Source: a virus
Reading direction: 5' to 3' (one strand)
DNA: 53,637 nt
IMG/VR virus record: IMGVR_UViG_3300010430_000057
Location: 1 to 53,637 of that record
The notes under the pieces were generated by a model that saw only the letters and a list, made by a program, of their open reading frames with translations, was not told where the DNA came from and did no database searches. Each line of letters opens with the position of its first letter. The stretch's first letter is position 1. Shown in pieces: positions 1 to 53,637 of the stretch. The position numbers and the translations under genes were made by a program.

Positions 1-1719
1 AAACTCATTATGATAAATAGGATCTGTGATAATACTTACCATTTCCTCTATGATACTATCATCTAAGTCCATAGAGATCTTATCAGTATGAATCGTTTTC
101 GACAATAGTTCATATATAATAATACATAAAGAATCTCTGAGCTCTTTACATATCTGTTGCTTATATCTATCCTGTAAATGTTTCTCAGGTTGAGATCTAT
201 TCAACATATCAGATAAAACTTTAACTGCAAGCAAAGTACTACTACCTTTTATAATACCACCATTGATAGCATTTTGTGCACTAGTTATAGCATCTTGCCA
301 AGCATCTTTTTGTCTAGTTCCATCTTTAGATAAACCTGAACCAACCTCAACTGAAATAAACTTACCCCAGATACGAGCTAATCTTTTCTTAGACAGTTCT
401 TTTTGCATAAAAGAATCTGCCGATAGATGAGCTTTCTCTAATACTTTAATCGTATTCATAGTTATTTCATTTGGTTTATACTCAAGAGACATTTTATCTG
501 GAGCTACATCACAAACGAAATCTGTTTCCATAAAAGCATAGCTCATTTCAGCAGATAATTCCAAAGGTACATCCAAAGAGAATTTCTCATCATAGAAACT
601 TTTAATTTGTGCTCCATAATTATTATAGACATTAATATCCTTAGCCAAAGTTCCTTCAGCTGTAGCTAATGTGTGTAGAATACGAACTAAAGATAATAGT
701 ACATTTTGTTCAAAGATCATAGGATCTAATAGACTTCCAGGATCATCCGAATTATATAGAAGTTTAGAGAAATCTTCAATCTCTTCATCCTTCATACCAC
801 GAATACCTTTTAATCCATATATAAATGCAGAGTTACTATGTAGAGAAGCTGAAGGTAAATTCTCTTTCTTTCTCTGAGCATCTACATCATTTTGCATCTT
901 AGTAACCATTTCTACATAACTAGAAACACAATCTCTACCAACCTTAGTTGATCCAGCACAGAAGATAAATAAGTCTTTTCCTAAGAAGTCACATATCATA
1001 CGTAAGTAATGGAGGGTTTCTGGGTAACGAATATCCATACTACCATTGATCATTAATATGATAGGTTTACTTTCAAAAGGAAATGATTTAGATCCACCTA
1101 ACGTAAATAAAGGTTTACCTTCAATAACAGCTTTTTCATTATGAGTAATTTTAACTTCATCAGAGAAAGCATTGAACATCAAAGAAACATAAGTGTCTCC
1201 TTTAGCCTCTTTTACGATATCGAATACACCTTTAGTATAATCTTCGTTTTGTGTAGCAGTATAGATCAATGATAGCATATCATCTGAATCTTCTTCCACA
1301 TCAACTTTATAACCAGACATTTCCTCAAGAATAGTTTTAATGATCTCATCAAAAGCTTTTCTGAAATGAGGTTCTGAGATAGGATGCTCCTTGAATAGTT
1401 TTCTGAATCTCGATGTTAAGATACAATATAATAGAGATACCGTAGTTGTACCATCTCCACCAATCTTCTCTTGGCGATCAATAGCTTCAAGAATAAGGAA
1501 CTTTAAGCAGTTACCTATTTCATTAGATGTACCATAATTACGGAAAACATTCTTACCATCTTTAGTATATTCTAAAGCGCCTCCGCCATTTAAAAACACA
1601 GGTTTACCATATGGGCCATAACACGATGTTAATGTTGAGTAGATATCACGAATAACTTTATCTAGGATTTCCTCAAGCATTTCACCTTTAACACTATTAC
1701 TTTCAATCATTACTGTCAT
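1..1719 (-). CDS. GroEL-like phage chaperonin (C-terminus beyond the left edge)
   Basis: An open frame of 573 codons runs from an ATG at 1719 off the left edge with no stop, so the C-terminus is missing. Group I chaperonin hallmarks are visible: GPYGKP (residues 35-40), YTKDGKNV (51-58) and IGGDGTTT (86-93) match GroEL's GPKG, TKDG and GDGTTT nucleotide-binding motifs. Asp54 and Asp89 fall where GroEL has Asp52 and Asp87. Near residue 476, KDAWQDAITSAQNA followed by GGIIKGSS matches the second equatorial segment with the hydrolysis Asp398. Spacing between the equatorial halves is about 75 residues longer than in GroEL, so the apical/intermediate part is enlarged. The likely role is ATP-driven folding of phage proteins, as for the chaperonins of phages EL, OBP and AR9. 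No GroES-like gene is visible. It is the last visible gene of an operon headed by the late-type promoter at 3218-3229, with AAAGGAG before the start. Confidence 0.88.
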   Translation of the reverse strand, partial: MTVMIESNSVKGEMLEEILDKVIRDIYSTLTSCYGPYGKPVFLNGGGALEYTKDGKNVFRNYGTSNEIGNCLKFLILEAIDRQEKIGGDGTTTVSLLYCILTSRFRKLFKEHPISEPHFRKAFDEIIKTILEEMSGYKVDVEEDSDDMLSLIYTATQNEDYTKGVFDIVKEAKGDTYVSLMFNAFSDEVKITHNEKAVIEGKPLFTLGGSKSFPFESKPIILMINGSMDIRYPETLHYLRMICDFLGKDLFIFCAGSTKVGRDCVSSYVEMVTKMQNDVDAQRKKENLPSASLHSNSAFIYGLKGIRGMKDEEIEDFSKLLYNSDDPGSLLDPMIFEQNVLLSLVRILHTLATAEGTLAKDINVYNNYGAQIKSFYDEKFSLDVPLELSAEMSYAFMETDFVCDVAPDKMSLEYKPNEITMNTIKVLEKAHLSADSFMQKELSKKRLARIWGKFISVEVGSGLSKDGTRQKDAWQDAITSAQNAINGGIIKGSSTLLAVKVLSDMLNRSQPEKHLQDRYKQQICKELRDSLCIIIYELLSKTIHTDKISMDLDDSIIEEMVSIITDPIYHNEF

Positions 1720-1731
1720 ATATAAACTCCT

Positions 1732-2406
1732 TTAACCCATAGCCATGTCTTCAGCCGGTATAGATTCAAACGGATGAAAAGCATTCATTGAGTGTTTATT
1801 TTCCATTTTCATTTTTAAAATAAATTCTTCATTCTCTTTAGTATGCTCATATAAATTAACATTTTGAGGAATGTGTTTATAGATATGAGGGTATCTAGGA
1901 TATAAAAAATTTCTTCCTTCTAAGGAAGGAGCTAATATCTTAAATTGTTCAAATGTGCATATAATAACATCATATGCGCTTTTATAAGAAGCTTCTATAT
2001 CTTTAACTAGATTAGGAGACATATTAACATCAGTCCCTATACGTTCTTCTTTTTGAAGTACTCTATAAGTAACTTCTCGTTTACCTATAATATCTATATG
2101 TAATCCTATAGTTTCCATAGACTCAAGAATTTTTCTAATATCAGTGAAATTAGATAAGATATAGATATCATTATAAGATACATTTATTTCCATAGTAAAT
2201 AGATCTTTAACGTCTCCATTATATTCATAATAAAGAAATCCTAGTATCTGACGAGGTTCTAAATCAAGAATATATTGGAAATGTTTCTTAATACATGATG
2301 CACCATGTTTATTAATCATAGCCAATACTGTCCCTATTGGAAAAAATTTAAGAGCCTCATCACTGATGAGGACTCTAGAATCTTTCCGTATATATTGGAG
2401 TGACAT
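1732..2406 (-). CDS. hypothetical protein, 224 aa
   Basis: I do not recognise this family. The protein is soluble, with mixed alpha/beta-looking sequence and no signal peptide or membrane segment. Its start follows the stop of the upstream gene by only 2 bases and has no clear Shine-Dalgarno sequence, which is unusual here and suggests translational coupling to the 260-residue gene upstream. The chaperonin gene follows 12 bases after its stop. It is therefore probably made with both neighbours from the late-type promoter at 3218-3229. A helper or substrate of the chaperonin is conceivable, but nothing in the sequence shows this. Confidence 0.75.
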   Translation of the reverse strand: MSLQYIRKDSRVLISDEALKFFPIGTVLAMINKHGASCIKKHFQYILDLEPRQILGFLYYEYNGDVKDLFTMEINVSYNDIYILSNFTDIRKILESMETIGLHIDIIGKREVTYRVLQKEERIGTDVNMSPNLVKDIEASYKSAYDVIICTFEQFKILAPSLEGRNFLYPRYPHIYKHIPQNVNLYEHTKENEEFILKMKMENKHSMNAFHPFESIPAEDMAMG

Positions 2407-2408
2407 TA

Positions 2409-3191
2409 TTAACTTAATACAGGCGATGCTGCATAATCTCCATGAGAGAATGAGAATGACTCATTACCACCAGATGTGGGTGAGTTGTTTGAGAATGTAT
2501 TTGCATTCCCACCAGAGTTATTATAAGCATCTGCTGCTGTAATACCATTAGCTGCTGCTAGTGAAGCTAAAAGATGTAGACCTTTAGTAACTTCATTGCG
2601 ATTAGCTAACTTATTAAAATGTGACGACATCTTAGCGGAATGTTTTTCGAATTCACGTAAAGTGTTTCTAAGTTCTTTAAGACCTTGAGTATATCTCTTA
2701 TTGAGTTTACCTGAAGACTTATCACCAGGACGGAAACCTTTAATAGAAGATTTAGGCTCAATTTCAAAGATCTCCATCTTTTCAGGATTTTTATTAGCAT
2801 CTACATTTTTGTAAAGCACTACATAAAGACCCTTATCTTGACCAATGTCGGAACCATCTGTGATTTGAATTGCATTCTGTGTAGTTGTGCCGAAGAATAC
2901 TGAATCTGATTCAAAATTGAATTCACCAGACTTGTTTGATTCTTTAATATCTGAAAGAATATCATCCACAACAGAAAGTAATGATGATACTGAAGCAGCT
3001 GATAATGAAAGTTTTACTCCCGAGTCACGAATCTCTCTTGGAAATCCTTGAGACTCTTCCATATCACATATTTGAATCTGATATAAATTATCCCATACCA
3101 TAGTTTTAAGTTTCTTTAACTTACCTTTATTGGTCCATGAGTGACCATATGAGTTAGTACTTGGTTTATTATTGTTTGAGTATTGTGACAT
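2409..3191 (-). CDS. hypothetical protein with Ser/Asn/Gly-rich tail, possible ssDNA-binding protein
   Basis: 260 residues. The polar N-terminus (1-30) leads into a conserved-looking domain (about 30-185) with alternating beta strands. The last 45 residues are rich in Gly, Asn and Ser and end in HGDYAASPVLS. A compact beta-rich domain followed by a disordered polar tail is the shape of many single-stranded DNA-binding proteins. However, I see no OB-fold signature, and the tail is not acidic like bacterial SSB tips, so the assignment is only a suggestion. It heads the operon leading to the chaperonin and has its own AACA-N6-TA promoter and a strong AAAAGGAGG site. A virion or nucleoid-associated protein is an alternative. 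Confidence 0.7.
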   Translation of the reverse strand: MSQYSNNNKPSTNSYGHSWTNKGKLKKLKTMVWDNLYQIQICDMEESQGFPREIRDSGVKLSLSAASVSSLLSVVDDILSDIKESNKSGEFNFESDSVFFGTTTQNAIQITDGSDIGQDKGLYVVLYKNVDANKNPEKMEIFEIEPKSSIKGFRPGDKSSGKLNKRYTQGLKELRNTLREFEKHSAKMSSHFNKLANRNEVTKGLHLLASLAAANGITAADAYNNSGGNANTFSNNSPTSGGNESFSFSHGDYAASPVLS

Positions 3192-3217
3192 TTTAATGTC
3201 CTCCTTTTATTTTTATC

Positions 3218-3229
3218 TAAGGTTATGTT
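3218..3229 (-). promoter_or_regulatory. late-type promoter AACA-N6-TA
   Basis: On the minus strand the leader reads AACATAACCTTA, 26 bases upstream of the start at 3191. It fits the AACA-N6-TA rule found in front of 14 operons in this window and should drive 3191 through the chaperonin gene. Confidence 0.7.
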
Positions 3230-3250
3230 AATGATTAGGTCTTCTGTAAC

Positions 3251-4099
3251 CTATACCGATTTACTTTCATTTTTCATTGCACGGGAAGATTCATATGCTG
3301 CGATTACTTCAGTATGTGTAGGAATTTTTCCTTTACACGTTTTAAACTGACCTGAGTTTTCTGGACAGTAATTAAGCTTAATACATTTAGCTCCACCATT
3401 TACAAATAGATCTGGTTGTAAAGGTTTAACGATAGCTAACATCTTTCTAGCAAGGTCTTGTATCTCTGGTTGAGCACAGGCGCAACATCTTTCTGCAAAG
3501 AATTCTAATAAAACTCTGACATTCATTTGAACGATAGCTTTGAATCCAGTTCCTTGAGGTTTCAAGTATCTGATAAATTGTTCATCAATACCTAATGATA
3601 ATGCAGCTTCATAATAAATTTCGCCCATACGCATAAGATCTTCAGCAGTTAATTTGGCTGTAACTGATCGTACACCTAAAACATCTTTTAGATTTTGAGG
3701 ATCATCTGGATCACCAATAAGGATATTTTTAGCATCTATAGAATATTCAAAAGGAACATCTTGAATTTCTTCAGGTATAACTAATTCATAAGAACGTTTA
3801 CCATTAAGTTCAGTTCTACCCGATTTAATTAAGTAAGATGAACCGATTCTTTTTCTAACCATCTGAACCTCAGTTACTCTTGAATATCCCTCAATACCAA
3901 AGATAAAAGTATCAAATTCTGTTGCAGCCATATGACCACGATCTAAGATATTTTTAACTATCTTGGGTGTGTAAGGACTATTAATTATTTCCTCAACAGT
4001 TCTTTCTGATGATACAAATCGAGCTGCTATATCTGTATAACATTTACCTCCACCTGCTAGTAATACTACTTTACCTTCACCTACTAATTTCTTTTCCAT
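3251..4099 (-). CDS. thyX: flavin-dependent thymidylate synthase ThyX
   Basis: Makes dTMP from dUMP using methylene-tetrahydrofolate, FAD and NADPH. At 282 residues it is slightly long for ThyX. The signature region reads RGHMAATEFDTFIFGIEGYS followed by VQMVRKRIGSSYLIKSGR. Arg82, Arg84, Ser87, Ser93 and Arg95 fit the RHRxxSxxxxSxR motif, but the central His is Lys and the usual Asn/Glu are replaced. The C-terminal NVRVLLEFFAER (193-204) followed by AQPEI (209-213) matches the conserved NxR...R...AQxEI dUMP/FAD-binding block. Cys239, 245 and 255 lie in the tail. A GGGAGG site lies 8 bases before the ATG. A late-type promoter at 4155-4166 and an SD-masking inverted repeat precede it. The dTMP kinase gene lies just upstream in the same direction, giving a short route to dTDP. 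Confidence 0.9.
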   Translation of the reverse strand: MEKKLVGEGKVVLLAGGGKCYTDIAARFVSSERTVEEIINSPYTPKIVKNILDRGHMAATEFDTFIFGIEGYSRVTEVQMVRKRIGSSYLIKSGRTELNGKRSYELVIPEEIQDVPFEYSIDAKNILIGDPDDPQNLKDVLGVRSVTAKLTAEDLMRMGEIYYEAALSLGIDEQFIRYLKPQGTGFKAIVQMNVRVLLEFFAERCCACAQPEIQDLARKMLAIVKPLQPDLFVNGGAKCIKLNYCPENSGQFKTCKGKIPTHTEVIAAYESSRAMKNESKSV

Positions 4100-4106
4100 C
4101 TAATAA

Positions 4107-4177
4107 ACCTCCCTGAGATATGTATATAATGTCACTTCTTCTAATGACTATTCTTACTTAAATGTTCCCAGGGAGGT
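4107..4177 (-). promoter_or_regulatory. inverted repeat able to mask the thyX ribosome-binding site
   Basis: ACCTCCCTG at 4169-4177 (minus-strand sense) is a perfect 9-base complement of CAGGGAGGT at 4107-4115, which contains the thyX Shine-Dalgarno sequence. The upstream arm lies before the late-type promoter at 4155-4166. Only read-through RNA from the upstream operon would therefore carry both arms, and RNA started at the promoter would have a free ribosome-binding site. Confidence 0.5.
4155..4166 (-). promoter_or_regulatory. late-type promoter AACA-N6-TA for thyX
   Basis: Minus-strand AACATTTAAGTA, 55 bases upstream of the thyX start and just after the stop of the gene at 4184. It matches the rule exactly. 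Confidence 0.65.
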
Positions 4178-4183
4178 ATATGG

Positions 4184-4558
4184 TTACTTATCGTACACTT
4201 TATCCATTTCTTCCAATTTCTTCTGTATATCTAAAGATATATGGATTAATTTATTTTGAATGGCGTTTATTGTCACAATATCTGTGGGGTCTTCATTATT
4301 TAGAATTTCATAAATATCTGCTATATGGTTACTCATAGCAAATACTTCTTTATTAATAATTTTCATATTATGTGCAACGACTTTCTGTTCACATAAATAT
4401 TTATCAGCCTCTATCAAAGATTTTTTACTACGAAGTAAAATATTATCAGCTTCTTTGGTAGTTTTCTTTGCATCTGTATACAATTCATCTATTCTTTGAC
4501 AAGCTTTTAAACCCTTTATCCAAGGTGGTTCTTTAATGAACTCAATAAGCTTTTTCAT
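4184..4558 (-). CDS. hypothetical coiled-coil protein, 124 aa
   Basis: A small, charged, almost entirely helical protein. Heptad-like runs across residues 20-124 (ADNILLRSKKSLIEADKYL is one example) suggest a coiled coil. It has no Cys pair, signal or membrane segment, and I do not recognise the family. It starts 1 base after the stop of the dTMP kinase gene, so it is probably translated as part of the operon that begins with the GTATATATTATA promoter at 7612-7630. There is no terminator between it and thyX, so read-through into thyX is likely. Confidence 0.75.
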   Translation of the reverse strand: MKKLIEFIKEPPWIKGLKACQRIDELYTDAKKTTKEADNILLRSKKSLIEADKYLCEQKVVAHNMKIINKEVFAMSNHIADIYEILNNEDPTDIVTINAIQNKLIHISLDIQKKLEEMDKVYDK

Positions 4559-4559
4559 A

Positions 4560-5240
4560 TTAATTCCCTTCTAATAATTTTGTTTTATCATAAACTTTTA
4601 CAGGAGTAGTGGAATTCAATAGATCCATAATTCTATCTAATAAATCATCATGGACCTCCTCTATAGATCTAGAAGCATCTACTACATCTATACGATCGAA
4701 ATAGATATCTGCTAATCGAAGATAACCTTCTCTAACTGTTTCATGGAAACTAATCTTCTGATCATCCATACGATTTAATTCCCCTCTATTCTTAGCTCTT
4801 TCAAGACCTATACTTACAGGAACATCTAGTACGAATGTTTTATCAGGATATAATCCATGAGTACCGAAATGATTAATGTCTTTAACTGCATCAATACCTA
4901 AATCTCTACCCATTCCTTGATATACTAATGAGGAATCAATATATCTATCAGAAATAATAATATCACATTCACCTTCAGCTAATATTTGTTGAATTTGAGT
5001 ATTAATATACTCAGCTCTAGCTGCAGCATATAAAAGAGCTTCAGTTCGAGGATGCATGTTCTTACCATATTTCTTAGTAAGGATAATTTCTCGAATATCT
5101 TCTGATATAGGATTACCTCCAGGTTCCCTTAACACAATAACCTTGTAACCTTTTTCAGTTAAAGAATTCTTAATTTTTTCAGATTGAAGAGATTTTCCTC
5201 CACCTTCACCACTCTCAAATGATACAAAACGTGTCTTCAT
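4560..5240 (-). CDS. tmk: thymidylate (dTMP) kinase
   Basis: Phosphorylates dTMP (or dUMP in some phages) to the diphosphate. The P-loop FESGEGGGKS (residues 8-17) replaces the usual FEGxDGAGKST. LREPGGNPISEDIRE matches the TREPGGTxxxExIR block, and ISDRYIDSSLVYQG matches the DRY...S..AYQG substrate loop. ELNRMDD sits at the LID. The frame stays open to a GTG at 5267, but the AGGAGG lies downstream of that codon and 8 bases before the ATG at 5240, so 5240 is preferred, giving 226 residues and a 13-base gap to the DHH gene. A phage copy beside thyX suggests the phage boosts its own dTTP supply. A dUMP-accepting kinase, as in PBS-type phages, cannot be excluded. Confidence 0.92.
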   Translation of the reverse strand: MKTRFVSFESGEGGGKSLQSEKIKNSLTEKGYKVIVLREPGGNPISEDIREIILTKKYGKNMHPRTEALLYAAARAEYINTQIQQILAEGECDIIISDRYIDSSLVYQGMGRDLGIDAVKDINHFGTHGLYPDKTFVLDVPVSIGLERAKNRGELNRMDDQKISFHETVREGYLRLADIYFDRIDVVDASRSIEEVHDDLLDRIMDLLNSTTPVKVYDKTKLLEGN

Positions 5241-5253
5241 TTCCCATTCCTCC

Positions 5254-6744
5254 TTAATATTTACCACCTATAGGTGCTCCAGCTGCAGGGATATGACCTC
5301 CTCCACCTAAAGCTTTAGCGATATCCAATGCTTGAATACATGAAGCTTCATGCGATCTGAAACTATATTCATTTTCTTCTGTTTTCCACGCTACAATATC
5401 ATATCCTAAACCTCGTAAAAGAATTCTAGCTACAGATGATCTGGTTGCTTTCGTATCATCTAATGATAATTCATCTGAAACTATATCTTCTATATGATAA
5501 AATATGATATTAGTGCCTTCTGGACAAACTTCTTCAATTTCTTTAGGAATATCATTTCTTGTTAAAAGAATCTGTTTTTCCGTTAATTGTAATTTATGAA
5601 GGAATTCTTCATCAGGTTTAATATCTCCCTTAAAAATAAGATAATCTGATAATCGAAGCATATTATCTTCAAGAGTATGACCTGGTTCGAGAAGTCTTTT
5701 ACATATACTTGAATTTATAGCTGGATATTTATAATCCTCCCAAGAGAATGTATCATATAAAGAAATATTTTTAGTTAATTCGAATATATCATGAGATTCA
5801 CTCCAAGCAGAATTAATAAGTTCTGTTAATGAAGATCCGCAAATATTAACTAATTTTTCCATAAGTAATAGAGTAAGCATACCAGCAGAAGGTTTGTTTT
5901 TATATTCAACGTGATACATATTCTTTTGATCACGTGTACGGATATGAGCTACTTCGATTTCATTACTTTGAACTAAGGTATTTAGTGCAACATTATAAAT
6001 TTTACCTTTAGTTACCCGGTGTCTATCAGGATATTTAGTTGTATCCTTATCTATATTTAGATAATCTGCTGTTTGATCATGATGATCAATAATGGTATAT
6101 TTATCTCTAAATTTCTCAGTAGTTAAAAGATCTATAACTGAATTATGCTGCAAACTAATATCCGTGATAAAAAGATATCTGGTATCAAAGGATTCTATTA
6201 AATCAAGAAGCTTTTGCTCACCATCTTTATAGTCCCAAGTATGTAAGGTTACATTACTGAAAACTGAATTGATTATATGGGAACAATTAAAACCATCTCC
6301 ATCATGATGTGTTATAAGAGTTACTGGTATATCGATCGGACCAATACCATCCTCATCATATGATAGATAAGGTAGAATTCTTTTAAATATGTCAGAAGCT
6401 AATCTATCGATCTTATTAAACAAATGAAGATCATTCACGAAGTATTTATAAGTAAATAAATCTTCTGTAGATTTAATGATATCAAAAGCTTCAGCAACTA
6501 ATTGTTTACATTGAAGCAATGATAATAAATGAAATGAGTTATACCTAAGAAATTCCGGATTTATATCAACGTCACTTGATATAGATTTTTCCACTTGCTG
6601 AATAAAAGGTATAAGATCTTTTTTGAGAACTGTTAAAGTAAAAGCTGCTGGATCATTATTTAAAGAAAAAGTGAAACTCATTTTATCTTTAGTAAAATCC
6701 ATATTTGGTACATACTCAGATTTACTTAATCTTAATTGATACAT
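5254..6744 (-). CDS. DHH-DHHA1 family phosphoesterase
   Basis: A 496-residue protein with the DHH motifs in order: HHDGDGFN (146-153, metal-binding DxD), FITDIS (192-197), the defining IIDHHDQ (218-224), and a C-terminal DHHA1 glycine motif GGGGHIPAAG (480-489). About 140 residues precede the catalytic core. Members of the family include RecJ exonuclease, nano-RNases that degrade short oligonucleotides, and cyclic-dinucleotide phosphodiesterases. The core-plus-GGGH layout fits nano-RNase or c-di-nucleotide hydrolase better than full RecJ, which has an extra OB domain. Degrading nucleotides from host nucleic acid, or cleaving signalling dinucleotides used in anti-phage defence, are both possible. 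It sits in the early-type operon between small unknown genes and dTMP kinase. Confidence 0.85.
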   Translation of the reverse strand: MYQLRLSKSEYVPNMDFTKDKMSFTFSLNNDPAAFTLTVLKKDLIPFIQQVEKSISSDVDINPEFLRYNSFHLLSLLQCKQLVAEAFDIIKSTEDLFTYKYFVNDLHLFNKIDRLASDIFKRILPYLSYDEDGIGPIDIPVTLITHHDGDGFNCSHIINSVFSNVTLHTWDYKDGEQKLLDLIESFDTRYLFITDISLQHNSVIDLLTTEKFRDKYTIIDHHDQTADYLNIDKDTTKYPDRHRVTKGKIYNVALNTLVQSNEIEVAHIRTRDQKNMYHVEYKNKPSAGMLTLLLMEKLVNICGSSLTELINSAWSESHDIFELTKNISLYDTFSWEDYKYPAINSSICKRLLEPGHTLEDNMLRLSDYLIFKGDIKPDEEFLHKLQLTEKQILLTRNDIPKEIEEVCPEGTNIIFYHIEDIVSDELSLDDTKATRSSVARILLRGLGYDIVAWKTEENEYSFRSHEASCIQALDIAKALGGGGHIPAAGAPIGGKY

Positions 6745-6746
6745 TA

Positions 6747-6977
6747 TTACTCCTCCTCATAATTTATATTAATTTCAACAATATCGTCAGTATCATTCCA
6801 TGATAAATCTTCATGACATTTAAATTTCTCTCCTCGTTCTACACTAACGGTATGATCTCCGGTGACTTTATCAATAATTATAATCATACGATTAAAATCA
6901 CAAACTTCACCATTATCAATTAATGTGACATCATTGATATTATCTAAAAGTTTTACTAAATTAATTGATTTCTCCAT
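6747..6977 (-). CDS. hypothetical acidic protein, 76 aa
   Basis: A small acidic protein ending in ININYEEE. Its last codons (GAGGAGGAG) form the Shine-Dalgarno sequence of the DHH gene that starts 2 bases after its stop, so the two are translationally linked. No motif is recognised. An AAAGGAGGG-type site precedes its start. It is the second gene of the operon starting at 7598, under the GTATATATTATA promoter. Confidence 0.7.
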   Translation of the reverse strand: MEKSINLVKLLDNINDVTLIDNGEVCDFNRMIIIIDKVTGDHTVSVERGEKFKCHEDLSWNDTDDIVEININYEEE

Positions 6978-6989
6978 ATCTTCCCTCCT

Positions 6990-7598
6990 TTAAGTAAATG
7001 CTAATTGATGTTTCTGATTAGCACTACGACCTTCATATTCAGTAATCTCTTTGTCATATACGAGTTGCGATAACATAGAATTTATCTCCATGCCTTGAGT
7101 ATAGTTAAGTACATCAATTCGATTCATATATGTAAAAAGTTCCTGAAGTTCGTAATGTTTAATTTTAATAACTGCTCTATCATTTAATATGATATCAATA
7201 CCCTCATACTCTTTATGATTATCTTTAATCACTGAATAGGCTACTTCCATTTTCATATCAAAAGATCGATATTGTTTTCTATAATCATTAACTTTATCTG
7301 GATTTAAAACTAATTTATTTAATTGATCTAAAAGAAACATATCTTCTTTATGGAACCCATCATAAAAAGATTTTAATAATCCAATAAAACTATAATATTC
7401 TTGTATAGGTATTACGATCTTCTCTCCACCTTTCCAACAAACTATTTCAAAATATCTTCTAGGTGAAAATTCCATCATAATATAACCACTTCGCATAACC
7501 ATCTTACGTGTTCTTCGTTTATCCTTATTCTTCGTAGATACTACTAAGAATAATCCAAATTGTTTTGTACCATAAATTCTCTCTTTAATTTTATGCAT
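6990..7598 (-). CDS. hypothetical protein, 202 aa, first gene of an early-type operon
   Basis: A basic protein. Residues 30-75 and 135-165 contain two similar-looking segments, each with beta strands followed by a helix (IPIQEYYSFIGLLKSF and IKIKHYELQELFTYM), which may be a repeated fold. I do not recognise the family. It has an AGGAGG site and heads the operon 6990-4184 (with the DHH protein and dTMP kinase), directly behind the GTATATATTATA promoter. The early-type promoter and the nucleotide-metabolism neighbours suggest action soon after infection. Confidence 0.75.
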   Translation of the reverse strand: MHKIKERIYGTKQFGLFLVVSTKNKDKRRTRKMVMRSGYIMMEFSPRRYFEIVCWKGGEKIVIPIQEYYSFIGLLKSFYDGFHKEDMFLLDQLNKLVLNPDKVNDYRKQYRSFDMKMEVAYSVIKDNHKEYEGIDIILNDRAVIKIKHYELQELFTYMNRIDVLNYTQGMEINSMLSQLVYDKEITEYEGRSANQKHQLAFT

Positions 7599-7611
7599 AT
7601 CAAAATTCCTC

Positions 7612-7630
7612 CTATAAATATAATATATAC
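7612..7630 (-). promoter_or_regulatory. early-type promoter GTATATATTATA
   Basis: Minus-strand GTATATATTATATTTATAG, one of five near-identical copies in the window. It lies between the terminator at 7630-7662 and the start at 7598. It contains TATATTA, as in the early promoters known from phiKZ. Confidence 0.65.
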
Positions 7631-7662
7631 AAAAAATAACTCCCCAAATTTGAGGAGTTATT
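7630..7662 (-). terminator. rho-independent terminator
   Basis: On the minus strand a perfect 9-bp stem AATAACTCC / GGAGTTATT is followed by a run of T. It ends the operon 12095-7669 and directly abuts the next promoter. Confidence 0.85.
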
Positions 7663-7668
7663 ATAAAA

Positions 7669-7812
7669 CTAATCTTCTGTATATAATTTCTTTAAATCTT
7701 CATAAGAGTAATCGTCATTTATTCTTCCAAGTATATATCCGGTCTTATCTCGAATAATACCATTCTCCTGAACTTCTACTTGAATAGTTATTGTATCACA
7801 ATAATCAGCCAT
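7669..7812 (-). CDS. small hypothetical protein, 47 aa
   Basis: A 47-codon frame running from MADYCDTITI to KKLYTED and a TAG stop. A GGGGGA site lies 5 bases before the ATG, and the gene sits between the helicase stop (10 bases upstream) and a strong terminator just downstream. Both position and ribosome-binding site support a real gene, although no other evidence exists and the product is not recognised. It is the last gene of the operon that starts at 12095. Confidence 0.6.
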   Translation of the reverse strand: MADYCDTITIQVEVQENGIIRDKTGYILGRINDDYSYEDLKKLYTED

Positions 7813-7822
7813 AATTATCCCC

Positions 7823-9358
7823 CTAAGTCATATCGATTTCATGTAACTTATTATTCTTTGCTTTAGATTTTAAAGCACTCTTTTTCTTTTGATATTGTTT
7901 TGATGTCTTATAGTATCCTATATTAATATATTCACAATAGAATACTTCTCTATCTTCAAGCTTACGTGCTCTACCCGGTAACTGTTTAGCATCTTTCTTA
8001 TTAGAGTAGATGGCAAAGTTATGAACGAATTGAACCTTAGGTATATCTGTTCCTGTGCCCAATCCTTTAATAGTAGATACTATAATATCTGCTTCTAAAG
8101 CTTCTTTACGTTCTTTCTTAGGTATCCCTGAATGATACATTCTAATTTTCTTATTTGGATATATTTCTGAGAATATCTGATGATAAAATTCTATTCCATC
8201 AATAGAATTAGTCATGACTAATATCCTGCTATCAGGTTTCATAACCTTATTAAAATAAGTACACATACGATTAGCCATGTTCCTGGCTACTTGTGGAGCT
8301 TCAGTTATAAAAGAACGCTCATAACCTACAGGACTTATACCTTTCATAGAATTAAAGCTTTGAATAGCTTGGGTAGAAGGTCTCCATGAATATTGAGCTA
8401 TAACCATATTAATATGTGCCTCAATAGATTGTTTAAGGTTAAGTCCAATCCTAGGGACTTCTTTAAAACATTTATTGAATATCATATGCTCAACCTGATC
8501 AGCTCTTTCAAAAGTTGCTGATAAGTATATATTAAGTTGACAATTAGATAAAGCTTCAATGGCCATAACTTTCTTAAGATTCATATGAATCTCATCAACA
8601 ACTTTTATATAAGCTCTAGTATTAGCTATCATTCGTTCACCAAAGTAAGTACCTTTTCGACGAACTAAAGAACTAAAAGATCCTTGCATAACAACATATA
8701 CTTTCTTATCAGACATATCTCCCATAGCTAACTGATTAGCTTTCTTACCACTATTAATAAATCCTATATCTTTATCTTTTATAGATGTAAATTTCTTAAT
8801 AGATTCTATCCATTGTTCAGCTATAACTTTAGTAGGTACAAAGACAATAGCACGTTTCTCTAAAGCTGCCATTAATGCTACCGCAGTATATGTTTTACCA
8901 TCACCAGTATCCATATCTACCGCATGTTGTGTATATCTCTTCATTCTTTCATACGGCGGTAATCCCATAACATGTGCTAAAACTAACTTTTGAATATCTT
9001 TATTAGGTGGGTAAAAAAGTTTAATTTTTTCATTTTGATAAGGATTAACCCCATTATCGAGGACGTATGAGTATTGTTCAGGTGGAAAAAAGCTTTTAAG
9101 TGTAGTTAATGCATATCCTCTCGGTATACGTAATTCCTTAACTTCTTTATAATAAAATCCACCAACCATATGATATTTCCACATATTCCAAATAGAAAGA
9201 TATTTCTCAAAATTCCAGTTATCTCCAAGATTATAATTAGTTATAGCTATATGACCGTGACGAAAAATTACTTGTGTTATTTTAGGTTTATCAAATAATC
9301 TTTGAGCAATTTTATCTTTGGGAGAAAAATCTATTCTACCATTATGATCTACTCTCAT
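7823..9358 (-). CDS. SF2 DNA/RNA helicase (UvsW / RAD25-like)
   Basis: A 511-residue ATP-dependent helicase of superfamily 2. Motif I is DMDTGDGKTYTA (148-159), with GDGKT as Walker A. Ia is AIVFVPTKV (170-178), motif II is VVDEIH (253-258), motif III is LSAT (279-282), and motif VI is QLPGRARKL (459-467). About 145 N-terminal residues resemble the substrate-binding domain found before the motor in T4 UvsW. A basic Lys-rich tail follows. UvsW-type enzymes unwind branched DNA and R-loops in recombination-dependent replication, which fits the phage-encoded SbcC-like protein. It lies between the beta-prime C gene and a 47-residue gene. Transcription reaches it by passing the stop-overlapping hairpin at 9378-9409, because no separate promoter is evident. 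Confidence 0.88.
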   Translation of the reverse strand: MRVDHNGRIDFSPKDKIAQRLFDKPKITQVIFRHGHIAITNYNLGDNWNFEKYLSIWNMWKYHMVGGFYYKEVKELRIPRGYALTTLKSFFPPEQYSYVLDNGVNPYQNEKIKLFYPPNKDIQKLVLAHVMGLPPYERMKRYTQHAVDMDTGDGKTYTAVALMAALEKRAIVFVPTKVIAEQWIESIKKFTSIKDKDIGFINSGKKANQLAMGDMSDKKVYVVMQGSFSSLVRRKGTYFGERMIANTRAYIKVVDEIHMNLKKVMAIEALSNCQLNIYLSATFERADQVEHMIFNKCFKEVPRIGLNLKQSIEAHINMVIAQYSWRPSTQAIQSFNSMKGISPVGYERSFITEAPQVARNMANRMCTYFNKVMKPDSRILVMTNSIDGIEFYHQIFSEIYPNKKIRMYHSGIPKKERKEALEADIIVSTIKGLGTGTDIPKVQFVHNFAIYSNKKDAKQLPGRARKLEDREVFYCEYINIGYYKTSKQYQKKKSALKSKAKNNKLHEIDMT

Positions 9359-9377
9359 AAAACCCTCCTCTTATAAG

Positions 9378-9409
9378 AAAAAAAAAAAGAGAAGGAATAT
9401 CCTTCTCTT
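9378..9409 (-). terminator. rho-independent terminator overlapping a stop codon
   Basis: The minus strand reads a 10-bp stem AAGAGAAGGA / TCCTTCTCTT with a 3-base loop and about 11 T. The stem overlaps the stop of the beta-prime C gene. The downstream helicase has no evident promoter, so it may be a partial terminator. Confidence 0.85.
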
Positions 9410-11501
9410 AATTATTCATGATAAATGCATCATAATCTCCTGGTGCTCGTTTATCATATACTTTTCTATCTTTTAATTGTTGTTTAGCTGAACCATGCAT
9501 TAATGAAGTTAATGCGGATTCTTTTAATCGTATAGATTTAGTAATACTACGGAATTGATATTCTACTTCATCCTCAGACCAATCTAAGAAAGATTCATCA
9601 TTTATCCCATGAATTAGTCTAGATAATAATATCTCTATATGAATATCATCCATTGAGATGTTACTCTTATCATATAAAATGACCATTTGATCACATAGGT
9701 CATTATATGAAGTATATTCCTCAATTCGTTTAGTATCAATTAGCTTCATAGCTTTTTGTAGTATTTCATTAAGTTCTTTATTTGAGTAAGGGGATTCAAA
9801 CAGATAATCCTCTTCCTCCAAAGATTCTAATAGATATAGGAAAGGTATTCTGATAATATCAGAATCTTCATCCATTTTATCTTTATCACGTTTAGCTTCA
9901 AGATAATAATCTACCATACTAGGAGATAAATATATATCTCCAGCAGAATCCTCTGTAATTAATTCTGAATCACCTGTTCGTGCATTAAAGATGATAATTT
10001 CAGGAACACCTCTATCTCGTCTACGACCTTCACCATCTTTATTTTTAGTCATAGTAAGTTCATTAAATTCAAGATATAATTCCTGATATACTTCTAAATC
10101 TTCAGGTGTATTCGTCGCATATAAATCTTTATTAAACTTAACGAAAGCACCATCTAAGAAGAAGTAATCTTTAAAATTATCAGAGAACTGTAGTTCTTCA
10201 GTATCAGTAATATTTTGATGCTTAGCTGATAATAGTTTCTGCTGGAAAGCTTCCGTCATATCAAAAGCTGTAATCTTACCTAAATGTGCATGTTGATTAA
10301 CAATAGCTAATAATTCACCTATACACCCTCGACAAATATAACCCTCATGTCTAAAAGGATGAGAGCATGTAATTGGTGTTTTAAGATAAACTGTTTTACC
10401 AACTAATGTATGATCATCTTCATCAATAATATCAAATTTCCTAGAAGATTCTTTTTCCACATAAGCTCTACCAGAGATCTTTTGTAAATCTTTTACACTA
10501 GTAATTCTTTTACGTCGAAGATGATTACTTCCACAATCATACTCAGTATCTACATGAGATATATCCGAAAGTAATACTGATATATCATATTCAAATTTAC
10601 CTGCATCAGAAACTTTCAGCTTAAGATTCTCTGCTTTTCTACCACCATTACCATCTACGAATTGCGCATTAGTACTACCAATACCCATTAATAGATTAGT
10701 ATTCTCTGTAATAGGAATAGTATTACCTTCAGCATCTGGTTTAAAAGTTATATGCGAAGCAAATTCTTTAAACTGACCTTTATTAAATAAACCATTTTGA
10801 ATATACGATGAGGAGTTTAAATCTTTCTCCTTCAACATCAATTCAGATAATCTATCAATTCTTCTCCAAGATTCTTTTTCAAGCTCTTTAGGAGATAGAT
10901 CTTCAGGAATATTAGATACTGTAATGATTTCTCTAGCATCATCATATCTTTTCATGATCTTGATAAAATCACCAATATCTAAAGATAAACCTAATTTATG
11001 ACCAGAGTATGCACATATCTTATCTATATTATGTAAGATATCAGCAAAGTATTGACACATCTCAGTATAAGATGTTTTATCTCGATGTTTCTTTAATTGA
11101 GAATTAAACCAAGCTTCTATAGCTGCCCCTGTAGCTATACCTGGATTAAATATATCTTCACTCATTATATGTACACCCATATCAACTAAAGGAGCCATCA
11201 TAATATAATTGTATAAGAATTCTATAAACGGTAATTCAAGAAAATCTTTTTCCTTATAATGTTTCTTTGATGGATAAAACTTAATTGTCTGAGCTAAAGT
11301 GAAATGATATAGTTTAGGTTGATTGATATATTTAGATAAATAATCAATCATTAAATCTATATTCGTATGAAATTTCTCATAACTTGTTTCATGTAAACAT
11401 GTAATAAATTGAAAACTTTTTACAAGATCTTTCTTCTTATCCTTGTAAGGATGAACTAAATGTATTTCGTCCCTTTTTAGCTTCTTCTTTCCCAAATTCA
11501 A
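9408..11501 (-). CDS. DNA-directed RNA polymerase beta-prime, C-terminal part
   Basis: A 697-residue protein matching the C-terminal half of bacterial beta-prime. GLSLDIGDF (171-179) matches the GxSIxxDD block. GGRKAENLKLKVSDAGKFEY (286-305) matches [20 protein letters not shown]. Zinc-site cysteines are Cys323 (EYDCG), Cys379, Cys390 and Cys393 (CRGC). HLGKITAFDMTEAFQQKLLS (406-425) matches the conserved region following the zinc site (IGExVGIIAAQSIGEPGTQL), where AQSIGEP is degenerate. Together these are diagnostic of a split beta-prime as in phiKZ and AR9 polymerases. The catalytic DxDxD motif is absent here and lies in a different gene at 27570-29177. It is the second gene after the GTATATATTATA promoter at 12132-12150, suggesting early synthesis and therefore the non-virion polymerase. 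Confidence 0.9.
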   Translation of the reverse strand: MNLGKKKLKRDEIHLVHPYKDKKKDLVKSFQFITCLHETSYEKFHTNIDLMIDYLSKYINQPKLYHFTLAQTIKFYPSKKHYKEKDFLELPFIEFLYNYIMMAPLVDMGVHIMSEDIFNPGIATGAAIEAWFNSQLKKHRDKTSYTEMCQYFADILHNIDKICAYSGHKLGLSLDIGDFIKIMKRYDDAREIITVSNIPEDLSPKELEKESWRRIDRLSELMLKEKDLNSSSYIQNGLFNKGQFKEFASHITFKPDAEGNTIPITENTNLLMGIGSTNAQFVDGNGGRKAENLKLKVSDAGKFEYDISVLLSDISHVDTEYDCGSNHLRRKRITSVKDLQKISGRAYVEKESSRKFDIIDEDDHTLVGKTVYLKTPITCSHPFRHEGYICRGCIGELLAIVNQHAHLGKITAFDMTEAFQQKLLSAKHQNITDTEELQFSDNFKDYFFLDGAFVKFNKDLYATNTPEDLEVYQELYLEFNELTMTKNKDGEGRRRDRGVPEIIIFNARTGDSELITEDSAGDIYLSPSMVDYYLEAKRDKDKMDEDSDIIRIPFLYLLESLEEEDYLFESPYSNKELNEILQKAMKLIDTKRIEEYTSYNDLCDQMVILYDKSNISMDDIHIEILLSRLIHGINDESFLDWSEDEVEYQFRSITKSIRLKESALTSLMHGSAKQQLKDRKVYDKRAPGDYDAFIMNN

Positions 11502-11507
11502 TTCCTC

Positions 11508-12095
11508 CTATTTTCTGTTATTGAAAAGTTTTCCAAAAGTATGAAACTGATTAACAAGCATAATATATTTTTTATCATTCATATCTTCCGGGATATACAT
11601 ATCTATAATATAACCAACACGATCAATACTTGTCTCAGTTATATGTATATTCATATCATGACCTAGAAACTTAGTTGTTATTATGTGGGATATCGATGTT
11701 CTCTTAGCAGAGAATTCAGATATAGCTACAGATTTACTAACTTCTTTCACATAATGTTCATTTAGATCCGGCTGATTAAAGATATACCTATTTAAACGGA
11801 TAGACTCTCTAATCACTATATTTGGATCTAGTGACTGATCAAAACAATCTAAGGAGGTCATAGCTATATCTCTCTTACATGTTTTATCTATCTTCATACC
11901 TAAGGTGCTTACTTGATACCCACTACGTATACTTAGTATATCTAAATCGGTATCTTTGATATTTTGTATATACATTTCTGGTGAACCGTATACAAAATTT
12001 GCTAAGGTTATTACTCTTTTAATTGGTTCTTTGTTTAATTTCAATAAAGCTTCATCCAGCACAATTTTGGCGGACATTGTTGTTTTATACTCCAT
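11508..12095 (-). CDS. hypothetical protein, 195 aa, upstream of beta-prime C
   Basis: No family recognised. It looks like a soluble alpha/beta protein with no signal or membrane segment. It is preceded by an AGGAGG site and is the first gene after an early-type promoter. The beta-prime C gene follows 6 bases after its stop, so it could be a polymerase accessory protein, but nothing in the sequence shows this. Phage non-virion polymerases of this class have an extra unrelated subunit for promoter recognition, and at 195 residues this protein is smaller than AR9's known one, so that link is only a thought. Confidence 0.75.
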   Translation of the reverse strand: MEYKTTMSAKIVLDEALLKLNKEPIKRVITLANFVYGSPEMYIQNIKDTDLDILSIRSGYQVSTLGMKIDKTCKRDIAMTSLDCFDQSLDPNIVIRESIRLNRYIFNQPDLNEHYVKEVSKSVAISEFSAKRTSISHIITTKFLGHDMNIHITETSIDRVGYIIDMYIPEDMNDKKYIMLVNQFHTFGKLFNNRK

Positions 12096-12131
12096 AATAA
12101 TTTCCTCCTAATTATAATATTATATTCTACT

Positions 12132-12150
12132 CTAAAAATATAATATATAC
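12132..12150 (-). promoter_or_regulatory. early-type promoter GTATATATTATA
   Basis: Minus-strand GTATATATTATATTTTTAG, 36 bases upstream of the start at 12095. It shares the first 14 bases with the copies at 7612, 17748 and 25068. Confidence 0.65.
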
Positions 12151-12174
12151 AATCTAAGATACCTCCTTAATAAG

Positions 12175-12210
12175 AAAAAAAAATAAGAGAACCAGAAGCT
12201 CTCTTATTTT
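12175..12210 (-). terminator. rho-independent terminator
   Basis: The minus strand has a stem AATAAGAGA / TCTCTTATT followed by a run of nine T. It ends the operon 14509-12232. Confidence 0.85.
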
Positions 12211-12231
12211 TGTTACTATTAAAGTAGATAA

Positions 12232-12810
12232 CTATTTAGTTAAAATAGGATATATAGTTTCTTCAGATTGATAAGGTGAAATCTTATATGGGTCATAAAT
12301 ACCTAAAGTATTATTAGCTAAGAGTTTCATCATATCATCAGCTTCTGTCCCAAAGTTTGCCCATGTAGGATACATAGTGTCTTTATATCCATCATATTTT
12401 AGTTCAACTACTTTATAGATTTCCCATTCATTATTAAGACGATTGTTTCTAATATTAATATCTAAAGCATAATTCTTACTAATACGATGAATAGTAAAAG
12501 ACATATAATCATAAGTACTGTCTTTATAAGTCTCACCGAACCAATGGTTACCTGATGCATTAACTTCTTCCATCATACCAATTTGGAAATCATAGTATCC
12601 ATAATATGCAAGAACTTCTTCTAATAAAACAGTAGTATTCTCATCTACATGAATAGGTATTTTCCATACGTCCATAATTAACCAATCATAACGATCTTCA
12701 ATGAATTCGGGATCCGGTTCAAAATTACCATACATAATGTCAGCAAATGACATATTCATACAACACGCAATAATAATTATAACCAAGATAATATTTGATA
12801 TTTTTTTCAT
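12232..12810 (-). CDS. secreted or exported hypothetical protein, 192 aa
   Basis: Residues 1-23 form a classic signal peptide: MKKISN, then a hydrophobic run IILVIIIIACCMNM, then SFA with predicted cleavage before Asp24. The mature part (about 169 residues) is acidic and rich in Tyr and Trp, with no catalytic motif I recognise. The two Cys in the hydrophobic core do not make a convincing lipobox. The product should be released outside the cytoplasmic membrane, which is uncommon for a phage protein outside the lysis cassette. It is last in an early-type operon with a MazG-like gene, suggesting activity during takeover at the cell surface, for example blocking superinfection. That role is inference only. 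Confidence 0.75.
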   Translation of the reverse strand: MKKISNIILVIIIIACCMNMSFADIMYGNFEPDPEFIEDRYDWLIMDVWKIPIHVDENTTVLLEEVLAYYGYYDFQIGMMEEVNASGNHWFGETYKDSTYDYMSFTIHRISKNYALDINIRNNRLNNEWEIYKVVELKYDGYKDTMYPTWANFGTEADDMMKLLANNTLGIYDPYKISPYQSEETIYPILTK

Positions 12811-12839
12811 TTTTATTCTCTCCTTTAAAATAGGTAATA

Positions 12840-13427
12840 TTATTTGTTAGTTGAAATGATGGATCTTAAAAGATCCACCATTTTAATTTGTATATCAGCT
12901 TCTTGCTCTTGTGTAATCACATGAGTATTCTCATAACTTATAGATAATTTATGAGATTTAGTTCCACTTAAGATTACAATATTAAGGGGTGTTCCGTCAA
13001 TGTTACCATATAATCTTCTTTCTTGAAGATTAAACTTTCTAGAAGTACTCATGTCTAACTGAGGTCTAAGAAGTTTTCTTATGATAGTACCGGATTTACA
13101 ATATATCTCATTTTCACAAGATTGATTCAAAACAGTTTTCGTAGAAAACTCTACATCATATAGATCACCCTCTACTAACTCTCTAAAGATTATTCCCTGA
13201 GAGAAAGATTTCTGGGAACCAATTTTAAATGCACTATTCCAACTATCTGTAGCAGCCTTATAAATTTTAGTAGACTCTAATATAAATTTATCATCCATAA
13301 ATAATGCTTTCTTATATAAAGAATCTATATCCTCTTTAATATAAGTGAATGTTTCAATGAAATTATATAAATCCCCTGTAAGGAATTCCTTTTTATAATC
13401 AATAACCTCTTCTACAACAGTAGACAT
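12840..13427 (-). CDS. hypothetical protein, 195 aa
   Basis: No recognised domain. The N-terminal 85 residues look helical and the rest looks like beta strands (SGTIIRKLLRPQLDMSTS followed by LNIVILSG and KLSISYEN). There is no signal peptide. It lies 13 bases downstream of the MazG-like gene and 29 bases upstream of the secreted-protein gene, in the same operon. A GGAGGAGAAG site precedes the ATG. Its promoter is the early-type copy at 14583-14598. Confidence 0.7.
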   Translation of the reverse strand: MSTVVEEVIDYKKEFLTGDLYNFIETFTYIKEDIDSLYKKALFMDDKFILESTKIYKAATDSWNSAFKIGSQKSFSQGIIFRELVEGDLYDVEFSTKTVLNQSCENEIYCKSGTIIRKLLRPQLDMSTSRKFNLQERRLYGNIDGTPLNIVILSGTKSHKLSISYENTHVITQEQEADIQIKMVDLLRSIISTNK

Positions 13428-13440
13428 AACTTCTCCTCCT

Positions 13441-13758
13441 TTAGAGTAAATACCCTTTATCCTTTAATTTCTGTATATGATCAGAAACTTTTGAATCGAT
13501 ATGTATACCATGATCTTCTTCTAAGATAAACATCATAGATATAGCTACTTGAGCAACATCCATTAATTCCTTAGCCATGTGATCATATACATCAATATCT
13601 GACTCAACATTTTTCTCACCATTCATGCTACGCATCTTACCAATAGCCTGCGCTAATTCACCACTTTCCTCCATCAACTTTAAACAAGTTGATTCTAAAG
13701 TTGGTCTTAATCCTGTTAACTTAGGTAAAGCTATCATTTTATATTTTGATTTATTCAC
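13441..13758 (-). CDS. MazG-like nucleotide pyrophosphohydrolase
   Basis: 105 residues carrying the all-alpha NTP pyrophosphohydrolase pattern: LMEESGELAQAIG (28-40) gives EExxE, and KELMDVAQ (63-70) gives the ExxD metal site. Such enzymes hydrolyse dNTPs, or (p)ppGpp in some phages, to monophosphates. Start choice: the frame is open to an ATG at 13773, but the GGAGG lies inside its first codons. The GTG at 13758 has 8-base spacing from GGAGG and overlaps the end of the upstream gene, which suggests coupled translation, so it is preferred. The ATG at 13764 is also possible but is very close to the GGAGG. An early phage MazG could reset host stress alarmones or clean up unusual nucleotides. 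Confidence 0.75.
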   Translation of the reverse strand: MNKSKYKMIALPKLTGLRPTLESTCLKLMEESGELAQAIGKMRSMNGEKNVESDIDVYDHMAKELMDVAQVAISMMFILEEDHGIHIDSKVSDHIQKLKDKGYLL

Positions 13759-14509
13759 AATCATTTCCTCCATCTAACCAAGCTTTAGTCCGTCTATTAT
13801 GATTTTCTATACATGCTAAGAAAGTCATATTTGTCATCATTCTACCAATGGGTTCATCTTCCATCGGTAGGTAATGTATTATCGAATGAATGAAATCTTT
13901 TTGTTCTTTCATATAGCTACATTGTATTTCTTTACCTTTAATTTCTTTACCATAAATATAACTAAACTCACAAGGTTCCACAGAACACTCCTTGGTAATT
14001 ATTATATTATATGCCTCTGAAAGTCGTCGAAGTTTATCTAAGTAATCCTTTCCTCCTTTTATGTAGTCTGTAGATAAACCTTCGAAAATAATCACTACAG
14101 GAAATTCTTTATTATCCTCTATTGCCATTGTATATAGGAATTTTTGATATACACCAGATCTATTCTTAACCCGAATATAATACATATCATCAAGTTCTGC
14201 AATACTTTCAATAGTTATAAAATCAGATACTTCCTTAAGTTTAGTTAGCATTAGATAAATATCATCTATTACTTGCAAACTAGGTCTCCTCATCTGTAAA
14301 GATTTACCTTCTACGAAACCATATGATGTTGTTTTTATAGAAACTTCTGTAACTCGAAAGAGTCCCTCTTTCATCATATCAGCAGTCTGTGGAAATGCTA
14401 ATATTGAATAATAATTATCATCAGTTTCTTTCATATATGGTATATTACATGAGAATCCCTTTTCACTCTTCTTCATAAGAGTATAACAGGGTATTTTAAA
14501 ATCTTTCAT
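13751..14509 (-). CDS. hypothetical protein, 252 aa, first gene of an early-type operon
   Basis: No recognised family. It is a cytoplasmic-looking alpha/beta protein with several Cys (including a Cys-Glu C-terminus) but no clear zinc spacing. Its last codons supply the GGAGG of the MazG-like gene. It heads a four-gene operon (this, MazG-like, 195-aa unknown, secreted protein) from the GTATATATTATA promoter to the terminator at 12175-12210. The leader is about 75 bases long and has an ATGATGGAGGA site just before the start. Confidence 0.7.
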   Translation of the reverse strand: MKDFKIPCYTLMKKSEKGFSCNIPYMKETDDNYYSILAFPQTADMMKEGLFRVTEVSIKTTSYGFVEGKSLQMRRPSLQVIDDIYLMLTKLKEVSDFITIESIAELDDMYYIRVKNRSGVYQKFLYTMAIEDNKEFPVVIIFEGLSTDYIKGGKDYLDKLRRLSEAYNIIITKECSVEPCEFSYIYGKEIKGKEIQCSYMKEQKDFIHSIIHYLPMEDEPIGRMMTNMTFLACIENHNRRTKAWLDGGNDCE

Positions 14510-14582
14510 AATATTCCTCCATCATAGTAAAATTCAATTAATATCATGTCATTCGATAGGTTAGATATGATTGTTGTTTCTA

Positions 14583-14598
14583 CTATTATAATATATAC
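14583..14598 (-). promoter_or_regulatory. early-type promoter GTATATATTATA
   Basis: Minus-strand GTATATATTATAATAG, upstream of the start at 14509 and downstream of a terminator. It is identical to the other copies over the first 12 bases and shorter before the ATAG. Confidence 0.65.
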
Positions 14599-14620
14599 CT
14601 TAATGTGGTTCATATTCAGA

Positions 14621-14650
14621 AAAACAATTGGAGACCCGAAGGTCTCCAAT
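14621..14650 (-). terminator. rho-independent terminator with TTCG loop
   Basis: The minus strand reads ATTGGAGACC-TTCG-GGTCTCCAAT followed by TGTTTTTC. It ends the single-gene transcript of 14655-15188. Confidence 0.9.
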
Positions 14651-14654
14651 TATA

Positions 14655-15188
14655 TTATTTTTTAGCTGCAGTCTTTTTGTTAAAACCAGATGTGCTTGAA
14701 GCTTTCTTATAAGCTTTCTTAGCCATCATCATGCCTTTTTGACCGTAACGCTTAAGAATGTTTTCTTTAGCAATTTTACGAATCTTTGAACCAAGCTTAA
14801 ATCGCTTAAAGTCCTTATTCTTGTTCTCACGAGCAAGATTTAAAGCAAAAATCATTTGAAGTCTCTTTAATTGAGATTCCTTTGTAAGAACAACATGATT
14901 TCTCTTTGGTCTCTTCGTGTTAATAGAGATGGCTTCATTGATAATGTTTGCATCTTTTAAAGCACCTTCTAAAGAAGAACATGCTTCATTGATAGCATCA
15001 GCCATTCCAGCATCTTCCATTAAATTGATAGATGTTTCTATAGCAACGATCATCTCTGCTTGTTCATTAAGAACACGATCCACCATTTCTTCTTCAGCTA
15101 AAGATAAGCCAACTTTTTCATTCATAATATCATCCGGAGTAGCCTCTCTACGAGAAACTCGTCCCAGATCACTAAGTTTTAAACTCAT
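14655..15188 (-). CDS. hypothetical basic protein, 177 aa
   Basis: The N-terminal two thirds are acidic/helical. The C-terminal 60 residues are strongly basic (KRFKLGSKIRKIAKENILKR, and a tail ending in NKKTAAKK), suggesting contact with nucleic acid or packaging in the virion. It is a monocistronic unit with its own late-type promoter (15223-15234) and a strong TTCG-loop terminator. It is divergent from the DNA polymerase C-terminal gene. No family is recognised. A DNA-binding or head-internal protein is a reasonable guess from composition and promoter class. Confidence 0.75.
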   Translation of the reverse strand: MSLKLSDLGRVSRREATPDDIMNEKVGLSLAEEEMVDRVLNEQAEMIVAIETSINLMEDAGMADAINEACSSLEGALKDANIINEAISINTKRPKRNHVVLTKESQLKRLQMIFALNLARENKNKDFKRFKLGSKIRKIAKENILKRYGQKGMMMAKKAYKKASSTSGFNKKTAAKK

Positions 15189-15222
15189 GATATATACCTC
15201 CTAATTTTTTTGATATTTCCTT

Positions 15223-15234
15223 TATTATATTGTT
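15223..15234 (-). promoter_or_regulatory. late-type promoter AACA-N6-TA
   Basis: Minus-strand AACAATATAATA, upstream of the start at 15188. The 14-mer AACAATATAATAAA recurs exactly at 34654 on the plus strand. Confidence 0.7.
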
Positions 15235-15266
15235 AAATAGCCTTATTTGTAATATACCAGTATAAG

Positions 15267-15278
15267 AACATGAAAGTA
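15267..15278 (+). promoter_or_regulatory. late-type promoter AACA-N6-TA
   Basis: AACATGAAAGTA, 14 bases upstream of the ATG at 15293. It is divergent from the promoter at 15223-15234, and the leader is very short (AAAGGGTGATGAT). Confidence 0.6.
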
Positions 15279-15292
15279 GAAAGGGTGATGAT

Positions 15293-17329
15293 ATGATATT
15301 TGAACGAGAGTGGAAAAAACAAGCTTTCCAAACTTTATCTTTAGCACGACCTAATGCTTCAATCGATAAAATATCTAAATTAGTAGATAAACATTTTAAG
15401 AAAAAATTCAAAGATCCCGCAGTGGAGATTTATAATAGTTATGAGGAAACTATACAACAAACCCAATTATCTTTAATACCAGATATAATTGAGAAAGAGG
15501 ATTTAACGTTTCTTCCATCAGGGGTTATGTTTCACAGACCAGGTCCAGGCGTAGAAAGAAATCTCAATGCTGAGGTTCAGGAAAATCAACTTAATATGAG
15601 AAAAGTTCTTAAAGATGATATGTTTAGAGCTTTAGATGAAGAAGATTATATTACAGCCAAAGCTAAAGATAGTGGTCAACAAACTGTAAAGAAGCAAGCT
15701 AATAGTGGATTTGGTATTCTTAATAATCCATATTCATTTATATTTAGTTTCAATGCTTCATCATCAGTAACTGCTGTAGGACGAAGCTTAACTACTATAT
15801 CATCTCAAGTGTATGAAGGCACTTTAGCCGATACAGTTTTATTTCATAATATAGATGAATTTTTCTATTTTATACAATCGGTTCAAGGTAATAAGAAAGA
15901 TCGTATATTCTTTACTGATGAAATAATAGATAAGGTTCCTAGCAAAGAAGATACTGTTAATCGTCTTCTTCGTATATTTAAAAGAAATGTTGATGTATAT
16001 AATAATCCTGAAATGATATCTATAGTAGAAGATGTTGTTAATGGTTTATCTAAAGAGGATCGAATAAGAGTATTCTATAAGCGTAATATGAAAGATTTCT
16101 TAAAGAATAAACATCCTAGAGATATTTATAGAGATTTAGTGATACATATGGAAGGATATAATGATCCTACCGAACCACCTAAAATACACTTAGCTAAGAT
16201 GTTACTATTTAGAGAAATAATTATAGAATTTGTTACTTGGGTCCATATACCTTTCCGATATGAAGACAGAGCTAGACATGAAGAGAGGGAAGTGACTGTT
16301 CTAATGGATACTGATTCTAATGTAAACTATTATGGTAAATTAAAAAATGAACAATTTGATTCATTATTTGATGGACCAGTTTTCATGAGAGATGAAGATG
16401 TTGATCTTATTAAAAACAATATACTCAATACAATATCTTTCCTAGCATCAGGTTCTAATAGAGTGGTTATAGATAAGAACTTAGATATCACTCGGTCATT
16501 AGAAGATAAGAGAGATAGAATTAAGATGAAGAATGAATATTATTTCCCTATGCTCGTTATTACATCAGCTAAGAAATCATATTATGCTTCAGTAGCACGT
16601 AAGGAAGCTAAAGTATATAAAGATTTACAATTAGATGTAAAGGGGGTTTCTTTCTTTAAATCATCAGCAACACCAAAAACTTCTGAATTTATCTATGATG
16701 AATTATTATTTAAAGAGATACTCAATACTAAGAATGGTAAAATTGATACTATTAAAATAATTCGAAAGATCGAGAAATACAAGACGGATATGTTAAATGA
16801 TATCAAAGAAGGTTCTCTGGAATATTATAAGAAAGCTAAAATTAAAACAGCGGAAGCTTATTCTAGACCAATGAGTATCCAACAATATAAAGCAGCTTGG
16901 GTTTGGAGTCAATTAGTAGATGAAGAAGATCATATTGAATTACCTGGTCATGCTTTATTAATATATACCAAACTTAATAAAATTAAAGATTTAGCAGCTT
17001 TAGAAGATTATCCTGAAATATACGAGAAATTATTAAATATCTTTAAAACCAATATTGCTATAGGTGGAGGTATTACGCAAGTATATGATGAGGGGAAAAA
17101 ACGATATATTGATAAGAAAGTAAATGGTTCAGGTATCAGTGCCATCGCAATACCGATGCATTTAGAAAAGATGCCAGAATGGTTAATTCCTATTATCGAT
17201 ACATCTAAAATCATAGGAAATAATATGTCATTATTTAAACCTATATACACGCCACTTGGTTGTACGGCTCTAGAAACATCTAGTGCTTTGGGTAAAAATA
17301 AATATTATACATCAATAATTAAAATATAA
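15293..17329 (+). CDS. family B DNA polymerase, C-terminal part (fingers, palm motifs B and C, thumb)
   Basis: 678 residues. QQTVKKQANSGFGILNN (129-145) is the family B fingers motif KxxxNSxYG. VLMDTDSNVNY (336-346) is motif C with catalytic Asp339 and Asp341. ITSAKKSYYA (423-432) is the KKxY primer-template motif, followed by LDVKGVSFF, matching the KG-V segment. There is no exonuclease domain and no motif A (DxxSLYP), which are found instead in the gene at 37506-39467. The two proteins must therefore associate to make a working polymerase. The distance between motifs B and C (about 200 residues) is larger than usual, implying an insertion. A late-type promoter precedes it. A small membrane protein gene follows 9 bases downstream. 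Confidence 0.88.
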   Translation: MIFEREWKKQAFQTLSLARPNASIDKISKLVDKHFKKKFKDPAVEIYNSYEETIQQTQLSLIPDIIEKEDLTFLPSGVMFHRPGPGVERNLNAEVQENQLNMRKVLKDDMFRALDEEDYITAKAKDSGQQTVKKQANSGFGILNNPYSFIFSFNASSSVTAVGRSLTTISSQVYEGTLADTVLFHNIDEFFYFIQSVQGNKKDRIFFTDEIIDKVPSKEDTVNRLLRIFKRNVDVYNNPEMISIVEDVVNGLSKEDRIRVFYKRNMKDFLKNKHPRDIYRDLVIHMEGYNDPTEPPKIHLAKMLLFREIIIEFVTWVHIPFRYEDRARHEEREVTVLMDTDSNVNYYGKLKNEQFDSLFDGPVFMRDEDVDLIKNNILNTISFLASGSNRVVIDKNLDITRSLEDKRDRIKMKNEYYFPMLVITSAKKSYYASVARKEAKVYKDLQLDVKGVSFFKSSATPKTSEFIYDELLFKEILNTKNGKIDTIKIIRKIEKYKTDMLNDIKEGSLEYYKKAKIKTAEAYSRPMSIQQYKAAWVWSQLVDEEDHIELPGHALLIYTKLNKIKDLAALEDYPEIYEKLLNIFKTNIAIGGGITQVYDEGKKRYIDKKVNGSGISAIAIPMHLEKMPEWLIPIIDTSKIIGNNMSLFKPIYTPLGCTALETSSALGKNKYYTSIIKI

Positions 17330-17338
17330 GGAGGCTTT

Positions 17339-17701
17339 ATGAAAGATATAGATAAATCTGGTTGGGATGAGGATTATATCCCATCATCCGGAGAAATACG
17401 ATCTTATCTAATGACTAATTCATTACAGACACAAAATAACCCAACATGGATTCAAAAATTAACTAAGATGATTTTCGCTAAAGATAAGATCTTACATTTT
17501 GGAATATGTTTTGTTCTCACTTTAGTATATTCATTACTATTTAATCCAACGATTGCTTATGTATCAGTCTTAACTCTATCATTTGCTAAGGAATTTAATG
17601 ATGAATATTTAACTGAATCTTCTTATTGGAGTAACGGTGATTTATTAGCAGATCTTTTAGGTGTTGGATTAGCTCTATATGTAACAAAATTATTCTTATA
17701 A
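17339..17701 (+). CDS. small membrane protein with DKxxHF / KExxDE pattern
   Basis: 120 residues. A polar N-terminus (1-45) is followed by hydrophobic stretches at about 51-68 and 70-83 and a hydrophobic C-terminus (103-120). The motifs DKILHFG (49-55), KEFNDEY (84-90) and NGDLLADLLGVG (99-110) have the layout of small YfiM/VanZ-like membrane proteins sometimes found in phages, whose function is unknown to me. It is co-transcribed with the DNA polymerase C-terminal gene (9-base gap, AAGGAGG site) and followed by a TTCG-loop terminator. Its hydrophobicity could mean membrane anchoring of replication or involvement in lysis, but neither is shown. Confidence 0.75.
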   Translation: MKDIDKSGWDEDYIPSSGEIRSYLMTNSLQTQNNPTWIQKLTKMIFAKDKILHFGICFVLTLVYSLLFNPTIAYVSVLTLSFAKEFNDEYLTESSYWSNGDLLADLLGVGLALYVTKLFL

Positions 17702-17706
17702 TAATT

Positions 17707-17733
17707 ACTCCATCCTTCGGGATGGAGTTTTTC
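17707..17733 (+). terminator. rho-independent terminator with TTCG loop
   Basis: ACTCCATCC-TTCG-GGATGGAGT followed by TTTT. It ends the 15293-17701 operon. Confidence 0.9.
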
Positions 17734-17747
17734 ATTTCATGTTATTT

Positions 17748-17766
17748 GTATATATTATATTTATAG
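17748..17766 (+). promoter_or_regulatory. early-type promoter GTATATATTATA
   Basis: GTATATATTATATTTATAG, identical over 19 bases to the minus-strand copy at 7612-7630. It lies 32 bases before the start at 17799. Confidence 0.7.
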
Positions 17767-17798
17767 TATGATATAAAAATTAAGGAGGAATTTATTAT

Positions 17799-18035
17799 AT
17801 GTCAAATTTATATTTACCAAACTTAACACTTGATGAGTTCACTGAGATTATGTTAGATGATAGAATTTCAGTAGAAGAGAAAGAAAAGATTGCTACAGGT
17901 AGACCAGATTGGTTACATGTAGTATTAGAAGGAACTAGAACTATGCTTCATGAGAAAGGATATAAAACTAAAGGAAAATATATCGTAGATGAGAACGATA
18001 GAATTTATATAGGTTTTCCAGAAGATCTTAAATAA
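17799..18035 (+). CDS. hypothetical protein, 78 aa, first gene of an early-type operon
   Basis: A small acidic protein with no recognised motif, containing a helical N-terminal half (LTLDEFTEIMLDDRISVEEK) and a C-terminal beta-looking segment. It has an AAGGAGG site. It heads a four-gene operon of unknown genes (17799-19906) between an early-type promoter and a terminator. Small early phage proteins often inhibit host enzymes, but no target is visible here. Confidence 0.7.
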   Translation: MSNLYLPNLTLDEFTEIMLDDRISVEEKEKIATGRPDWLHVVLEGTRTMLHEKGYKTKGKYIVDENDRIYIGFPEDLK

Positions 18036-18049
18036 GGAGGAATAACTTT

Positions 18050-18781
18050 ATGAAACTAGATAAAAGAGTTATAGTTATAGAAGAGAAATTATATAGAGTT
18101 TCTGAGGATATAACTAAACTTAAAAAAGCACAAGCTTATGTATTTGAAATTATAGGGGAAGAATTTATCTTACCTTATAGAGGAAAATTACTTAAATACC
18201 TTAAAACAAATGATACTTTAAAACCAGGTATATATGAGACAAAGAAAGGATCTACTCATATAGTATTACCTAAGAAAAAAGAAAAAGTTTTATATCAATT
18301 AGATAATATTAAAGATCTATCTAATAAAAAGATATTAGATAAAACTGAATATATTAAGACAGATATTGATCTTACAGTAAATGGTGAGATAATGATACCA
18401 CCGAGACATGCAGATGATGATATACCAAATACTATGCTTAAAGCAGGTATAGCATCTAAAAGAATTAACTTTGATTCATATGGGCCAAGATATGCTGCAT
18501 TAGATATCGGTTCAGATCAATCTAGTAGAAAGACTAATGCAAAGAAAGCTATATTGAATAATACTACATTAACAGCAACGAAGTTAATACAAAATTGTAA
18601 TGCCTTAGATTTACAATTTGCTATAGTATTGGCGGATAAACCAGATGCTATTCATCCTATGATCTATGGTCCTTTAGTGATGTATTCACATGAACCATTC
18701 AATCTTAGTAGTGCAACTAATCTATTAGAAGTTCAGAGTAAGATCTTTGATCCTGCTGCTAAACTTAAGAAGGAGAAATAG
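18050..18781 (+). CDS. hypothetical protein, 243 aa
   Basis: No family recognised. Residues 1-100 are Lys-rich with alternating strands. Residues 100-240 contain a more conserved-looking region (LKAGIASKRINFDSYGPRYA, then LDIGSD, then LDLQFAIVLADKPDA). There is no signal or membrane segment and no catalytic signature I can name. It lies 14 bases downstream of the 78-aa gene, with AAGGAGG before its ATG, and ends 2 bases before the next gene. It is probably early expressed. Confidence 0.7.
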   Translation: MKLDKRVIVIEEKLYRVSEDITKLKKAQAYVFEIIGEEFILPYRGKLLKYLKTNDTLKPGIYETKKGSTHIVLPKKKEKVLYQLDNIKDLSNKKILDKTEYIKTDIDLTVNGEIMIPPRHADDDIPNTMLKAGIASKRINFDSYGPRYAALDIGSDQSSRKTNAKKAILNNTTLTATKLIQNCNALDLQFAIVLADKPDAIHPMIYGPLVMYSHEPFNLSSATNLLEVQSKIFDPAAKLKKEK

Positions 18782-18783
18782 TT

Positions 18784-19395
18784 ATGAAGAATGATTTACT
18801 TAGAAAATTATCTTTAGGTGCATTAAATATTATTTCAGAGGGTATTGAATTGGTAGAATATATTATAGATGATCTACCATCTAATACATCTTCTATAGAT
18901 AATGTACAGATTCATGATAAAGCTTTATCATCTGAAGAAATTGAAGGTATCTGTAAATCAGAGGATATTTCTTTAAATAGTATTAAAGAAAGTATTCCTG
19001 TAACGATTAATATTAAACATCAGAAAATAAAAGATAATAAGCGTGTTATTGATTTACCAGACTCTTACCCTATGAGACATTTTAAAGGAGGAGAATATAG
19101 AGTTTCTACGGAATTAATATTTCCTAAGCCTGATAATGTTGATATAAGGGATGGTATGTTTATTACGACACAAAACACTACAGAGGAACATCCTGCTACG
19201 ATTATGTGGTATAATGGTAAATTTTATCATATTACAGGAGATAGAAATATCTATGTATTATATTGGAAACATAATATAATTAAAGTTGAAGTAGGCGGGA
19301 ATTATAGAAATAATGTTTATATAAGAACTGCTCAAAATTTCTTTGAAACAGTAGAACCTGCTGTAGTATTTAAAAGATTTGATTTAAGAGACTAG
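18784..19395 (+). CDS. hypothetical protein, 203 aa
   Basis: No family recognised. The N-terminal 60 residues are helical and acidic. The rest looks beta-rich (HFKGGEYRVSTELIFPKPDN, then TIMWYNGKFYHI, then NIYVLYWKHNIIKVEVGG). It is third in the early-type operon, with AGAAGGAG at its start and a 10-base gap to the next gene. There is no signal peptide. A structural or binding protein is possible, but the sequence offers nothing decisive. Confidence 0.7.
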   Translation: MKNDLLRKLSLGALNIISEGIELVEYIIDDLPSNTSSIDNVQIHDKALSSEEIEGICKSEDISLNSIKESIPVTINIKHQKIKDNKRVIDLPDSYPMRHFKGGEYRVSTELIFPKPDNVDIRDGMFITTQNTTEEHPATIMWYNGKFYHITGDRNIYVLYWKHNIIKVEVGGNYRNNVYIRTAQNFFETVEPAVVFKRFDLRD

Positions 19396-19405
19396 GAGGT
19401 ATTGT

Positions 19406-19906
19406 ATGTCGCATACGATACATGCTCAAGAAGTATTAATAATGGAGGACTACTCTATAGAATCTCCTTCCTTATTAACATATTACCTTAAACATATTAT
19501 TGATCTTTTAAAAAATAATATGTTGTTGAGTGCAGATTATATCTTTAAAGAAAATATCATAGATTCTGTAATAATTAGCACCGTAACGACTAATTTATTA
19601 CCAACGGGTATTATGGGAATAAATGATTTAGAGATAAATTATGAACAGGATATTTTATTACACAGTATATTGTATGATATAGATAAAAATATAGTATTAA
19701 TGGGTAGAACCTATAAAGTACTAGATATTATTGTAGGTTATGATATAGATGATATTTGTGATTTTCGTAAAGAGAGTACGTATCGAATATACCAATATAC
19801 GCCGACAGTATATTATATAGGAATTAAACTTAAAGAAGTTAAAAATTATTCAAATATGGTTGAAGAGACAGTATATCAAAAGAAATTAGATTCATTAGAT
19901 TTATAA
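19406..19906 (+). CDS. hypothetical protein, 166 aa
   Basis: No family recognised. It is a soluble alpha/beta protein rich in Ile and Asp, with long strand-like segments at 50-110 and 125-150. A TAGGAGG site lies 8 bases before the ATG. It is the last gene of the early-type operon; its stop codon lies within the stem of the terminator at 19903-19932, so termination and translation end together. Confidence 0.7.
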   Translation: MSHTIHAQEVLIMEDYSIESPSLLTYYLKHIIDLLKNNMLLSADYIFKENIIDSVIISTVTTNLLPTGIMGINDLEINYEQDILLHSILYDIDKNIVLMGRTYKVLDIIVGYDIDDICDFRKESTYRIYQYTPTVYYIGIKLKEVKNYSNMVEETVYQKKLDSLDL

Positions 19907-19932
19907 GAGAGGATTTCCTCTCTTATTTTTTC
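19903..19932 (+). terminator. rho-independent terminator overlapping a stop codon
   Basis: ATAAGAGAGG-ATTT-CCTCTCTTAT followed by TTTTTTC. It ends operon 17799-19906 and sits directly upstream of the SbcC-like gene's promoter. Confidence 0.9.
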
Positions 19933-19956
19933 TTATTACCTTTATATTTTTTGGTC

Positions 19957-19968
19957 AACATTGTCCTA
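19957..19968 (+). promoter_or_regulatory. late-type promoter AACA-N6-TA
   Basis: AACATTGTCCTA, 16 bases upstream of the TTG start at 19985. Confidence 0.6.
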
Positions 19969-19984
19969 TAGAGAGGTGATTTAA

Positions 19985-22702
19985 TTGTATAAATTTGGTT
20001 ATTTATGTGCCATTAATTACATAGCATTTATGTCAGGATTGGGTGAGAAGAAATTAGAAATAGATCTCACTAAAATGCTTGATAAGACTATCATAGCAAT
20101 TTTAGGTGATAATGGTAAAGGTAAGTCAGCTTTAGCTGGAATGATACCACCAACACATGTTCCTTTATCACATAATAAGAAATATGTGCTTAAGGGTAGA
20201 GAAGGTCTACTTATTAAAAGATATTATGCACCTGATGGATCTTATATTGAAACTAAGACCGTATCGGTTCCTAAGAATAGTCATGATAAAGATAAGTGGT
20301 CTCATTCTAATAAAGTATTCTTTATGCTAGTTAGAGATGGTGAGGAAACCGAATTAAATCCTTCAGGAAATGTAGATTCTTATTATGAATTAGTGTATCA
20401 ATATTTTGGGGTAACTAAAAGTACTTTAAGCACTACAATCTACAATAAGAAAGTCGAAGGATTAGTATCTTTAAGCTCTTCAGATAGAATAAAACAAATA
20501 ACTTCTTTTATACCTAATTCTGATGAACTAATGAGAAGATATAAGATTGGTAATGAATTATATCGTCGAGTTAAAAATGAGATGAAGAATATCTCACAAA
20601 AGTTAGGTAAACTAAAAGATTCAGCTGTACTTAAGAAAGAATTATCTAATATAGAAGAAAGTATAAATACTTTTGTATCAGGTCGTGAGAAGATTATTTC
20701 TGAATTAGCTATTTGTAAAAATGATAGGGATCGTTTGGAAAATAGTGAAGGTAAATCTATTAAGAAATCATATAATACTATCTATGATGAATTTAGTGAC
20801 AATACGGATATTATACATTATACTAAGAAACTTCTAGATAGATACGACTCTATAACAGAAACACCAAATGAATTATTACTTAAGAAAGAAAAGATAAGTA
20901 GTGATTTAGCTTTAGCTTCACAGGTATTCTTATCCACAGAAGAAAAGATTACTGAGATAGAAAAAGATATAGAAGATCTCGAATCAGAGATTATATCTAC
21001 AGAGACTGAAGATATAGAGGATCTTAAAAATGAGTTAGTTTTACTACAAGAACAAAGGTCCGGGTTACAGTATTCAAACTATGTAGGTACATTCGATTCT
21101 ATGAATTATGATAGCGCAGAAATGCTCCATGATAGCTTAGAAATGATTAAAAATCAATTTGATATACTTATAGACAATTATGGAGAAATAGTTTCTCATT
21201 ATTATTCAGATTCTGGACCTTTCTGTACTACTAATAAACAATCTTATTTTGAGGAGCATTACCATAAGCTGCGAGATAAGTCTGAATCTTTATCTAGAGA
21301 TATAAGTTCTGTGGGTAGGGAGATTATGAAGATTGATGCTAAATCATATCTTAAAAGTGTCTTAGATAAAAGACCTACAGAATGTTCTATTGATTCATGT
21401 GGGTTCATAGAAGAAGCTTTAATTTGGCCTAAACTAGAGAATCAATTATTATCATTAAAAGATACAGAGATGAAATTATCTAAAGAATACACTTCTGTGG
21501 TAAAAGAGATGGAAGAATATGAAGAGATCATTAAATTTCTTAAAGATCATAAAACTTTTAAGTTCTTATTAGAATCTAATAAAAATTCTATAAGTCTTTA
21601 TTTAAAAATATCTTTAAAAGAAATTTATAAAAGTTTTAAATCTGGGATAACTCATAAGATATTTAATCTTAATGAGATTTCTGATATAATGTCTATCTTA
21701 TCGGAGAAGAGATTCTATGAGGAATTAACTACTAAGATAACAACTTTATCTCATGAGATAGATAAACTTGATGTTAATAGTGGTGCAATGAAACTAATAA
21801 CAAAACGACTAAAAGATAATACTGAACGAGTTACTGAATTATATAAAGATAAGGCTCGGAGTAATAATCGTAAAATATTTCTTACTAAAGAGTTTGATGC
21901 TATAGAATATAACATATCAAGTGCTCTTGAGAAAGAGAAACTTATAGAAAAGAATAAAGAGCTTATTATTAAAAACGAAGACATCGAGAAACGTCTTAAA
22001 GATATTAAAGATAAACTATCTGTCCTAGAAGACATTGAAGATATCATTAAAGGATTTAAGAATAAATTAAATGAGTATGATGCTAAGATACAACCACTGA
22101 TATCTCAAAGAGATATTATTAAATTTGAATTAAATCAACGTAATTCATTAGAATTAGAACGAGATGAATTAGAGCATTCATTGGTTGTACAAGAAATCAT
22201 ATCTGATATGACTAAACCTGGAAAAGGTATGTGGAAGGTATTATTTAATATCTATATGGATGGAGTAAGAAATGTAGCAAATATGCTATTATCTCAAACA
22301 TTCGATAAAGATTTAGAATTAGAAAAGTTTGATATAGAAACCGATAAATTCCAAATACCCTATACTTATCAAGGGGTATTAGGTGAAGATGCATCAGAAG
22401 CTTCCGGAGCACAGAGGGCAGCTATTTCTATATGTATCGCTTTAGGTATGATGGAAGATATTATGGATAAGTATGGTATAGCAGTATTTGATGAAGCCGA
22501 TAAAGATATGTCTCCAAAGAGAAGATTAGAATTCGTTAATATAATTCTAGATCAAGCTGGATATATTGGTCTATCTCAAATATTCGCAATAACTCATTCA
22601 CCGGATGCTTATGAGAGAGAAGGTATTGGTTATATATTATTCCCGGGTCATACTCTAGATACAGATCAATATAAGAAAAGAGAATATATAAAAGTTGCTT
22701 AG
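19985..22702 (+). CDS. SbcC/Rad50-like recombination ATPase (T4 gp46-like)
   Basis: 905 residues in the SMC/Rad50 layout. Walker A is GDNGKGKSAL (41-50). Long coiled-coil arms run from about 190 to 750, with a hook containing ECSIDSC (Cys467 and Cys472, a C-x4-C in place of CxxC). The ABC signature EASGAQRAAIS lies near 804, Walker B VFDEAD near 834, and the switch-His segment ITHSPDA follows. With a Mre11/SbcD partner such proteins process DNA ends for recombination-dependent replication. No SbcD/gp47 gene is visible in the window. The start is a TTG with GAGAGGTGAT upstream; the next in-frame ATG would remove 15 residues and has no such site. It begins a long transcript reaching the terminator at 25022. 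Confidence 0.9.
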   Translation: MYKFGYLCAINYIAFMSGLGEKKLEIDLTKMLDKTIIAILGDNGKGKSALAGMIPPTHVPLSHNKKYVLKGREGLLIKRYYAPDGSYIETKTVSVPKNSHDKDKWSHSNKVFFMLVRDGEETELNPSGNVDSYYELVYQYFGVTKSTLSTTIYNKKVEGLVSLSSSDRIKQITSFIPNSDELMRRYKIGNELYRRVKNEMKNISQKLGKLKDSAVLKKELSNIEESINTFVSGREKIISELAICKNDRDRLENSEGKSIKKSYNTIYDEFSDNTDIIHYTKKLLDRYDSITETPNELLLKKEKISSDLALASQVFLSTEEKITEIEKDIEDLESEIISTETEDIEDLKNELVLLQEQRSGLQYSNYVGTFDSMNYDSAEMLHDSLEMIKNQFDILIDNYGEIVSHYYSDSGPFCTTNKQSYFEEHYHKLRDKSESLSRDISSVGREIMKIDAKSYLKSVLDKRPTECSIDSCGFIEEALIWPKLENQLLSLKDTEMKLSKEYTSVVKEMEEYEEIIKFLKDHKTFKFLLESNKNSISLYLKISLKEIYKSFKSGITHKIFNLNEISDIMSILSEKRFYEELTTKITTLSHEIDKLDVNSGAMKLITKRLKDNTERVTELYKDKARSNNRKIFLTKEFDAIEYNISSALEKEKLIEKNKELIIKNEDIEKRLKDIKDKLSVLEDIEDIIKGFKNKLNEYDAKIQPLISQRDIIKFELNQRNSLELERDELEHSLVVQEIISDMTKPGKGMWKVLFNIYMDGVRNVANMLLSQTFDKDLELEKFDIETDKFQIPYTYQGVLGEDASEASGAQRAAISICIALGMMEDIMDKYGIAVFDEADKDMSPKRRLEFVNIILDQAGYIGLSQIFAITHSPDAYEREGIGYILFPGHTLDTDQYKKREYIKVA

Positions 22703-22710
22703 GGGGCTAC

Positions 22711-23085
22711 ATGAAAATATTATTGAGGGAAGGTGTAAATAAAAACGGTGTTTATTATTCCAAGAACATCGTTCAAGATTTACACGTACAAATAGATTCA
22801 ATGTTAAAGGTATTTAATTATATACCCATCTTACACACAAAACCAGAAACCATAGAAGATGTGACTATGTTGGATCCGAGACAGTTTGCTGGTTTAGTTA
22901 CAGGTAGACTATCAGAGGATACCTTTGAGATAACCTGGTTTGGATCATGGAAGAAATTTGCTAGTGAAGAATATGTTTTAGCAATATCTTCTACTGCAAA
23001 GCTAGAAGACATGTTTGTTAAACATATAGAGTTTAAGGGATTTTATTTACAAGAAGCCAGAAATTCTGTTTGGAGGAATGAATAA
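22711..23085 (+). CDS. hypothetical protein, 124 aa
   Basis: No firm family. The N-terminus REGVNKNGVYYSKNIVQDL resembles the start of the next protein (RHGRYYSQETMDEI) and, loosely, the NGRxYP opening of phage prohead-protease-like proteins, but catalytic residues are not identifiable. It lies 8 bases after the SbcC-like gene with a GGGGGC site, and its stop overlaps the ATG of the next gene (TAATG). Position in the operon suggests replication- or recombination-time expression. Confidence 0.7.
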   Translation: MKILLREGVNKNGVYYSKNIVQDLHVQIDSMLKVFNYIPILHTKPETIEDVTMLDPRQFAGLVTGRLSEDTFEITWFGSWKKFASEEYVLAISSTAKLEDMFVKHIEFKGFYLQEARNSVWRNE

Positions 23086-23768
23086 TGACTGTTTTTAAAT
23101 TTACAGATAAACCAGGACTATGTAGGCATGGTAGATATTATTCTCAAGAAACTATGGATGAAATCGCTCAAACTATTAGGGGTAATATGATTAAATCTCC
23201 TATGTTGGTGAGTTTGGATACAGAAATAATTGGTAAAGCTACTAAGCTTTTAGTTGAGAAAACAGAAACAGGAAAAGAATATAGGATTGATGTAGATCTG
23301 AATAAAGATATTAGTATAGAAAATCCTATTGTATCTTTCTCTCTACAAGCTAATCTACAAAATGGTACTAATGTAGTATACCCAAGAAATATTCAATTAA
23401 AATTAATTGAAGAAAAGGATAGTGATTTCTGTTTATATGGATTAAATCATTTAAAATTAGTTAGTGAATTAATAAATCTAGGTTTCTCTTATAAAGTAGA
23501 TCATGGATATATTAGCTGTGCTAAGGATGTATTAAATGAAAATCTTATAATAGAATTTAGTGTAAGTAGTATTCATGTTGCTATCAATGGTAAAAATTCT
23601 TTTGAATTATTTGATGGTAATTTAATATCAGAATCGGATATTAGTGAATGGGGTAAATATGTTATTTTGGATAGATATCCAACTGTAGATGATATATTCC
23701 TAGCTATGTCTATATGTCGAGCTTGGGATTATATAGAGAAGCCAATAAAATCTGAAATATTTGGATAA
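23085..23768 (+). CDS. hypothetical protein, 227 aa, with module shared by the next gene
   Basis: Two regions. Residues 1-115 begin like the upstream 124-aa protein (GRYYSQETMDEIAQTIRGN). Residues 120-205 (SELINLGFSYKVDHGYISC ... ILDRYPTVDDIF) closely parallel the whole of the 92-aa protein encoded next (EELLVLGLEFE ... LILDNYPTIDNIY). This looks like a duplicated small domain of unknown function. The start overlaps the previous stop and has TTTGGAGGAATGA in front. Confidence 0.7.
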   Translation: MTVFKFTDKPGLCRHGRYYSQETMDEIAQTIRGNMIKSPMLVSLDTEIIGKATKLLVEKTETGKEYRIDVDLNKDISIENPIVSFSLQANLQNGTNVVYPRNIQLKLIEEKDSDFCLYGLNHLKLVSELINLGFSYKVDHGYISCAKDVLNENLIIEFSVSSIHVAINGKNSFELFDGNLISESDISEWGKYVILDRYPTVDDIFLAMSICRAWDYIEKPIKSEIFG

Positions 23769-23788
23769 TTTTTGAGGAGGAGTTATTT

Positions 23789-24067
23789 ATGAAAGCACAG
23801 AAATTAACAGAAGAATTATTAGTTTTAGGTTTGGAATTTGAAACAAGAGGTGGTAAGAATTTCTTACATGGTACTCTTCAAGGAGTAGATGTAAAAATTA
23901 GATTTAGTGAGACAGGTGTATTAGTCGATACAGGATCGCCTATTGAGTTAGTGGATAATACACGCATCGATTGGCAAAGCGCCCCTATAGTTGGTGAAAG
24001 ATTGATATTAGATAATTACCCGACGATAGATAATATCTATGAGGTAATAGGTGGCTCCAATGAATAA
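23789..24067 (+). CDS. hypothetical protein, 92 aa, paralogue of a domain in the previous gene
   Basis: Consists almost entirely of the module seen at residues 120-205 of the previous protein. It starts KLTEELLVLGLEFE, continues with strands VDVKIRFSETGVLVD, and ends in ERLILDNYPTIDNIYEVIG. The function is unknown. It has a strong GAGGAGGAG site. Its last codons carry the ribosome-binding region and start of the next gene, so translation is probably coupled. Confidence 0.7.
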   Translation: MKAQKLTEELLVLGLEFETRGGKNFLHGTLQGVDVKIRFSETGVLVDTGSPIELVDNTRIDWQSAPIVGERLILDNYPTIDNIYEVIGGSNE

Positions 24068-25025
24068 ACCTCTTAATTTACGTAAACAGTTTGTTGATCC
24101 ACCCATTGTTATTTTTAGAGGTACGGAGGTAAGACCAACAGGAGTACCTCTTATACCTAAGGATATAATATTAGGTGATTATGAAATATCACCTTATATT
24201 TGGGTGAATGGTATGCCTATTAAATCAGATAAAATCACAGTTCATTGGACTAAATTTGATTTTGTTATTATAGGTAGTGACGAAGTATCAAGTAAATCTT
24301 ATGATCCCGATCATGTGTACATCACAGTTAGTTCGAGAAATGTTACACTTGATAATGAAGTTATGGGTAAAGCTTTAACAGTAGATATTCTTGATAGAGA
24401 AGATTATTATAATATAGATGATCATGAAACAGTTATGAATCAACTAGCTGAGATATTACCTCTATATAAAATAGAAATGATAGAGAGTACTCGTCATGAT
24501 GTATATCAAGTAAAGTATTATCGTAGAACCTCTATTGATAAACCTTTTAAGAAAGTATATGATCATACTTTATCAGAATGTCATTTATATAGATCTCAAG
24601 AAAAATTAGAAAAGATTAAGAAGTTATACCAAGATGAAGATCATTACCTGCCTACAAAAGAAACAGTTATGTTTAGAATCATGGAAGATATGTATTCTTT
24701 TGAATATTATGGTGAAAATGGTTTATTTGTAACTGGATATAATTTGGATAAAATTGATACTAATCATGGAGAGTCTTTAAAGTTTGGTATATTAGATTAT
24801 ACTTATGTAGAGTTATTTGATGCAGGACATCTAATAGAATCTCATGGATATCTTTATATGGATGGTAAGAAAATCATGTCTGTAGAAGATTTTCTTAAGA
24901 ATACAGAATGTAATGATATGGATGTTTTTGGATGGAAGATTGATAAAGATCTTCTTAAAACCTTATTTCCAGGAATCGGTGAATATGAATTTGGTGGACA
25001 TCATGGGTATTTTGAAAAGGACTAG
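24060..25025 (+). CDS. hypothetical protein, 321 aa
   Basis: No family recognised. It is a largely beta-rich acidic protein without signal or membrane segments, ending in an Gly/His-rich stretch GEYEFGGHHGYFEKD. Start choice: ATG at 24060 has AGGTGG 5 bases upstream, whereas an in-frame GTG at 24051 behind GAGGT is a possible alternative adding 3 residues. It is the last gene of the transcript that begins at the SbcC-like gene, followed at once by a TTCG-loop terminator. Confidence 0.7.
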   Translation: MNKPLNLRKQFVDPPIVIFRGTEVRPTGVPLIPKDIILGDYEISPYIWVNGMPIKSDKITVHWTKFDFVIIGSDEVSSKSYDPDHVYITVSSRNVTLDNEVMGKALTVDILDREDYYNIDDHETVMNQLAEILPLYKIEMIESTRHDVYQVKYYRRTSIDKPFKKVYDHTLSECHLYRSQEKLEKIKKLYQDEDHYLPTKETVMFRIMEDMYSFEYYGENGLFVTGYNLDKIDTNHGESLKFGILDYTYVELFDAGHLIESHGYLYMDGKKIMSVEDFLKNTECNDMDVFGWKIDKDLLKTLFPGIGEYEFGGHHGYFEKD

Positions 25026-25046
25026 CCTTCGGGCTAGATCTTTTTT
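25022..25046 (+). terminator. rho-independent terminator with TTCG loop
   Basis: CTAGCC-TTCG-GGCTAG, then ATC and six T, directly at the stop codon of the preceding gene. Confidence 0.85.
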
Positions 25047-25067
25047 CTGAAATATATCATATAAACT

Positions 25068-25086
25068 GTATATATTATATTAATAG
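25068..25086 (+). promoter_or_regulatory. early-type promoter GTATATATTATA
   Basis: GTATATATTATATTAATAG, 33 bases before the start at 25120. It differs from the copy at 17748 at one position. Confidence 0.7.
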
Positions 25087-25119
25087 AAGAGATATTATTA
25101 TTTAAGGAGGAATACATTT

Positions 25120-25476
25120 ATGCTAAAATTTCCAAAACACCAAAAACTAACTAATAGGTACTATTTATTCGGTATTGATAAATTCGTCGATACTAATCCA
25201 GAACCTTTTAGTGATCTTATTATTACTTTTAATGATGAAAGAGACTTTGCTATTAATGCAGAAATTTCCCTAGAAAGAGATTTTAAGAAAACTTTCAAAA
25301 TGATATCACTATTAGATATAGTGTATATCTTTGACTCACAAAAGAAAGTTATTACTGTTCTGGATAAAGAAACTATTAGAGCACTTTTAACTAATACCAA
25401 ACAATCATCACATCTATTACTTAATGATCAATTAAAGATTGTTTATTTTAATGTAATGAAAGGAATGGGGAAATGA
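25120..25476 (+). CDS. hypothetical protein, 118 aa, first gene of an early-type operon
   Basis: A basic alpha/beta protein without recognised motif, about half of it predicted strands (DLIITFNDERDFAINAEI, then LLDIVYIFDSQKKVITV). It has an AAGGAGG site. Its stop overlaps the start of the CYTH-like gene by 4 bases (ATGA), so the two are translationally coupled and may act together. It is expressed from the GTATATATTATA promoter. Confidence 0.7.
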   Translation: MLKFPKHQKLTNRYYLFGIDKFVDTNPEPFSDLIITFNDERDFAINAEISLERDFKKTFKMISLLDIVYIFDSQKKVITVLDKETIRALLTNTKQSSHLLLNDQLKIVYFNVMKGMGK

Positions 25477-26057
25477 AACTAAGAAAAGATTATGAAGATG
25501 AAATAAAGGTATTTGGTTTAGATTTAGTTGAATTTCAAAGAAAACTTGAGTATCAATATAAACGAGAAGAGAAGATAACAACTATTCATATTTTCGGTTC
25601 TCATGGTAAAGAGAAATTTAAAATGGTTAAACGTAAGAATAAAGTTGAAGTTGTTAGAAAGAAACAGGCTAAAGGTAAATTGCGAGGCAAGTTTGAACAT
25701 AAGAAGAAATTCGCAAAACAATTTGATGGGGCGTGTACTCATGAACAGTTTTTAGAACTATTTACCGAAGTAATGGGATTACCTGTTTTGTATGAGGGTA
25801 TTAAGAAAAGATTACATTATGATTTAGGAGAAGGAGTTCATATATCAATAGATACGTGGATATCTGGACCATTGCATGGGATTAGCTATGTTGAAGTAGA
25901 AAATACTAATCCTAAAAAGAAAGTTAGTTTATCTGCTTTGGTATTAAAATATAAAGCAGATAATTGTAATCCAAGAATTACTAGGAAAGGTACATTAGCT
26001 ATAACAAAAGATTTAGAAAAAGGAAAAGATTTAAACAAATGTTACTCAATTATCTAG
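25473..26057 (+). CDS. possible CYTH-like (triphosphate tunnel) protein, 194 aa
   Basis: Residues 20-140 have the order of elements of CYTH proteins (adenylate cyclase IV / thiamine triphosphatase): an N-terminal acidic-basic strand EFQRKLEYQYK, a central basic strand set, then LYEGIKKRLHYDLGEGVHIS followed by IDTWISGPLHGISYVEVEN, which resembles the K-x-R ... D ... G-x-F-x-E-x-E pattern. The usual ExExK N-terminal motif is degenerate (E-x-x-x-K), so activity is uncertain. If functional it would bind or hydrolyse a triphosphate or nucleotide, and as an early gene it could act on host signalling. The alternative is an unrelated basic beta-rich protein. Confidence 0.6.
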   Translation: MKLRKDYEDEIKVFGLDLVEFQRKLEYQYKREEKITTIHIFGSHGKEKFKMVKRKNKVEVVRKKQAKGKLRGKFEHKKKFAKQFDGACTHEQFLELFTEVMGLPVLYEGIKKRLHYDLGEGVHISIDTWISGPLHGISYVEVENTNPKKKVSLSALVLKYKADNCNPRITRKGTLAITKDLEKGKDLNKCYSII

Positions 26058-26070
26058 GAGGAATACCCTT

Positions 26071-26355
26071 ATGAAATATATTACAATTGATTTAATTGAA
26101 TACAAATCTCTAAAGCTTGATGGTACAACAGGACATCCAGTTACAGGAGTTATTATAAAAATAGATAGTGATAAACCTGAGGAGGCTTATTTAGCAAAAG
26201 GTGTTATCTTTAATATAGATACTATCTTATGTAATGATAAATCACGCATACTATTCCATTGTATAAATAAATATCCAGAGATACTAGGTATTATGAATAG
26301 AGCCGGATTTTGGATATTAAATGGAGAAAAAATTTATATAAAAGAATCATCATGA
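26071..26355 (+). CDS. hypothetical protein, 94 aa
   Basis: A small soluble protein beginning MKYITIDLIEYKSLKLDG and mostly strand-like. No family recognised. A TAGGAGG site precedes its ATG, 13 bases after the previous stop. It is third in the early-type operon. Its TGA stop falls inside the outer arm of the nested inverted repeat at 26352-26412, so that structure could affect the transcript end or the next gene. Confidence 0.65.
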   Translation: MKYITIDLIEYKSLKLDGTTGHPVTGVIIKIDSDKPEEAYLAKGVIFNIDTILCNDKSRILFHCINKYPEILGIMNRAGFWILNGEKIYIKESS

Positions 26356-26412
26356 TCCACCCTTTCATATTAGAAATAAACTATGAAAGGAGGACATAAA
26401 GTCATGGATCAT
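26352..26412 (+). promoter_or_regulatory. nested inverted repeats with a possible 8-codon ORF
   Basis: Outer arms ATGATCCA (26352-26359) and TGGATCAT (26405-26412) are perfect complements. Inside them CCTTTCATA (26361-26369) pairs with TATGAAAGG (26382-26390), whose end overlaps an AAGGAGG. A short frame ATG GAT CAT GAA ACT GCA GGG to TGA (26404-26430) follows that site. There is no T-run, so it is not a standard terminator. It looks like a structured leader or intercistronic RNA before the gene at 26467. Confidence 0.4.
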
Positions 26413-26429
26413 GAAACTGCAGGGGGCTG

Positions 26430-26441
26430 AACTTAAAAATT
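26430..26441 (+). promoter_or_regulatory. weak late-type promoter candidate (one mismatch)
   Basis: AACTTAAAAATT, with T in place of the fourth A and TT at the end. It lies 25 bases before the start at 26467. Weak, because such near matches are common in AT-rich DNA. Confidence 0.25.
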
Positions 26442-26466
26442 TATTATTAATATAATGGAGGATGTT

Positions 26467-27534
26467 ATGACAAAAGATATACGAGAACAAATAAAGGAAC
26501 TATTATTACCTTATTTTGATGGACAAGATGATTCATCGGCTAAAATTTTAGCAATGAATATCATAGTAGATGCTATGCTAGATGATTTAAATCTACGAAT
26601 AGAATTTATAGAAGATAAAAACATTCCTACTGCACCTCATATAGAAATGAAAACAATTCCAAAAGATCGAATGAAAATTATTGAAAATGTTTTATCAGGA
26701 AAACAGATTACTATAGATCATGATCTATATCAAGAATGGTTACTATATGTAACAGAGCTCACTTTATCAGAAGAACGGTTAGATACTTTGTTAATGATAG
26801 GTACATTAAGTGATGAACTGAAGAATTATTTCTTAATAAATAAAGAGTATCAATTACTTATAGATGGACAACATTTAACTTTAGAAGATATTGAAAACCA
26901 TCTATTAGACATTACTTTAAATCATAAAGAAATTCTTATGAGATATTATCCAAATTTACCATCTACAACACTAAGTTATATTTATAGATCTTTTAGAAAA
27001 AGAGACCTTATTACTGCACAAACTAATATTATAGATTTATTATTAAAAGATTCAGAAATGTTTACATTTGCAAGTAATAATGTAAATTTCATCGCTAGGT
27101 ATAGCTTGATGTCTTTAGAGGATATTAGTAAATTACCACTACTAAATACAATAATCTTCACACTATACTATCCTGACATAGAAGGTGTTGAAAAATATTT
27201 ACACTCTCTTAATATGGAAAAGGATTCTATGAACAAATGTTTGAAAATCATTGAAGTTCGTAAAACGAAACTAAAAGAATTCCTTGTAGATGAAAAGCTT
27301 ATAGTATCTTTTGGATTATCCTTAGAAGAATTTAAAGAGCTTACTTTAAATGATTTATTAAAAGGGAGGAAACCTTTCTGGAAAGATGATTATAAATCCG
27401 TGATGTTTGAGATTAGATTAGATCGATTAGTTCGTTCAATTATATCAGTACATTTACCATCAGTTTATATATCATTAGAAAAAGATTATCGTAAAGGATT
27501 TAGTAATAAACCTATAAGCTTAAAACACAGATAA
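26467..27534 (+). CDS. hypothetical helical protein, 355 aa
   Basis: A strongly helical, acidic-to-neutral protein throughout, without signal peptide, membrane segment, Cys pairs or a catalytic motif I can name. Start choice: the frame opens at an ATG at 26455, but the GGAGG lies inside those first codons and is 5 bases before the ATG at 26467, which is preferred. It is followed by a strong terminator shared with the convergent beta-prime N gene. It may belong to the 25120 operon or have its own weak promoter. Confidence 0.7.
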   Translation: MTKDIREQIKELLLPYFDGQDDSSAKILAMNIIVDAMLDDLNLRIEFIEDKNIPTAPHIEMKTIPKDRMKIIENVLSGKQITIDHDLYQEWLLYVTELTLSEERLDTLLMIGTLSDELKNYFLINKEYQLLIDGQHLTLEDIENHLLDITLNHKEILMRYYPNLPSTTLSYIYRSFRKRDLITAQTNIIDLLLKDSEMFTFASNNVNFIARYSLMSLEDISKLPLLNTIIFTLYYPDIEGVEKYLHSLNMEKDSMNKCLKIIEVRKTKLKEFLVDEKLIVSFGLSLEEFKELTLNDLLKGRKPFWKDDYKSVMFEIRLDRLVRSIISVHLPSVYISLEKDYRKGFSNKPISLKHR

Positions 27535-27539
27535 ATAAA

Positions 27540-27569
27540 ATAAGAGGCCCAAGAGGCCTCTTATTTTTT
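27540..27569 (+). terminator. terminator between convergent genes
   Basis: ATAAGAGGCC-CAAGA-GGCCTCTTAT followed by TTTTTT on the plus strand. On the minus strand the same stem is followed by TATTTTATTT, so it probably also ends the beta-prime N transcript. Confidence 0.88.
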
Positions 27570-29177
27570 CTATATTTCATATATTGGTTTTTTTACGTTG
27601 ATATCTTTTAATTCAACTGTATCTTTAGTACGAGTAAGCATATAAGATGTTAGAATAAATTCTTTAGATAATGTCCTCATAAAGTTACCATTAGGATCTA
27701 CTAAGTTAGCTATTGATTCTGTTGAGCGTTTACCTTCAGCGTTCGTTTCAATAGAGAAGCCCATCTTATTAGATGTTGTATCACCATCATGATCTCCACC
27801 AATTTCAGCAAGAATTGTATTAGAGAAAACCTCTACATCCATAAAGGCATTCTCAGGATTACCTTCTACCGTTGGGAAGAAAGGATAGAATTTATCACCT
27901 ATAGTTATTGCTGTAGTATTTTTTGTAGATAAAGGAACTATCTTACCTGTAAACTGACTATTAATAGATGTTACTGGATATCTTGTTGTATATGTATATT
28001 TATCAGTACATATATCTGCTGCCACAAGATATAATACATCTGTAAAAGTAGCAGGTCTTTGTAAGGTAGTATTCTCTTTATTAAGTCTACCAGTTATAAA
28101 CATTTTTAAATCTTGACCTGAATCATTCTCTGGTATCAATACTGGATCAAAACGTAAACCCGGTGTACTGATATAGTTATCGATCATTTCAGAGATCTCT
28201 TCTTCATCATAGGATCTTAATATCGTGCAATATTTTAATTTTCCAGTACCAGCTTCCTTATAAGGATATTTACCCCCACGAAGAAATTCATTATCAAAAT
28301 AACGTTTCATTCCAAATAGAATAAAGGGATATAGTCCTGAACAAACTTGGGCTAGAGGTATACCTATCTCGCCGAATTTGATTTGTACATCATCCACACT
28401 TTCTTGATTTAAATCTCTTGCAGCAATAACTGATCTAGAAGAATAATCTATACTCTTGCTTCGATAGTTTCTTTTAAGATATCCTTTCTTAGAAGGTTGA
28501 CCTTTTACCTTTGTAAGAATGAAGTCTCTATAGATATCTACCAACAAGGACTGAACTCTTCCTCGAGTAGCAGTTTGGATGATATTATCAAAACCCTCTG
28601 TATATGTTTCAATGTTTCTTACAGAAGATATAATTTGTGCATAAACATCATTTATAGAGTTCATACCTATGGTATTAGTTCCTGTTCTAATATCTCTATA
28701 AGATACAGGTAATATTAAGAACTTAGTAACAAAAAGATTATCCCTAGGTACATCAAAAGCTTCTTTCACTTCTTTTGTAAGGATAGTATTCTTTTCTTTT
28801 TTCTTAACTTTATCCCATATCGAATAAAGATACTCAGGTCCTGTTTGACCATCGTCATCCTCAATTAAGTCTCCCTCAACTAGCTTATATCGCTCCAAAC
28901 CATACAGAATATTATTTAATCTTCTATCAAATGCTTTAAGTTTTAAAGCAGCGATAGGTTCCATATAATGTCCTTTAAGATCCATATAAGCCATACGTAC
29001 TTTACGTTCATCTACACTAGACCCGAATATACTATAAGATAATAATCCATCTTCTGTAGGATATCCATTAGTCATATAAACAGGGTTAGTTACTTCTTCT
29101 AATTTATTAATTTCTATTATTTTTTCAATATCTTTAGCCGAATACATTTCGGTTACTAATCCGGGATGATTTTTCAT
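27570..29177 (-). CDS. DNA-directed RNA polymerase beta-prime, N-terminal part with catalytic DxDxD
   Basis: 535 residues covering the N-terminal half of beta-prime. DGLLSYSIFG (43-52) matches the RDGLxxxxIFG start, and MDLKGHYMEPIAAL (65-78) matches the GHIxLAxPV clamp segment. SIDYSSRSVI (242-251) matches the KRVDYSGRSVI block. EIGGDHDGDTTS (458-469) is the metal-binding NADFDGD loop with Asp462, 464 and 466 retained and N-A-x-F changed to G-G-x-H. LTSYMLTR near the end matches the QDxxLGxYxxT helix. N-terminal zinc cysteines are absent. It carries the active-site Mg triad but needs beta pieces and a beta-prime C piece from other genes. Its promoter is late-type, unlike the beta-prime C gene, so it may be a virion polymerase subunit packaged for the next infection. 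Confidence 0.9.
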   Translation of the reverse strand: MKNHPGLVTEMYSAKDIEKIIEINKLEEVTNPVYMTNGYPTEDGLLSYSIFGSSVDERKVRMAYMDLKGHYMEPIAALKLKAFDRRLNNILYGLERYKLVEGDLIEDDDGQTGPEYLYSIWDKVKKKEKNTILTKEVKEAFDVPRDNLFVTKFLILPVSYRDIRTGTNTIGMNSINDVYAQIISSVRNIETYTEGFDNIIQTATRGRVQSLLVDIYRDFILTKVKGQPSKKGYLKRNYRSKSIDYSSRSVIAARDLNQESVDDVQIKFGEIGIPLAQVCSGLYPFILFGMKRYFDNEFLRGGKYPYKEAGTGKLKYCTILRSYDEEEISEMIDNYISTPGLRFDPVLIPENDSGQDLKMFITGRLNKENTTLQRPATFTDVLYLVAADICTDKYTYTTRYPVTSINSQFTGKIVPLSTKNTTAITIGDKFYPFFPTVEGNPENAFMDVEVFSNTILAEIGGDHDGDTTSNKMGFSIETNAEGKRSTESIANLVDPNGNFMRTLSKEFILTSYMLTRTKDTVELKDINVKKPIYEI

Positions 29178-29196
29178 GATAATACCTCCTATATAT

Positions 29197-29208
29197 TATT
29201 ATTATGTT
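29197..29208 (-). promoter_or_regulatory. late-type promoter AACA-N6-TA
   Basis: Minus-strand AACATAATAATA, 19 bases before the start at 29177, just beyond the upstream terminator. Confidence 0.7.
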
Positions 29209-29216
29209 TTACAGTT

Positions 29217-29240
29217 AAAAGATCCTCCCGAAGGAGGATC
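29217..29240 (-). terminator. rho-independent terminator with TTCG loop
   Basis: The minus strand reads GATCCTCC-TTCG-GGAGGATC followed by TTTT. It ends the operon 31773-29245. Confidence 0.85.
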
Positions 29241-29244
29241 CTAA

Positions 29245-29592
29245 TTATGCTTTATAATAATAACTTAAGTAAAGCACATTATCCTTACCCGATAAAGTAA
29301 ATGAATATTTATTATTTTTAATTCCAAAAGATTCGCCTTTGATTCTTGACTTAATAATTTTACGGATTTCTTTACTTTCTTTCTTCTTTTTATCTAAGAC
29401 AAAAGTAACAGTTCCTTCAATAAGATCATCGTCACCATCAACATCACAATTAATAATATCCTTAACCCTAAAAGTATGTCCAACCATATTACATAATGCT
29501 ACGGCAACATAGTAAAAGTCAGGGAACTTGGCGATGGGTTCAACTTCATCTTTTCCAGACATTAATTTTATCAGGAAATTACTTCGTTTCAT
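29245..29592 (-). CDS. hypothetical protein, 115 aa
   Basis: A basic beta-rich protein, including an acidic patch CDVDGDDD (residues 49-56) and a Lys-rich stretch. No family recognised. A GTAGGAGG site precedes the ATG, 28 bases after the previous gene's stop. It is the last gene of a four-gene minus-strand operon. If the upstream pair is a tail-assembly frameshift pair, this would be a tail or baseplate gene, but no direct evidence exists. Confidence 0.65.
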   Translation of the reverse strand: MKRSNFLIKLMSGKDEVEPIAKFPDFYYVAVALCNMVGHTFRVKDIINCDVDGDDDLIEGTVTFVLDKKKKESKEIRKIIKSRIKGESFGIKNNKYSFTLSGKDNVLYLSYYYKA

Positions 29593-29620
29593 CTATATAT
29601 CCTCCTACCAGCAATTCCTT

Positions 29621-29983
29621 TTATTTTTTCGTTTGACCCGATCCTGCTAAAGCTGCCATCATTTGTGAACTAACATCTTTAGTCGCCCGTTCTTCTTGTA
29701 TTTGCTCAAGCTCTTTTTCGAAAAGTTTGGCATCTTTCATTATATCTTTATAGGGGATAGAGCCTATTTCTTCATAGCTACCATAAAGATCCTTTAATCG
29801 ATGCCACATATTCAGTGTCATTTTTTTATAATCGACATACTTTTCATTTCTTAGCTTTCGCCATTTTTGCTCTCTATCTTCAATTGAATCTCCAGCATCC
29901 GGTTCGTCAAGAGGCGACTTCGAAAAACCAATCCATCTACATCTGGTACATCGTAAGTATGCTTGCCTCCACAAATAGGACAT
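29621..29983 (-). CDS. overlapping -1 frame ORF, likely frameshift extension of the upstream protein
   Basis: This frame overlaps the 3' end of the 512-residue gene by 133 bases in the -1 register. It is a helical, charged domain from about residue 36 (SIEDREQKWRKLR) to the end, and continues for 77 codons past the other stop. It has no Shine-Dalgarno sequence at its first ATG (29983) or at the internal ATG at 29821, although nearly every other gene here has a strong one. The reading GTT TTT CGA at 29919-29927 would allow a -1 slip of Phe-tRNA on a T-run before a slow Arg codon, giving VDGLVF-SKSPLDEPDAG. Synthesis by programmed frameshift, as in tail assembly chaperone pairs, is therefore likelier than independent initiation. 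Confidence 0.55.
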   Translation of the reverse strand: MSYLWRQAYLRCTRCRWIGFSKSPLDEPDAGDSIEDREQKWRKLRNEKYVDYKKMTLNMWHRLKDLYGSYEEIGSIPYKDIMKDAKLFEKELEQIQEERATKDVSSQMMAALAGSGQTKK

Positions 29984-31389
29984 TCTATATCACTGAAAGC
30001 GAATTTATACTTATAAACTTCTTCATTCATCTTATCGATGATATCTGATAAAGCATCCATATCATCACCGGATAAGGATTTTATTACATATAGTTTTTGA
30101 ACTATTGTAGAAGCCTTGATATTATCCATGACAAGTAAATCATCAATATAAAGAAGTAAAGCATTGATAACAGGGTTAGAAATAAGATCTTTCATTGTGT
30201 CCGATAAAGATGGATCTGATACAGCTCTTTTAATTTCTTTAAGAAGATTAGATCCTTTAATATAATTCGGGTGCTTTAATGTAAAAGTATTACCCTGAGT
30301 ATCTTCAAAAATGTTAGTGTGATCAACTACACTCTCAATTTGATTCTTCTTAGTAATTTCTGTTAGTTTTGTATAATGTGTCATGAACTCATCATCAGTA
30401 ACTAATAAATCTAAAGGAGAACCTTCAATTTTAAATGTTTTATTTTCTTGCTCAGGACATGATACGATGTGAGTAATCTTATCAATTGTAGCACAAGCAA
30501 ATGCCCATGACATTGCATCGTAATCTAACCAGTAAAGAAGTTTAGGAATATCTCCTCCATCAAGTCGAGGACTTACTCCAGTGATAGATTGGATCATACA
30601 ATCATGCTTTCTTCTTGTATAATCAATAGTAACACCCTCTTCTGGAATATCATATACTTCAGCAAGTTCAAGTAAACCTCCACCTTTAATATTAACAATA
30701 AATCCACTATTAATAAGAGGAGCTTTAACTTTAGAACGTATCTTTCTTTGAATCTTTTCAAATCCCGAAATAAAATCAGCATTACTATGATAAGTTTTTA
30801 CTTTCTTAGAAGATTTAACTTCATATGGCTTTCCTTTAATTTTGAAAGTATTAGTTATAGGATTATCTATACCATAATCAATAACAGGCATATCTAATAA
30901 TTGTCGGTCTTCTGGTGATAACCCATCAGGATCTTCTGATTCTTCCTCATACTCATCATCTAATTGGATATTAAAATCTGTCTCTATAATATCTTCAGAT
31001 AAATCTGCAGCAGGATCTATAGATAGTATAGTCTTTTCAGGAATATCTTGTATATCCTCTTCTGTGATAACAATATCCTCTTCATCATCTAATTGGATAT
31101 TAAATCCAGAATCTTCTTCAATTACAGATTCATTAGTTTCCACTTTAGGAGCATCTCCCATAGCTTCACTGATAATTTTTTGCTCTTCGGTTTTATCTTC
31201 AGTAGCTTTCTTTTTAAAGAGTTCACCTATTTCATCAGTAGGAACTTCTTTAGGTTTTTCAGGTAAAGAATACCCTACTACTTCCCCACCTTTAATAATA
31301 GGTGTTCCTTCAGGTGCTTCTGAAGGTATCTCCGAACCAGCATCATCTGGTTTTGTAACTCCCATCTTTTCCCAATCTTTAGGATCCAT
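29851..31389 (-). CDS. hypothetical protein with C-terminal CPxCG, possible tail/baseplate assembly factor
   Basis: 512 residues. The N-terminal 165 residues are acidic, low complexity and probably disordered. Residues 165-480 form a folded domain with KITHIVSCPEQ and many helices. The end carries ECPICGGKHTYDVPDVDG, a zinc-knuckle-like CxxC followed by His. A C-terminal CPxCG with helices upstream is reminiscent of T4 gp26-type baseplate hub assembly proteins, but the match is by architecture only. It overlaps a -1 frame ORF, the arrangement of tail assembly chaperones. It lies 3 bases after the 126-aa gene. The T4 comparison is inference. Confidence 0.7.
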   Translation of the reverse strand: MDPKDWEKMGVTKPDDAGSEIPSEAPEGTPIIKGGEVVGYSLPEKPKEVPTDEIGELFKKKATEDKTEEQKIISEAMGDAPKVETNESVIEEDSGFNIQLDDEEDIVITEEDIQDIPEKTILSIDPAADLSEDIIETDFNIQLDDEYEEESEDPDGLSPEDRQLLDMPVIDYGIDNPITNTFKIKGKPYEVKSSKKVKTYHSNADFISGFEKIQRKIRSKVKAPLINSGFIVNIKGGGLLELAEVYDIPEEGVTIDYTRRKHDCMIQSITGVSPRLDGGDIPKLLYWLDYDAMSWAFACATIDKITHIVSCPEQENKTFKIEGSPLDLLVTDDEFMTHYTKLTEITKKNQIESVVDHTNIFEDTQGNTFTLKHPNYIKGSNLLKEIKRAVSDPSLSDTMKDLISNPVINALLLYIDDLLVMDNIKASTIVQKLYVIKSLSGDDMDALSDIIDKMNEEVYKYKFAFSDIECPICGGKHTYDVPDVDGLVFRSRLLTNRMLEIQLKIESKNGES

Positions 31390-31392
31390 TAT

Positions 31393-31773
31393 TTAGCCCT
31401 CCTCATTCTTCTTAACTAAAACTGATAAACTTTTATTATCTTCCGAGGGAGTAACAAGACTTAAATATACTCCTCGGTCTGTGGTTATACTCAACCCTAT
31501 TAGAGTTGTAGTTTTATCCTTCTGGTAAAAATCTGCTTCGATATATTCATAATCTGAATATGTATTAATATTTTCTTCTATAACTGACTTCATTGATTCT
31601 TGATCACTGATAGATTTGTAATTCATTGATAATATATCAATGCCTTTTTTAAGATTATATTCATCATCTCCAGGCTTCATTTTAAAGAGAGTGTGTATAT
31701 TTCTTTTGATTTCGTCTTCTCGATCAGTTAAGGTCGAATTATTATTAATATCTCTATCAAAAGTTGCATCCAT
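31393..31773 (-). CDS. hypothetical protein, 126 aa
   Basis: Starts MDATFDRDINNNSTLTDRED and has an alpha/beta pattern (TLIGLSITTDRGVYLSLVTP). The start and strand order resemble small baseplate-wedge proteins of the gp25 type, but I do not see the specific motif and make no call. A TAGGAGG site precedes the ATG. It heads the operon 31773-29245; its promoter is only a near match (AACT-N6-TA). The gene for the Zn-finger nuclease diverges from it. Confidence 0.65.
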   Translation of the reverse strand: MDATFDRDINNNSTLTDREDEIKRNIHTLFKMKPGDDEYNLKKGIDILSMNYKSISDQESMKSVIEENINTYSDYEYIEADFYQKDKTTTLIGLSITTDRGVYLSLVTPSEDNKSLSVLVKKNEEG

Positions 31774-31789
31774 TTCAAATACCTCCTAT

Positions 31790-31801
31790 TATATAAAAGT
31801 T
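31790..31801 (-). promoter_or_regulatory. weak late-type promoter candidate (one mismatch)
   Basis: Minus-strand AACTTTTATATA, 16 bases before the start at 31773. It differs from the rule at the fourth base. Confidence 0.35.
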
Positions 31802-31830
31802 ATCTATTTAAATTACTACCAGACATTTAA

Positions 31831-31842
31831 AACACATATATA
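31831..31842 (+). promoter_or_regulatory. late-type promoter AACA-N6-TA
   Basis: AACACATATATA, 22 bases before the start at 31865. Exact match to the rule. Confidence 0.65.
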
Positions 31843-31864
31843 TAATAGTAATGGAGGTGTAATC

Positions 31865-33196
31865 ATGGCATATAATTGCCCAGTGTGTAATAAAAGTTTT
31901 GGTAAATCCAAAATAACTAAACATCATGGAGAAGAAATAAAAATAGGCCCAAAAGAATTATTAATAGATCATATTGTCGATAGACATCCAAATCAAATCC
32001 CAAAAGATATGGATGTATATCAATTTCTATACTATTCTAGGACAGGTGATAGATCTGGACCTTGTATGGTATGTGGTAATCAAACAGAATGGAATTATGA
32101 TAATGGTAAACCTTTTAAAGTTTGTGAAGATGAAAACTGTGTAAAGAAATTAGCTAAATCTGCTGATAAGAATCATAAAAAGGTTCATGGTAAATCTCGT
32201 GGTGAGATATTATCAGATCCACATTATCAAAATGATACGATGTTAGGTAATCAAAAACGTGCTAAGATATATCGTTTTAAAGATGGTGGAGAGAATATTA
32301 CTTTATCTCGATTAGAATATGAGGGAGATGAACATTTTGATAAAGTTTTAGGATTTACATCTAAAATGGTTATTGAATGTCCTTATCATTTTAAATATAA
32401 AGATAAAGGTAAGCTTCGTCATTACTTACCAGATAGATATCTACCTGATTATAATCTTATTGTAGAATATAAAGAGGGTGGAGATAATCCTAATACTAAT
32501 CCAGCTTATATAAAGGAAACTAAGTATAAACAAAAACTTAAAGCTGAGGCTGTTAAGAAAGATGGTAGATTCCATTATATTATTATTGAGGATAGTAACT
32601 TCGAACCTTTATTAGAATTACTTGATAAAATTAAAAGAGAAGGATCTCATAAGAAAAATAGTAAGAAAAAGAAACATTATGTATTAAATGAATCTGCTGT
32701 AAAGTTAGCAGAAATTCCAGAAGAGGGTGAAAATATGTTTATGCAATTAGTAACATTTCATTTGAAAGGTACTGGAGATATTGCTGAAATTTGTATTGTG
32801 GATGATCCTCAAAGTAAGAAAATGATGCCATTGAAAGGTGATACCATAAATTTCATTGATATGGATACACAAGAGTATATAGATAATTATACTGTCAAGG
32901 TATACAATATTGCTCCACATGGATCTATGAATATATCAGATTTCTGGAAAATCATTCTAACGTTAATGAAAGAATCAAATAAGAAAGTTGAAGCTGTTTA
33001 TGGATTTATTATGGATCTATTATCTTTCTATAATATAGGTATACATATAAATGATGTATTTACTAATAATCAAGAAGCTATTATGGACTTTGGTATTGTA
33101 TTTGAAGGTAAATCGATAACGGATTATTTATGGTATATTAATCAAAAGAAAGAAACACTCAATGAACAAGCTTTAATGAAACTATTGAATATATAA
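31865..33196 (+). CDS. zinc-finger protein with PD-(D/E)XK nuclease domain
   Basis: 443 residues. Residues 1-21 form a Cys2His2-like finger (CPVCNKSF...KHH; Cys5, Cys8). A second cluster at Cys67, Cys70, Cys87 and Cys92 (CMVCG...CEDENC) is a treble-clef-like zinc ribbon. Residues 145-240 contain LPDRYLPDYNLIVEYKEG (188-205), the PD...ExK core of Vsr-like and PD-(D/E)XK nucleases, with Asp195, Glu201 and Lys203. A separate C-terminal domain (about 290-443) is unknown. The ATG at 31865 with GGAGG is used; the open frame upstream to 31640 lies across the promoter and has no such site. The architecture suggests a DNA nuclease, perhaps for host DNA or recombination intermediates. GH16 follows in the same operon. 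Confidence 0.75.
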   Translation: MAYNCPVCNKSFGKSKITKHHGEEIKIGPKELLIDHIVDRHPNQIPKDMDVYQFLYYSRTGDRSGPCMVCGNQTEWNYDNGKPFKVCEDENCVKKLAKSADKNHKKVHGKSRGEILSDPHYQNDTMLGNQKRAKIYRFKDGGENITLSRLEYEGDEHFDKVLGFTSKMVIECPYHFKYKDKGKLRHYLPDRYLPDYNLIVEYKEGGDNPNTNPAYIKETKYKQKLKAEAVKKDGRFHYIIIEDSNFEPLLELLDKIKREGSHKKNSKKKKHYVLNESAVKLAEIPEEGENMFMQLVTFHLKGTGDIAEICIVDDPQSKKMMPLKGDTINFIDMDTQEYIDNYTVKVYNIAPHGSMNISDFWKIILTLMKESNKKVEAVYGFIMDLLSFYNIGIHINDVFTNNQEAIMDFGIVFEGKSITDYLWYINQKKETLNEQALMKLLNI

Positions 33197-33209
33197 GGAG
33201 GATATATTA

Positions 33210-34649
33210 ATGAAACCACTATTACAAAGATTATATGAAGCAGAGCAATCTATTGACGAGTTAAAAGATATTTTAGACAATAAATTCAAAACATCTGTTA
33301 ATGATAAAGATTTTGATATTATTGTTAGTAATACGGGAAAAATTGTAGCTTTACCCAAAGATAGTGTTTATAAAATAAATCATGATAAATTATTAGTAAA
33401 TTACATGGGATTCGATGGTAAATTTGTTATCAGTTTAGATGATTCTGGACTTAATCCTAATTGGGTAAATACTAATATGATCTGTGAAATTAGTGACGGT
33501 GAACAAAAGTTAACTCCTATCGGAGTAGATAATCAAATTCGATATGATGTTGTTGATAGTGTTAATAATACGGACGTATGGTATTTCGGTGCTTGGTTTT
33601 ATAATAATGAGGAAGCAGTAGATTTAGCAACGGCTGTTGTTCATGATGGAGGTACTGATTGGAATATAAAGACTGCTATAAATAAAACAACATCATGGGA
33701 ATGGCATAGTCTCATTATAGATTTATCTCTATATACTAATGGGAGACTTCTTGCTTTTTATATTAAAAATAAATCTTTTACAGATGGCGGTCAACTGATA
33801 AAAATTAAGAATGCTCATTTCTTTAATTTATCTGAAGCATATACTACACAAGATAAGGATTCTATGGACATCATAATGGAAAATACCGATGAGTATTTAT
33901 ATAGAGGTATTCTCGAAGATAGTATAACTATTAATACTGCTACAGATGTTGATAAACTTTTAAGAGATTATACTCTTTATTGGGAAGATCAATTTGAAGG
34001 AAGTGCTTTAGATCCTTCTAGATGGAATCATCGATATCTAGGTATTAGAAATAGTGCTATAAATATAGAAGATGCTATAGAAGTTTCTGATGGATCTCTT
34101 AAAATAAAGACTTATCAAAATAATGGTGAAGCTTATACAGGAATGATTTCTACTGATAACTTATTTGAAACCAAATATGGGTATTTTGAAATGAGAGCAA
34201 AATTACCTAAAAATAATGTTTGTTGGCCTGCATTTTGGTTACAGTCTGATACAATAGGTAATATTATTGGTGACACCAGAAATAGTGGGACTGAAATAGA
34301 TATCATGGAAGATTTTACTTCTGGATATGGACGTATCCAACATGCCTTACATTGGGATGGATATGATGTAAATCATCAAACAGAAAATTTCAAACAACTA
34401 TATCCTGATATTGTTGACTTTAATGATGAATATCATACATTTGGTGCAATGTGGGATACAAATGGTTATAAGTTCTATATAGATGGATATCTAACATATG
34501 AAACAACATCCGCGCCAAGTGATGTTGCTGAGTATATTATTTTAAGTTGTGAGGTTGATGAAAATAGAAAGAAAACTTTATTATCGGATAATACTCTCAC
34601 AGATAAATTCGAAATTGATTATGTTAAAGTTTATAAGAAAAATGGTTAA
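33210..34649 (+). CDS. GH16 glycoside hydrolase (beta-glucanase-type), likely virion-associated
   Basis: 479 residues. Residues 254-478 form a GH16 jelly roll: YWEDQFEGSALDPSRWNHRY at the start, GYFEMRAKLP (324-333), WPAFWL, and the catalytic EIDIMED (362-368) with nucleophile Glu362, Asp364 and acid/base Glu367 of the ExDxxE motif. WDTNGYKFYIDG and the terminal FEIDYVKVYK are typical of family ends. Residues 60-205 resemble a carbohydrate-binding beta-sandwich, and the first 25 form a helix (LLQRLYEAEQSIDELKDIL) that could anchor to the virion. GH16 enzymes cleave beta-1,3/1,4-glucans, galactans or related polymers. A capsule or exopolysaccharide depolymerase is the likely role. There is no signal peptide, consistent with release on the particle or at lysis. 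Confidence 0.9.
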   Translation: MKPLLQRLYEAEQSIDELKDILDNKFKTSVNDKDFDIIVSNTGKIVALPKDSVYKINHDKLLVNYMGFDGKFVISLDDSGLNPNWVNTNMICEISDGEQKLTPIGVDNQIRYDVVDSVNNTDVWYFGAWFYNNEEAVDLATAVVHDGGTDWNIKTAINKTTSWEWHSLIIDLSLYTNGRLLAFYIKNKSFTDGGQLIKIKNAHFFNLSEAYTTQDKDSMDIIMENTDEYLYRGILEDSITINTATDVDKLLRDYTLYWEDQFEGSALDPSRWNHRYLGIRNSAINIEDAIEVSDGSLKIKTYQNNGEAYTGMISTDNLFETKYGYFEMRAKLPKNNVCWPAFWLQSDTIGNIIGDTRNSGTEIDIMEDFTSGYGRIQHALHWDGYDVNHQTENFKQLYPDIVDFNDEYHTFGAMWDTNGYKFYIDGYLTYETTSAPSDVAEYIILSCEVDENRKKTLLSDNTLTDKFEIDYVKVYKKNG

Positions 34650-34653
34650 TAGT

Positions 34654-34665
34654 AACAATATAATA
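34654..34665 (+). promoter_or_regulatory. late-type promoter AACA-N6-TA
   Basis: AACAATATAATA, 23 bases before the start at 34689. It is identical over 14 bases to the minus-strand element at 15223. Confidence 0.7.
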
Positions 34666-34688
34666 AATTATCTAAGGAGGAAGTTAAA

Positions 34689-35348
34689 ATGTCAAGACCG
34701 ACAATGAAACGTATTTATACACCAGATTATAAAAATCTTACACCAATGAAAAAGGTAAATGGTCCAGTTAAGGGTCCAACTAAGCCAGCTCTAGTTCCAA
34801 TTGAGATTGTTAAAGAATGTTTAATGGAACCAAATCATGGTAGAATCTTTGAGGTTATTGAAGTAGATCGCAGATATGGTAAAGCGGTTTATTCAGATCC
34901 TGTTGAACTTACTTTAGAAAATTACAGTAAACCATATTCTAAAATAGTTGGGAATACAGTTGAAAAAATAGTTGTTGAAGATAAATCTGCTGTTGAATTA
35001 GTGAAAGATCAACAAATTGATTTATCGACAGAAACACCTGCAGAAGAAGCAAGTACTCCTGAAGAATCTGCTAAAGAAGAATTAACAGAAACACCTGCAG
35101 AAGAAACACCAGAAACACCTGCAGAAGAAACAAGTACTCCTGAAGAAGAAACACCAGAAACACCTGCAGAAGAAACAAGTACTCCTGAAGAAGAAACACC
35201 AGAAACACCTGCAGAAGAAACAAGTACTCCTGAATCTGAAGAACAGGATAATACGGCAGAAGAACCATCAAAAACTAATACTAAACCGGAAAAAACAGCC
35301 AAACAAAAAAGAAGAGAAAAGAAACAACAATCTTCTAAAGACAAGTAA
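34689..35348 (+). CDS. hypothetical protein with Glu/Thr/Pro tandem repeats
   Basis: 219 residues. Residues 1-105 form a compact N-terminal region (MSRPTMKRIYTPDYKN start). Residues 113-183 are a low-complexity ETPAEE/TSTPEEE repeat region, with a 45-base DNA unit near-perfectly repeated. The C-terminus is basic (KTAKQKRREKKQQSSKDK). The disordered acidic repeat between a folded head and a basic tail suggests a tether, perhaps a virion decoration or internal head protein. An AAGGAGG site and a late-type promoter precede it, and it is monocistronic. Repeat number may vary between relatives. Confidence 0.75.
   Translation: MSRPTMKRIYTPDYKNLTPMKKVNGPVKGPTKPALVPIEIVKECLMEPNHGRIFEVIEVDRRYGKAVYSDPVELTLENYSKPYSKIVGNTVEKIVVEDKSAVELVKDQQIDLSTETPAEEASTPEESAKEELTETPAEETPETPAEETSTPEEETPETPAEETSTPEEETPETPAEETSTPESEEQDNTAEEPSKTNTKPEKTAKQKRREKKQQSSKDK
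35112..35234 (+). repeat. 45-bp tandem repeat, about 2.7 copies
   Basis: Copies start at 35112, 35157 and 35202 and are identical over the compared bases, encoding ETPAEETSTPEEETP per unit; identity ends at 35234. Shorter related fragments lie just upstream (from about 35031). Confidence 0.85.
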
Positions 35349-35358
35349 GCTAAACAAC

Positions 35359-35402
35359 ATTAAACTGCTACTTTAAGGACAGGTACTAGTTTAATACTTT
35401 TT
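35359..35402 (+). terminator. possible terminator of the repeat-protein gene
   Basis: Stem ATTAAACT / AGTTTAAT with a 21-base loop, followed by ACTTTTT. The long loop makes it less certain than others here. Confidence 0.45.
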
Positions 35403-35492
35403 CCGTGGTGTAGATATATCAACCCTTTATACAACTGAATAAAGATGTAATATTAAGTAGTGATATGATATCACTCGATCGTAGAATAGTAG

Positions 35493-35522
35493 AAATGGTA
35501 GAGGGAATGCCCTCTACCATTT
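35493..35522. terminator. 13-bp hairpin between convergent genes
   Basis: AAATGGTAGAGGG-AATG-CCCTCTACCATTT is perfect over 13 bp. T-runs are weak on both sides, but its place between convergent genes suggests termination in either direction, especially of the minus-strand gene at 35534. Confidence 0.6.
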
Positions 35523-35533
35523 ACTCTGTAATT

Positions 35534-36706
35534 TTATTTAACGTATAATCGATAAGGTTGTTTAGTTTGTTTATCAACAGCTTTACCTTTATCAAAATCA
35601 ATCTTCATTTTGATTTTCTTTTTCTTTGGTAATAATTCTTTAGGGAAATCTTTCATCTTCTTACCGCTATCTATATCCACGGCCATAAACTTCCAACTTG
35701 AATCATCATCTTCATCTACCACAACAACGACTTCATATTTACCTTCTAGATGAATATGTTTTTCAAAAGCAGTTAATTCAATAGAACCCCCTTTAATCAT
35801 ACTACCGAAATCTTTAGCTAATGCTTGATCTGATGACTTCTTCTTTTTATTGTAGTTACCATCATCATCTTCATCTGCCCAAGAATCTTTCTTCTTTTTC
35901 TTATTCTTCTTCTTTTCAGATATATCATCATCATTATCATATACCCCACGAAGAATATTAAGTCCAAGCGCATTGATTGTCTTAGTGCTATCTGTATCAT
36001 CTTCACGTTTCTGATCTTGTTTAAGTTCAAGATTAGACATAGTTTTACCAATATTATGTAGTTCCTTAGAACAATCTAATTTGGCCTTAGATAGTGATAT
36101 AAGGTTAGCAAATTGTTGAGCCTTATACATTCTAGATCCACCAGGTTTAGCTAAATCAACCTCTACCATAGTACTAATAGTGTCTAGTTCATCTTTAACC
36201 TCAAGAACACTTCCTAAGACAGGAGCGAATCTTTGAGGATATTTTTCTTCTGAAACTAAATCTTTTGGTTTAGCTTTCTTACCCGAAGCCCTTTTCTTAC
36301 GAGCATCACGATATTTACCTACATCAGGATCTTCATCATCCCCCTCTTCAATTCTTATAGGGGCTGTATTAAATATACCTCTAATCAAACTATTATGATC
36401 TTTACGTTTTTGTTTCTTAGATTTCTTAGCAGATTTTTCTTTTTCTTTAGATTTCTTTTGTTCATACTTCTTTTCTGCATCAGCTTTCTCTTTCTTGAAT
36501 AAATTAAGTTTAGCTTCAAGATCTTCTATCTCAACAGATTTTTCCTCGGCCATCTCTTTATATCTATCAGCATCTTTAAACTCAAATGATATACGTCCAT
36601 CTGAATCCAAATTCTTTTTATCTATTTCTGTTGCATCGGAGTATCGAGATCTGAGAGCATCCATTTGAAGATCAGATATTTCTGTCTTTCCTTTACTAAA
36701 TTCCAT
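35534..36706 (-). CDS. highly charged coiled-coil protein, 390 aa
   Basis: Residues 45-110 form a strongly charged coiled coil with Lys/Glu-rich runs (KKYEQKKSKEKEKSAKKSKK), followed by an acidic linker and two more Lys/Asp-rich stretches near 270-300. A C-terminal domain (about 305-390) is beta-rich with many Lys. I do not recognise the family. The ATG at 36706 has GAGGAGG upstream and is preferred over the frame opening at 36721. It is monocistronic with a late-type promoter (36731-36742). The charge pattern fits a virion-internal or scaffold-like protein rather than an enzyme. Confidence 0.75.
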   Translation of the reverse strand: MEFSKGKTEISDLQMDALRSRYSDATEIDKKNLDSDGRISFEFKDADRYKEMAEEKSVEIEDLEAKLNLFKKEKADAEKKYEQKKSKEKEKSAKKSKKQKRKDHNSLIRGIFNTAPIRIEEGDDEDPDVGKYRDARKKRASGKKAKPKDLVSEEKYPQRFAPVLGSVLEVKDELDTISTMVEVDLAKPGGSRMYKAQQFANLISLSKAKLDCSKELHNIGKTMSNLELKQDQKREDDTDSTKTINALGLNILRGVYDNDDDISEKKKNKKKKKDSWADEDDDGNYNKKKKSSDQALAKDFGSMIKGGSIELTAFEKHIHLEGKYEVVVVVDEDDDSSWKFMAVDIDSGKKMKDFPKELLPKKKKIKMKIDFDKGKAVDKQTKQPYRLYVK

Positions 36707-36730
36707 AATTAGCCTCCTCACGTATCATAT

Positions 36731-36742
36731 TATGTATATGTT
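36731..36742 (-). promoter_or_regulatory. late-type promoter AACA-N6-TA
   Basis: Minus-strand AACATATACATA, 24 bases before the start at 36706. Confidence 0.7.
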
Positions 36743-36770
36743 GAGCTAGTTATTTTATATTTCATACAGA

Positions 36771-36797
36771 AAAAGAGGTGAGTGCATCAGCACTCAC
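36771..36797 (-). terminator. rho-independent terminator
   Basis: The minus strand reads GTGAGTGC-TGAT-GCACTCAC followed by CTCTTTTTC. It ends the DNA polymerase N-part operon. Confidence 0.85.
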
Positions 36798-36802
36798 TTA
36801 TT

Positions 36803-37504
36803 CTATTTTTCTATCATATTTGTATTAAAACCAGATAAAGTTTCTCGAACCTTACCTTTAGTTAAATATAGATTTAATTGATAAATCTTATCTATTGTTG
36901 TAGCTCGTAAAGTTATTTCAGATGTAGAATATTTCTTTCTTTTGAATATAGAAGAGAGTAAAGGTATTGCTACCTCATAGTCTTTAAAATCTACAATGAA
37001 GGGTTCATACATACCAGCTTCTGATATAATATAATCTATAGTTTCCTGAGATAAATCATATGAGACAACATAAGGATCTTGTAATATTGCATAAGATGTT
37101 TTACAAAAGTCTTCAGCTTTATATCTATCATCGTATAATATTTCTCTTTTATAAACGTTACCGTATAGTTCATTTAAATATTCAGCTTTCACATGAATAA
37201 TATTATCAGTAATAGTATATAAATAAGAAACTTCTTTAGGTTTAATTTTATCCGCTTTACGATCACCCTCTATTTCTTTTATAAATAAATTAATAAAGGT
37301 ATATAATTCTTTAGCGTTAAAGCATAGATTATCAGGAAGTTGGATATTTTCATAACCATGATCTATAATAACACTAAAACCAAATTCATCTTCATCATCA
37401 TTCTTATCATAAGCTGCAATAAGGATTCCATCTTTTACAATGAAGTCTCTTTTATAATTTTTACATACTTTCAATAAATCGAATAACTCTTTTAAATTAT
37501 ACAT
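36803..37504 (-). CDS. hypothetical protein, 233 aa, possible sliding-clamp-like protein
   Basis: Starts one base after the stop of the DNA polymerase N-part gene, with GGAGG 6 bases before the ATG at 37504. Its length is close to T4 gp45 (228 aa). The opening LKELFDLLKVCKNYKRDFIV, then KDGILIAA, then CFNAKELYTFINLF resembles the first clamp repeat, where a helix is followed by paired strands and another helix. The second half repeats a similar alternation (YDLSQETIDYIISEAGMYEP). No clamp signature is conserved enough for certainty. If right, it would tether the split polymerase to DNA. A repeat-based polymerase accessory protein is the alternative. Confidence 0.7.
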   Translation of the reverse strand: MYNLKELFDLLKVCKNYKRDFIVKDGILIAAYDKNDDEDEFGFSVIIDHGYENIQLPDNLCFNAKELYTFINLFIKEIEGDRKADKIKPKEVSYLYTITDNIIHVKAEYLNELYGNVYKREILYDDRYKAEDFCKTSYAILQDPYVVSYDLSQETIDYIISEAGMYEPFIVDFKDYEVAIPLLSSIFKRKKYSTSEITLRATTIDKIYQLNLYLTKGKVRETLSGFNTNMIEK

Positions 37505-37505
37505 A

Positions 37506-39467
37506 CTAATCCTCCATTTCATCTAATTCTTTAATCAGATCAAGAGAGGTACCTAATCCAAACCAAACATTACCTACTGATATCATATCTTCTGAAATAA
37601 GATCAGACATAAATTCTCCCCCAGGAACATATTTAGATTCATTATATGGGTTCTGTCTATTAGATATCTTTTCTTTAATAACCAATCTACCAAATTGTGT
37701 GACATCTGATATATTATATACAATAGTAGCATTAGGATAGTGTGCAGTGTAATCTTCATCCATAGAATCAGGGAATATATGACTAGAATGATGACCCTTA
37801 AATAATTCTATACCTACAGATTTATTAAGGTTAGGATCAGCAACCACTCCTGCTTTTAATTCATGATCTTTAAAAGGACTATCACAAAAATCACTTTCTA
37901 CTATATGAATAGCTTTAGAGATTTTCTCATCTTCTGATATATCTTCATCAATATCTTCTTTGATGCTTTCTATCCTATCTTGATGATCGTCAGCAGATCT
38001 ATTACGAGCATAATCGGTATTCTTATTATTACCCGGGATATAGCCTTCTTTAATATAATAATCATAATATACATTTCGAAGATATGTATTTAGTTTATTA
38101 ATTTTATGAGGCGCTGTTGCTGTCATATTTACTTCAAACATTAGATTCTCGATATGACCTACAAGAAACTCAATAACAACTTGTATAATAACATCGACGA
38201 TCGAATAAATATAAAATTCTCTATATGCCAACATAGGAGCATTCATTACATCTACACCGGGGTCACTAAATTTCTTTTTAGTTATTCCTGCTTCAACTTG
38301 AGCAATATTATCTAAAGAATTTGAACCATAATCTTTTCTACCTTTTAATACAGCGGCATATAAAATCATTTGATCTATATTTGTACAAGTGTTAGTTATC
38401 TGTATACGGGTATTTCTATTACACATCTCAATACCGGCACGATCATCGATATTCATATCAATAAATCTGATTTCTTCTGGGAATCCCGGATGTGACATAA
38501 TATCAACAGGATTATGACCTAACATTTCTAATCGATCATGAATCTTGGGAATATCATAAGCTATATTCCAAACACCACATGTATCAGGACTCGCTGCATG
38601 AAATAATTGCCAAAACTTTAAAAGCATCTCTTCTTCGGATTCACAAGGAACATGATTAAATTTCATTTTCATACCAATCTCTTTAAGAAAATTCTTTTTC
38701 TTATTTTTGACAGTAATCTCTAAATCAGAAATTTCTTTATTACATGCCTCGTATATTCCTTCAACATCAGAAAAGAATTTCTTTTGACCTTTGTACTTAT
38801 CATATTTCTTTACAGCAAATGTATAAGAATGTATTTTACCATCAGCTTTTTGAGTTTTAGGGTTATACATAAACATGATAGTTATCATATTTATTGGATT
38901 AATCCCTCTAACTTCATACTCATTAACAGTAAATCGTTGACCTTCATCATTATACATATCAGACTCAATATCCAGAAAACATTTACGGATATTATGGTTT
39001 CTCATAGTATTATAAGTAGATCCTAATAATTGACGATATCGACTCTCTATATCCATATCGGTATAAAATGTATATGGGTATTTATGTAACTCTTTCTTTA
39101 AAGAAAATTGACGAGTATCATAATATCTATTAAGAATCTTTTTGAAATTTTTGCCCACATCACTAGAATCTTTCTTAACCTCTTTAGCTATCGCATCTAA
39201 AACAAAAGCATGACGACATTCAATTGAATACGTTTTATCTTTTGAAAAATACATACGAGGGGTAATATAATCTCTAAATTCTTCTTTAGCAAAATATATT
39301 TCAATAGTAGGTCTAGGTATGAATTCTACCTGTTTCGTATCTGTAGCATCTCTAAAAACAATAATAAATACATCATCTTTATAACTATTTTTATGCTTAA
39401 ACTGTTCATAATATAAACAAGATATAATAGTTATATCTGAATTATCTTTTATGGGTAAAAGTTTCAT
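37506..39467 (-). CDS. family B DNA polymerase, N-terminal part (exonuclease plus palm motif A)
   Basis: 653 residues. The 3'-5' exonuclease motifs are present in order: Exo I FLDIES (164-169; Asp166, Glu168), Exo II NIAYDIP (301-307; Asp305) and Exo III YSIVDV (421-426; Asp425). The chain continues through ELKAGVVADPN (the G-x-V-x-x-P lead-in) to motif A EDYTAHYPNATIVYN (571-585), where Asp572 is the catalytic residue of DxxxLYP, and stops about 75 residues later. Fingers and motifs B and C are absent and lie in the gene at 15293-17329. The last residues (IKELDEMED) are not truncated mid-helix by a visible frameshift, as the gene has a clean stop and operon context. It is divergent from portal, each with its own late-type promoter. 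Confidence 0.9.
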   Translation of the reverse strand: MKLLPIKDNSDITIISCLYYEQFKHKNSYKDDVFIIVFRDATDTKQVEFIPRPTIEIYFAKEEFRDYITPRMYFSKDKTYSIECRHAFVLDAIAKEVKKDSSDVGKNFKKILNRYYDTRQFSLKKELHKYPYTFYTDMDIESRYRQLLGSTYNTMRNHNIRKCFLDIESDMYNDEGQRFTVNEYEVRGINPINMITIMFMYNPKTQKADGKIHSYTFAVKKYDKYKGQKKFFSDVEGIYEACNKEISDLEITVKNKKKNFLKEIGMKMKFNHVPCESEEEMLLKFWQLFHAASPDTCGVWNIAYDIPKIHDRLEMLGHNPVDIMSHPGFPEEIRFIDMNIDDRAGIEMCNRNTRIQITNTCTNIDQMILYAAVLKGRKDYGSNSLDNIAQVEAGITKKKFSDPGVDVMNAPMLAYREFYIYSIVDVIIQVVIEFLVGHIENLMFEVNMTATAPHKINKLNTYLRNVYYDYYIKEGYIPGNNKNTDYARNRSADDHQDRIESIKEDIDEDISEDEKISKAIHIVESDFCDSPFKDHELKAGVVADPNLNKSVGIELFKGHHSSHIFPDSMDEDYTAHYPNATIVYNISDVTQFGRLVIKEKISNRQNPYNESKYVPGGEFMSDLISEDMISVGNVWFGLGTSLDLIKELDEMED

Positions 39468-39488
39468 GTATGAGCCTCCTTCATATCC

Positions 39489-39500
39489 TAATATCTTGTT
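39489..39500 (-). promoter_or_regulatory. late-type promoter AACA-N6-TA
   Basis: Minus-strand AACAAGATATTA, 21 bases before the start at 39467, driving the DNA polymerase N-part. Confidence 0.65.
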
Positions 39501-39534
39501 ATCCTATACTTATAAAGTAACTATAGAGGGCGTA

Positions 39535-39546
39535 AACATAATATTA
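39535..39546 (+). promoter_or_regulatory. late-type promoter AACA-N6-TA
   Basis: AACATAATATTA, 22 bases before the portal start at 39569. It is divergent from the polymerase promoter in a 101-bp gap. Confidence 0.7.
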
Positions 39547-39568
39547 AGACGCTTTTAGGAGGATAGAT

Positions 39569-41869
39569 ATGAGTAGAAAAGAAGTTAATCGAGAACATAC
39601 ATCGATGATGGATAATATAAGAACTTTAACAACCGGTGTATCTAAAGATTTATCAAGTAATATGTCGAAGAGATTAGACGCTCTTCTAGTTAATGTGGAA
39701 GAAGATGAACGACGAAGAAAAGATGTATCTGAATATAAATCAGCGACTCTACAAAGAGAAGGTGGTGCCCCAGAAAAATCTTCTAAAGGTATAATGGATT
39801 TTGAACGAGAAGATATTGAACAAGAATTAGTTAGTGAAATGGAAAAAATATTAGAAGCTAATAATCGGTACTATACGTTATTAAGAGATTATGAATTAAT
39901 GCCATCATTAGTGTCTAAAATTGTAAGAGTATTACAATTCTTAGTCTCGGAAACATTATCACCTGATATAAGAACTGGTGGAAATTATAAACATGTCCTA
40001 TCAGGAAATTATATCAATGATACGATTCAAAAAGAAATGGATGATATTAGAAAGGAATTACGTCTAGATAAAATCGTAGCTAAAATTGTAAAGGATCGAT
40101 ATCATGTAGGTCATGTATATTACCGAGTAGTAGATTATGAGGAAACCTTTAAAACTGTAGTTGATGTATTATCTAAAAATAATATCATTAATGAATCGGC
40201 TAGTTTTGACGATATTTTAAAATGTGATGGTTTAGAAGATGATCATATATCTTCAATAGGTCTATTGAATGAAAACTATACTATTGGACCAAAATCTACT
40301 GAAGTGGATTTTACTGATGTGGATCTAGATATAGATATAGAATTTTCTAGTATGTATGAGAAAACAGAAAGTTTTAAGAATTATTTAAATGAACAAAAAT
40401 TAGGCTTAGATCCTTTTTCTGATAAGTATGGTTCTATACTAAATGAATCTATTTTCAGTGACGATGATAGATCTATTTTAAATGAATCAGTAGTTACTTT
40501 TGGTAATAATATAAGTTATCAAGATGAGACAGAAAAGAAAATTGAGAAAGTATCAAGAGATTTACTTAAAGGTAAACTTAATCGATGTTCAGTAGAAAAA
40601 CTTGATCCCGGTAAAATGTTTGTAATTAAAGCAAGCGGACGAATAGCCGGATATTTCTATATGAAAAATAAAGATGCTAAACAAGAAGATGTTATTAAGC
40701 AGCGTCTAACTAAGTCTAAAGCTAAATCTGGTACTAAGAATATGTATAATGAAACAAAACGTAAAGTTATCAGTACATTAGCTAAAAATCTAATAGATAC
40801 AACTAAAGATAAGACAGGATTATCTGTAATTGAGAATGTGGATTTAATTCATGATTACATTGCTAATTCAGGTTTATTAGATGGTGGAAAGAAATTAATA
40901 TTCTATAGACCTGATGAAATCTTTGATTTCTCTAGAACAGATGGATCTATTCTTATAGATGCAGTATATAATACTAAATTATATGCTTCATTAAGAAATA
41001 ATAATATCTCTACTAAAATTCTTAAAGGTAGAGGAAGAACTATTTATACAGTAAATATGGGAGCTAGTAATGTACCAAGTAAATATATTAATAACGCTAT
41101 TAATTCTTTAGCTGCTCCTGAATCACGTATAGCTAGTTTTAGCGCACCTTTTGATAGAATACTTAATCCATACAACAGTGCATCAGATATTATTATACCT
41201 TCTGAAGGTGGAACAGATCCGGTCATTACTGCTGATATTATCGATGGACAAAGAGTTGATCAAGATGAAGAAACTTTGACAGAATTAGAAACTTCTATCA
41301 TTAACTCATTTGGATTAGATAGTGCTGTTATAGATACAACTAATGGTAATGTGGATTATGCACGGACATTAACTATGATATCTAAACAAATAGCAACTCA
41401 ATGTAGAGGAGAACAAGATGAAATAAATCCTGAACTTGAAAGATTTATTAATAAGATTGACAGTATTAGTATTCCAGGATATAGAGAATTAGTATCTGCT
41501 GGTAAAGTAGAAGTTTATATGTATCGTCCGAAGTCTCTTGAATTAACAATGTCTCAAGATGAATTAGGTGCTGCTGTAAGCTTTGCTAACTCTGTTGCTG
41601 ATGCTGATCCATACATCTCTGTAATGGATAATGATCTTTATAGAAATATGTTTATATATGAGATAGTAAAAGATTATGTAAATATAGATCTGGATAAATT
41701 CCAAAGAAGACATCATGATTTATTACAAGATTCTAATTTCCTTGCACTTAAGATTGAATTAGATAAAGCTGTAGCAGAGGCTGTAGAAAAGAAACGTATT
41801 GAAATGGTAGGAAAACAAGAGGAAGTGATTCCCGAAGATGACGGTAATGACTTTATGGATGACGAATAA
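39569..41869 (+). CDS. portal protein
   Basis: 766 residues with the overall features of large myovirus portals (T4 gp20-like). A helical N-terminal region is followed by a conserved stretch around residues 330-440 (GKMFVIKASGRIAGYF) and a basic segment. Further on are the clip/wing region (PYNSASDIIIPSEGGTDP, about 530-547) and a crown-proximal helix-rich end. PSEGGTD corresponds to the segment before the T4 gp20 tunnel helices, and the following ELETSIINSFGLDSAVID and NVDYARTLTMISKQI fit the stem helices. It forms the 12-fold ring at the capsid vertex through which DNA is packaged and ejected. It is monocistronic on the plus strand, with a terminator facing the tail tube gene, and is separated from the other head genes by strand switches. 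Confidence 0.75.
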   Translation: MSRKEVNREHTSMMDNIRTLTTGVSKDLSSNMSKRLDALLVNVEEDERRRKDVSEYKSATLQREGGAPEKSSKGIMDFEREDIEQELVSEMEKILEANNRYYTLLRDYELMPSLVSKIVRVLQFLVSETLSPDIRTGGNYKHVLSGNYINDTIQKEMDDIRKELRLDKIVAKIVKDRYHVGHVYYRVVDYEETFKTVVDVLSKNNIINESASFDDILKCDGLEDDHISSIGLLNENYTIGPKSTEVDFTDVDLDIDIEFSSMYEKTESFKNYLNEQKLGLDPFSDKYGSILNESIFSDDDRSILNESVVTFGNNISYQDETEKKIEKVSRDLLKGKLNRCSVEKLDPGKMFVIKASGRIAGYFYMKNKDAKQEDVIKQRLTKSKAKSGTKNMYNETKRKVISTLAKNLIDTTKDKTGLSVIENVDLIHDYIANSGLLDGGKKLIFYRPDEIFDFSRTDGSILIDAVYNTKLYASLRNNNISTKILKGRGRTIYTVNMGASNVPSKYINNAINSLAAPESRIASFSAPFDRILNPYNSASDIIIPSEGGTDPVITADIIDGQRVDQDEETLTELETSIINSFGLDSAVIDTTNGNVDYARTLTMISKQIATQCRGEQDEINPELERFINKIDSISIPGYRELVSAGKVEVYMYRPKSLELTMSQDELGAAVSFANSVADADPYISVMDNDLYRNMFIYEIVKDYVNIDLDKFQRRHHDLLQDSNFLALKIELDKAVAEAVEKKRIEMVGKQEEVIPEDDGNDFMDDE

Positions 41870-41879
41870 GACAAATAAA

Positions 41880-41908
41880 ATGATGCACCCAATGGGTGCA
41901 TCATTCTT
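41880..41908. terminator. bidirectional terminator
   Basis: ATGATGCACCC-AAT-GGGTGCATCAT. Plus-strand RNA continues TCTTTCT and minus-strand RNA continues TTTTATTTG. It ends portal (plus) and tail tube (minus) transcripts. Confidence 0.85.
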
Positions 41909-41909
41909 T

Positions 41910-42641
41910 CTATCTTTCGATATCTGTCCAAGTTTTATACATAGATAAACGTTCTTCAAGAAGAGGTTCTACTTTATCTAAGTAATGAGTAGCATTTACT
42001 CGAGCAATACCACCAAACTGAATAGCTTTAGGTTGAACGATTTCAATATCACCAGCATTATAATTTAAGTTATCTCTATCTATAGCTCCAGTAATAGTAA
42101 CTGCTTCCCAGATAGTGATATTCTCAATTGTCTTTAATGTTGGATCCATTTGTACAATACATATAACCATAGCATAGTTTTCCAATACTTTTTCCATGTC
42201 CATATCAGCAAAAGCTGGAGCATGTTTAGTATAAGGATCACCTATCATAGTTAAGTATTTCTCAACAGCATGTCTTAATGGCTCATGTATAGTTTCTAAG
42301 CAATTAATACTGAAAGATGAACCTTCAACATTAGTTACTGTATGAACATTAAGCTGTTGATCCTGACTACCCATTTGTATTTGAGCTTGTTCAGGAGAAA
42401 TTTCTGGTTCGCCACTATAAGACGTTGAACAATGTTCAATGAGAGTCTTTAAGTTACGAGAATGTTGAACGATATCTTCAATCTTATTAGTTTCCATAAT
42501 CTTTGGAAGCTTAAGAACGAAGATTTCTGTATAACCTGTATATTGTGGATCATAGCGTTTCAAGTCTTCTGCAGAGAAGGACTTAGTTCCGCGAATAATC
42601 GGTCCATCTGCAAGATTACGTACTGGTACTGATTTAAACAT
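41910..42641 (-). CDS. tail tube protein
   Basis: 243 residues, directly downstream of the tail sheath gene (16-base gap, AAAGGAGG site). Sheath-tube adjacency in the same operon is the normal order in contractile-tailed phages. The sequence is beta-rich with a long central acidic loop (GSQDQQLNVHTVTN) and a helix EPLRHAVEKYLTMIG, compatible with the tube fold, but there is no exact motif for tube proteins, so the call rests on context, size and fold impression. It is transcribed with sheath from the late-type promoter at 44532-44543, giving high late expression. Confidence 0.7.
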   Translation of the reverse strand: MFKSVPVRNLADGPIIRGTKSFSAEDLKRYDPQYTGYTEIFVLKLPKIMETNKIEDIVQHSRNLKTLIEHCSTSYSGEPEISPEQAQIQMGSQDQQLNVHTVTNVEGSSFSINCLETIHEPLRHAVEKYLTMIGDPYTKHAPAFADMDMEKVLENYAMVICIVQMDPTLKTIENITIWEAVTITGAIDRDNLNYNAGDIEIVQPKAIQFGGIARVNATHYLDKVEPLLEERLSMYKTWTDIER

Positions 42642-42657
42642 AGTTTAGTCCTCCTTT

Positions 42658-44505
42658 TTAAGATTGTAATTCATCATCAGTGATAGTAATATTAATTTCA
42701 GTAGCTTTAGAGATATCTTTGAAGTTAATTTTAATATCAATGATATTTGTACTCTTATCTTCTCCAGTAAGACCCTTCTTATAAACATTTGCTGTGATGC
42801 CTGAGACAGCTTTTGTATAAGTAGGAAGAACTTCTAGAGCGATATCTTCATTATATTGCTCGATATCTGATTGATCATTAAAGCCATAAGTTTTACCATG
42901 AGCAAGATCTACAAGATCATAAACGATTCTACCTAAAATTAAACAGTTGTTTAATTCCATTAAATCACTACCTAATAGAACACCCATATCTTGAGTAAAT
43001 AAATACGCACCTGTGGCACGATCTTGTTTAACTACATTAATACGAGCATCAGTGATAGCGTCAAGATAATCTGAATCTTCCTTAGGATAAACCATTGTAT
43101 CGTTTTGGAAATCTGTCCAACGAGCTGTTGCACCAGCAAAAGGTTTATTAAGATCACCATTAACTGCTTTATGTTGAATAAGAGCCATAGTATCATAATA
43201 AGATGCAGGGTACTTAAGATTACGTCTAATAATATCATCATAACGTCTCGGTGATTGAGCTTTAGCTATGAATCGAATAAACTTATAATCTCCAGCAAAA
43301 TTAGTATTTCTATCAGTCATTGCATCATCGAAAGACGATTGACCTAACATAAAGGTTGCATATGATGAATACGTTCTAGCCACACAGAATGTATTAATAG
43401 CAGTCTTTATAGCAGCAGAGTATTCTAAATCAGGAATATAAGAGAACTTATATTTTAAGATTGATTTAATATCAGGAACAATAGTTCCTTGAAGTAATGC
43501 TTGAACACTCGTATCAAGATCTGACGTACCGTCATCACCGCTTAAAAGATTAAATGCACCAGAAATATCTCCATCTAAAGAAGTAGCATCTGTTGTCATG
43601 TAATAATCATTTGCAGCCATTAAATCAATAGTAGCTGGATCTGTATTTAATCCATTGAAATGATCAGCAACTACATCATCAAAGAACTTATCCACATGAT
43701 TAGAAGTAATAGCTTTAATACCATTATCATAACCATTGAATACGTTTTCAATATAAGCAGATTTACCTGAAAGGTAAGCTGTTGGGAATAATGATGCTAT
43801 CTCAGGAAGCAATGCTTCAGCAGATATTCCATCATAAATTGAAATACGATAATATACATTACCATCACTACCTTTAGTAGGTATTAATCTGAAATGTATT
43901 TTATTACCGAATGATGATGCACCATAATAACGGAAACCTACTAGTGGTGTAGTTTGGTAACCATCGCCATCTGGTGTTGCATCAAAGTTTGCATCAAGAG
44001 CAGTTTGAAGTGAATCATCATCAACTACAGCAGTTGATGTAGATGTAACAAATTTCAATTCTAATACATCTCTTAATATAGGGGTATTATCAGTAGCCTC
44101 CGTTACTTCAGCTCCTTCAGGAGTGAGGTATAATGGATTTCCTTGATCATCCTCTTTTTGTACATCGGCAGTTACTTTATGTTTTACAGATAAAGAGACA
44201 TTCGCCATTTTTGCATCGTCAGGTCTTAGGTTAGCAACGTAAACACCTATGCCATTATTTAAAGCTTCTACACCTATTGCCGGACCAATACCATATTTTG
44301 GATAGTTTACATCTGCAACATTTCGAAGAAAACGTGTTGTTTCACCAGATCTATCTGGACTGAAGTGAGTAATCGTATTAGTTGGTCCTTTAGGAAACTC
44401 GCCCATCAGCAAGATATTATAATCCGGTAAACTTATATCGTCAACTTCAACTATTGGTAAGTATGTCGTTTGGTCATCGACATTGATAATTATATCCGGT
44501 TTCAT
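42658..44505 (-). CDS. contractile tail sheath protein
   Basis: 615 residues. The N-terminal region (PDYNILLMGEFPKGPTNTIT, then RFLRNVADVNYPKYGIGPAI, then NNGIGVYVANLRP) is typical of sheath proteins. A variable middle insertion domain (about 130-330) is followed by the conserved C-terminal core (DAITDARINVVKQDRATGAY, then LFTQDMG, then ELNNCLILGRIVYDLVDL), which contains the strand exchanged between neighbouring subunits. The protein polymerises around the tube and contracts to drive DNA delivery. It heads the sheath-tube operon with an exact late-type promoter and AAAGGAGG. It is long for a sheath, but within the range of jumbo myoviruses. Confidence 0.9.
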   Translation of the reverse strand: MKPDIIINVDDQTTYLPIVEVDDISLPDYNILLMGEFPKGPTNTITHFSPDRSGETTRFLRNVADVNYPKYGIGPAIGVEALNNGIGVYVANLRPDDAKMANVSLSVKHKVTADVQKEDDQGNPLYLTPEGAEVTEATDNTPILRDVLELKFVTSTSTAVVDDDSLQTALDANFDATPDGDGYQTTPLVGFRYYGASSFGNKIHFRLIPTKGSDGNVYYRISIYDGISAEALLPEIASLFPTAYLSGKSAYIENVFNGYDNGIKAITSNHVDKFFDDVVADHFNGLNTDPATIDLMAANDYYMTTDATSLDGDISGAFNLLSGDDGTSDLDTSVQALLQGTIVPDIKSILKYKFSYIPDLEYSAAIKTAINTFCVARTYSSYATFMLGQSSFDDAMTDRNTNFAGDYKFIRFIAKAQSPRRYDDIIRRNLKYPASYYDTMALIQHKAVNGDLNKPFAGATARWTDFQNDTMVYPKEDSDYLDAITDARINVVKQDRATGAYLFTQDMGVLLGSDLMELNNCLILGRIVYDLVDLAHGKTYGFNDQSDIEQYNEDIALEVLPTYTKAVSGITANVYKKGLTGEDKSTNIIDIKINFKDISKATEINITITDDELQS

Positions 44506-44531
44506 CTAAGATATCCTCCTTTATTTTAATT

Positions 44532-44543
44532 TATAAGTATGTT
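44532..44543 (-). promoter_or_regulatory. late-type promoter AACA-N6-TA for tail sheath
   Basis: Minus-strand AACATACTTATA, 26 bases before the start at 44505. It shares AACATACT-ATAAAT with the major capsid promoter. Confidence 0.75.
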
Positions 44544-44544
44544 C

Positions 44545-44582
44545 CGCAGAAGAAGAGAATACCGCACCCTTAGGTGCGGTAT
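44545..44582 (-). terminator. rho-independent terminator
   Basis: The minus strand reads ATACCGCACC-TAAG-GGTGCGGTAT followed by TCTCTTCTTC. It ends transcripts coming from the gene at 44607. Confidence 0.8.
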
Positions 44583-44606
44583 TTTGACTGTAATTTAAAA
44601 ATAAGG

Positions 44607-45344
44607 TTATTCTCGTATACCTTGAAGGACTTTTTCTACTGGTGTCATCTCATCAACATCACCTTTTTTGGCTTTATTATTTGCTAACAATAAAGCAGTA
44701 TTCATATCTTCGAAAGCCAGCATATTAGAAGTTGACCCCGTTGATACTAACTCTCTTGGATTTAATGGAACTATTATATCAGGTATATCTTTCATATGAC
44801 GTACTGGTCGATTTATATTTTTAGGATCTCGATATTTATCAGCAATAATTGCATGGAAGGTTTCGCTTGGTGCACTTGGGTTAGATCCATTATGCCGATA
44901 TACATTATTACTTAATATCTCAATAATAAATAGATAAGGGAAACTATCAATCTTACCATCATCGAATAAAGAGAATAATGCTGCAATATTATCAGCATCA
45001 GTAATAACGTTTTTATCTTCAATAAAAACATCATCCTTATAATAAATTAATTTATTATAATCTGCTTTCTTACCATAAACAGTATCCTCAACTTTTTCCA
45101 TCTCTCTAGGTATAGTTGTAAAGATATTACATATACCTAGGGGATATTCTATTGTAGGTTTTTGTTTATCATGAGATCCTTTAGAATCATAAACTCTTAT
45201 AACAACTACACCATATAAATCAATCTTTGTTGATATTTGTTCCATCATACCCTTATCTTTATAGATAGATGGAACCATTATTTCTACTGCATAAGTATCT
45301 ACTAAATAACTTAAACCTTTTACTTTAAAAGGTGTTTTAGACAT
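44607..45344 (-). CDS. hypothetical virion-type protein, 245 aa
   Basis: No family recognised. It is mostly beta-strand up to about residue 165, then a helical, charged C-terminus (LAFEDMNTALLLANN). It sits just upstream of the tail sheath operon and downstream of a 505-residue gene, so a tail or head-tail joining role is possible. An AAAGGAGTGA site precedes the ATG. The leader has a near match to the late-type promoter (AACG-N6-TA). Confidence 0.7.
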   Translation of the reverse strand: MSKTPFKVKGLSYLVDTYAVEIMVPSIYKDKGMMEQISTKIDLYGVVVIRVYDSKGSHDKQKPTIEYPLGICNIFTTIPREMEKVEDTVYGKKADYNKLIYYKDDVFIEDKNVITDADNIAALFSLFDDGKIDSFPYLFIIEILSNNVYRHNGSNPSAPSETFHAIIADKYRDPKNINRPVRHMKDIPDIIVPLNPRELVSTGSTSNMLAFEDMNTALLLANNKAKKGDVDEMTPVEKVLQGIRE

Positions 45345-45359
45345 ATAATATCACTCCTT

Positions 45360-45371
45360 TATATTAACGTT
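45360..45371 (-). promoter_or_regulatory. weak late-type promoter candidate (one mismatch)
   Basis: Minus-strand AACGTTAATATA, 15 bases before the start at 45344. The fourth base is G instead of A. Confidence 0.35.
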
Positions 45372-45377
45372 ATGATA

Positions 45378-46895
45378 TTATTTATTAATACAGATATTAT
45401 CAAAGGTTTCTTTTAAATCATTATACATCTCTTCCATGATAGATAAGTTTTTATCTAATGAAGAATATGTATTCATATTCAAAGTCATAGGTAAAGCATA
45501 TTCCTCATAAGTTTTACGTTTAGTTAATTTCTTAATCATAGCTGTCATAGAAATAGCTAAACTGAATACGAAAGGTTCTATATGTTTTTCAGGTATATTA
45601 ACCAGATTCAATTCTTCAGCTTTTTCATTATATATAATGATATCATCAGTAAACTTTTTGATAGCATTAATATTATGAGCCTTAACGTTTCTCATATCAG
45701 GATTATATCCAGGAAAAGATATCTTAACTTTTGATTTGGATACAGTCTTAATCATTTGATCCATTCTTGTCATCATATCTCTAACAGACAACGGTTTTTT
45801 CTGAGAAGTTAAATAATCAATACCACCTTTGATTAAAGTTTTAGCATTAGCTGCTTCTCGATATGCTTTACATAAGAATTCAATCTCTTCAATCTCTTTA
45901 ATAAACATATCATCAACTAATTCAGAATCACCTTTAATCTTTTCAAATTCTTCTAAATATATACCTAATATGATATCTTGGGTATACACATTCAGATGAG
46001 CAATAGATTTACTGTTATCGAGATATGAGGTATCCTCACGTATATCCATAGCATCCTTAATTACTTCAGAAATGAAAATATCTTTATTAGTGATGAGTAT
46101 ATCATTTAATTTAGTTCCAATAAGACCTAAAAGATCCATAGTCTTTTGAGCATCCTCTATGTATCTAATAATAACATCGGAATCACTATCCATATTATCG
46201 AAGGTAATAATAAACATTTGTACTTCCTGAATAAAATGTTTTCTATTGGTCTTATAATAATTTTCTGCTAAACCAACACCATCAAATATATAATCAATAA
46301 TATTATCACCTAAAGTTTTACAGATATCATTAAATTCTGCATGACGAAGATATGTACCAATTTCTGCTAAGGTAGGACTTGCGTCTGTATGCTTAGAAGT
46401 ACGAGCTTCTTCAATAATAATTTCTTTAACTTTTCTAAGATCTATAATAAGTGATTCAATTTCTTTATCATCAAATAATTCAGGATCTTTATCAAGAAGA
46501 TCTGCTAATGTTTCACGTATTACTTGAATCTTTTCTTTATTAAGTTGATCTTCAGTCTTATCTTTAGAAGGTGCTATCATATTGATAAACTTTTGGGTTT
46601 TCTCACCATCTTGGATATTCTGTGACATCTTATCAAGACGAACTGTTCTTGATGAGGCGATGTTAGATATAGACGAAACGAAATCATCAATAGGTGTTTC
46701 TTCTCCTGTAGCATTATTTCGAAGAACTTTCACTGTACCTATATCTTTAGCTTTATCTTTAATAGATTGAACCTCTTCTTCTGTGATAGCTTCTAATTCT
46801 GCTTGATACCCTTCTTCAGCAATCTTATCATTATTTTCTTGTGACATCTTAATTGCTGCGCGAACCTGATTAAGTCTTTTCATAGCAGTATTCAT
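45378..46895 (-). CDS. hypothetical helical virion-type protein, 505 aa
   Basis: A long protein, helical throughout, with acidic N-terminal and basic middle segments and no recognised domain. Its start follows the 262-aa gene by 16 bases, with a GGGAGG site 11 bases before the ATG, so the two belong to one operon. No signal peptide or membrane segment. The position between terminase and sheath genes, in a region of structural genes, suggests a virion or assembly protein, but no motif supports a particular role. Confidence 0.7.
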   Translation of the reverse strand: MNTAMKRLNQVRAAIKMSQENNDKIAEEGYQAELEAITEEEVQSIKDKAKDIGTVKVLRNNATGEETPIDDFVSSISNIASSRTVRLDKMSQNIQDGEKTQKFINMIAPSKDKTEDQLNKEKIQVIRETLADLLDKDPELFDDKEIESLIIDLRKVKEIIIEEARTSKHTDASPTLAEIGTYLRHAEFNDICKTLGDNIIDYIFDGVGLAENYYKTNRKHFIQEVQMFIITFDNMDSDSDVIIRYIEDAQKTMDLLGLIGTKLNDILITNKDIFISEVIKDAMDIREDTSYLDNSKSIAHLNVYTQDIILGIYLEEFEKIKGDSELVDDMFIKEIEEIEFLCKAYREAANAKTLIKGGIDYLTSQKKPLSVRDMMTRMDQMIKTVSKSKVKISFPGYNPDMRNVKAHNINAIKKFTDDIIIYNEKAEELNLVNIPEKHIEPFVFSLAISMTAMIKKLTKRKTYEEYALPMTLNMNTYSSLDKNLSIMEEMYNDLKETFDNICINK

Positions 46896-46911
46896 TGTAG
46901 TAATATCCTCC

Positions 46912-47697
46912 CTAAACTATTATCTCTCTAAGTTCTGAATCATCTTCCTCTGTTTCATGATCTTCTATTTCTGGTTCATATAACAATTGATTTGGTTTAA
47001 TATTATCAATCTTAGGTAAGATTAATTCATTATTAACATCCTTAATCAATTTAGTATAAATTGATTCTACATTATTTGAGTCAATGCATTGATCTAAGAA
47101 ATTATAACCATAATTGGTAAAAGTTAATGTGCCCGAATCATATAGATTCTTAATAAAGTTAGTAAATCCTTTATCATAACTTCTTGATAAGAATTTAATA
47201 AAATCATCAAAATCTAAATTAAGATCCCTTATATTCTTAACTACTTTAGGCATCTTAGTAATTAAAAGATAATAATCTTTCTTAGCATGATATATCTTAT
47301 TATATCCCGGACTAGATTTTAATCCATGAATAGCTTTCTTTCGAGTCTTATTTTTCATAATATACTCTTTTATAAAGATATACGTAAGTTTCTCACGATT
47401 CTTAATAAAGAATTTATAAATAGATTTAGTTACAGCTTTAATATTATCCATTTCATCTAAACGTATATGCATGTAAACATTTCTAGAGAAAATTTCTTCA
47501 AGAATACTACGACATATATCTTGAGCAAGATCCTCATCTGCTATTCGATCAAGTAGTTTTTCTAAATAATTTTCATTTGTTTCAAATGGATTTTTAATTT
47601 GTCCATGAATCAAAGATAGAATATCTTGAATTTCAATATCATCAATAAATTCTTCCGCATTGACAATTTTATCAATGATGTCTTTTTTCATACTCAT
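46912..47697 (-). CDS. hypothetical protein, 261 aa
   Basis: A helical, basic protein with an acidic C-terminus (PEIEDHETEEDDSELREIIV). No family recognised. The open frame extends upstream to 47787, but a GGAGG lies 8 bases before the ATG at 47697 and the region above contains a promoter-like element, so 47697 is chosen. The upstream hydrophobic stretch (LFFLYLLFDILIRLGIILFY) is then not part of the protein. It heads an operon with the 505-residue gene. Confidence 0.7.
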   Translation of the reverse strand: MSMKKDIIDKIVNAEEFIDDIEIQDILSLIHGQIKNPFETNENYLEKLLDRIADEDLAQDICRSILEEIFSRNVYMHIRLDEMDNIKAVTKSIYKFFIKNREKLTYIFIKEYIMKNKTRKKAIHGLKSSPGYNKIYHAKKDYYLLITKMPKVVKNIRDLNLDFDDFIKFLSRSYDKGFTNFIKNLYDSGTLTFTNYGYNFLDQCIDSNNVESIYTKLIKDVNNELILPKIDNIKPNQLLYEPEIEDHETEEDDSELREIIV

Positions 47698-47742
47698 TGG
47701 TATGGCCTCCTTTAATATATAAAATAATATAATTCCTAATCG

Positions 47743-47754
47743 TATTAATATGTC
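47743..47754 (-). promoter_or_regulatory. late-type promoter candidate (one mismatch)
   Basis: Minus-strand GACATATTAATA, 45 bases before the start at 47697 and just after the terminase terminator. G replaces the first A. Confidence 0.4.
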
Positions 47755-47767
47755 GAATAGGAGATAC

Positions 47768-47796
47768 AAAAAGAATAGACGGGACAAGCCCGTCTA
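47768..47796 (-). terminator. rho-independent terminator
   Basis: The minus strand reads TAGACGGG-CTTGT-CCCGTCTA followed by TTCTTTTTG. It ends the terminase transcript. Confidence 0.88.
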
Positions 47797-47799
47797 TAC

Positions 47800-50004
47800 T
47801 TAACTATCCCAGAAGGAATTGTTTACTCCATATGTGTCATAAATATCATCACTATCATCCTCATTATCTTGTAAGAAATTCAGATTCTGTGTGATTAGTT
47901 TATCTATATTACCAGGAATTAAAGATTTTTGTCTAACGTAACCTTCTTCATCAGGAATATCATTTCTTTCATGATCTATATCAATTAATTCTTGACGTTG
48001 TTGTTGTTCTAAATGGAAACTAGATAATACAGGTTGTTCTGTAGATAACATATCTAACCATTCATCATTTTCCGTTGTATCACTTCCATGACGATGAATT
48101 CGATCTACTGTGCGAGCTGTTTGTCTAAACTTTTCTAATTGTTGTTGACGAATAGCTTCTTCTTCAGGATCATATTCATTATCAATATCAAAGTAAATAC
48201 CAGTACCTTTTAGACCAGTACCATAACGAACAACATAAAGTCCACCAATATAGGCCATAGTAACATCATCATGTGAAGCCGAGTTATGATCAATCCTACC
48301 ATTCTTATATTCAAAGAATTTTAATTCATTATAAATTTCAGGTATACTTACATGATCTTTATGATAACGAACTAAAGTTTCTAATATCTCCATCATCTTA
48401 GGACGAGACTTAGAGTTGGTATTATGACCATATTCAATAGTTTCATATTTACGTTTCTTAGCGAATGAACCTACCCCTTGATCCTGATTCCTAATCTTCT
48501 TCTCACGATAGATTTTATTACGAATATGAGTGTGACGGAGTTCATCTAGAACAGCCTTACCCACCATATTGTTTTCCACTGTGATTATACAATTTGGATA
48601 GATCTTAGTAGCTATCTTTACAATGATTTTACGAAGTTTACGTGCATTAACCATATTATTCTTAAATACACCAATAGGTCTCAAGGTTTCTGGATGTATA
48701 GCAACAACTGTTGAACTATCTCGACCCAAACCTTGTGCGACATCGACAGATAAGATAACAGGTTTTCTACCACGGTACTTTTCATAAACTGTCATATCAT
48801 AATATTTATTAATCTTAACAGATTTACCTCTTTTACTTACTTCAGAACTCATTGCTTGCAGCATTTCCATATCATCTTCATCGAAAGGAGAATTACCATT
48901 AGTATTAATCCATTCCAAACCGAATTCACGTCGTGCTCTAAGAGGGTTACCTAAATCAATAACTACATTACGATACCATTCTTCAGTCTTACCTAACATC
49001 TTATAATCAAACTGCATAAATAAACAACGTTGTTTACCATCTGCAGCCAATTTATCAATATGTTTGTGCAATTTCTTTCCAGAGAAATCATACATATGCT
49101 CACCGAAAGTAATACAATTATTCATAAAGTCATATGCATAACCACCGTGAGCCGATGAGATATCCCCAGGTGTAGTTGTATAGACAATTCCATAAGGCAT
49201 ATGATTCTTAGCAGCTGTTTCAGATGCTTTAGAATATGCCGGTTTTGCTGCTTCAAGAATTGTTTTATTGAAGAATAAGAAGGCTAATTCATCTACCCAG
49301 ATCTTAGCGGCTGTTTTACCACGAGCTGCTGCATCGGCTTTAGATTCACTAGCAGCACTAGCCATTGTCCTAAATGTCGAACCAACTGCATTACGGTAGA
49401 ATTTAATATTATTCTTTATATTCTTCTTTTCTTTCTTAGAAATATATTCCTCATTACTATGCTGCATCCAAGCAGGTAGCATTTCAGAAGCTTCCTTGAG
49501 ACGATTTAAGTTATCATTAGAATCGGTCTGATTCTTATTAAAGTGAAGTATTTCTAAGTTTCTATGGAAATGCATATCATATTGAAGATTAGATATAGCT
49601 CCCCATGTTTTACCTGTTTGTCGAGGCATTATCTGATAAGCAGAGAGATTTAAATCAATGGCCCAAGTTAACGCTAAGTTACCTCGAGATAATTGGAATG
49701 AAACACCACCCTTGATACCAGAGTTACCCCCTTGTTCCGGAACGCGACATACTTCTCTTAGAAAATAATAACGATTTTCAACACATTCCTTATAAACGAG
49801 GAGTTTCTCTTTATCAGATAACTCATCGTCATAAGGATCTAGTTTCGCAAGTTTCTTATTATAAACTTTGAGAGGAAAATGCCAGTTCTCTACACCTTTA
49901 GCTCTAAGAAGAGCACATACTTTGAGAAAACTCTTATTCTCTGTTTTCGTATCAATGAAGTACTCATCATAGGTTTGATTAGAATATCCTTTGGATAGAG
50001 CCAT
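47800..50004 (-). CDS. terminase large subunit
   Basis: 734 residues. ATPase domain: Walker A PRQTGKTWG (127-135) and Walker B KIWVDELAF (234-242; Asp238, Glu239). Nuclease domain: SVDVAQGLGRDSS (419-431) with catalytic Asp421, ITVENN with Glu477, and SASHDDVTMA (575-584) with the His-Asp-Asp metal site. This motor binds the portal and pumps and cuts DNA into the prohead. It is cotranscribed with the 416-residue gene upstream (21-base gap). It is a single uninterrupted gene, with no intein or intron seen. The basic linker and long acidic C-terminus (about 600-734) are extra to T4 gp17-type enzymes. Confidence 0.93.
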   Translation of the reverse strand: MALSKGYSNQTYDEYFIDTKTENKSFLKVCALLRAKGVENWHFPLKVYNKKLAKLDPYDDELSDKEKLLVYKECVENRYYFLREVCRVPEQGGNSGIKGGVSFQLSRGNLALTWAIDLNLSAYQIMPRQTGKTWGAISNLQYDMHFHRNLEILHFNKNQTDSNDNLNRLKEASEMLPAWMQHSNEEYISKKEKKNIKNNIKFYRNAVGSTFRTMASAASESKADAAARGKTAAKIWVDELAFLFFNKTILEAAKPAYSKASETAAKNHMPYGIVYTTTPGDISSAHGGYAYDFMNNCITFGEHMYDFSGKKLHKHIDKLAADGKQRCLFMQFDYKMLGKTEEWYRNVVIDLGNPLRARREFGLEWINTNGNSPFDEDDMEMLQAMSSEVSKRGKSVKINKYYDMTVYEKYRGRKPVILSVDVAQGLGRDSSTVVAIHPETLRPIGVFKNNMVNARKLRKIIVKIATKIYPNCIITVENNMVGKAVLDELRHTHIRNKIYREKKIRNQDQGVGSFAKKRKYETIEYGHNTNSKSRPKMMEILETLVRYHKDHVSIPEIYNELKFFEYKNGRIDHNSASHDDVTMAYIGGLYVVRYGTGLKGTGIYFDIDNEYDPEEEAIRQQQLEKFRQTARTVDRIHRHGSDTTENDEWLDMLSTEQPVLSSFHLEQQQRQELIDIDHERNDIPDEEGYVRQKSLIPGNIDKLITQNLNFLQDNEDDSDDIYDTYGVNNSFWDS

Positions 50005-50025
50005 TAGCGATCACCTCCCAAAGAA

Positions 50026-51276
50026 TTAGTCTATTTCATAGCCAGCAGGGTACTCAATAAATACTCCATACTTCTTAGGAGTAATTTTAAGTTTACGAGA
50101 TTTTTCTTTCATCTCTAAAACCATTTTGTCTAAAGATTGTAAATACTTAGAAACTTTAGCAGCTTCCTTATTATCCATCTTTTGAGCCTTCCGAAGAGCT
50201 TTAAGAATAGCCTTCTGAATTAATTTACATCGATACATAACATCCAGGCGTTCATCCTCATCTTCAATATTAGATACTAATACAGACAACTTATCTATAT
50301 CATATCTAATTTCAGAAATAGTTTTAATTTGAGCTTTGTCTAAATTAGATGATAACTCATATAAATTCCACATATCTTCATCAGATGTTTTCTTATCAGT
50401 AACTGCTTCATTTAAAATATGAGATAAAACTTTACCTGGTCGAATCTTAAGATTAAAAATAGGATTAAGTCTCTTTAGATATAAATCCAATTCATTATTC
50501 TCAACCATATTAGCAAACATACTAGCTACTTGCATATCATTAGATAATACATCATTAACTATTGTAGCAGCTAGATCTTTAGCTTCTTGTTGTTTGTTAT
50601 TTTCGACATAAGTCACTATATCAGAATAACGATCTTTATTGATCTTTGTTACAGCATGGTTATACATACGTATTTCTGAATCAGTCATCATTTCAATGAT
50701 TGTATCATCTATACCTGTTACACCTTTACCATCTAAGTACGGATTTCTAAATGGTGTAGCAAATACATGTAAAGCTACTAAAATCTTAATCATATCTATA
50801 GTCTCAGATTTAACCACAGATACCAATTCAAAGATTTCAATAATCATTCTCTTAATACGTGTATTCGTGCTTGTTGTTAATACAGAGTACATTAAATCAT
50901 GTACGAATAAAGAAGTTAATTCATCTTCTTTAAATTCCGATAAAAGATCTTCAAATACAATAATCTGTAATATATAATCTACATATTGTATAAGTAATGG
51001 AGATTTACTATTTAGTATACTTAAACGTACATCACCATCAATCATTTTATTTTCAGTAAGAGTTGCTAATGATATCACATTAAGCTCTACTGTAGCAATA
51101 GATAATTCCTTCGGTAAAAATTTCAATACATCTGTAATGATGTCCTGTTGTATCTTCGTAGGAATCTTTCTTTTATGGTTATTTGTTTTCACCGTATATT
51201 GATCCCAAGATGAAAAATTGTTTTTGATTTTCCCAAAATGCATTGAGAATCTCGGGAATACATCCGATCTAATCAT
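50026..51276 (-). CDS. hypothetical virion-type protein, 416 aa
   Basis: A helical protein without recognised domain, with long charged helices in the C-terminal third (KAILKALRKAQKMDNKEAAK). It is first in the operon with terminase, behind an exact late-type promoter, and sits next to the major capsid gene. A small terminase subunit would be expected near here, but the length and lack of a helix-turn-helix make that doubtful. A head-assembly or packaging role is plausible from position only. A TAGGAGGTG site precedes the ATG. Confidence 0.7.
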   Translation of the reverse strand: MIRSDVFPRFSMHFGKIKNNFSSWDQYTVKTNNHKRKIPTKIQQDIITDVLKFLPKELSIATVELNVISLATLTENKMIDGDVRLSILNSKSPLLIQYVDYILQIIVFEDLLSEFKEDELTSLFVHDLMYSVLTTSTNTRIKRMIIEIFELVSVVKSETIDMIKILVALHVFATPFRNPYLDGKGVTGIDDTIIEMMTDSEIRMYNHAVTKINKDRYSDIVTYVENNKQQEAKDLAATIVNDVLSNDMQVASMFANMVENNELDLYLKRLNPIFNLKIRPGKVLSHILNEAVTDKKTSDEDMWNLYELSSNLDKAQIKTISEIRYDIDKLSVLVSNIEDEDERLDVMYRCKLIQKAILKALRKAQKMDNKEAAKVSKYLQSLDKMVLEMKEKSRKLKITPKKYGVFIEYPAGYEID

Positions 51277-51298
51277 CCTAAAACACCTCCTATAATAT

Positions 51299-51310
51299 TA
51301 TATGAATGTT
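51299..51310 (-). promoter_or_regulatory. late-type promoter AACA-N6-TA
   Basis: Minus-strand AACATTCATATA, 22 bases before the start at 51276, driving the 416-aa gene and terminase. Confidence 0.7.
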
Positions 51311-51330
51311 AAAGACCCTCATATGAGACA

Positions 51331-51363
51331 AAAGAAAAATAACCGGGATAAACCCGGTTATTT
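51331..51363 (-). terminator. rho-independent terminator of the capsid gene
   Basis: The minus strand reads AAATAACCGGG-TTTAT-CCCGGTTATTT followed by TTCTTTTG. It lies 44 bases after the capsid stop. Confidence 0.9.
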
Positions 51364-51406
51364 CTCAGAGGAGTTTACTTATGACAAAATAAGTAACTAT
51401 TTAAGC

Positions 51407-53158
51407 TTATTTAAATTCAAGAATTTTACTTCCTGTAGTACCTACATAGTTCTGAACGTTGATGTTCGCACCAATGTGATCACCAATTACTTCAGCATTT
51501 CTCAAGCTGTAAACAGTAGCTGGTAATGCATGGTTAGATGCTTTACGAAGATCGTTAGTTAAGAAAGATGCATACTTCCAGTAATCGTAAGTTCTACGTT
51601 CAGCTTTGTCTTTCTTGTTAGGGATGATAACAAGTTTAACTGACCAAGTGTTTACACGTGATGATGCTACGAATACGATTGTATTTGTAGAAGATACAGC
51701 TGATAAGTTTTCAGATAATGCAGCAGGGCCACTTTGAACTGAACCTTTAACAGTGTTAGCATCAGGCATAAGGTGCTTATTGAAACCTGGTGAAGATAAT
51801 ACACGAGCATGTGAATCTGGAATGTGATACTTTTCTTTAAGATAAGTAACGACTTGATCCAATGCAGGAACACATGATTCACGAACGTAATCAAAGATAG
51901 TTTTATTGTATCCAGCTCTTGGTTCGAAATCAAGATCAACAATGATTTCACCATTAGTGCTGTTAGTAATAGATGTAATCCAAGCTGCTTCATCTGTAGT
52001 TGCAAAGTCCATACCTAATGTATTTAAGATACGAAGATCTTCAGCATGGTTAGCAACAAGAAGTGCTTGATTAGTCATCATTGTAATAAGATCACCTTGG
52101 ATACCAGTGTTTGACTTTTGAATATCCGTTTGTGATTCTTTCTCCAATGAGATTTCATAGTGAGGTCTTGTTGGAATTTGGAATTCATTTCTTTCACTTT
52201 CAATAGAAAGAGTAGAAGGATGCATATGTTGAGCATGTGATACAGTACCACTGAAAGTAACATCTATAGCACGGAAGTCCATAGCAGCGCCAGCAGGTGT
52301 TGCTTCAAAAGAAGTTGTGATAGAACGGATTTCACTACCATCACTCTTTAATGTAGCATCAACGAATAATTCCGCTACAACATCATCAACTAATTTTACA
52401 TCATAAACAGCAGTAAGTTGTCTATGCTTAGCATCAAAGTAAGGTCGAGTTCCTGTTTGAAGTACGATAGATACATCCGTAGTTGTGAATGAATCTGCAC
52501 CACCATCTGGATCTAATTCAACAGTAACGTTTGTAAGTTTAAGATCATTATTCATACGGTAATTGGGATCCATTGAATCTAAAAGATCTACTGATTTAGC
52601 AGAGTTATTAGTTAATGTAATTGCCGATTGTAATGCTGTAGGAATAACTTCAAGTTTTGTATGAGCGTCAGTACCTCTTTCTAATGCATCGTAAACTTTA
52701 CGAGCTTTAGATTCACCAGGTAAAGTGATTGTTGGCTTAACTTCAGCTATTTCAATAACAGGACCTTTAGCTGCACGAGAGTTCATAAGACGATGAACAT
52801 TTGTTTCCATTGGTTGCTTAATGATAGTCATAGCAGTAGCTGCAATGATTGACATGTTAGTCATCGATACAGTGTTTTCATTCATGATGTTATGCATTTC
52901 AGTAACTGAGTTACGAAGAACTTGACCTGCATCAGCAGCATCTTCATTAATCACCATTTCCTCAAAAGAGTTTTCAGCAACTTCCTCAACACCAGCATAT
53001 TGTTCACGAACAATTTCCTGCATAGATGTAGCATATTCATTCATTTCTTGAGACTCTGCTGTTATATCTGCAAAGCTTTCATTTAAACCAGTAACAAAGC
53101 CGGGTAAAGCATTAACGATCTTTTGATCGGTATTTTCTGAACCGAAAAAGTTTTTCAT
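51407..53158 (-). CDS. major capsid protein
   Basis: 583 residues. An acidic helical N-terminal arm (1-115) may be cleaved or serve as a scaffold. The remainder is beta-rich with features of the HK97 fold: a spine-helix-like segment ALLVANHAEDLRILNTLG near 395, and FDYVRESCVPALDQVVTYLKEKYHIP followed by ARVLSSPGFNKHL. The C-terminal YGxxT-type ending (NVQNYVGTTGSKILEFK) is typical. It is transcribed alone between an exact late-type promoter and a strong terminator, with AAGGAGG, as expected for the most abundant virion protein. Codon use is less AT-skewed than its neighbours (many GCA, GGT and ACA codons), consistent with high expression. The call is by architecture and context rather than one motif. 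Confidence 0.82.
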   Translation of the reverse strand: MKNFFGSENTDQKIVNALPGFVTGLNESFADITAESQEMNEYATSMQEIVREQYAGVEEVAENSFEEMVINEDAADAGQVLRNSVTEMHNIMNENTVSMTNMSIIAATAMTIIKQPMETNVHRLMNSRAAKGPVIEIAEVKPTITLPGESKARKVYDALERGTDAHTKLEVIPTALQSAITLTNNSAKSVDLLDSMDPNYRMNNDLKLTNVTVELDPDGGADSFTTTDVSIVLQTGTRPYFDAKHRQLTAVYDVKLVDDVVAELFVDATLKSDGSEIRSITTSFEATPAGAAMDFRAIDVTFSGTVSHAQHMHPSTLSIESERNEFQIPTRPHYEISLEKESQTDIQKSNTGIQGDLITMMTNQALLVANHAEDLRILNTLGMDFATTDEAAWITSITNSTNGEIIVDLDFEPRAGYNKTIFDYVRESCVPALDQVVTYLKEKYHIPDSHARVLSSPGFNKHLMPDANTVKGSVQSGPAALSENLSAVSSTNTIVFVASSRVNTWSVKLVIIPNKKDKAERRTYDYWKYASFLTNDLRKASNHALPATVYSLRNAEVIGDHIGANINVQNYVGTTGSKILEFK

Positions 53159-53184
53159 TGTAAAATATCCTCCTTAATTTTATT

Positions 53185-53196
53185 TATTAGTATGTT
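53185..53196 (-). promoter_or_regulatory. late-type promoter AACA-N6-TA for major capsid protein
   Basis: Minus-strand AACATACTAATA, 26 bases before the start at 53158. Confidence 0.75.
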
Positions 53197-53244
53197 AACG
53201 GTAACTTTTTATAATATAATGTAAAAATATTATAAATATTCAAT

Positions 53245-53637
53245 TTAATTATCCTTTTTTCCATCATCATTGGAATCTAATAAAGAATTACCTATATTGA
53301 CTACTTCTTTAGTAACTATAGCAAGATATGCTAGGTTTTCTTCATAGGATTTAATCATGAATTTATATGAATAATAAGTATTGAATAATTTGGATAATTC
53401 TTGTAGATCTTCTAAGTTCTTTTCAAATCTAGAGATATTTTCATCATCTGACTCAAGAATAGCTCGATCTTTAAGTTTATCATATAAAACCGAAATACTT
53501 GATTTCATAGTTCGAAACTTTTCATCTAACTCTAGATTATCTATACCTCGTTCGATTTTAGTAATATTGAGGATTCTTTTCTGTGAGGGTTCTTCTTCAT
53601 CCCCATCTTCTTCCTCAGGTTCTTCCTCTATTACTTC
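53245..53637 (-). CDS. hypothetical protein, C-terminal part (N-terminus beyond the right edge)
   Basis: The frame is open to the right edge, so the gene starts outside the window; an internal ATG at 53508 is not needed as start. The visible part begins acidic (EVIEEEPEEEDGDEEEP), followed by a helical domain (KSSISVLYDKLKDRAILESD) and an acidic end (DSNDDGKKDN). Lying directly upstream of the capsid gene, it could be a scaffold or head-assembly protein, since acidic helical proteins often have that role, but no motif confirms it. Confidence 0.7.
   Translation of the reverse strand, partial: EVIEEEPEEEDGDEEEPSQKRILNITKIERGIDNLELDEKFRTMKSSISVLYDKLKDRAILESDDENISRFEKNLEDLQELSKLFNTYYSYKFMIKSYEENLAYLAIVTKEVVNIGNSLLDSNDDGKKDN

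What the first reader, a model, noticed from the sequence alone, without database searches (positions are those of the whole stretch)
15293..39467. Family B DNA polymerase split between motifs A and B into two genes about 20 kb apart on opposite strands
37506-39467 (minus) holds Exo I, II and III and motif A (DYTAHYPN) and ends about 75 residues later. 15293-17329 (plus) holds the fingers motif KKQANSGFG, motif C (MDTDS) and the KKxY motif, with no exonuclease. Each half has its own ribosome-binding site, stop codon and AACA-N6-TA promoter, so this is a working split rather than a broken gene. Bipartite family B polymerases are known (adjacent cistrons in some T4-like Aeromonas phages; two polypeptides in Methanothermobacter). 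A distant, opposite-strand split would require trans-assembly of the active site.
Basis: partly seen in the sequence, partly recalled or inferred. Interest (0 to 1): 0.82.

Follow-up and report, generated by a model that had tools for sequence, protein, structure and literature searches.

The report
Two-gene DNA polymerase of jumbo phage
This phage fragment makes its replication DNA polymerase as two separate proteins that must come together to form one active site; this is genuine, but it is the normal arrangement in the phiKZ/PBS1 group of giant phages and was already annotated in phage AR9.

Summary
ORF 37506-39467 (-) carries the exonuclease motifs and polymerase motif A; ORF 15293-17329 (+) carries fingers, motif B, motif C and the KxY motif. 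Sequence profiles and predicted structures place the two halves end to end on one RB69/T4-type polymerase: N-half on RB69 ~1-470, C-half on ~430-897. The break lies between the motif A block and the fingers.

It is not unique. AR9, PBS1, BpSp, MarsHill, phiR1-37, LPJP1, JD-Fnp4, Moabite and phiKZ itself have the same two genes, as do sampled IMG/VR relatives. Motif A was on the exonuclease protein in 34 of 34 distinct sequences, and motifs B and C on the other protein in 56 of 56. No ORF matched both profiles. In 32 other genomes the halves are 1.3-48 kb apart, 16 on the same strand and 16 on opposite strands. [quoted passage not shown] Three complete relatives have no other family B polymerase.

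Best explanation: an obligate two-subunit family B replicase whose palm active site is assembled in trans. Assembly is inferred, not shown. Verdict: a new, divergent member of a known kind.

The parts
15293..17329 (+). C-terminal half of family B DNA polymerase (fingers, motif B, motif C, KxY, thumb), 678 aa
   Evidence: Pfam divDNApol E 3.7e-41 and DNA_pol_B E 1.9e-9; phrog_2927 DNA polymerase E 1.5e-62; tblastn to AR9 g152 E 4e-45; model pLDDT 86, RB69 gp43 427-897 Z 14.2
37506..39467 (-). N-terminal half of family B DNA polymerase (N-domain, 3'-5' exonuclease, palm motif A), 653 aa
   Evidence: phrog_3011 DNA polymerase E 7.8e-37; tblastn to AR9 g132 E 5e-26; profile to RB69 97-432 E 2.4e-23; model RB69 1-~470 Z 28.1
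37731..37760 (-). motif A, D570-E-D572-YTAHY577-P578-N
   Evidence: D570, D572, Y577 and P578 invariant in 34/34 distinct N-halves
38958..38972 (-). Exo I, D166-I-E168-S-D170
   Evidence: D166 and E168 in 31/31 sequences that cover the site
38553..38567 (-). Exo II, N301-IAY-D305
   Evidence: D305 in 31/31 sequences that cover the site
38193..38207 (-). Exo III, Y421-SIV-D425
   Evidence: Y421 and D425 in 34/34
15599..15613 (+). fingers R103-x3-K107, expected nucleotide-triphosphate ligands
   Evidence: R103 56/56, K107 55/56; equivalence to RB69 R482/K486 is inference from family knowledge
15689..15715 (+). motif B, K133-KQAN137-SGF-G141
   Evidence: K133, N137 and G141 in 56/56; aligned to KILANSFYG of archaeal PolB
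16304..16318 (+). motif C, M-D339-T-D341-S342
   Evidence: DTDS in 56/56
16571..16582 (+). KKSY (KxY) motif
   Evidence: K428 and Y430 in 56/56
15267..15278 (+). AACA-N6-TA late-promoter-like element of the C-half
   Evidence: same consensus as AR9 late promoters in PMC5312081
39489..39500 (-). AACA-N6-TA late-promoter-like element of the N-half

Best explanation
The two genes encode the two obligate subunits of one family B replicative DNA polymerase of a phiKZ/PBS1-type jumbo phage. The minus-strand gene supplies the N-domain, the proofreading exonuclease and the palm strand with the motif A aspartate. The plus-strand gene supplies the fingers, the remaining palm with the motif C aspartates, and the thumb. 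The proteins are made separately under the same class of promoter and associate without splicing, so the two-metal active site is completed across the subunit interface. Shown here: both halves, their motifs, their tiling on RB69 gp43, clade-wide conservation, and absence of another family B polymerase in complete relatives. Inferred: physical association and activity.
For: Motif A invariant on N-halves (34/34) and motifs B/C on C-halves (56/56), none fused. N-half profile ends at RB69 432, just past motif A; C-half profile covers archaeal PolB fingers and motif B, and its model starts at RB69 427-453. N-half model matches RB69 1-~470, Z 28, while its motif A stretch 566-594 has pLDDT under 50 when folded alone, as expected if the partner completes the palm. 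PF00136 hits only the two halves in AR9, MarsHill and phiR1-37, on consecutive profile segments; no family A or PolIII alpha. Subunit distances agree, r 0.95, 0/5000 permutations. AR9 annotation and text describe the same pair. Precedent: split 43A/43B of phage 25 co-purify and are active (PMC2988022).
Against: No complex was predicted (the tool folds single chains) and no biochemistry was found for this clade. Tree agreement shows co-inheritance only; it does not prove contact. The window is a fragment, so a second polymerase in this very genome is not excluded. The low pLDDT around motif A could also reflect the poorly aligned insertion before it.
Confidence: 0.9

Rival explanations
1. The C-half is a self-sufficient divergent polymerase and the N-half a stand-alone proofreading exonuclease that merely associates with it, as Iyer et al. 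2021 worded it for group 1 jumbo phages.
For: PMC7824862 states that these polymerases lack a fused exonuclease, which is encoded elsewhere. The C-half folds confidently alone (pLDDT 86).
Against: A pattern scan found no motif A-like stretch upstream of motif B in any of 56 C-halves, while motif A is invariant in the so-called exonuclease. The C-half model begins at RB69 427-453, after motif A. AR9 gp132 is itself described as having a partial catalytic domain.
Confidence: 0.06
2. Remains of one polymerase gene broken recently by inversion or insertion, non-functional.
For: The halves lie 20 kb apart on opposite strands.
Against: Full-length ORFs, own promoters, all catalytic residues retained, and the same cut in every sampled relative including phiKZ.
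Confidence: 0.01
3. The halves are joined by split-intein trans-splicing, as in Nanoarchaeum or phage Aes123.
For: Such systems exist for PolB (PMC4104785; PMC11923092 abstract).
Against: No intein family hit in either protein, and the tails at the break align with those of the clade.
Confidence: 0.02

Closest known systems
AR9/PBS1 two-subunit polymerase (gp152 + gp132), Takahashivirus
   Same: Same cut between motif A and motif B, same neighbours (nvRNAP beta' next to the C-half, SbcC between the halves, portal near the N-half), same AACA-N6-TA/G promoter type
   Different: About 25% identity; halves 15 kb apart on one strand in AR9, 20 kb apart on opposite strands here
phiR1-37 g167/g170, MarsHill, LPJP1, JD-Fnp4, Moabite, phiKZ PHIKZ050/PHIKZ082
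   Same: Motif A on the exonuclease protein, motifs B/C on the other
   Different: Order, strand and spacing vary from 1.7 to 48 kb; some halves carry further interruptions
Aeromonas T4-like phage 25/44RR gp43A/gp43B
   Same: Family B polymerase as two polypeptides; active when co-purified
   Different: T4-like phages, parts separated only by an intercistronic or seg insertion; an isolated event rather than a clade-wide state
Methanobacteriales split PolB3 and Nanoarchaeum split PolB
   Same: Two-gene family B polymerase
   Different: Archaeal, likely from intein excision or with trans-splicing

Membership tests
phiKZ/PBS1-group bipartite family B polymerase | Exonuclease plus motif A on one protein | tested here: met
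phiKZ/PBS1-group bipartite family B polymerase | Fingers, motif B, DTDS motif C, KNE and KxY on a second protein (Pfam divDNApol) | tested here: met
phiKZ/PBS1-group bipartite family B polymerase | Phage encodes its own multisubunit RNA polymerase | tested here: met
   RNAP subunit ORFs at 9408-11501 and 27570-29177; 9408-11501 matches AR9 g154 E 3e-29
phiKZ/PBS1-group bipartite family B polymerase | Physical association of the two proteins | not testable with these tools
   single-chain folding only
Split-intein PolB | Intein halves at the break | tested here: not met
   no intein family in Pfam scan of either protein; tails match non-intein homologues
T4-like gp43A/gp43B | Neighbouring cistrons of gene 43 in a T4-like phage | tested here: not met
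   20 kb apart on opposite strands, AR9-like neighbourhood

The most novel reading that the evidence does not exclude
Across the whole phiKZ/PBS1 supergroup the family B replicase is an ancient obligate heterodimer with its catalytic aspartates divided between two proteins, rather than a polymerase with a separate accessory exonuclease as the 2021 survey worded it.
Probability: 0.85. Interest if true: 0.5.

Novelty: new member of a known kind. Interest (0 to 1): 0.33.

Why it matters
It shows that the split replicase is a stable, clade-wide design that holds regardless of gene order. It also shows that annotations calling one half a stand-alone exonuclease overlook that it carries an essential piece of the polymerase active site. 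Anyone expressing a phiKZ-type polymerase would need both proteins.

Tried and rejected
Single-sequence searches of IMG/VR with each half found nothing, and one alignment was too divergent for patterns; tighter or other alignments worked. Single-sequence searches of PDB chains gave nothing; profiles did. Broken gene and intein ideas were rejected as above. The small gene downstream of the N-half (36803-37522) has no detectable similarity to the BpSp gene in that place. A paper search for explicit mention of the phiKZ gp50/gp82 pair found none in the open library.

Full report
Observation. Both ORFs are present as described. The window is the entire IMG/VR record, 53,637 bases. It carries RNA polymerase subunits, a helicase, an SbcC-like ATPase, a tail sheath and a terminase, and looks like a distant PBS1/AR9 relative. 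The 9408-11501 product matches the AR9 non-virion RNAP beta' C-terminal subunit (E 3e-29). The SbcC product matches AR9 g139 (E 5e-48). The 39569-41869 product weakly matches the BpSp portal protein (E 1e-7). In AR9 the RNAP gene lies near the C-half, SbcC lies between the halves, and the portal lies just past the N-half; the window keeps that order, but its N-half gene is on the other strand.

Identity of the halves. The C-half hits Pfam divDNApol and DNA_pol_B and PHROG DNA polymerase families; the N-half hits PHROG DNA polymerase families. In annotated phages the best relatives are AR9, PBS1, Goe21, BpSp, Staphylococcus jumbo phages, LPJP1 and Fusobacterium phages, plus phiR1-37 for the N-half, all around 22-27% identity.

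The split is clade-wide. [quoted passage not shown] phiR1-37 g167 and g170 lie on opposite strands 1.7 kb apart. phiKZ has PHIKZ050 and PHIKZ082, both labelled DNA polymerase; a profile of N-halves finds PHIKZ082 at 7e-37. Alignments of distinct homologues gave motif A D570, D572, Y577 and P578 in 34 of 34 N-halves. R103, K133, N137, G141, DTDS, KNE, K428 and Y430 were invariant in 56 of 56 C-halves. No ORF in the fetched loci matched both profiles.

Arrangement. Of 32 other genomes with both halves, 16 have them on the same strand and 16 on opposite strands, with gaps of 1.3 to 48 kb; 11 of the opposite-strand cases are at least 8 kb apart. In the 288-kb record G045, one of the closer relatives of the window, they are opposite and about 93 kb apart. 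The window arrangement is therefore ordinary for the group.

Fold. The N-half profile matches RB69 gp43 97-432, ending just after motif A (E 2.4e-23). The C-half profile matches archaeal PolB 452-548 and RB69 554-594. The C-half model (pLDDT 86) matches RB69 427-897, Z 14.2, rmsd 4.4 over 380 residues. The N-half model (pLDDT 79) matches RB69 from residue 1 to about 470, Z about 28, rmsd 3.1 to 3.5 over about 370 residues. Many of its alignments run on to RB69 570-578, but there the aligned model residues are low-confidence ones. The join falls at about RB69 432-453, between the motif A block and the fingers. The motif A stretch of the isolated N-half is predicted with pLDDT under 50 (residues 566-594), consistent with a palm that is incomplete without its partner.

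No substitute polymerase. In AR9, MarsHill and phiR1-37, PF00136 matches only the two halves, on consecutive parts of the profile; in three large relatives of the window it matches only the C-half. Family A and PolIII alpha models match none of nine genomes.

Coupling. Pairwise distances of the two subunits correlate at r 0.949 over 25 genomes, and none of 5000 permutations reached this. This shows inheritance as a pair; it does not show contact. Both genes carry the AACA-N6-T[AG] element at positions typical of this window, matching the AR9 late promoter consensus. AR9 lists both genes as continuously expressed.

Mechanism and literature. Trans-assembly of a split family B polymerase has direct precedent: 43A and 43B of Aeromonas phage 25 co-purify and are active (PMC2988022). 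For the phiKZ/PBS1 group the survey of Iyer et al. 2021 speaks of a polymerase without fused exonuclease and of a separate exonuclease protein (PMC7824862). The present alignments show that this second protein also holds motif A, so it is better seen as the N-terminal polymerase subunit. Equivalence of R103/K107/K133/N137 to RB69 R482/K486/K560/N564, and of D572 and motif C to RB69 D411 and D623, rests on established knowledge of the family.

Verdict. Real and functionally meaningful, but a new divergent member of a known kind. Interest is moderate to low for this locus, somewhat higher for the clade-wide reading.

Noticed in passing
window 33210-34649 +: Protein with a glycosyl hydrolase family 16 domain (Pfam E 4e-15), possibly a tail or cell-wall-polysaccharide enzyme.
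   Followed up: no
window 31640-33196 +: Endonuclease-like protein (phrog_15137 E 5e-19), possibly a homing endonuclease.
   Followed up: no
window 3251-4099 - and 4560-5267 -: Thymidylate synthase-like and thymidylate kinase-like genes; with AR9-type promoters this raises the question whether the genome contains deoxyuridine like PBS1.
   Followed up: no
L007 13938-15951; L034 5992-8671; L006 1850-4173; L013/L014: One or other polymerase half is itself broken into two ORFs in several relatives (BpSp, an IMG/VR relative of the window, phiR1-37, LPJP1), probably by introns or other insertions.
   Followed up: partly
L054 and L092 (contig IMGVR_UViG_3300025000_000053): Two different C-half genes in one 249,853-base record: a duplicated polymerase subunit or a chimeric assembly.
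   Followed up: no
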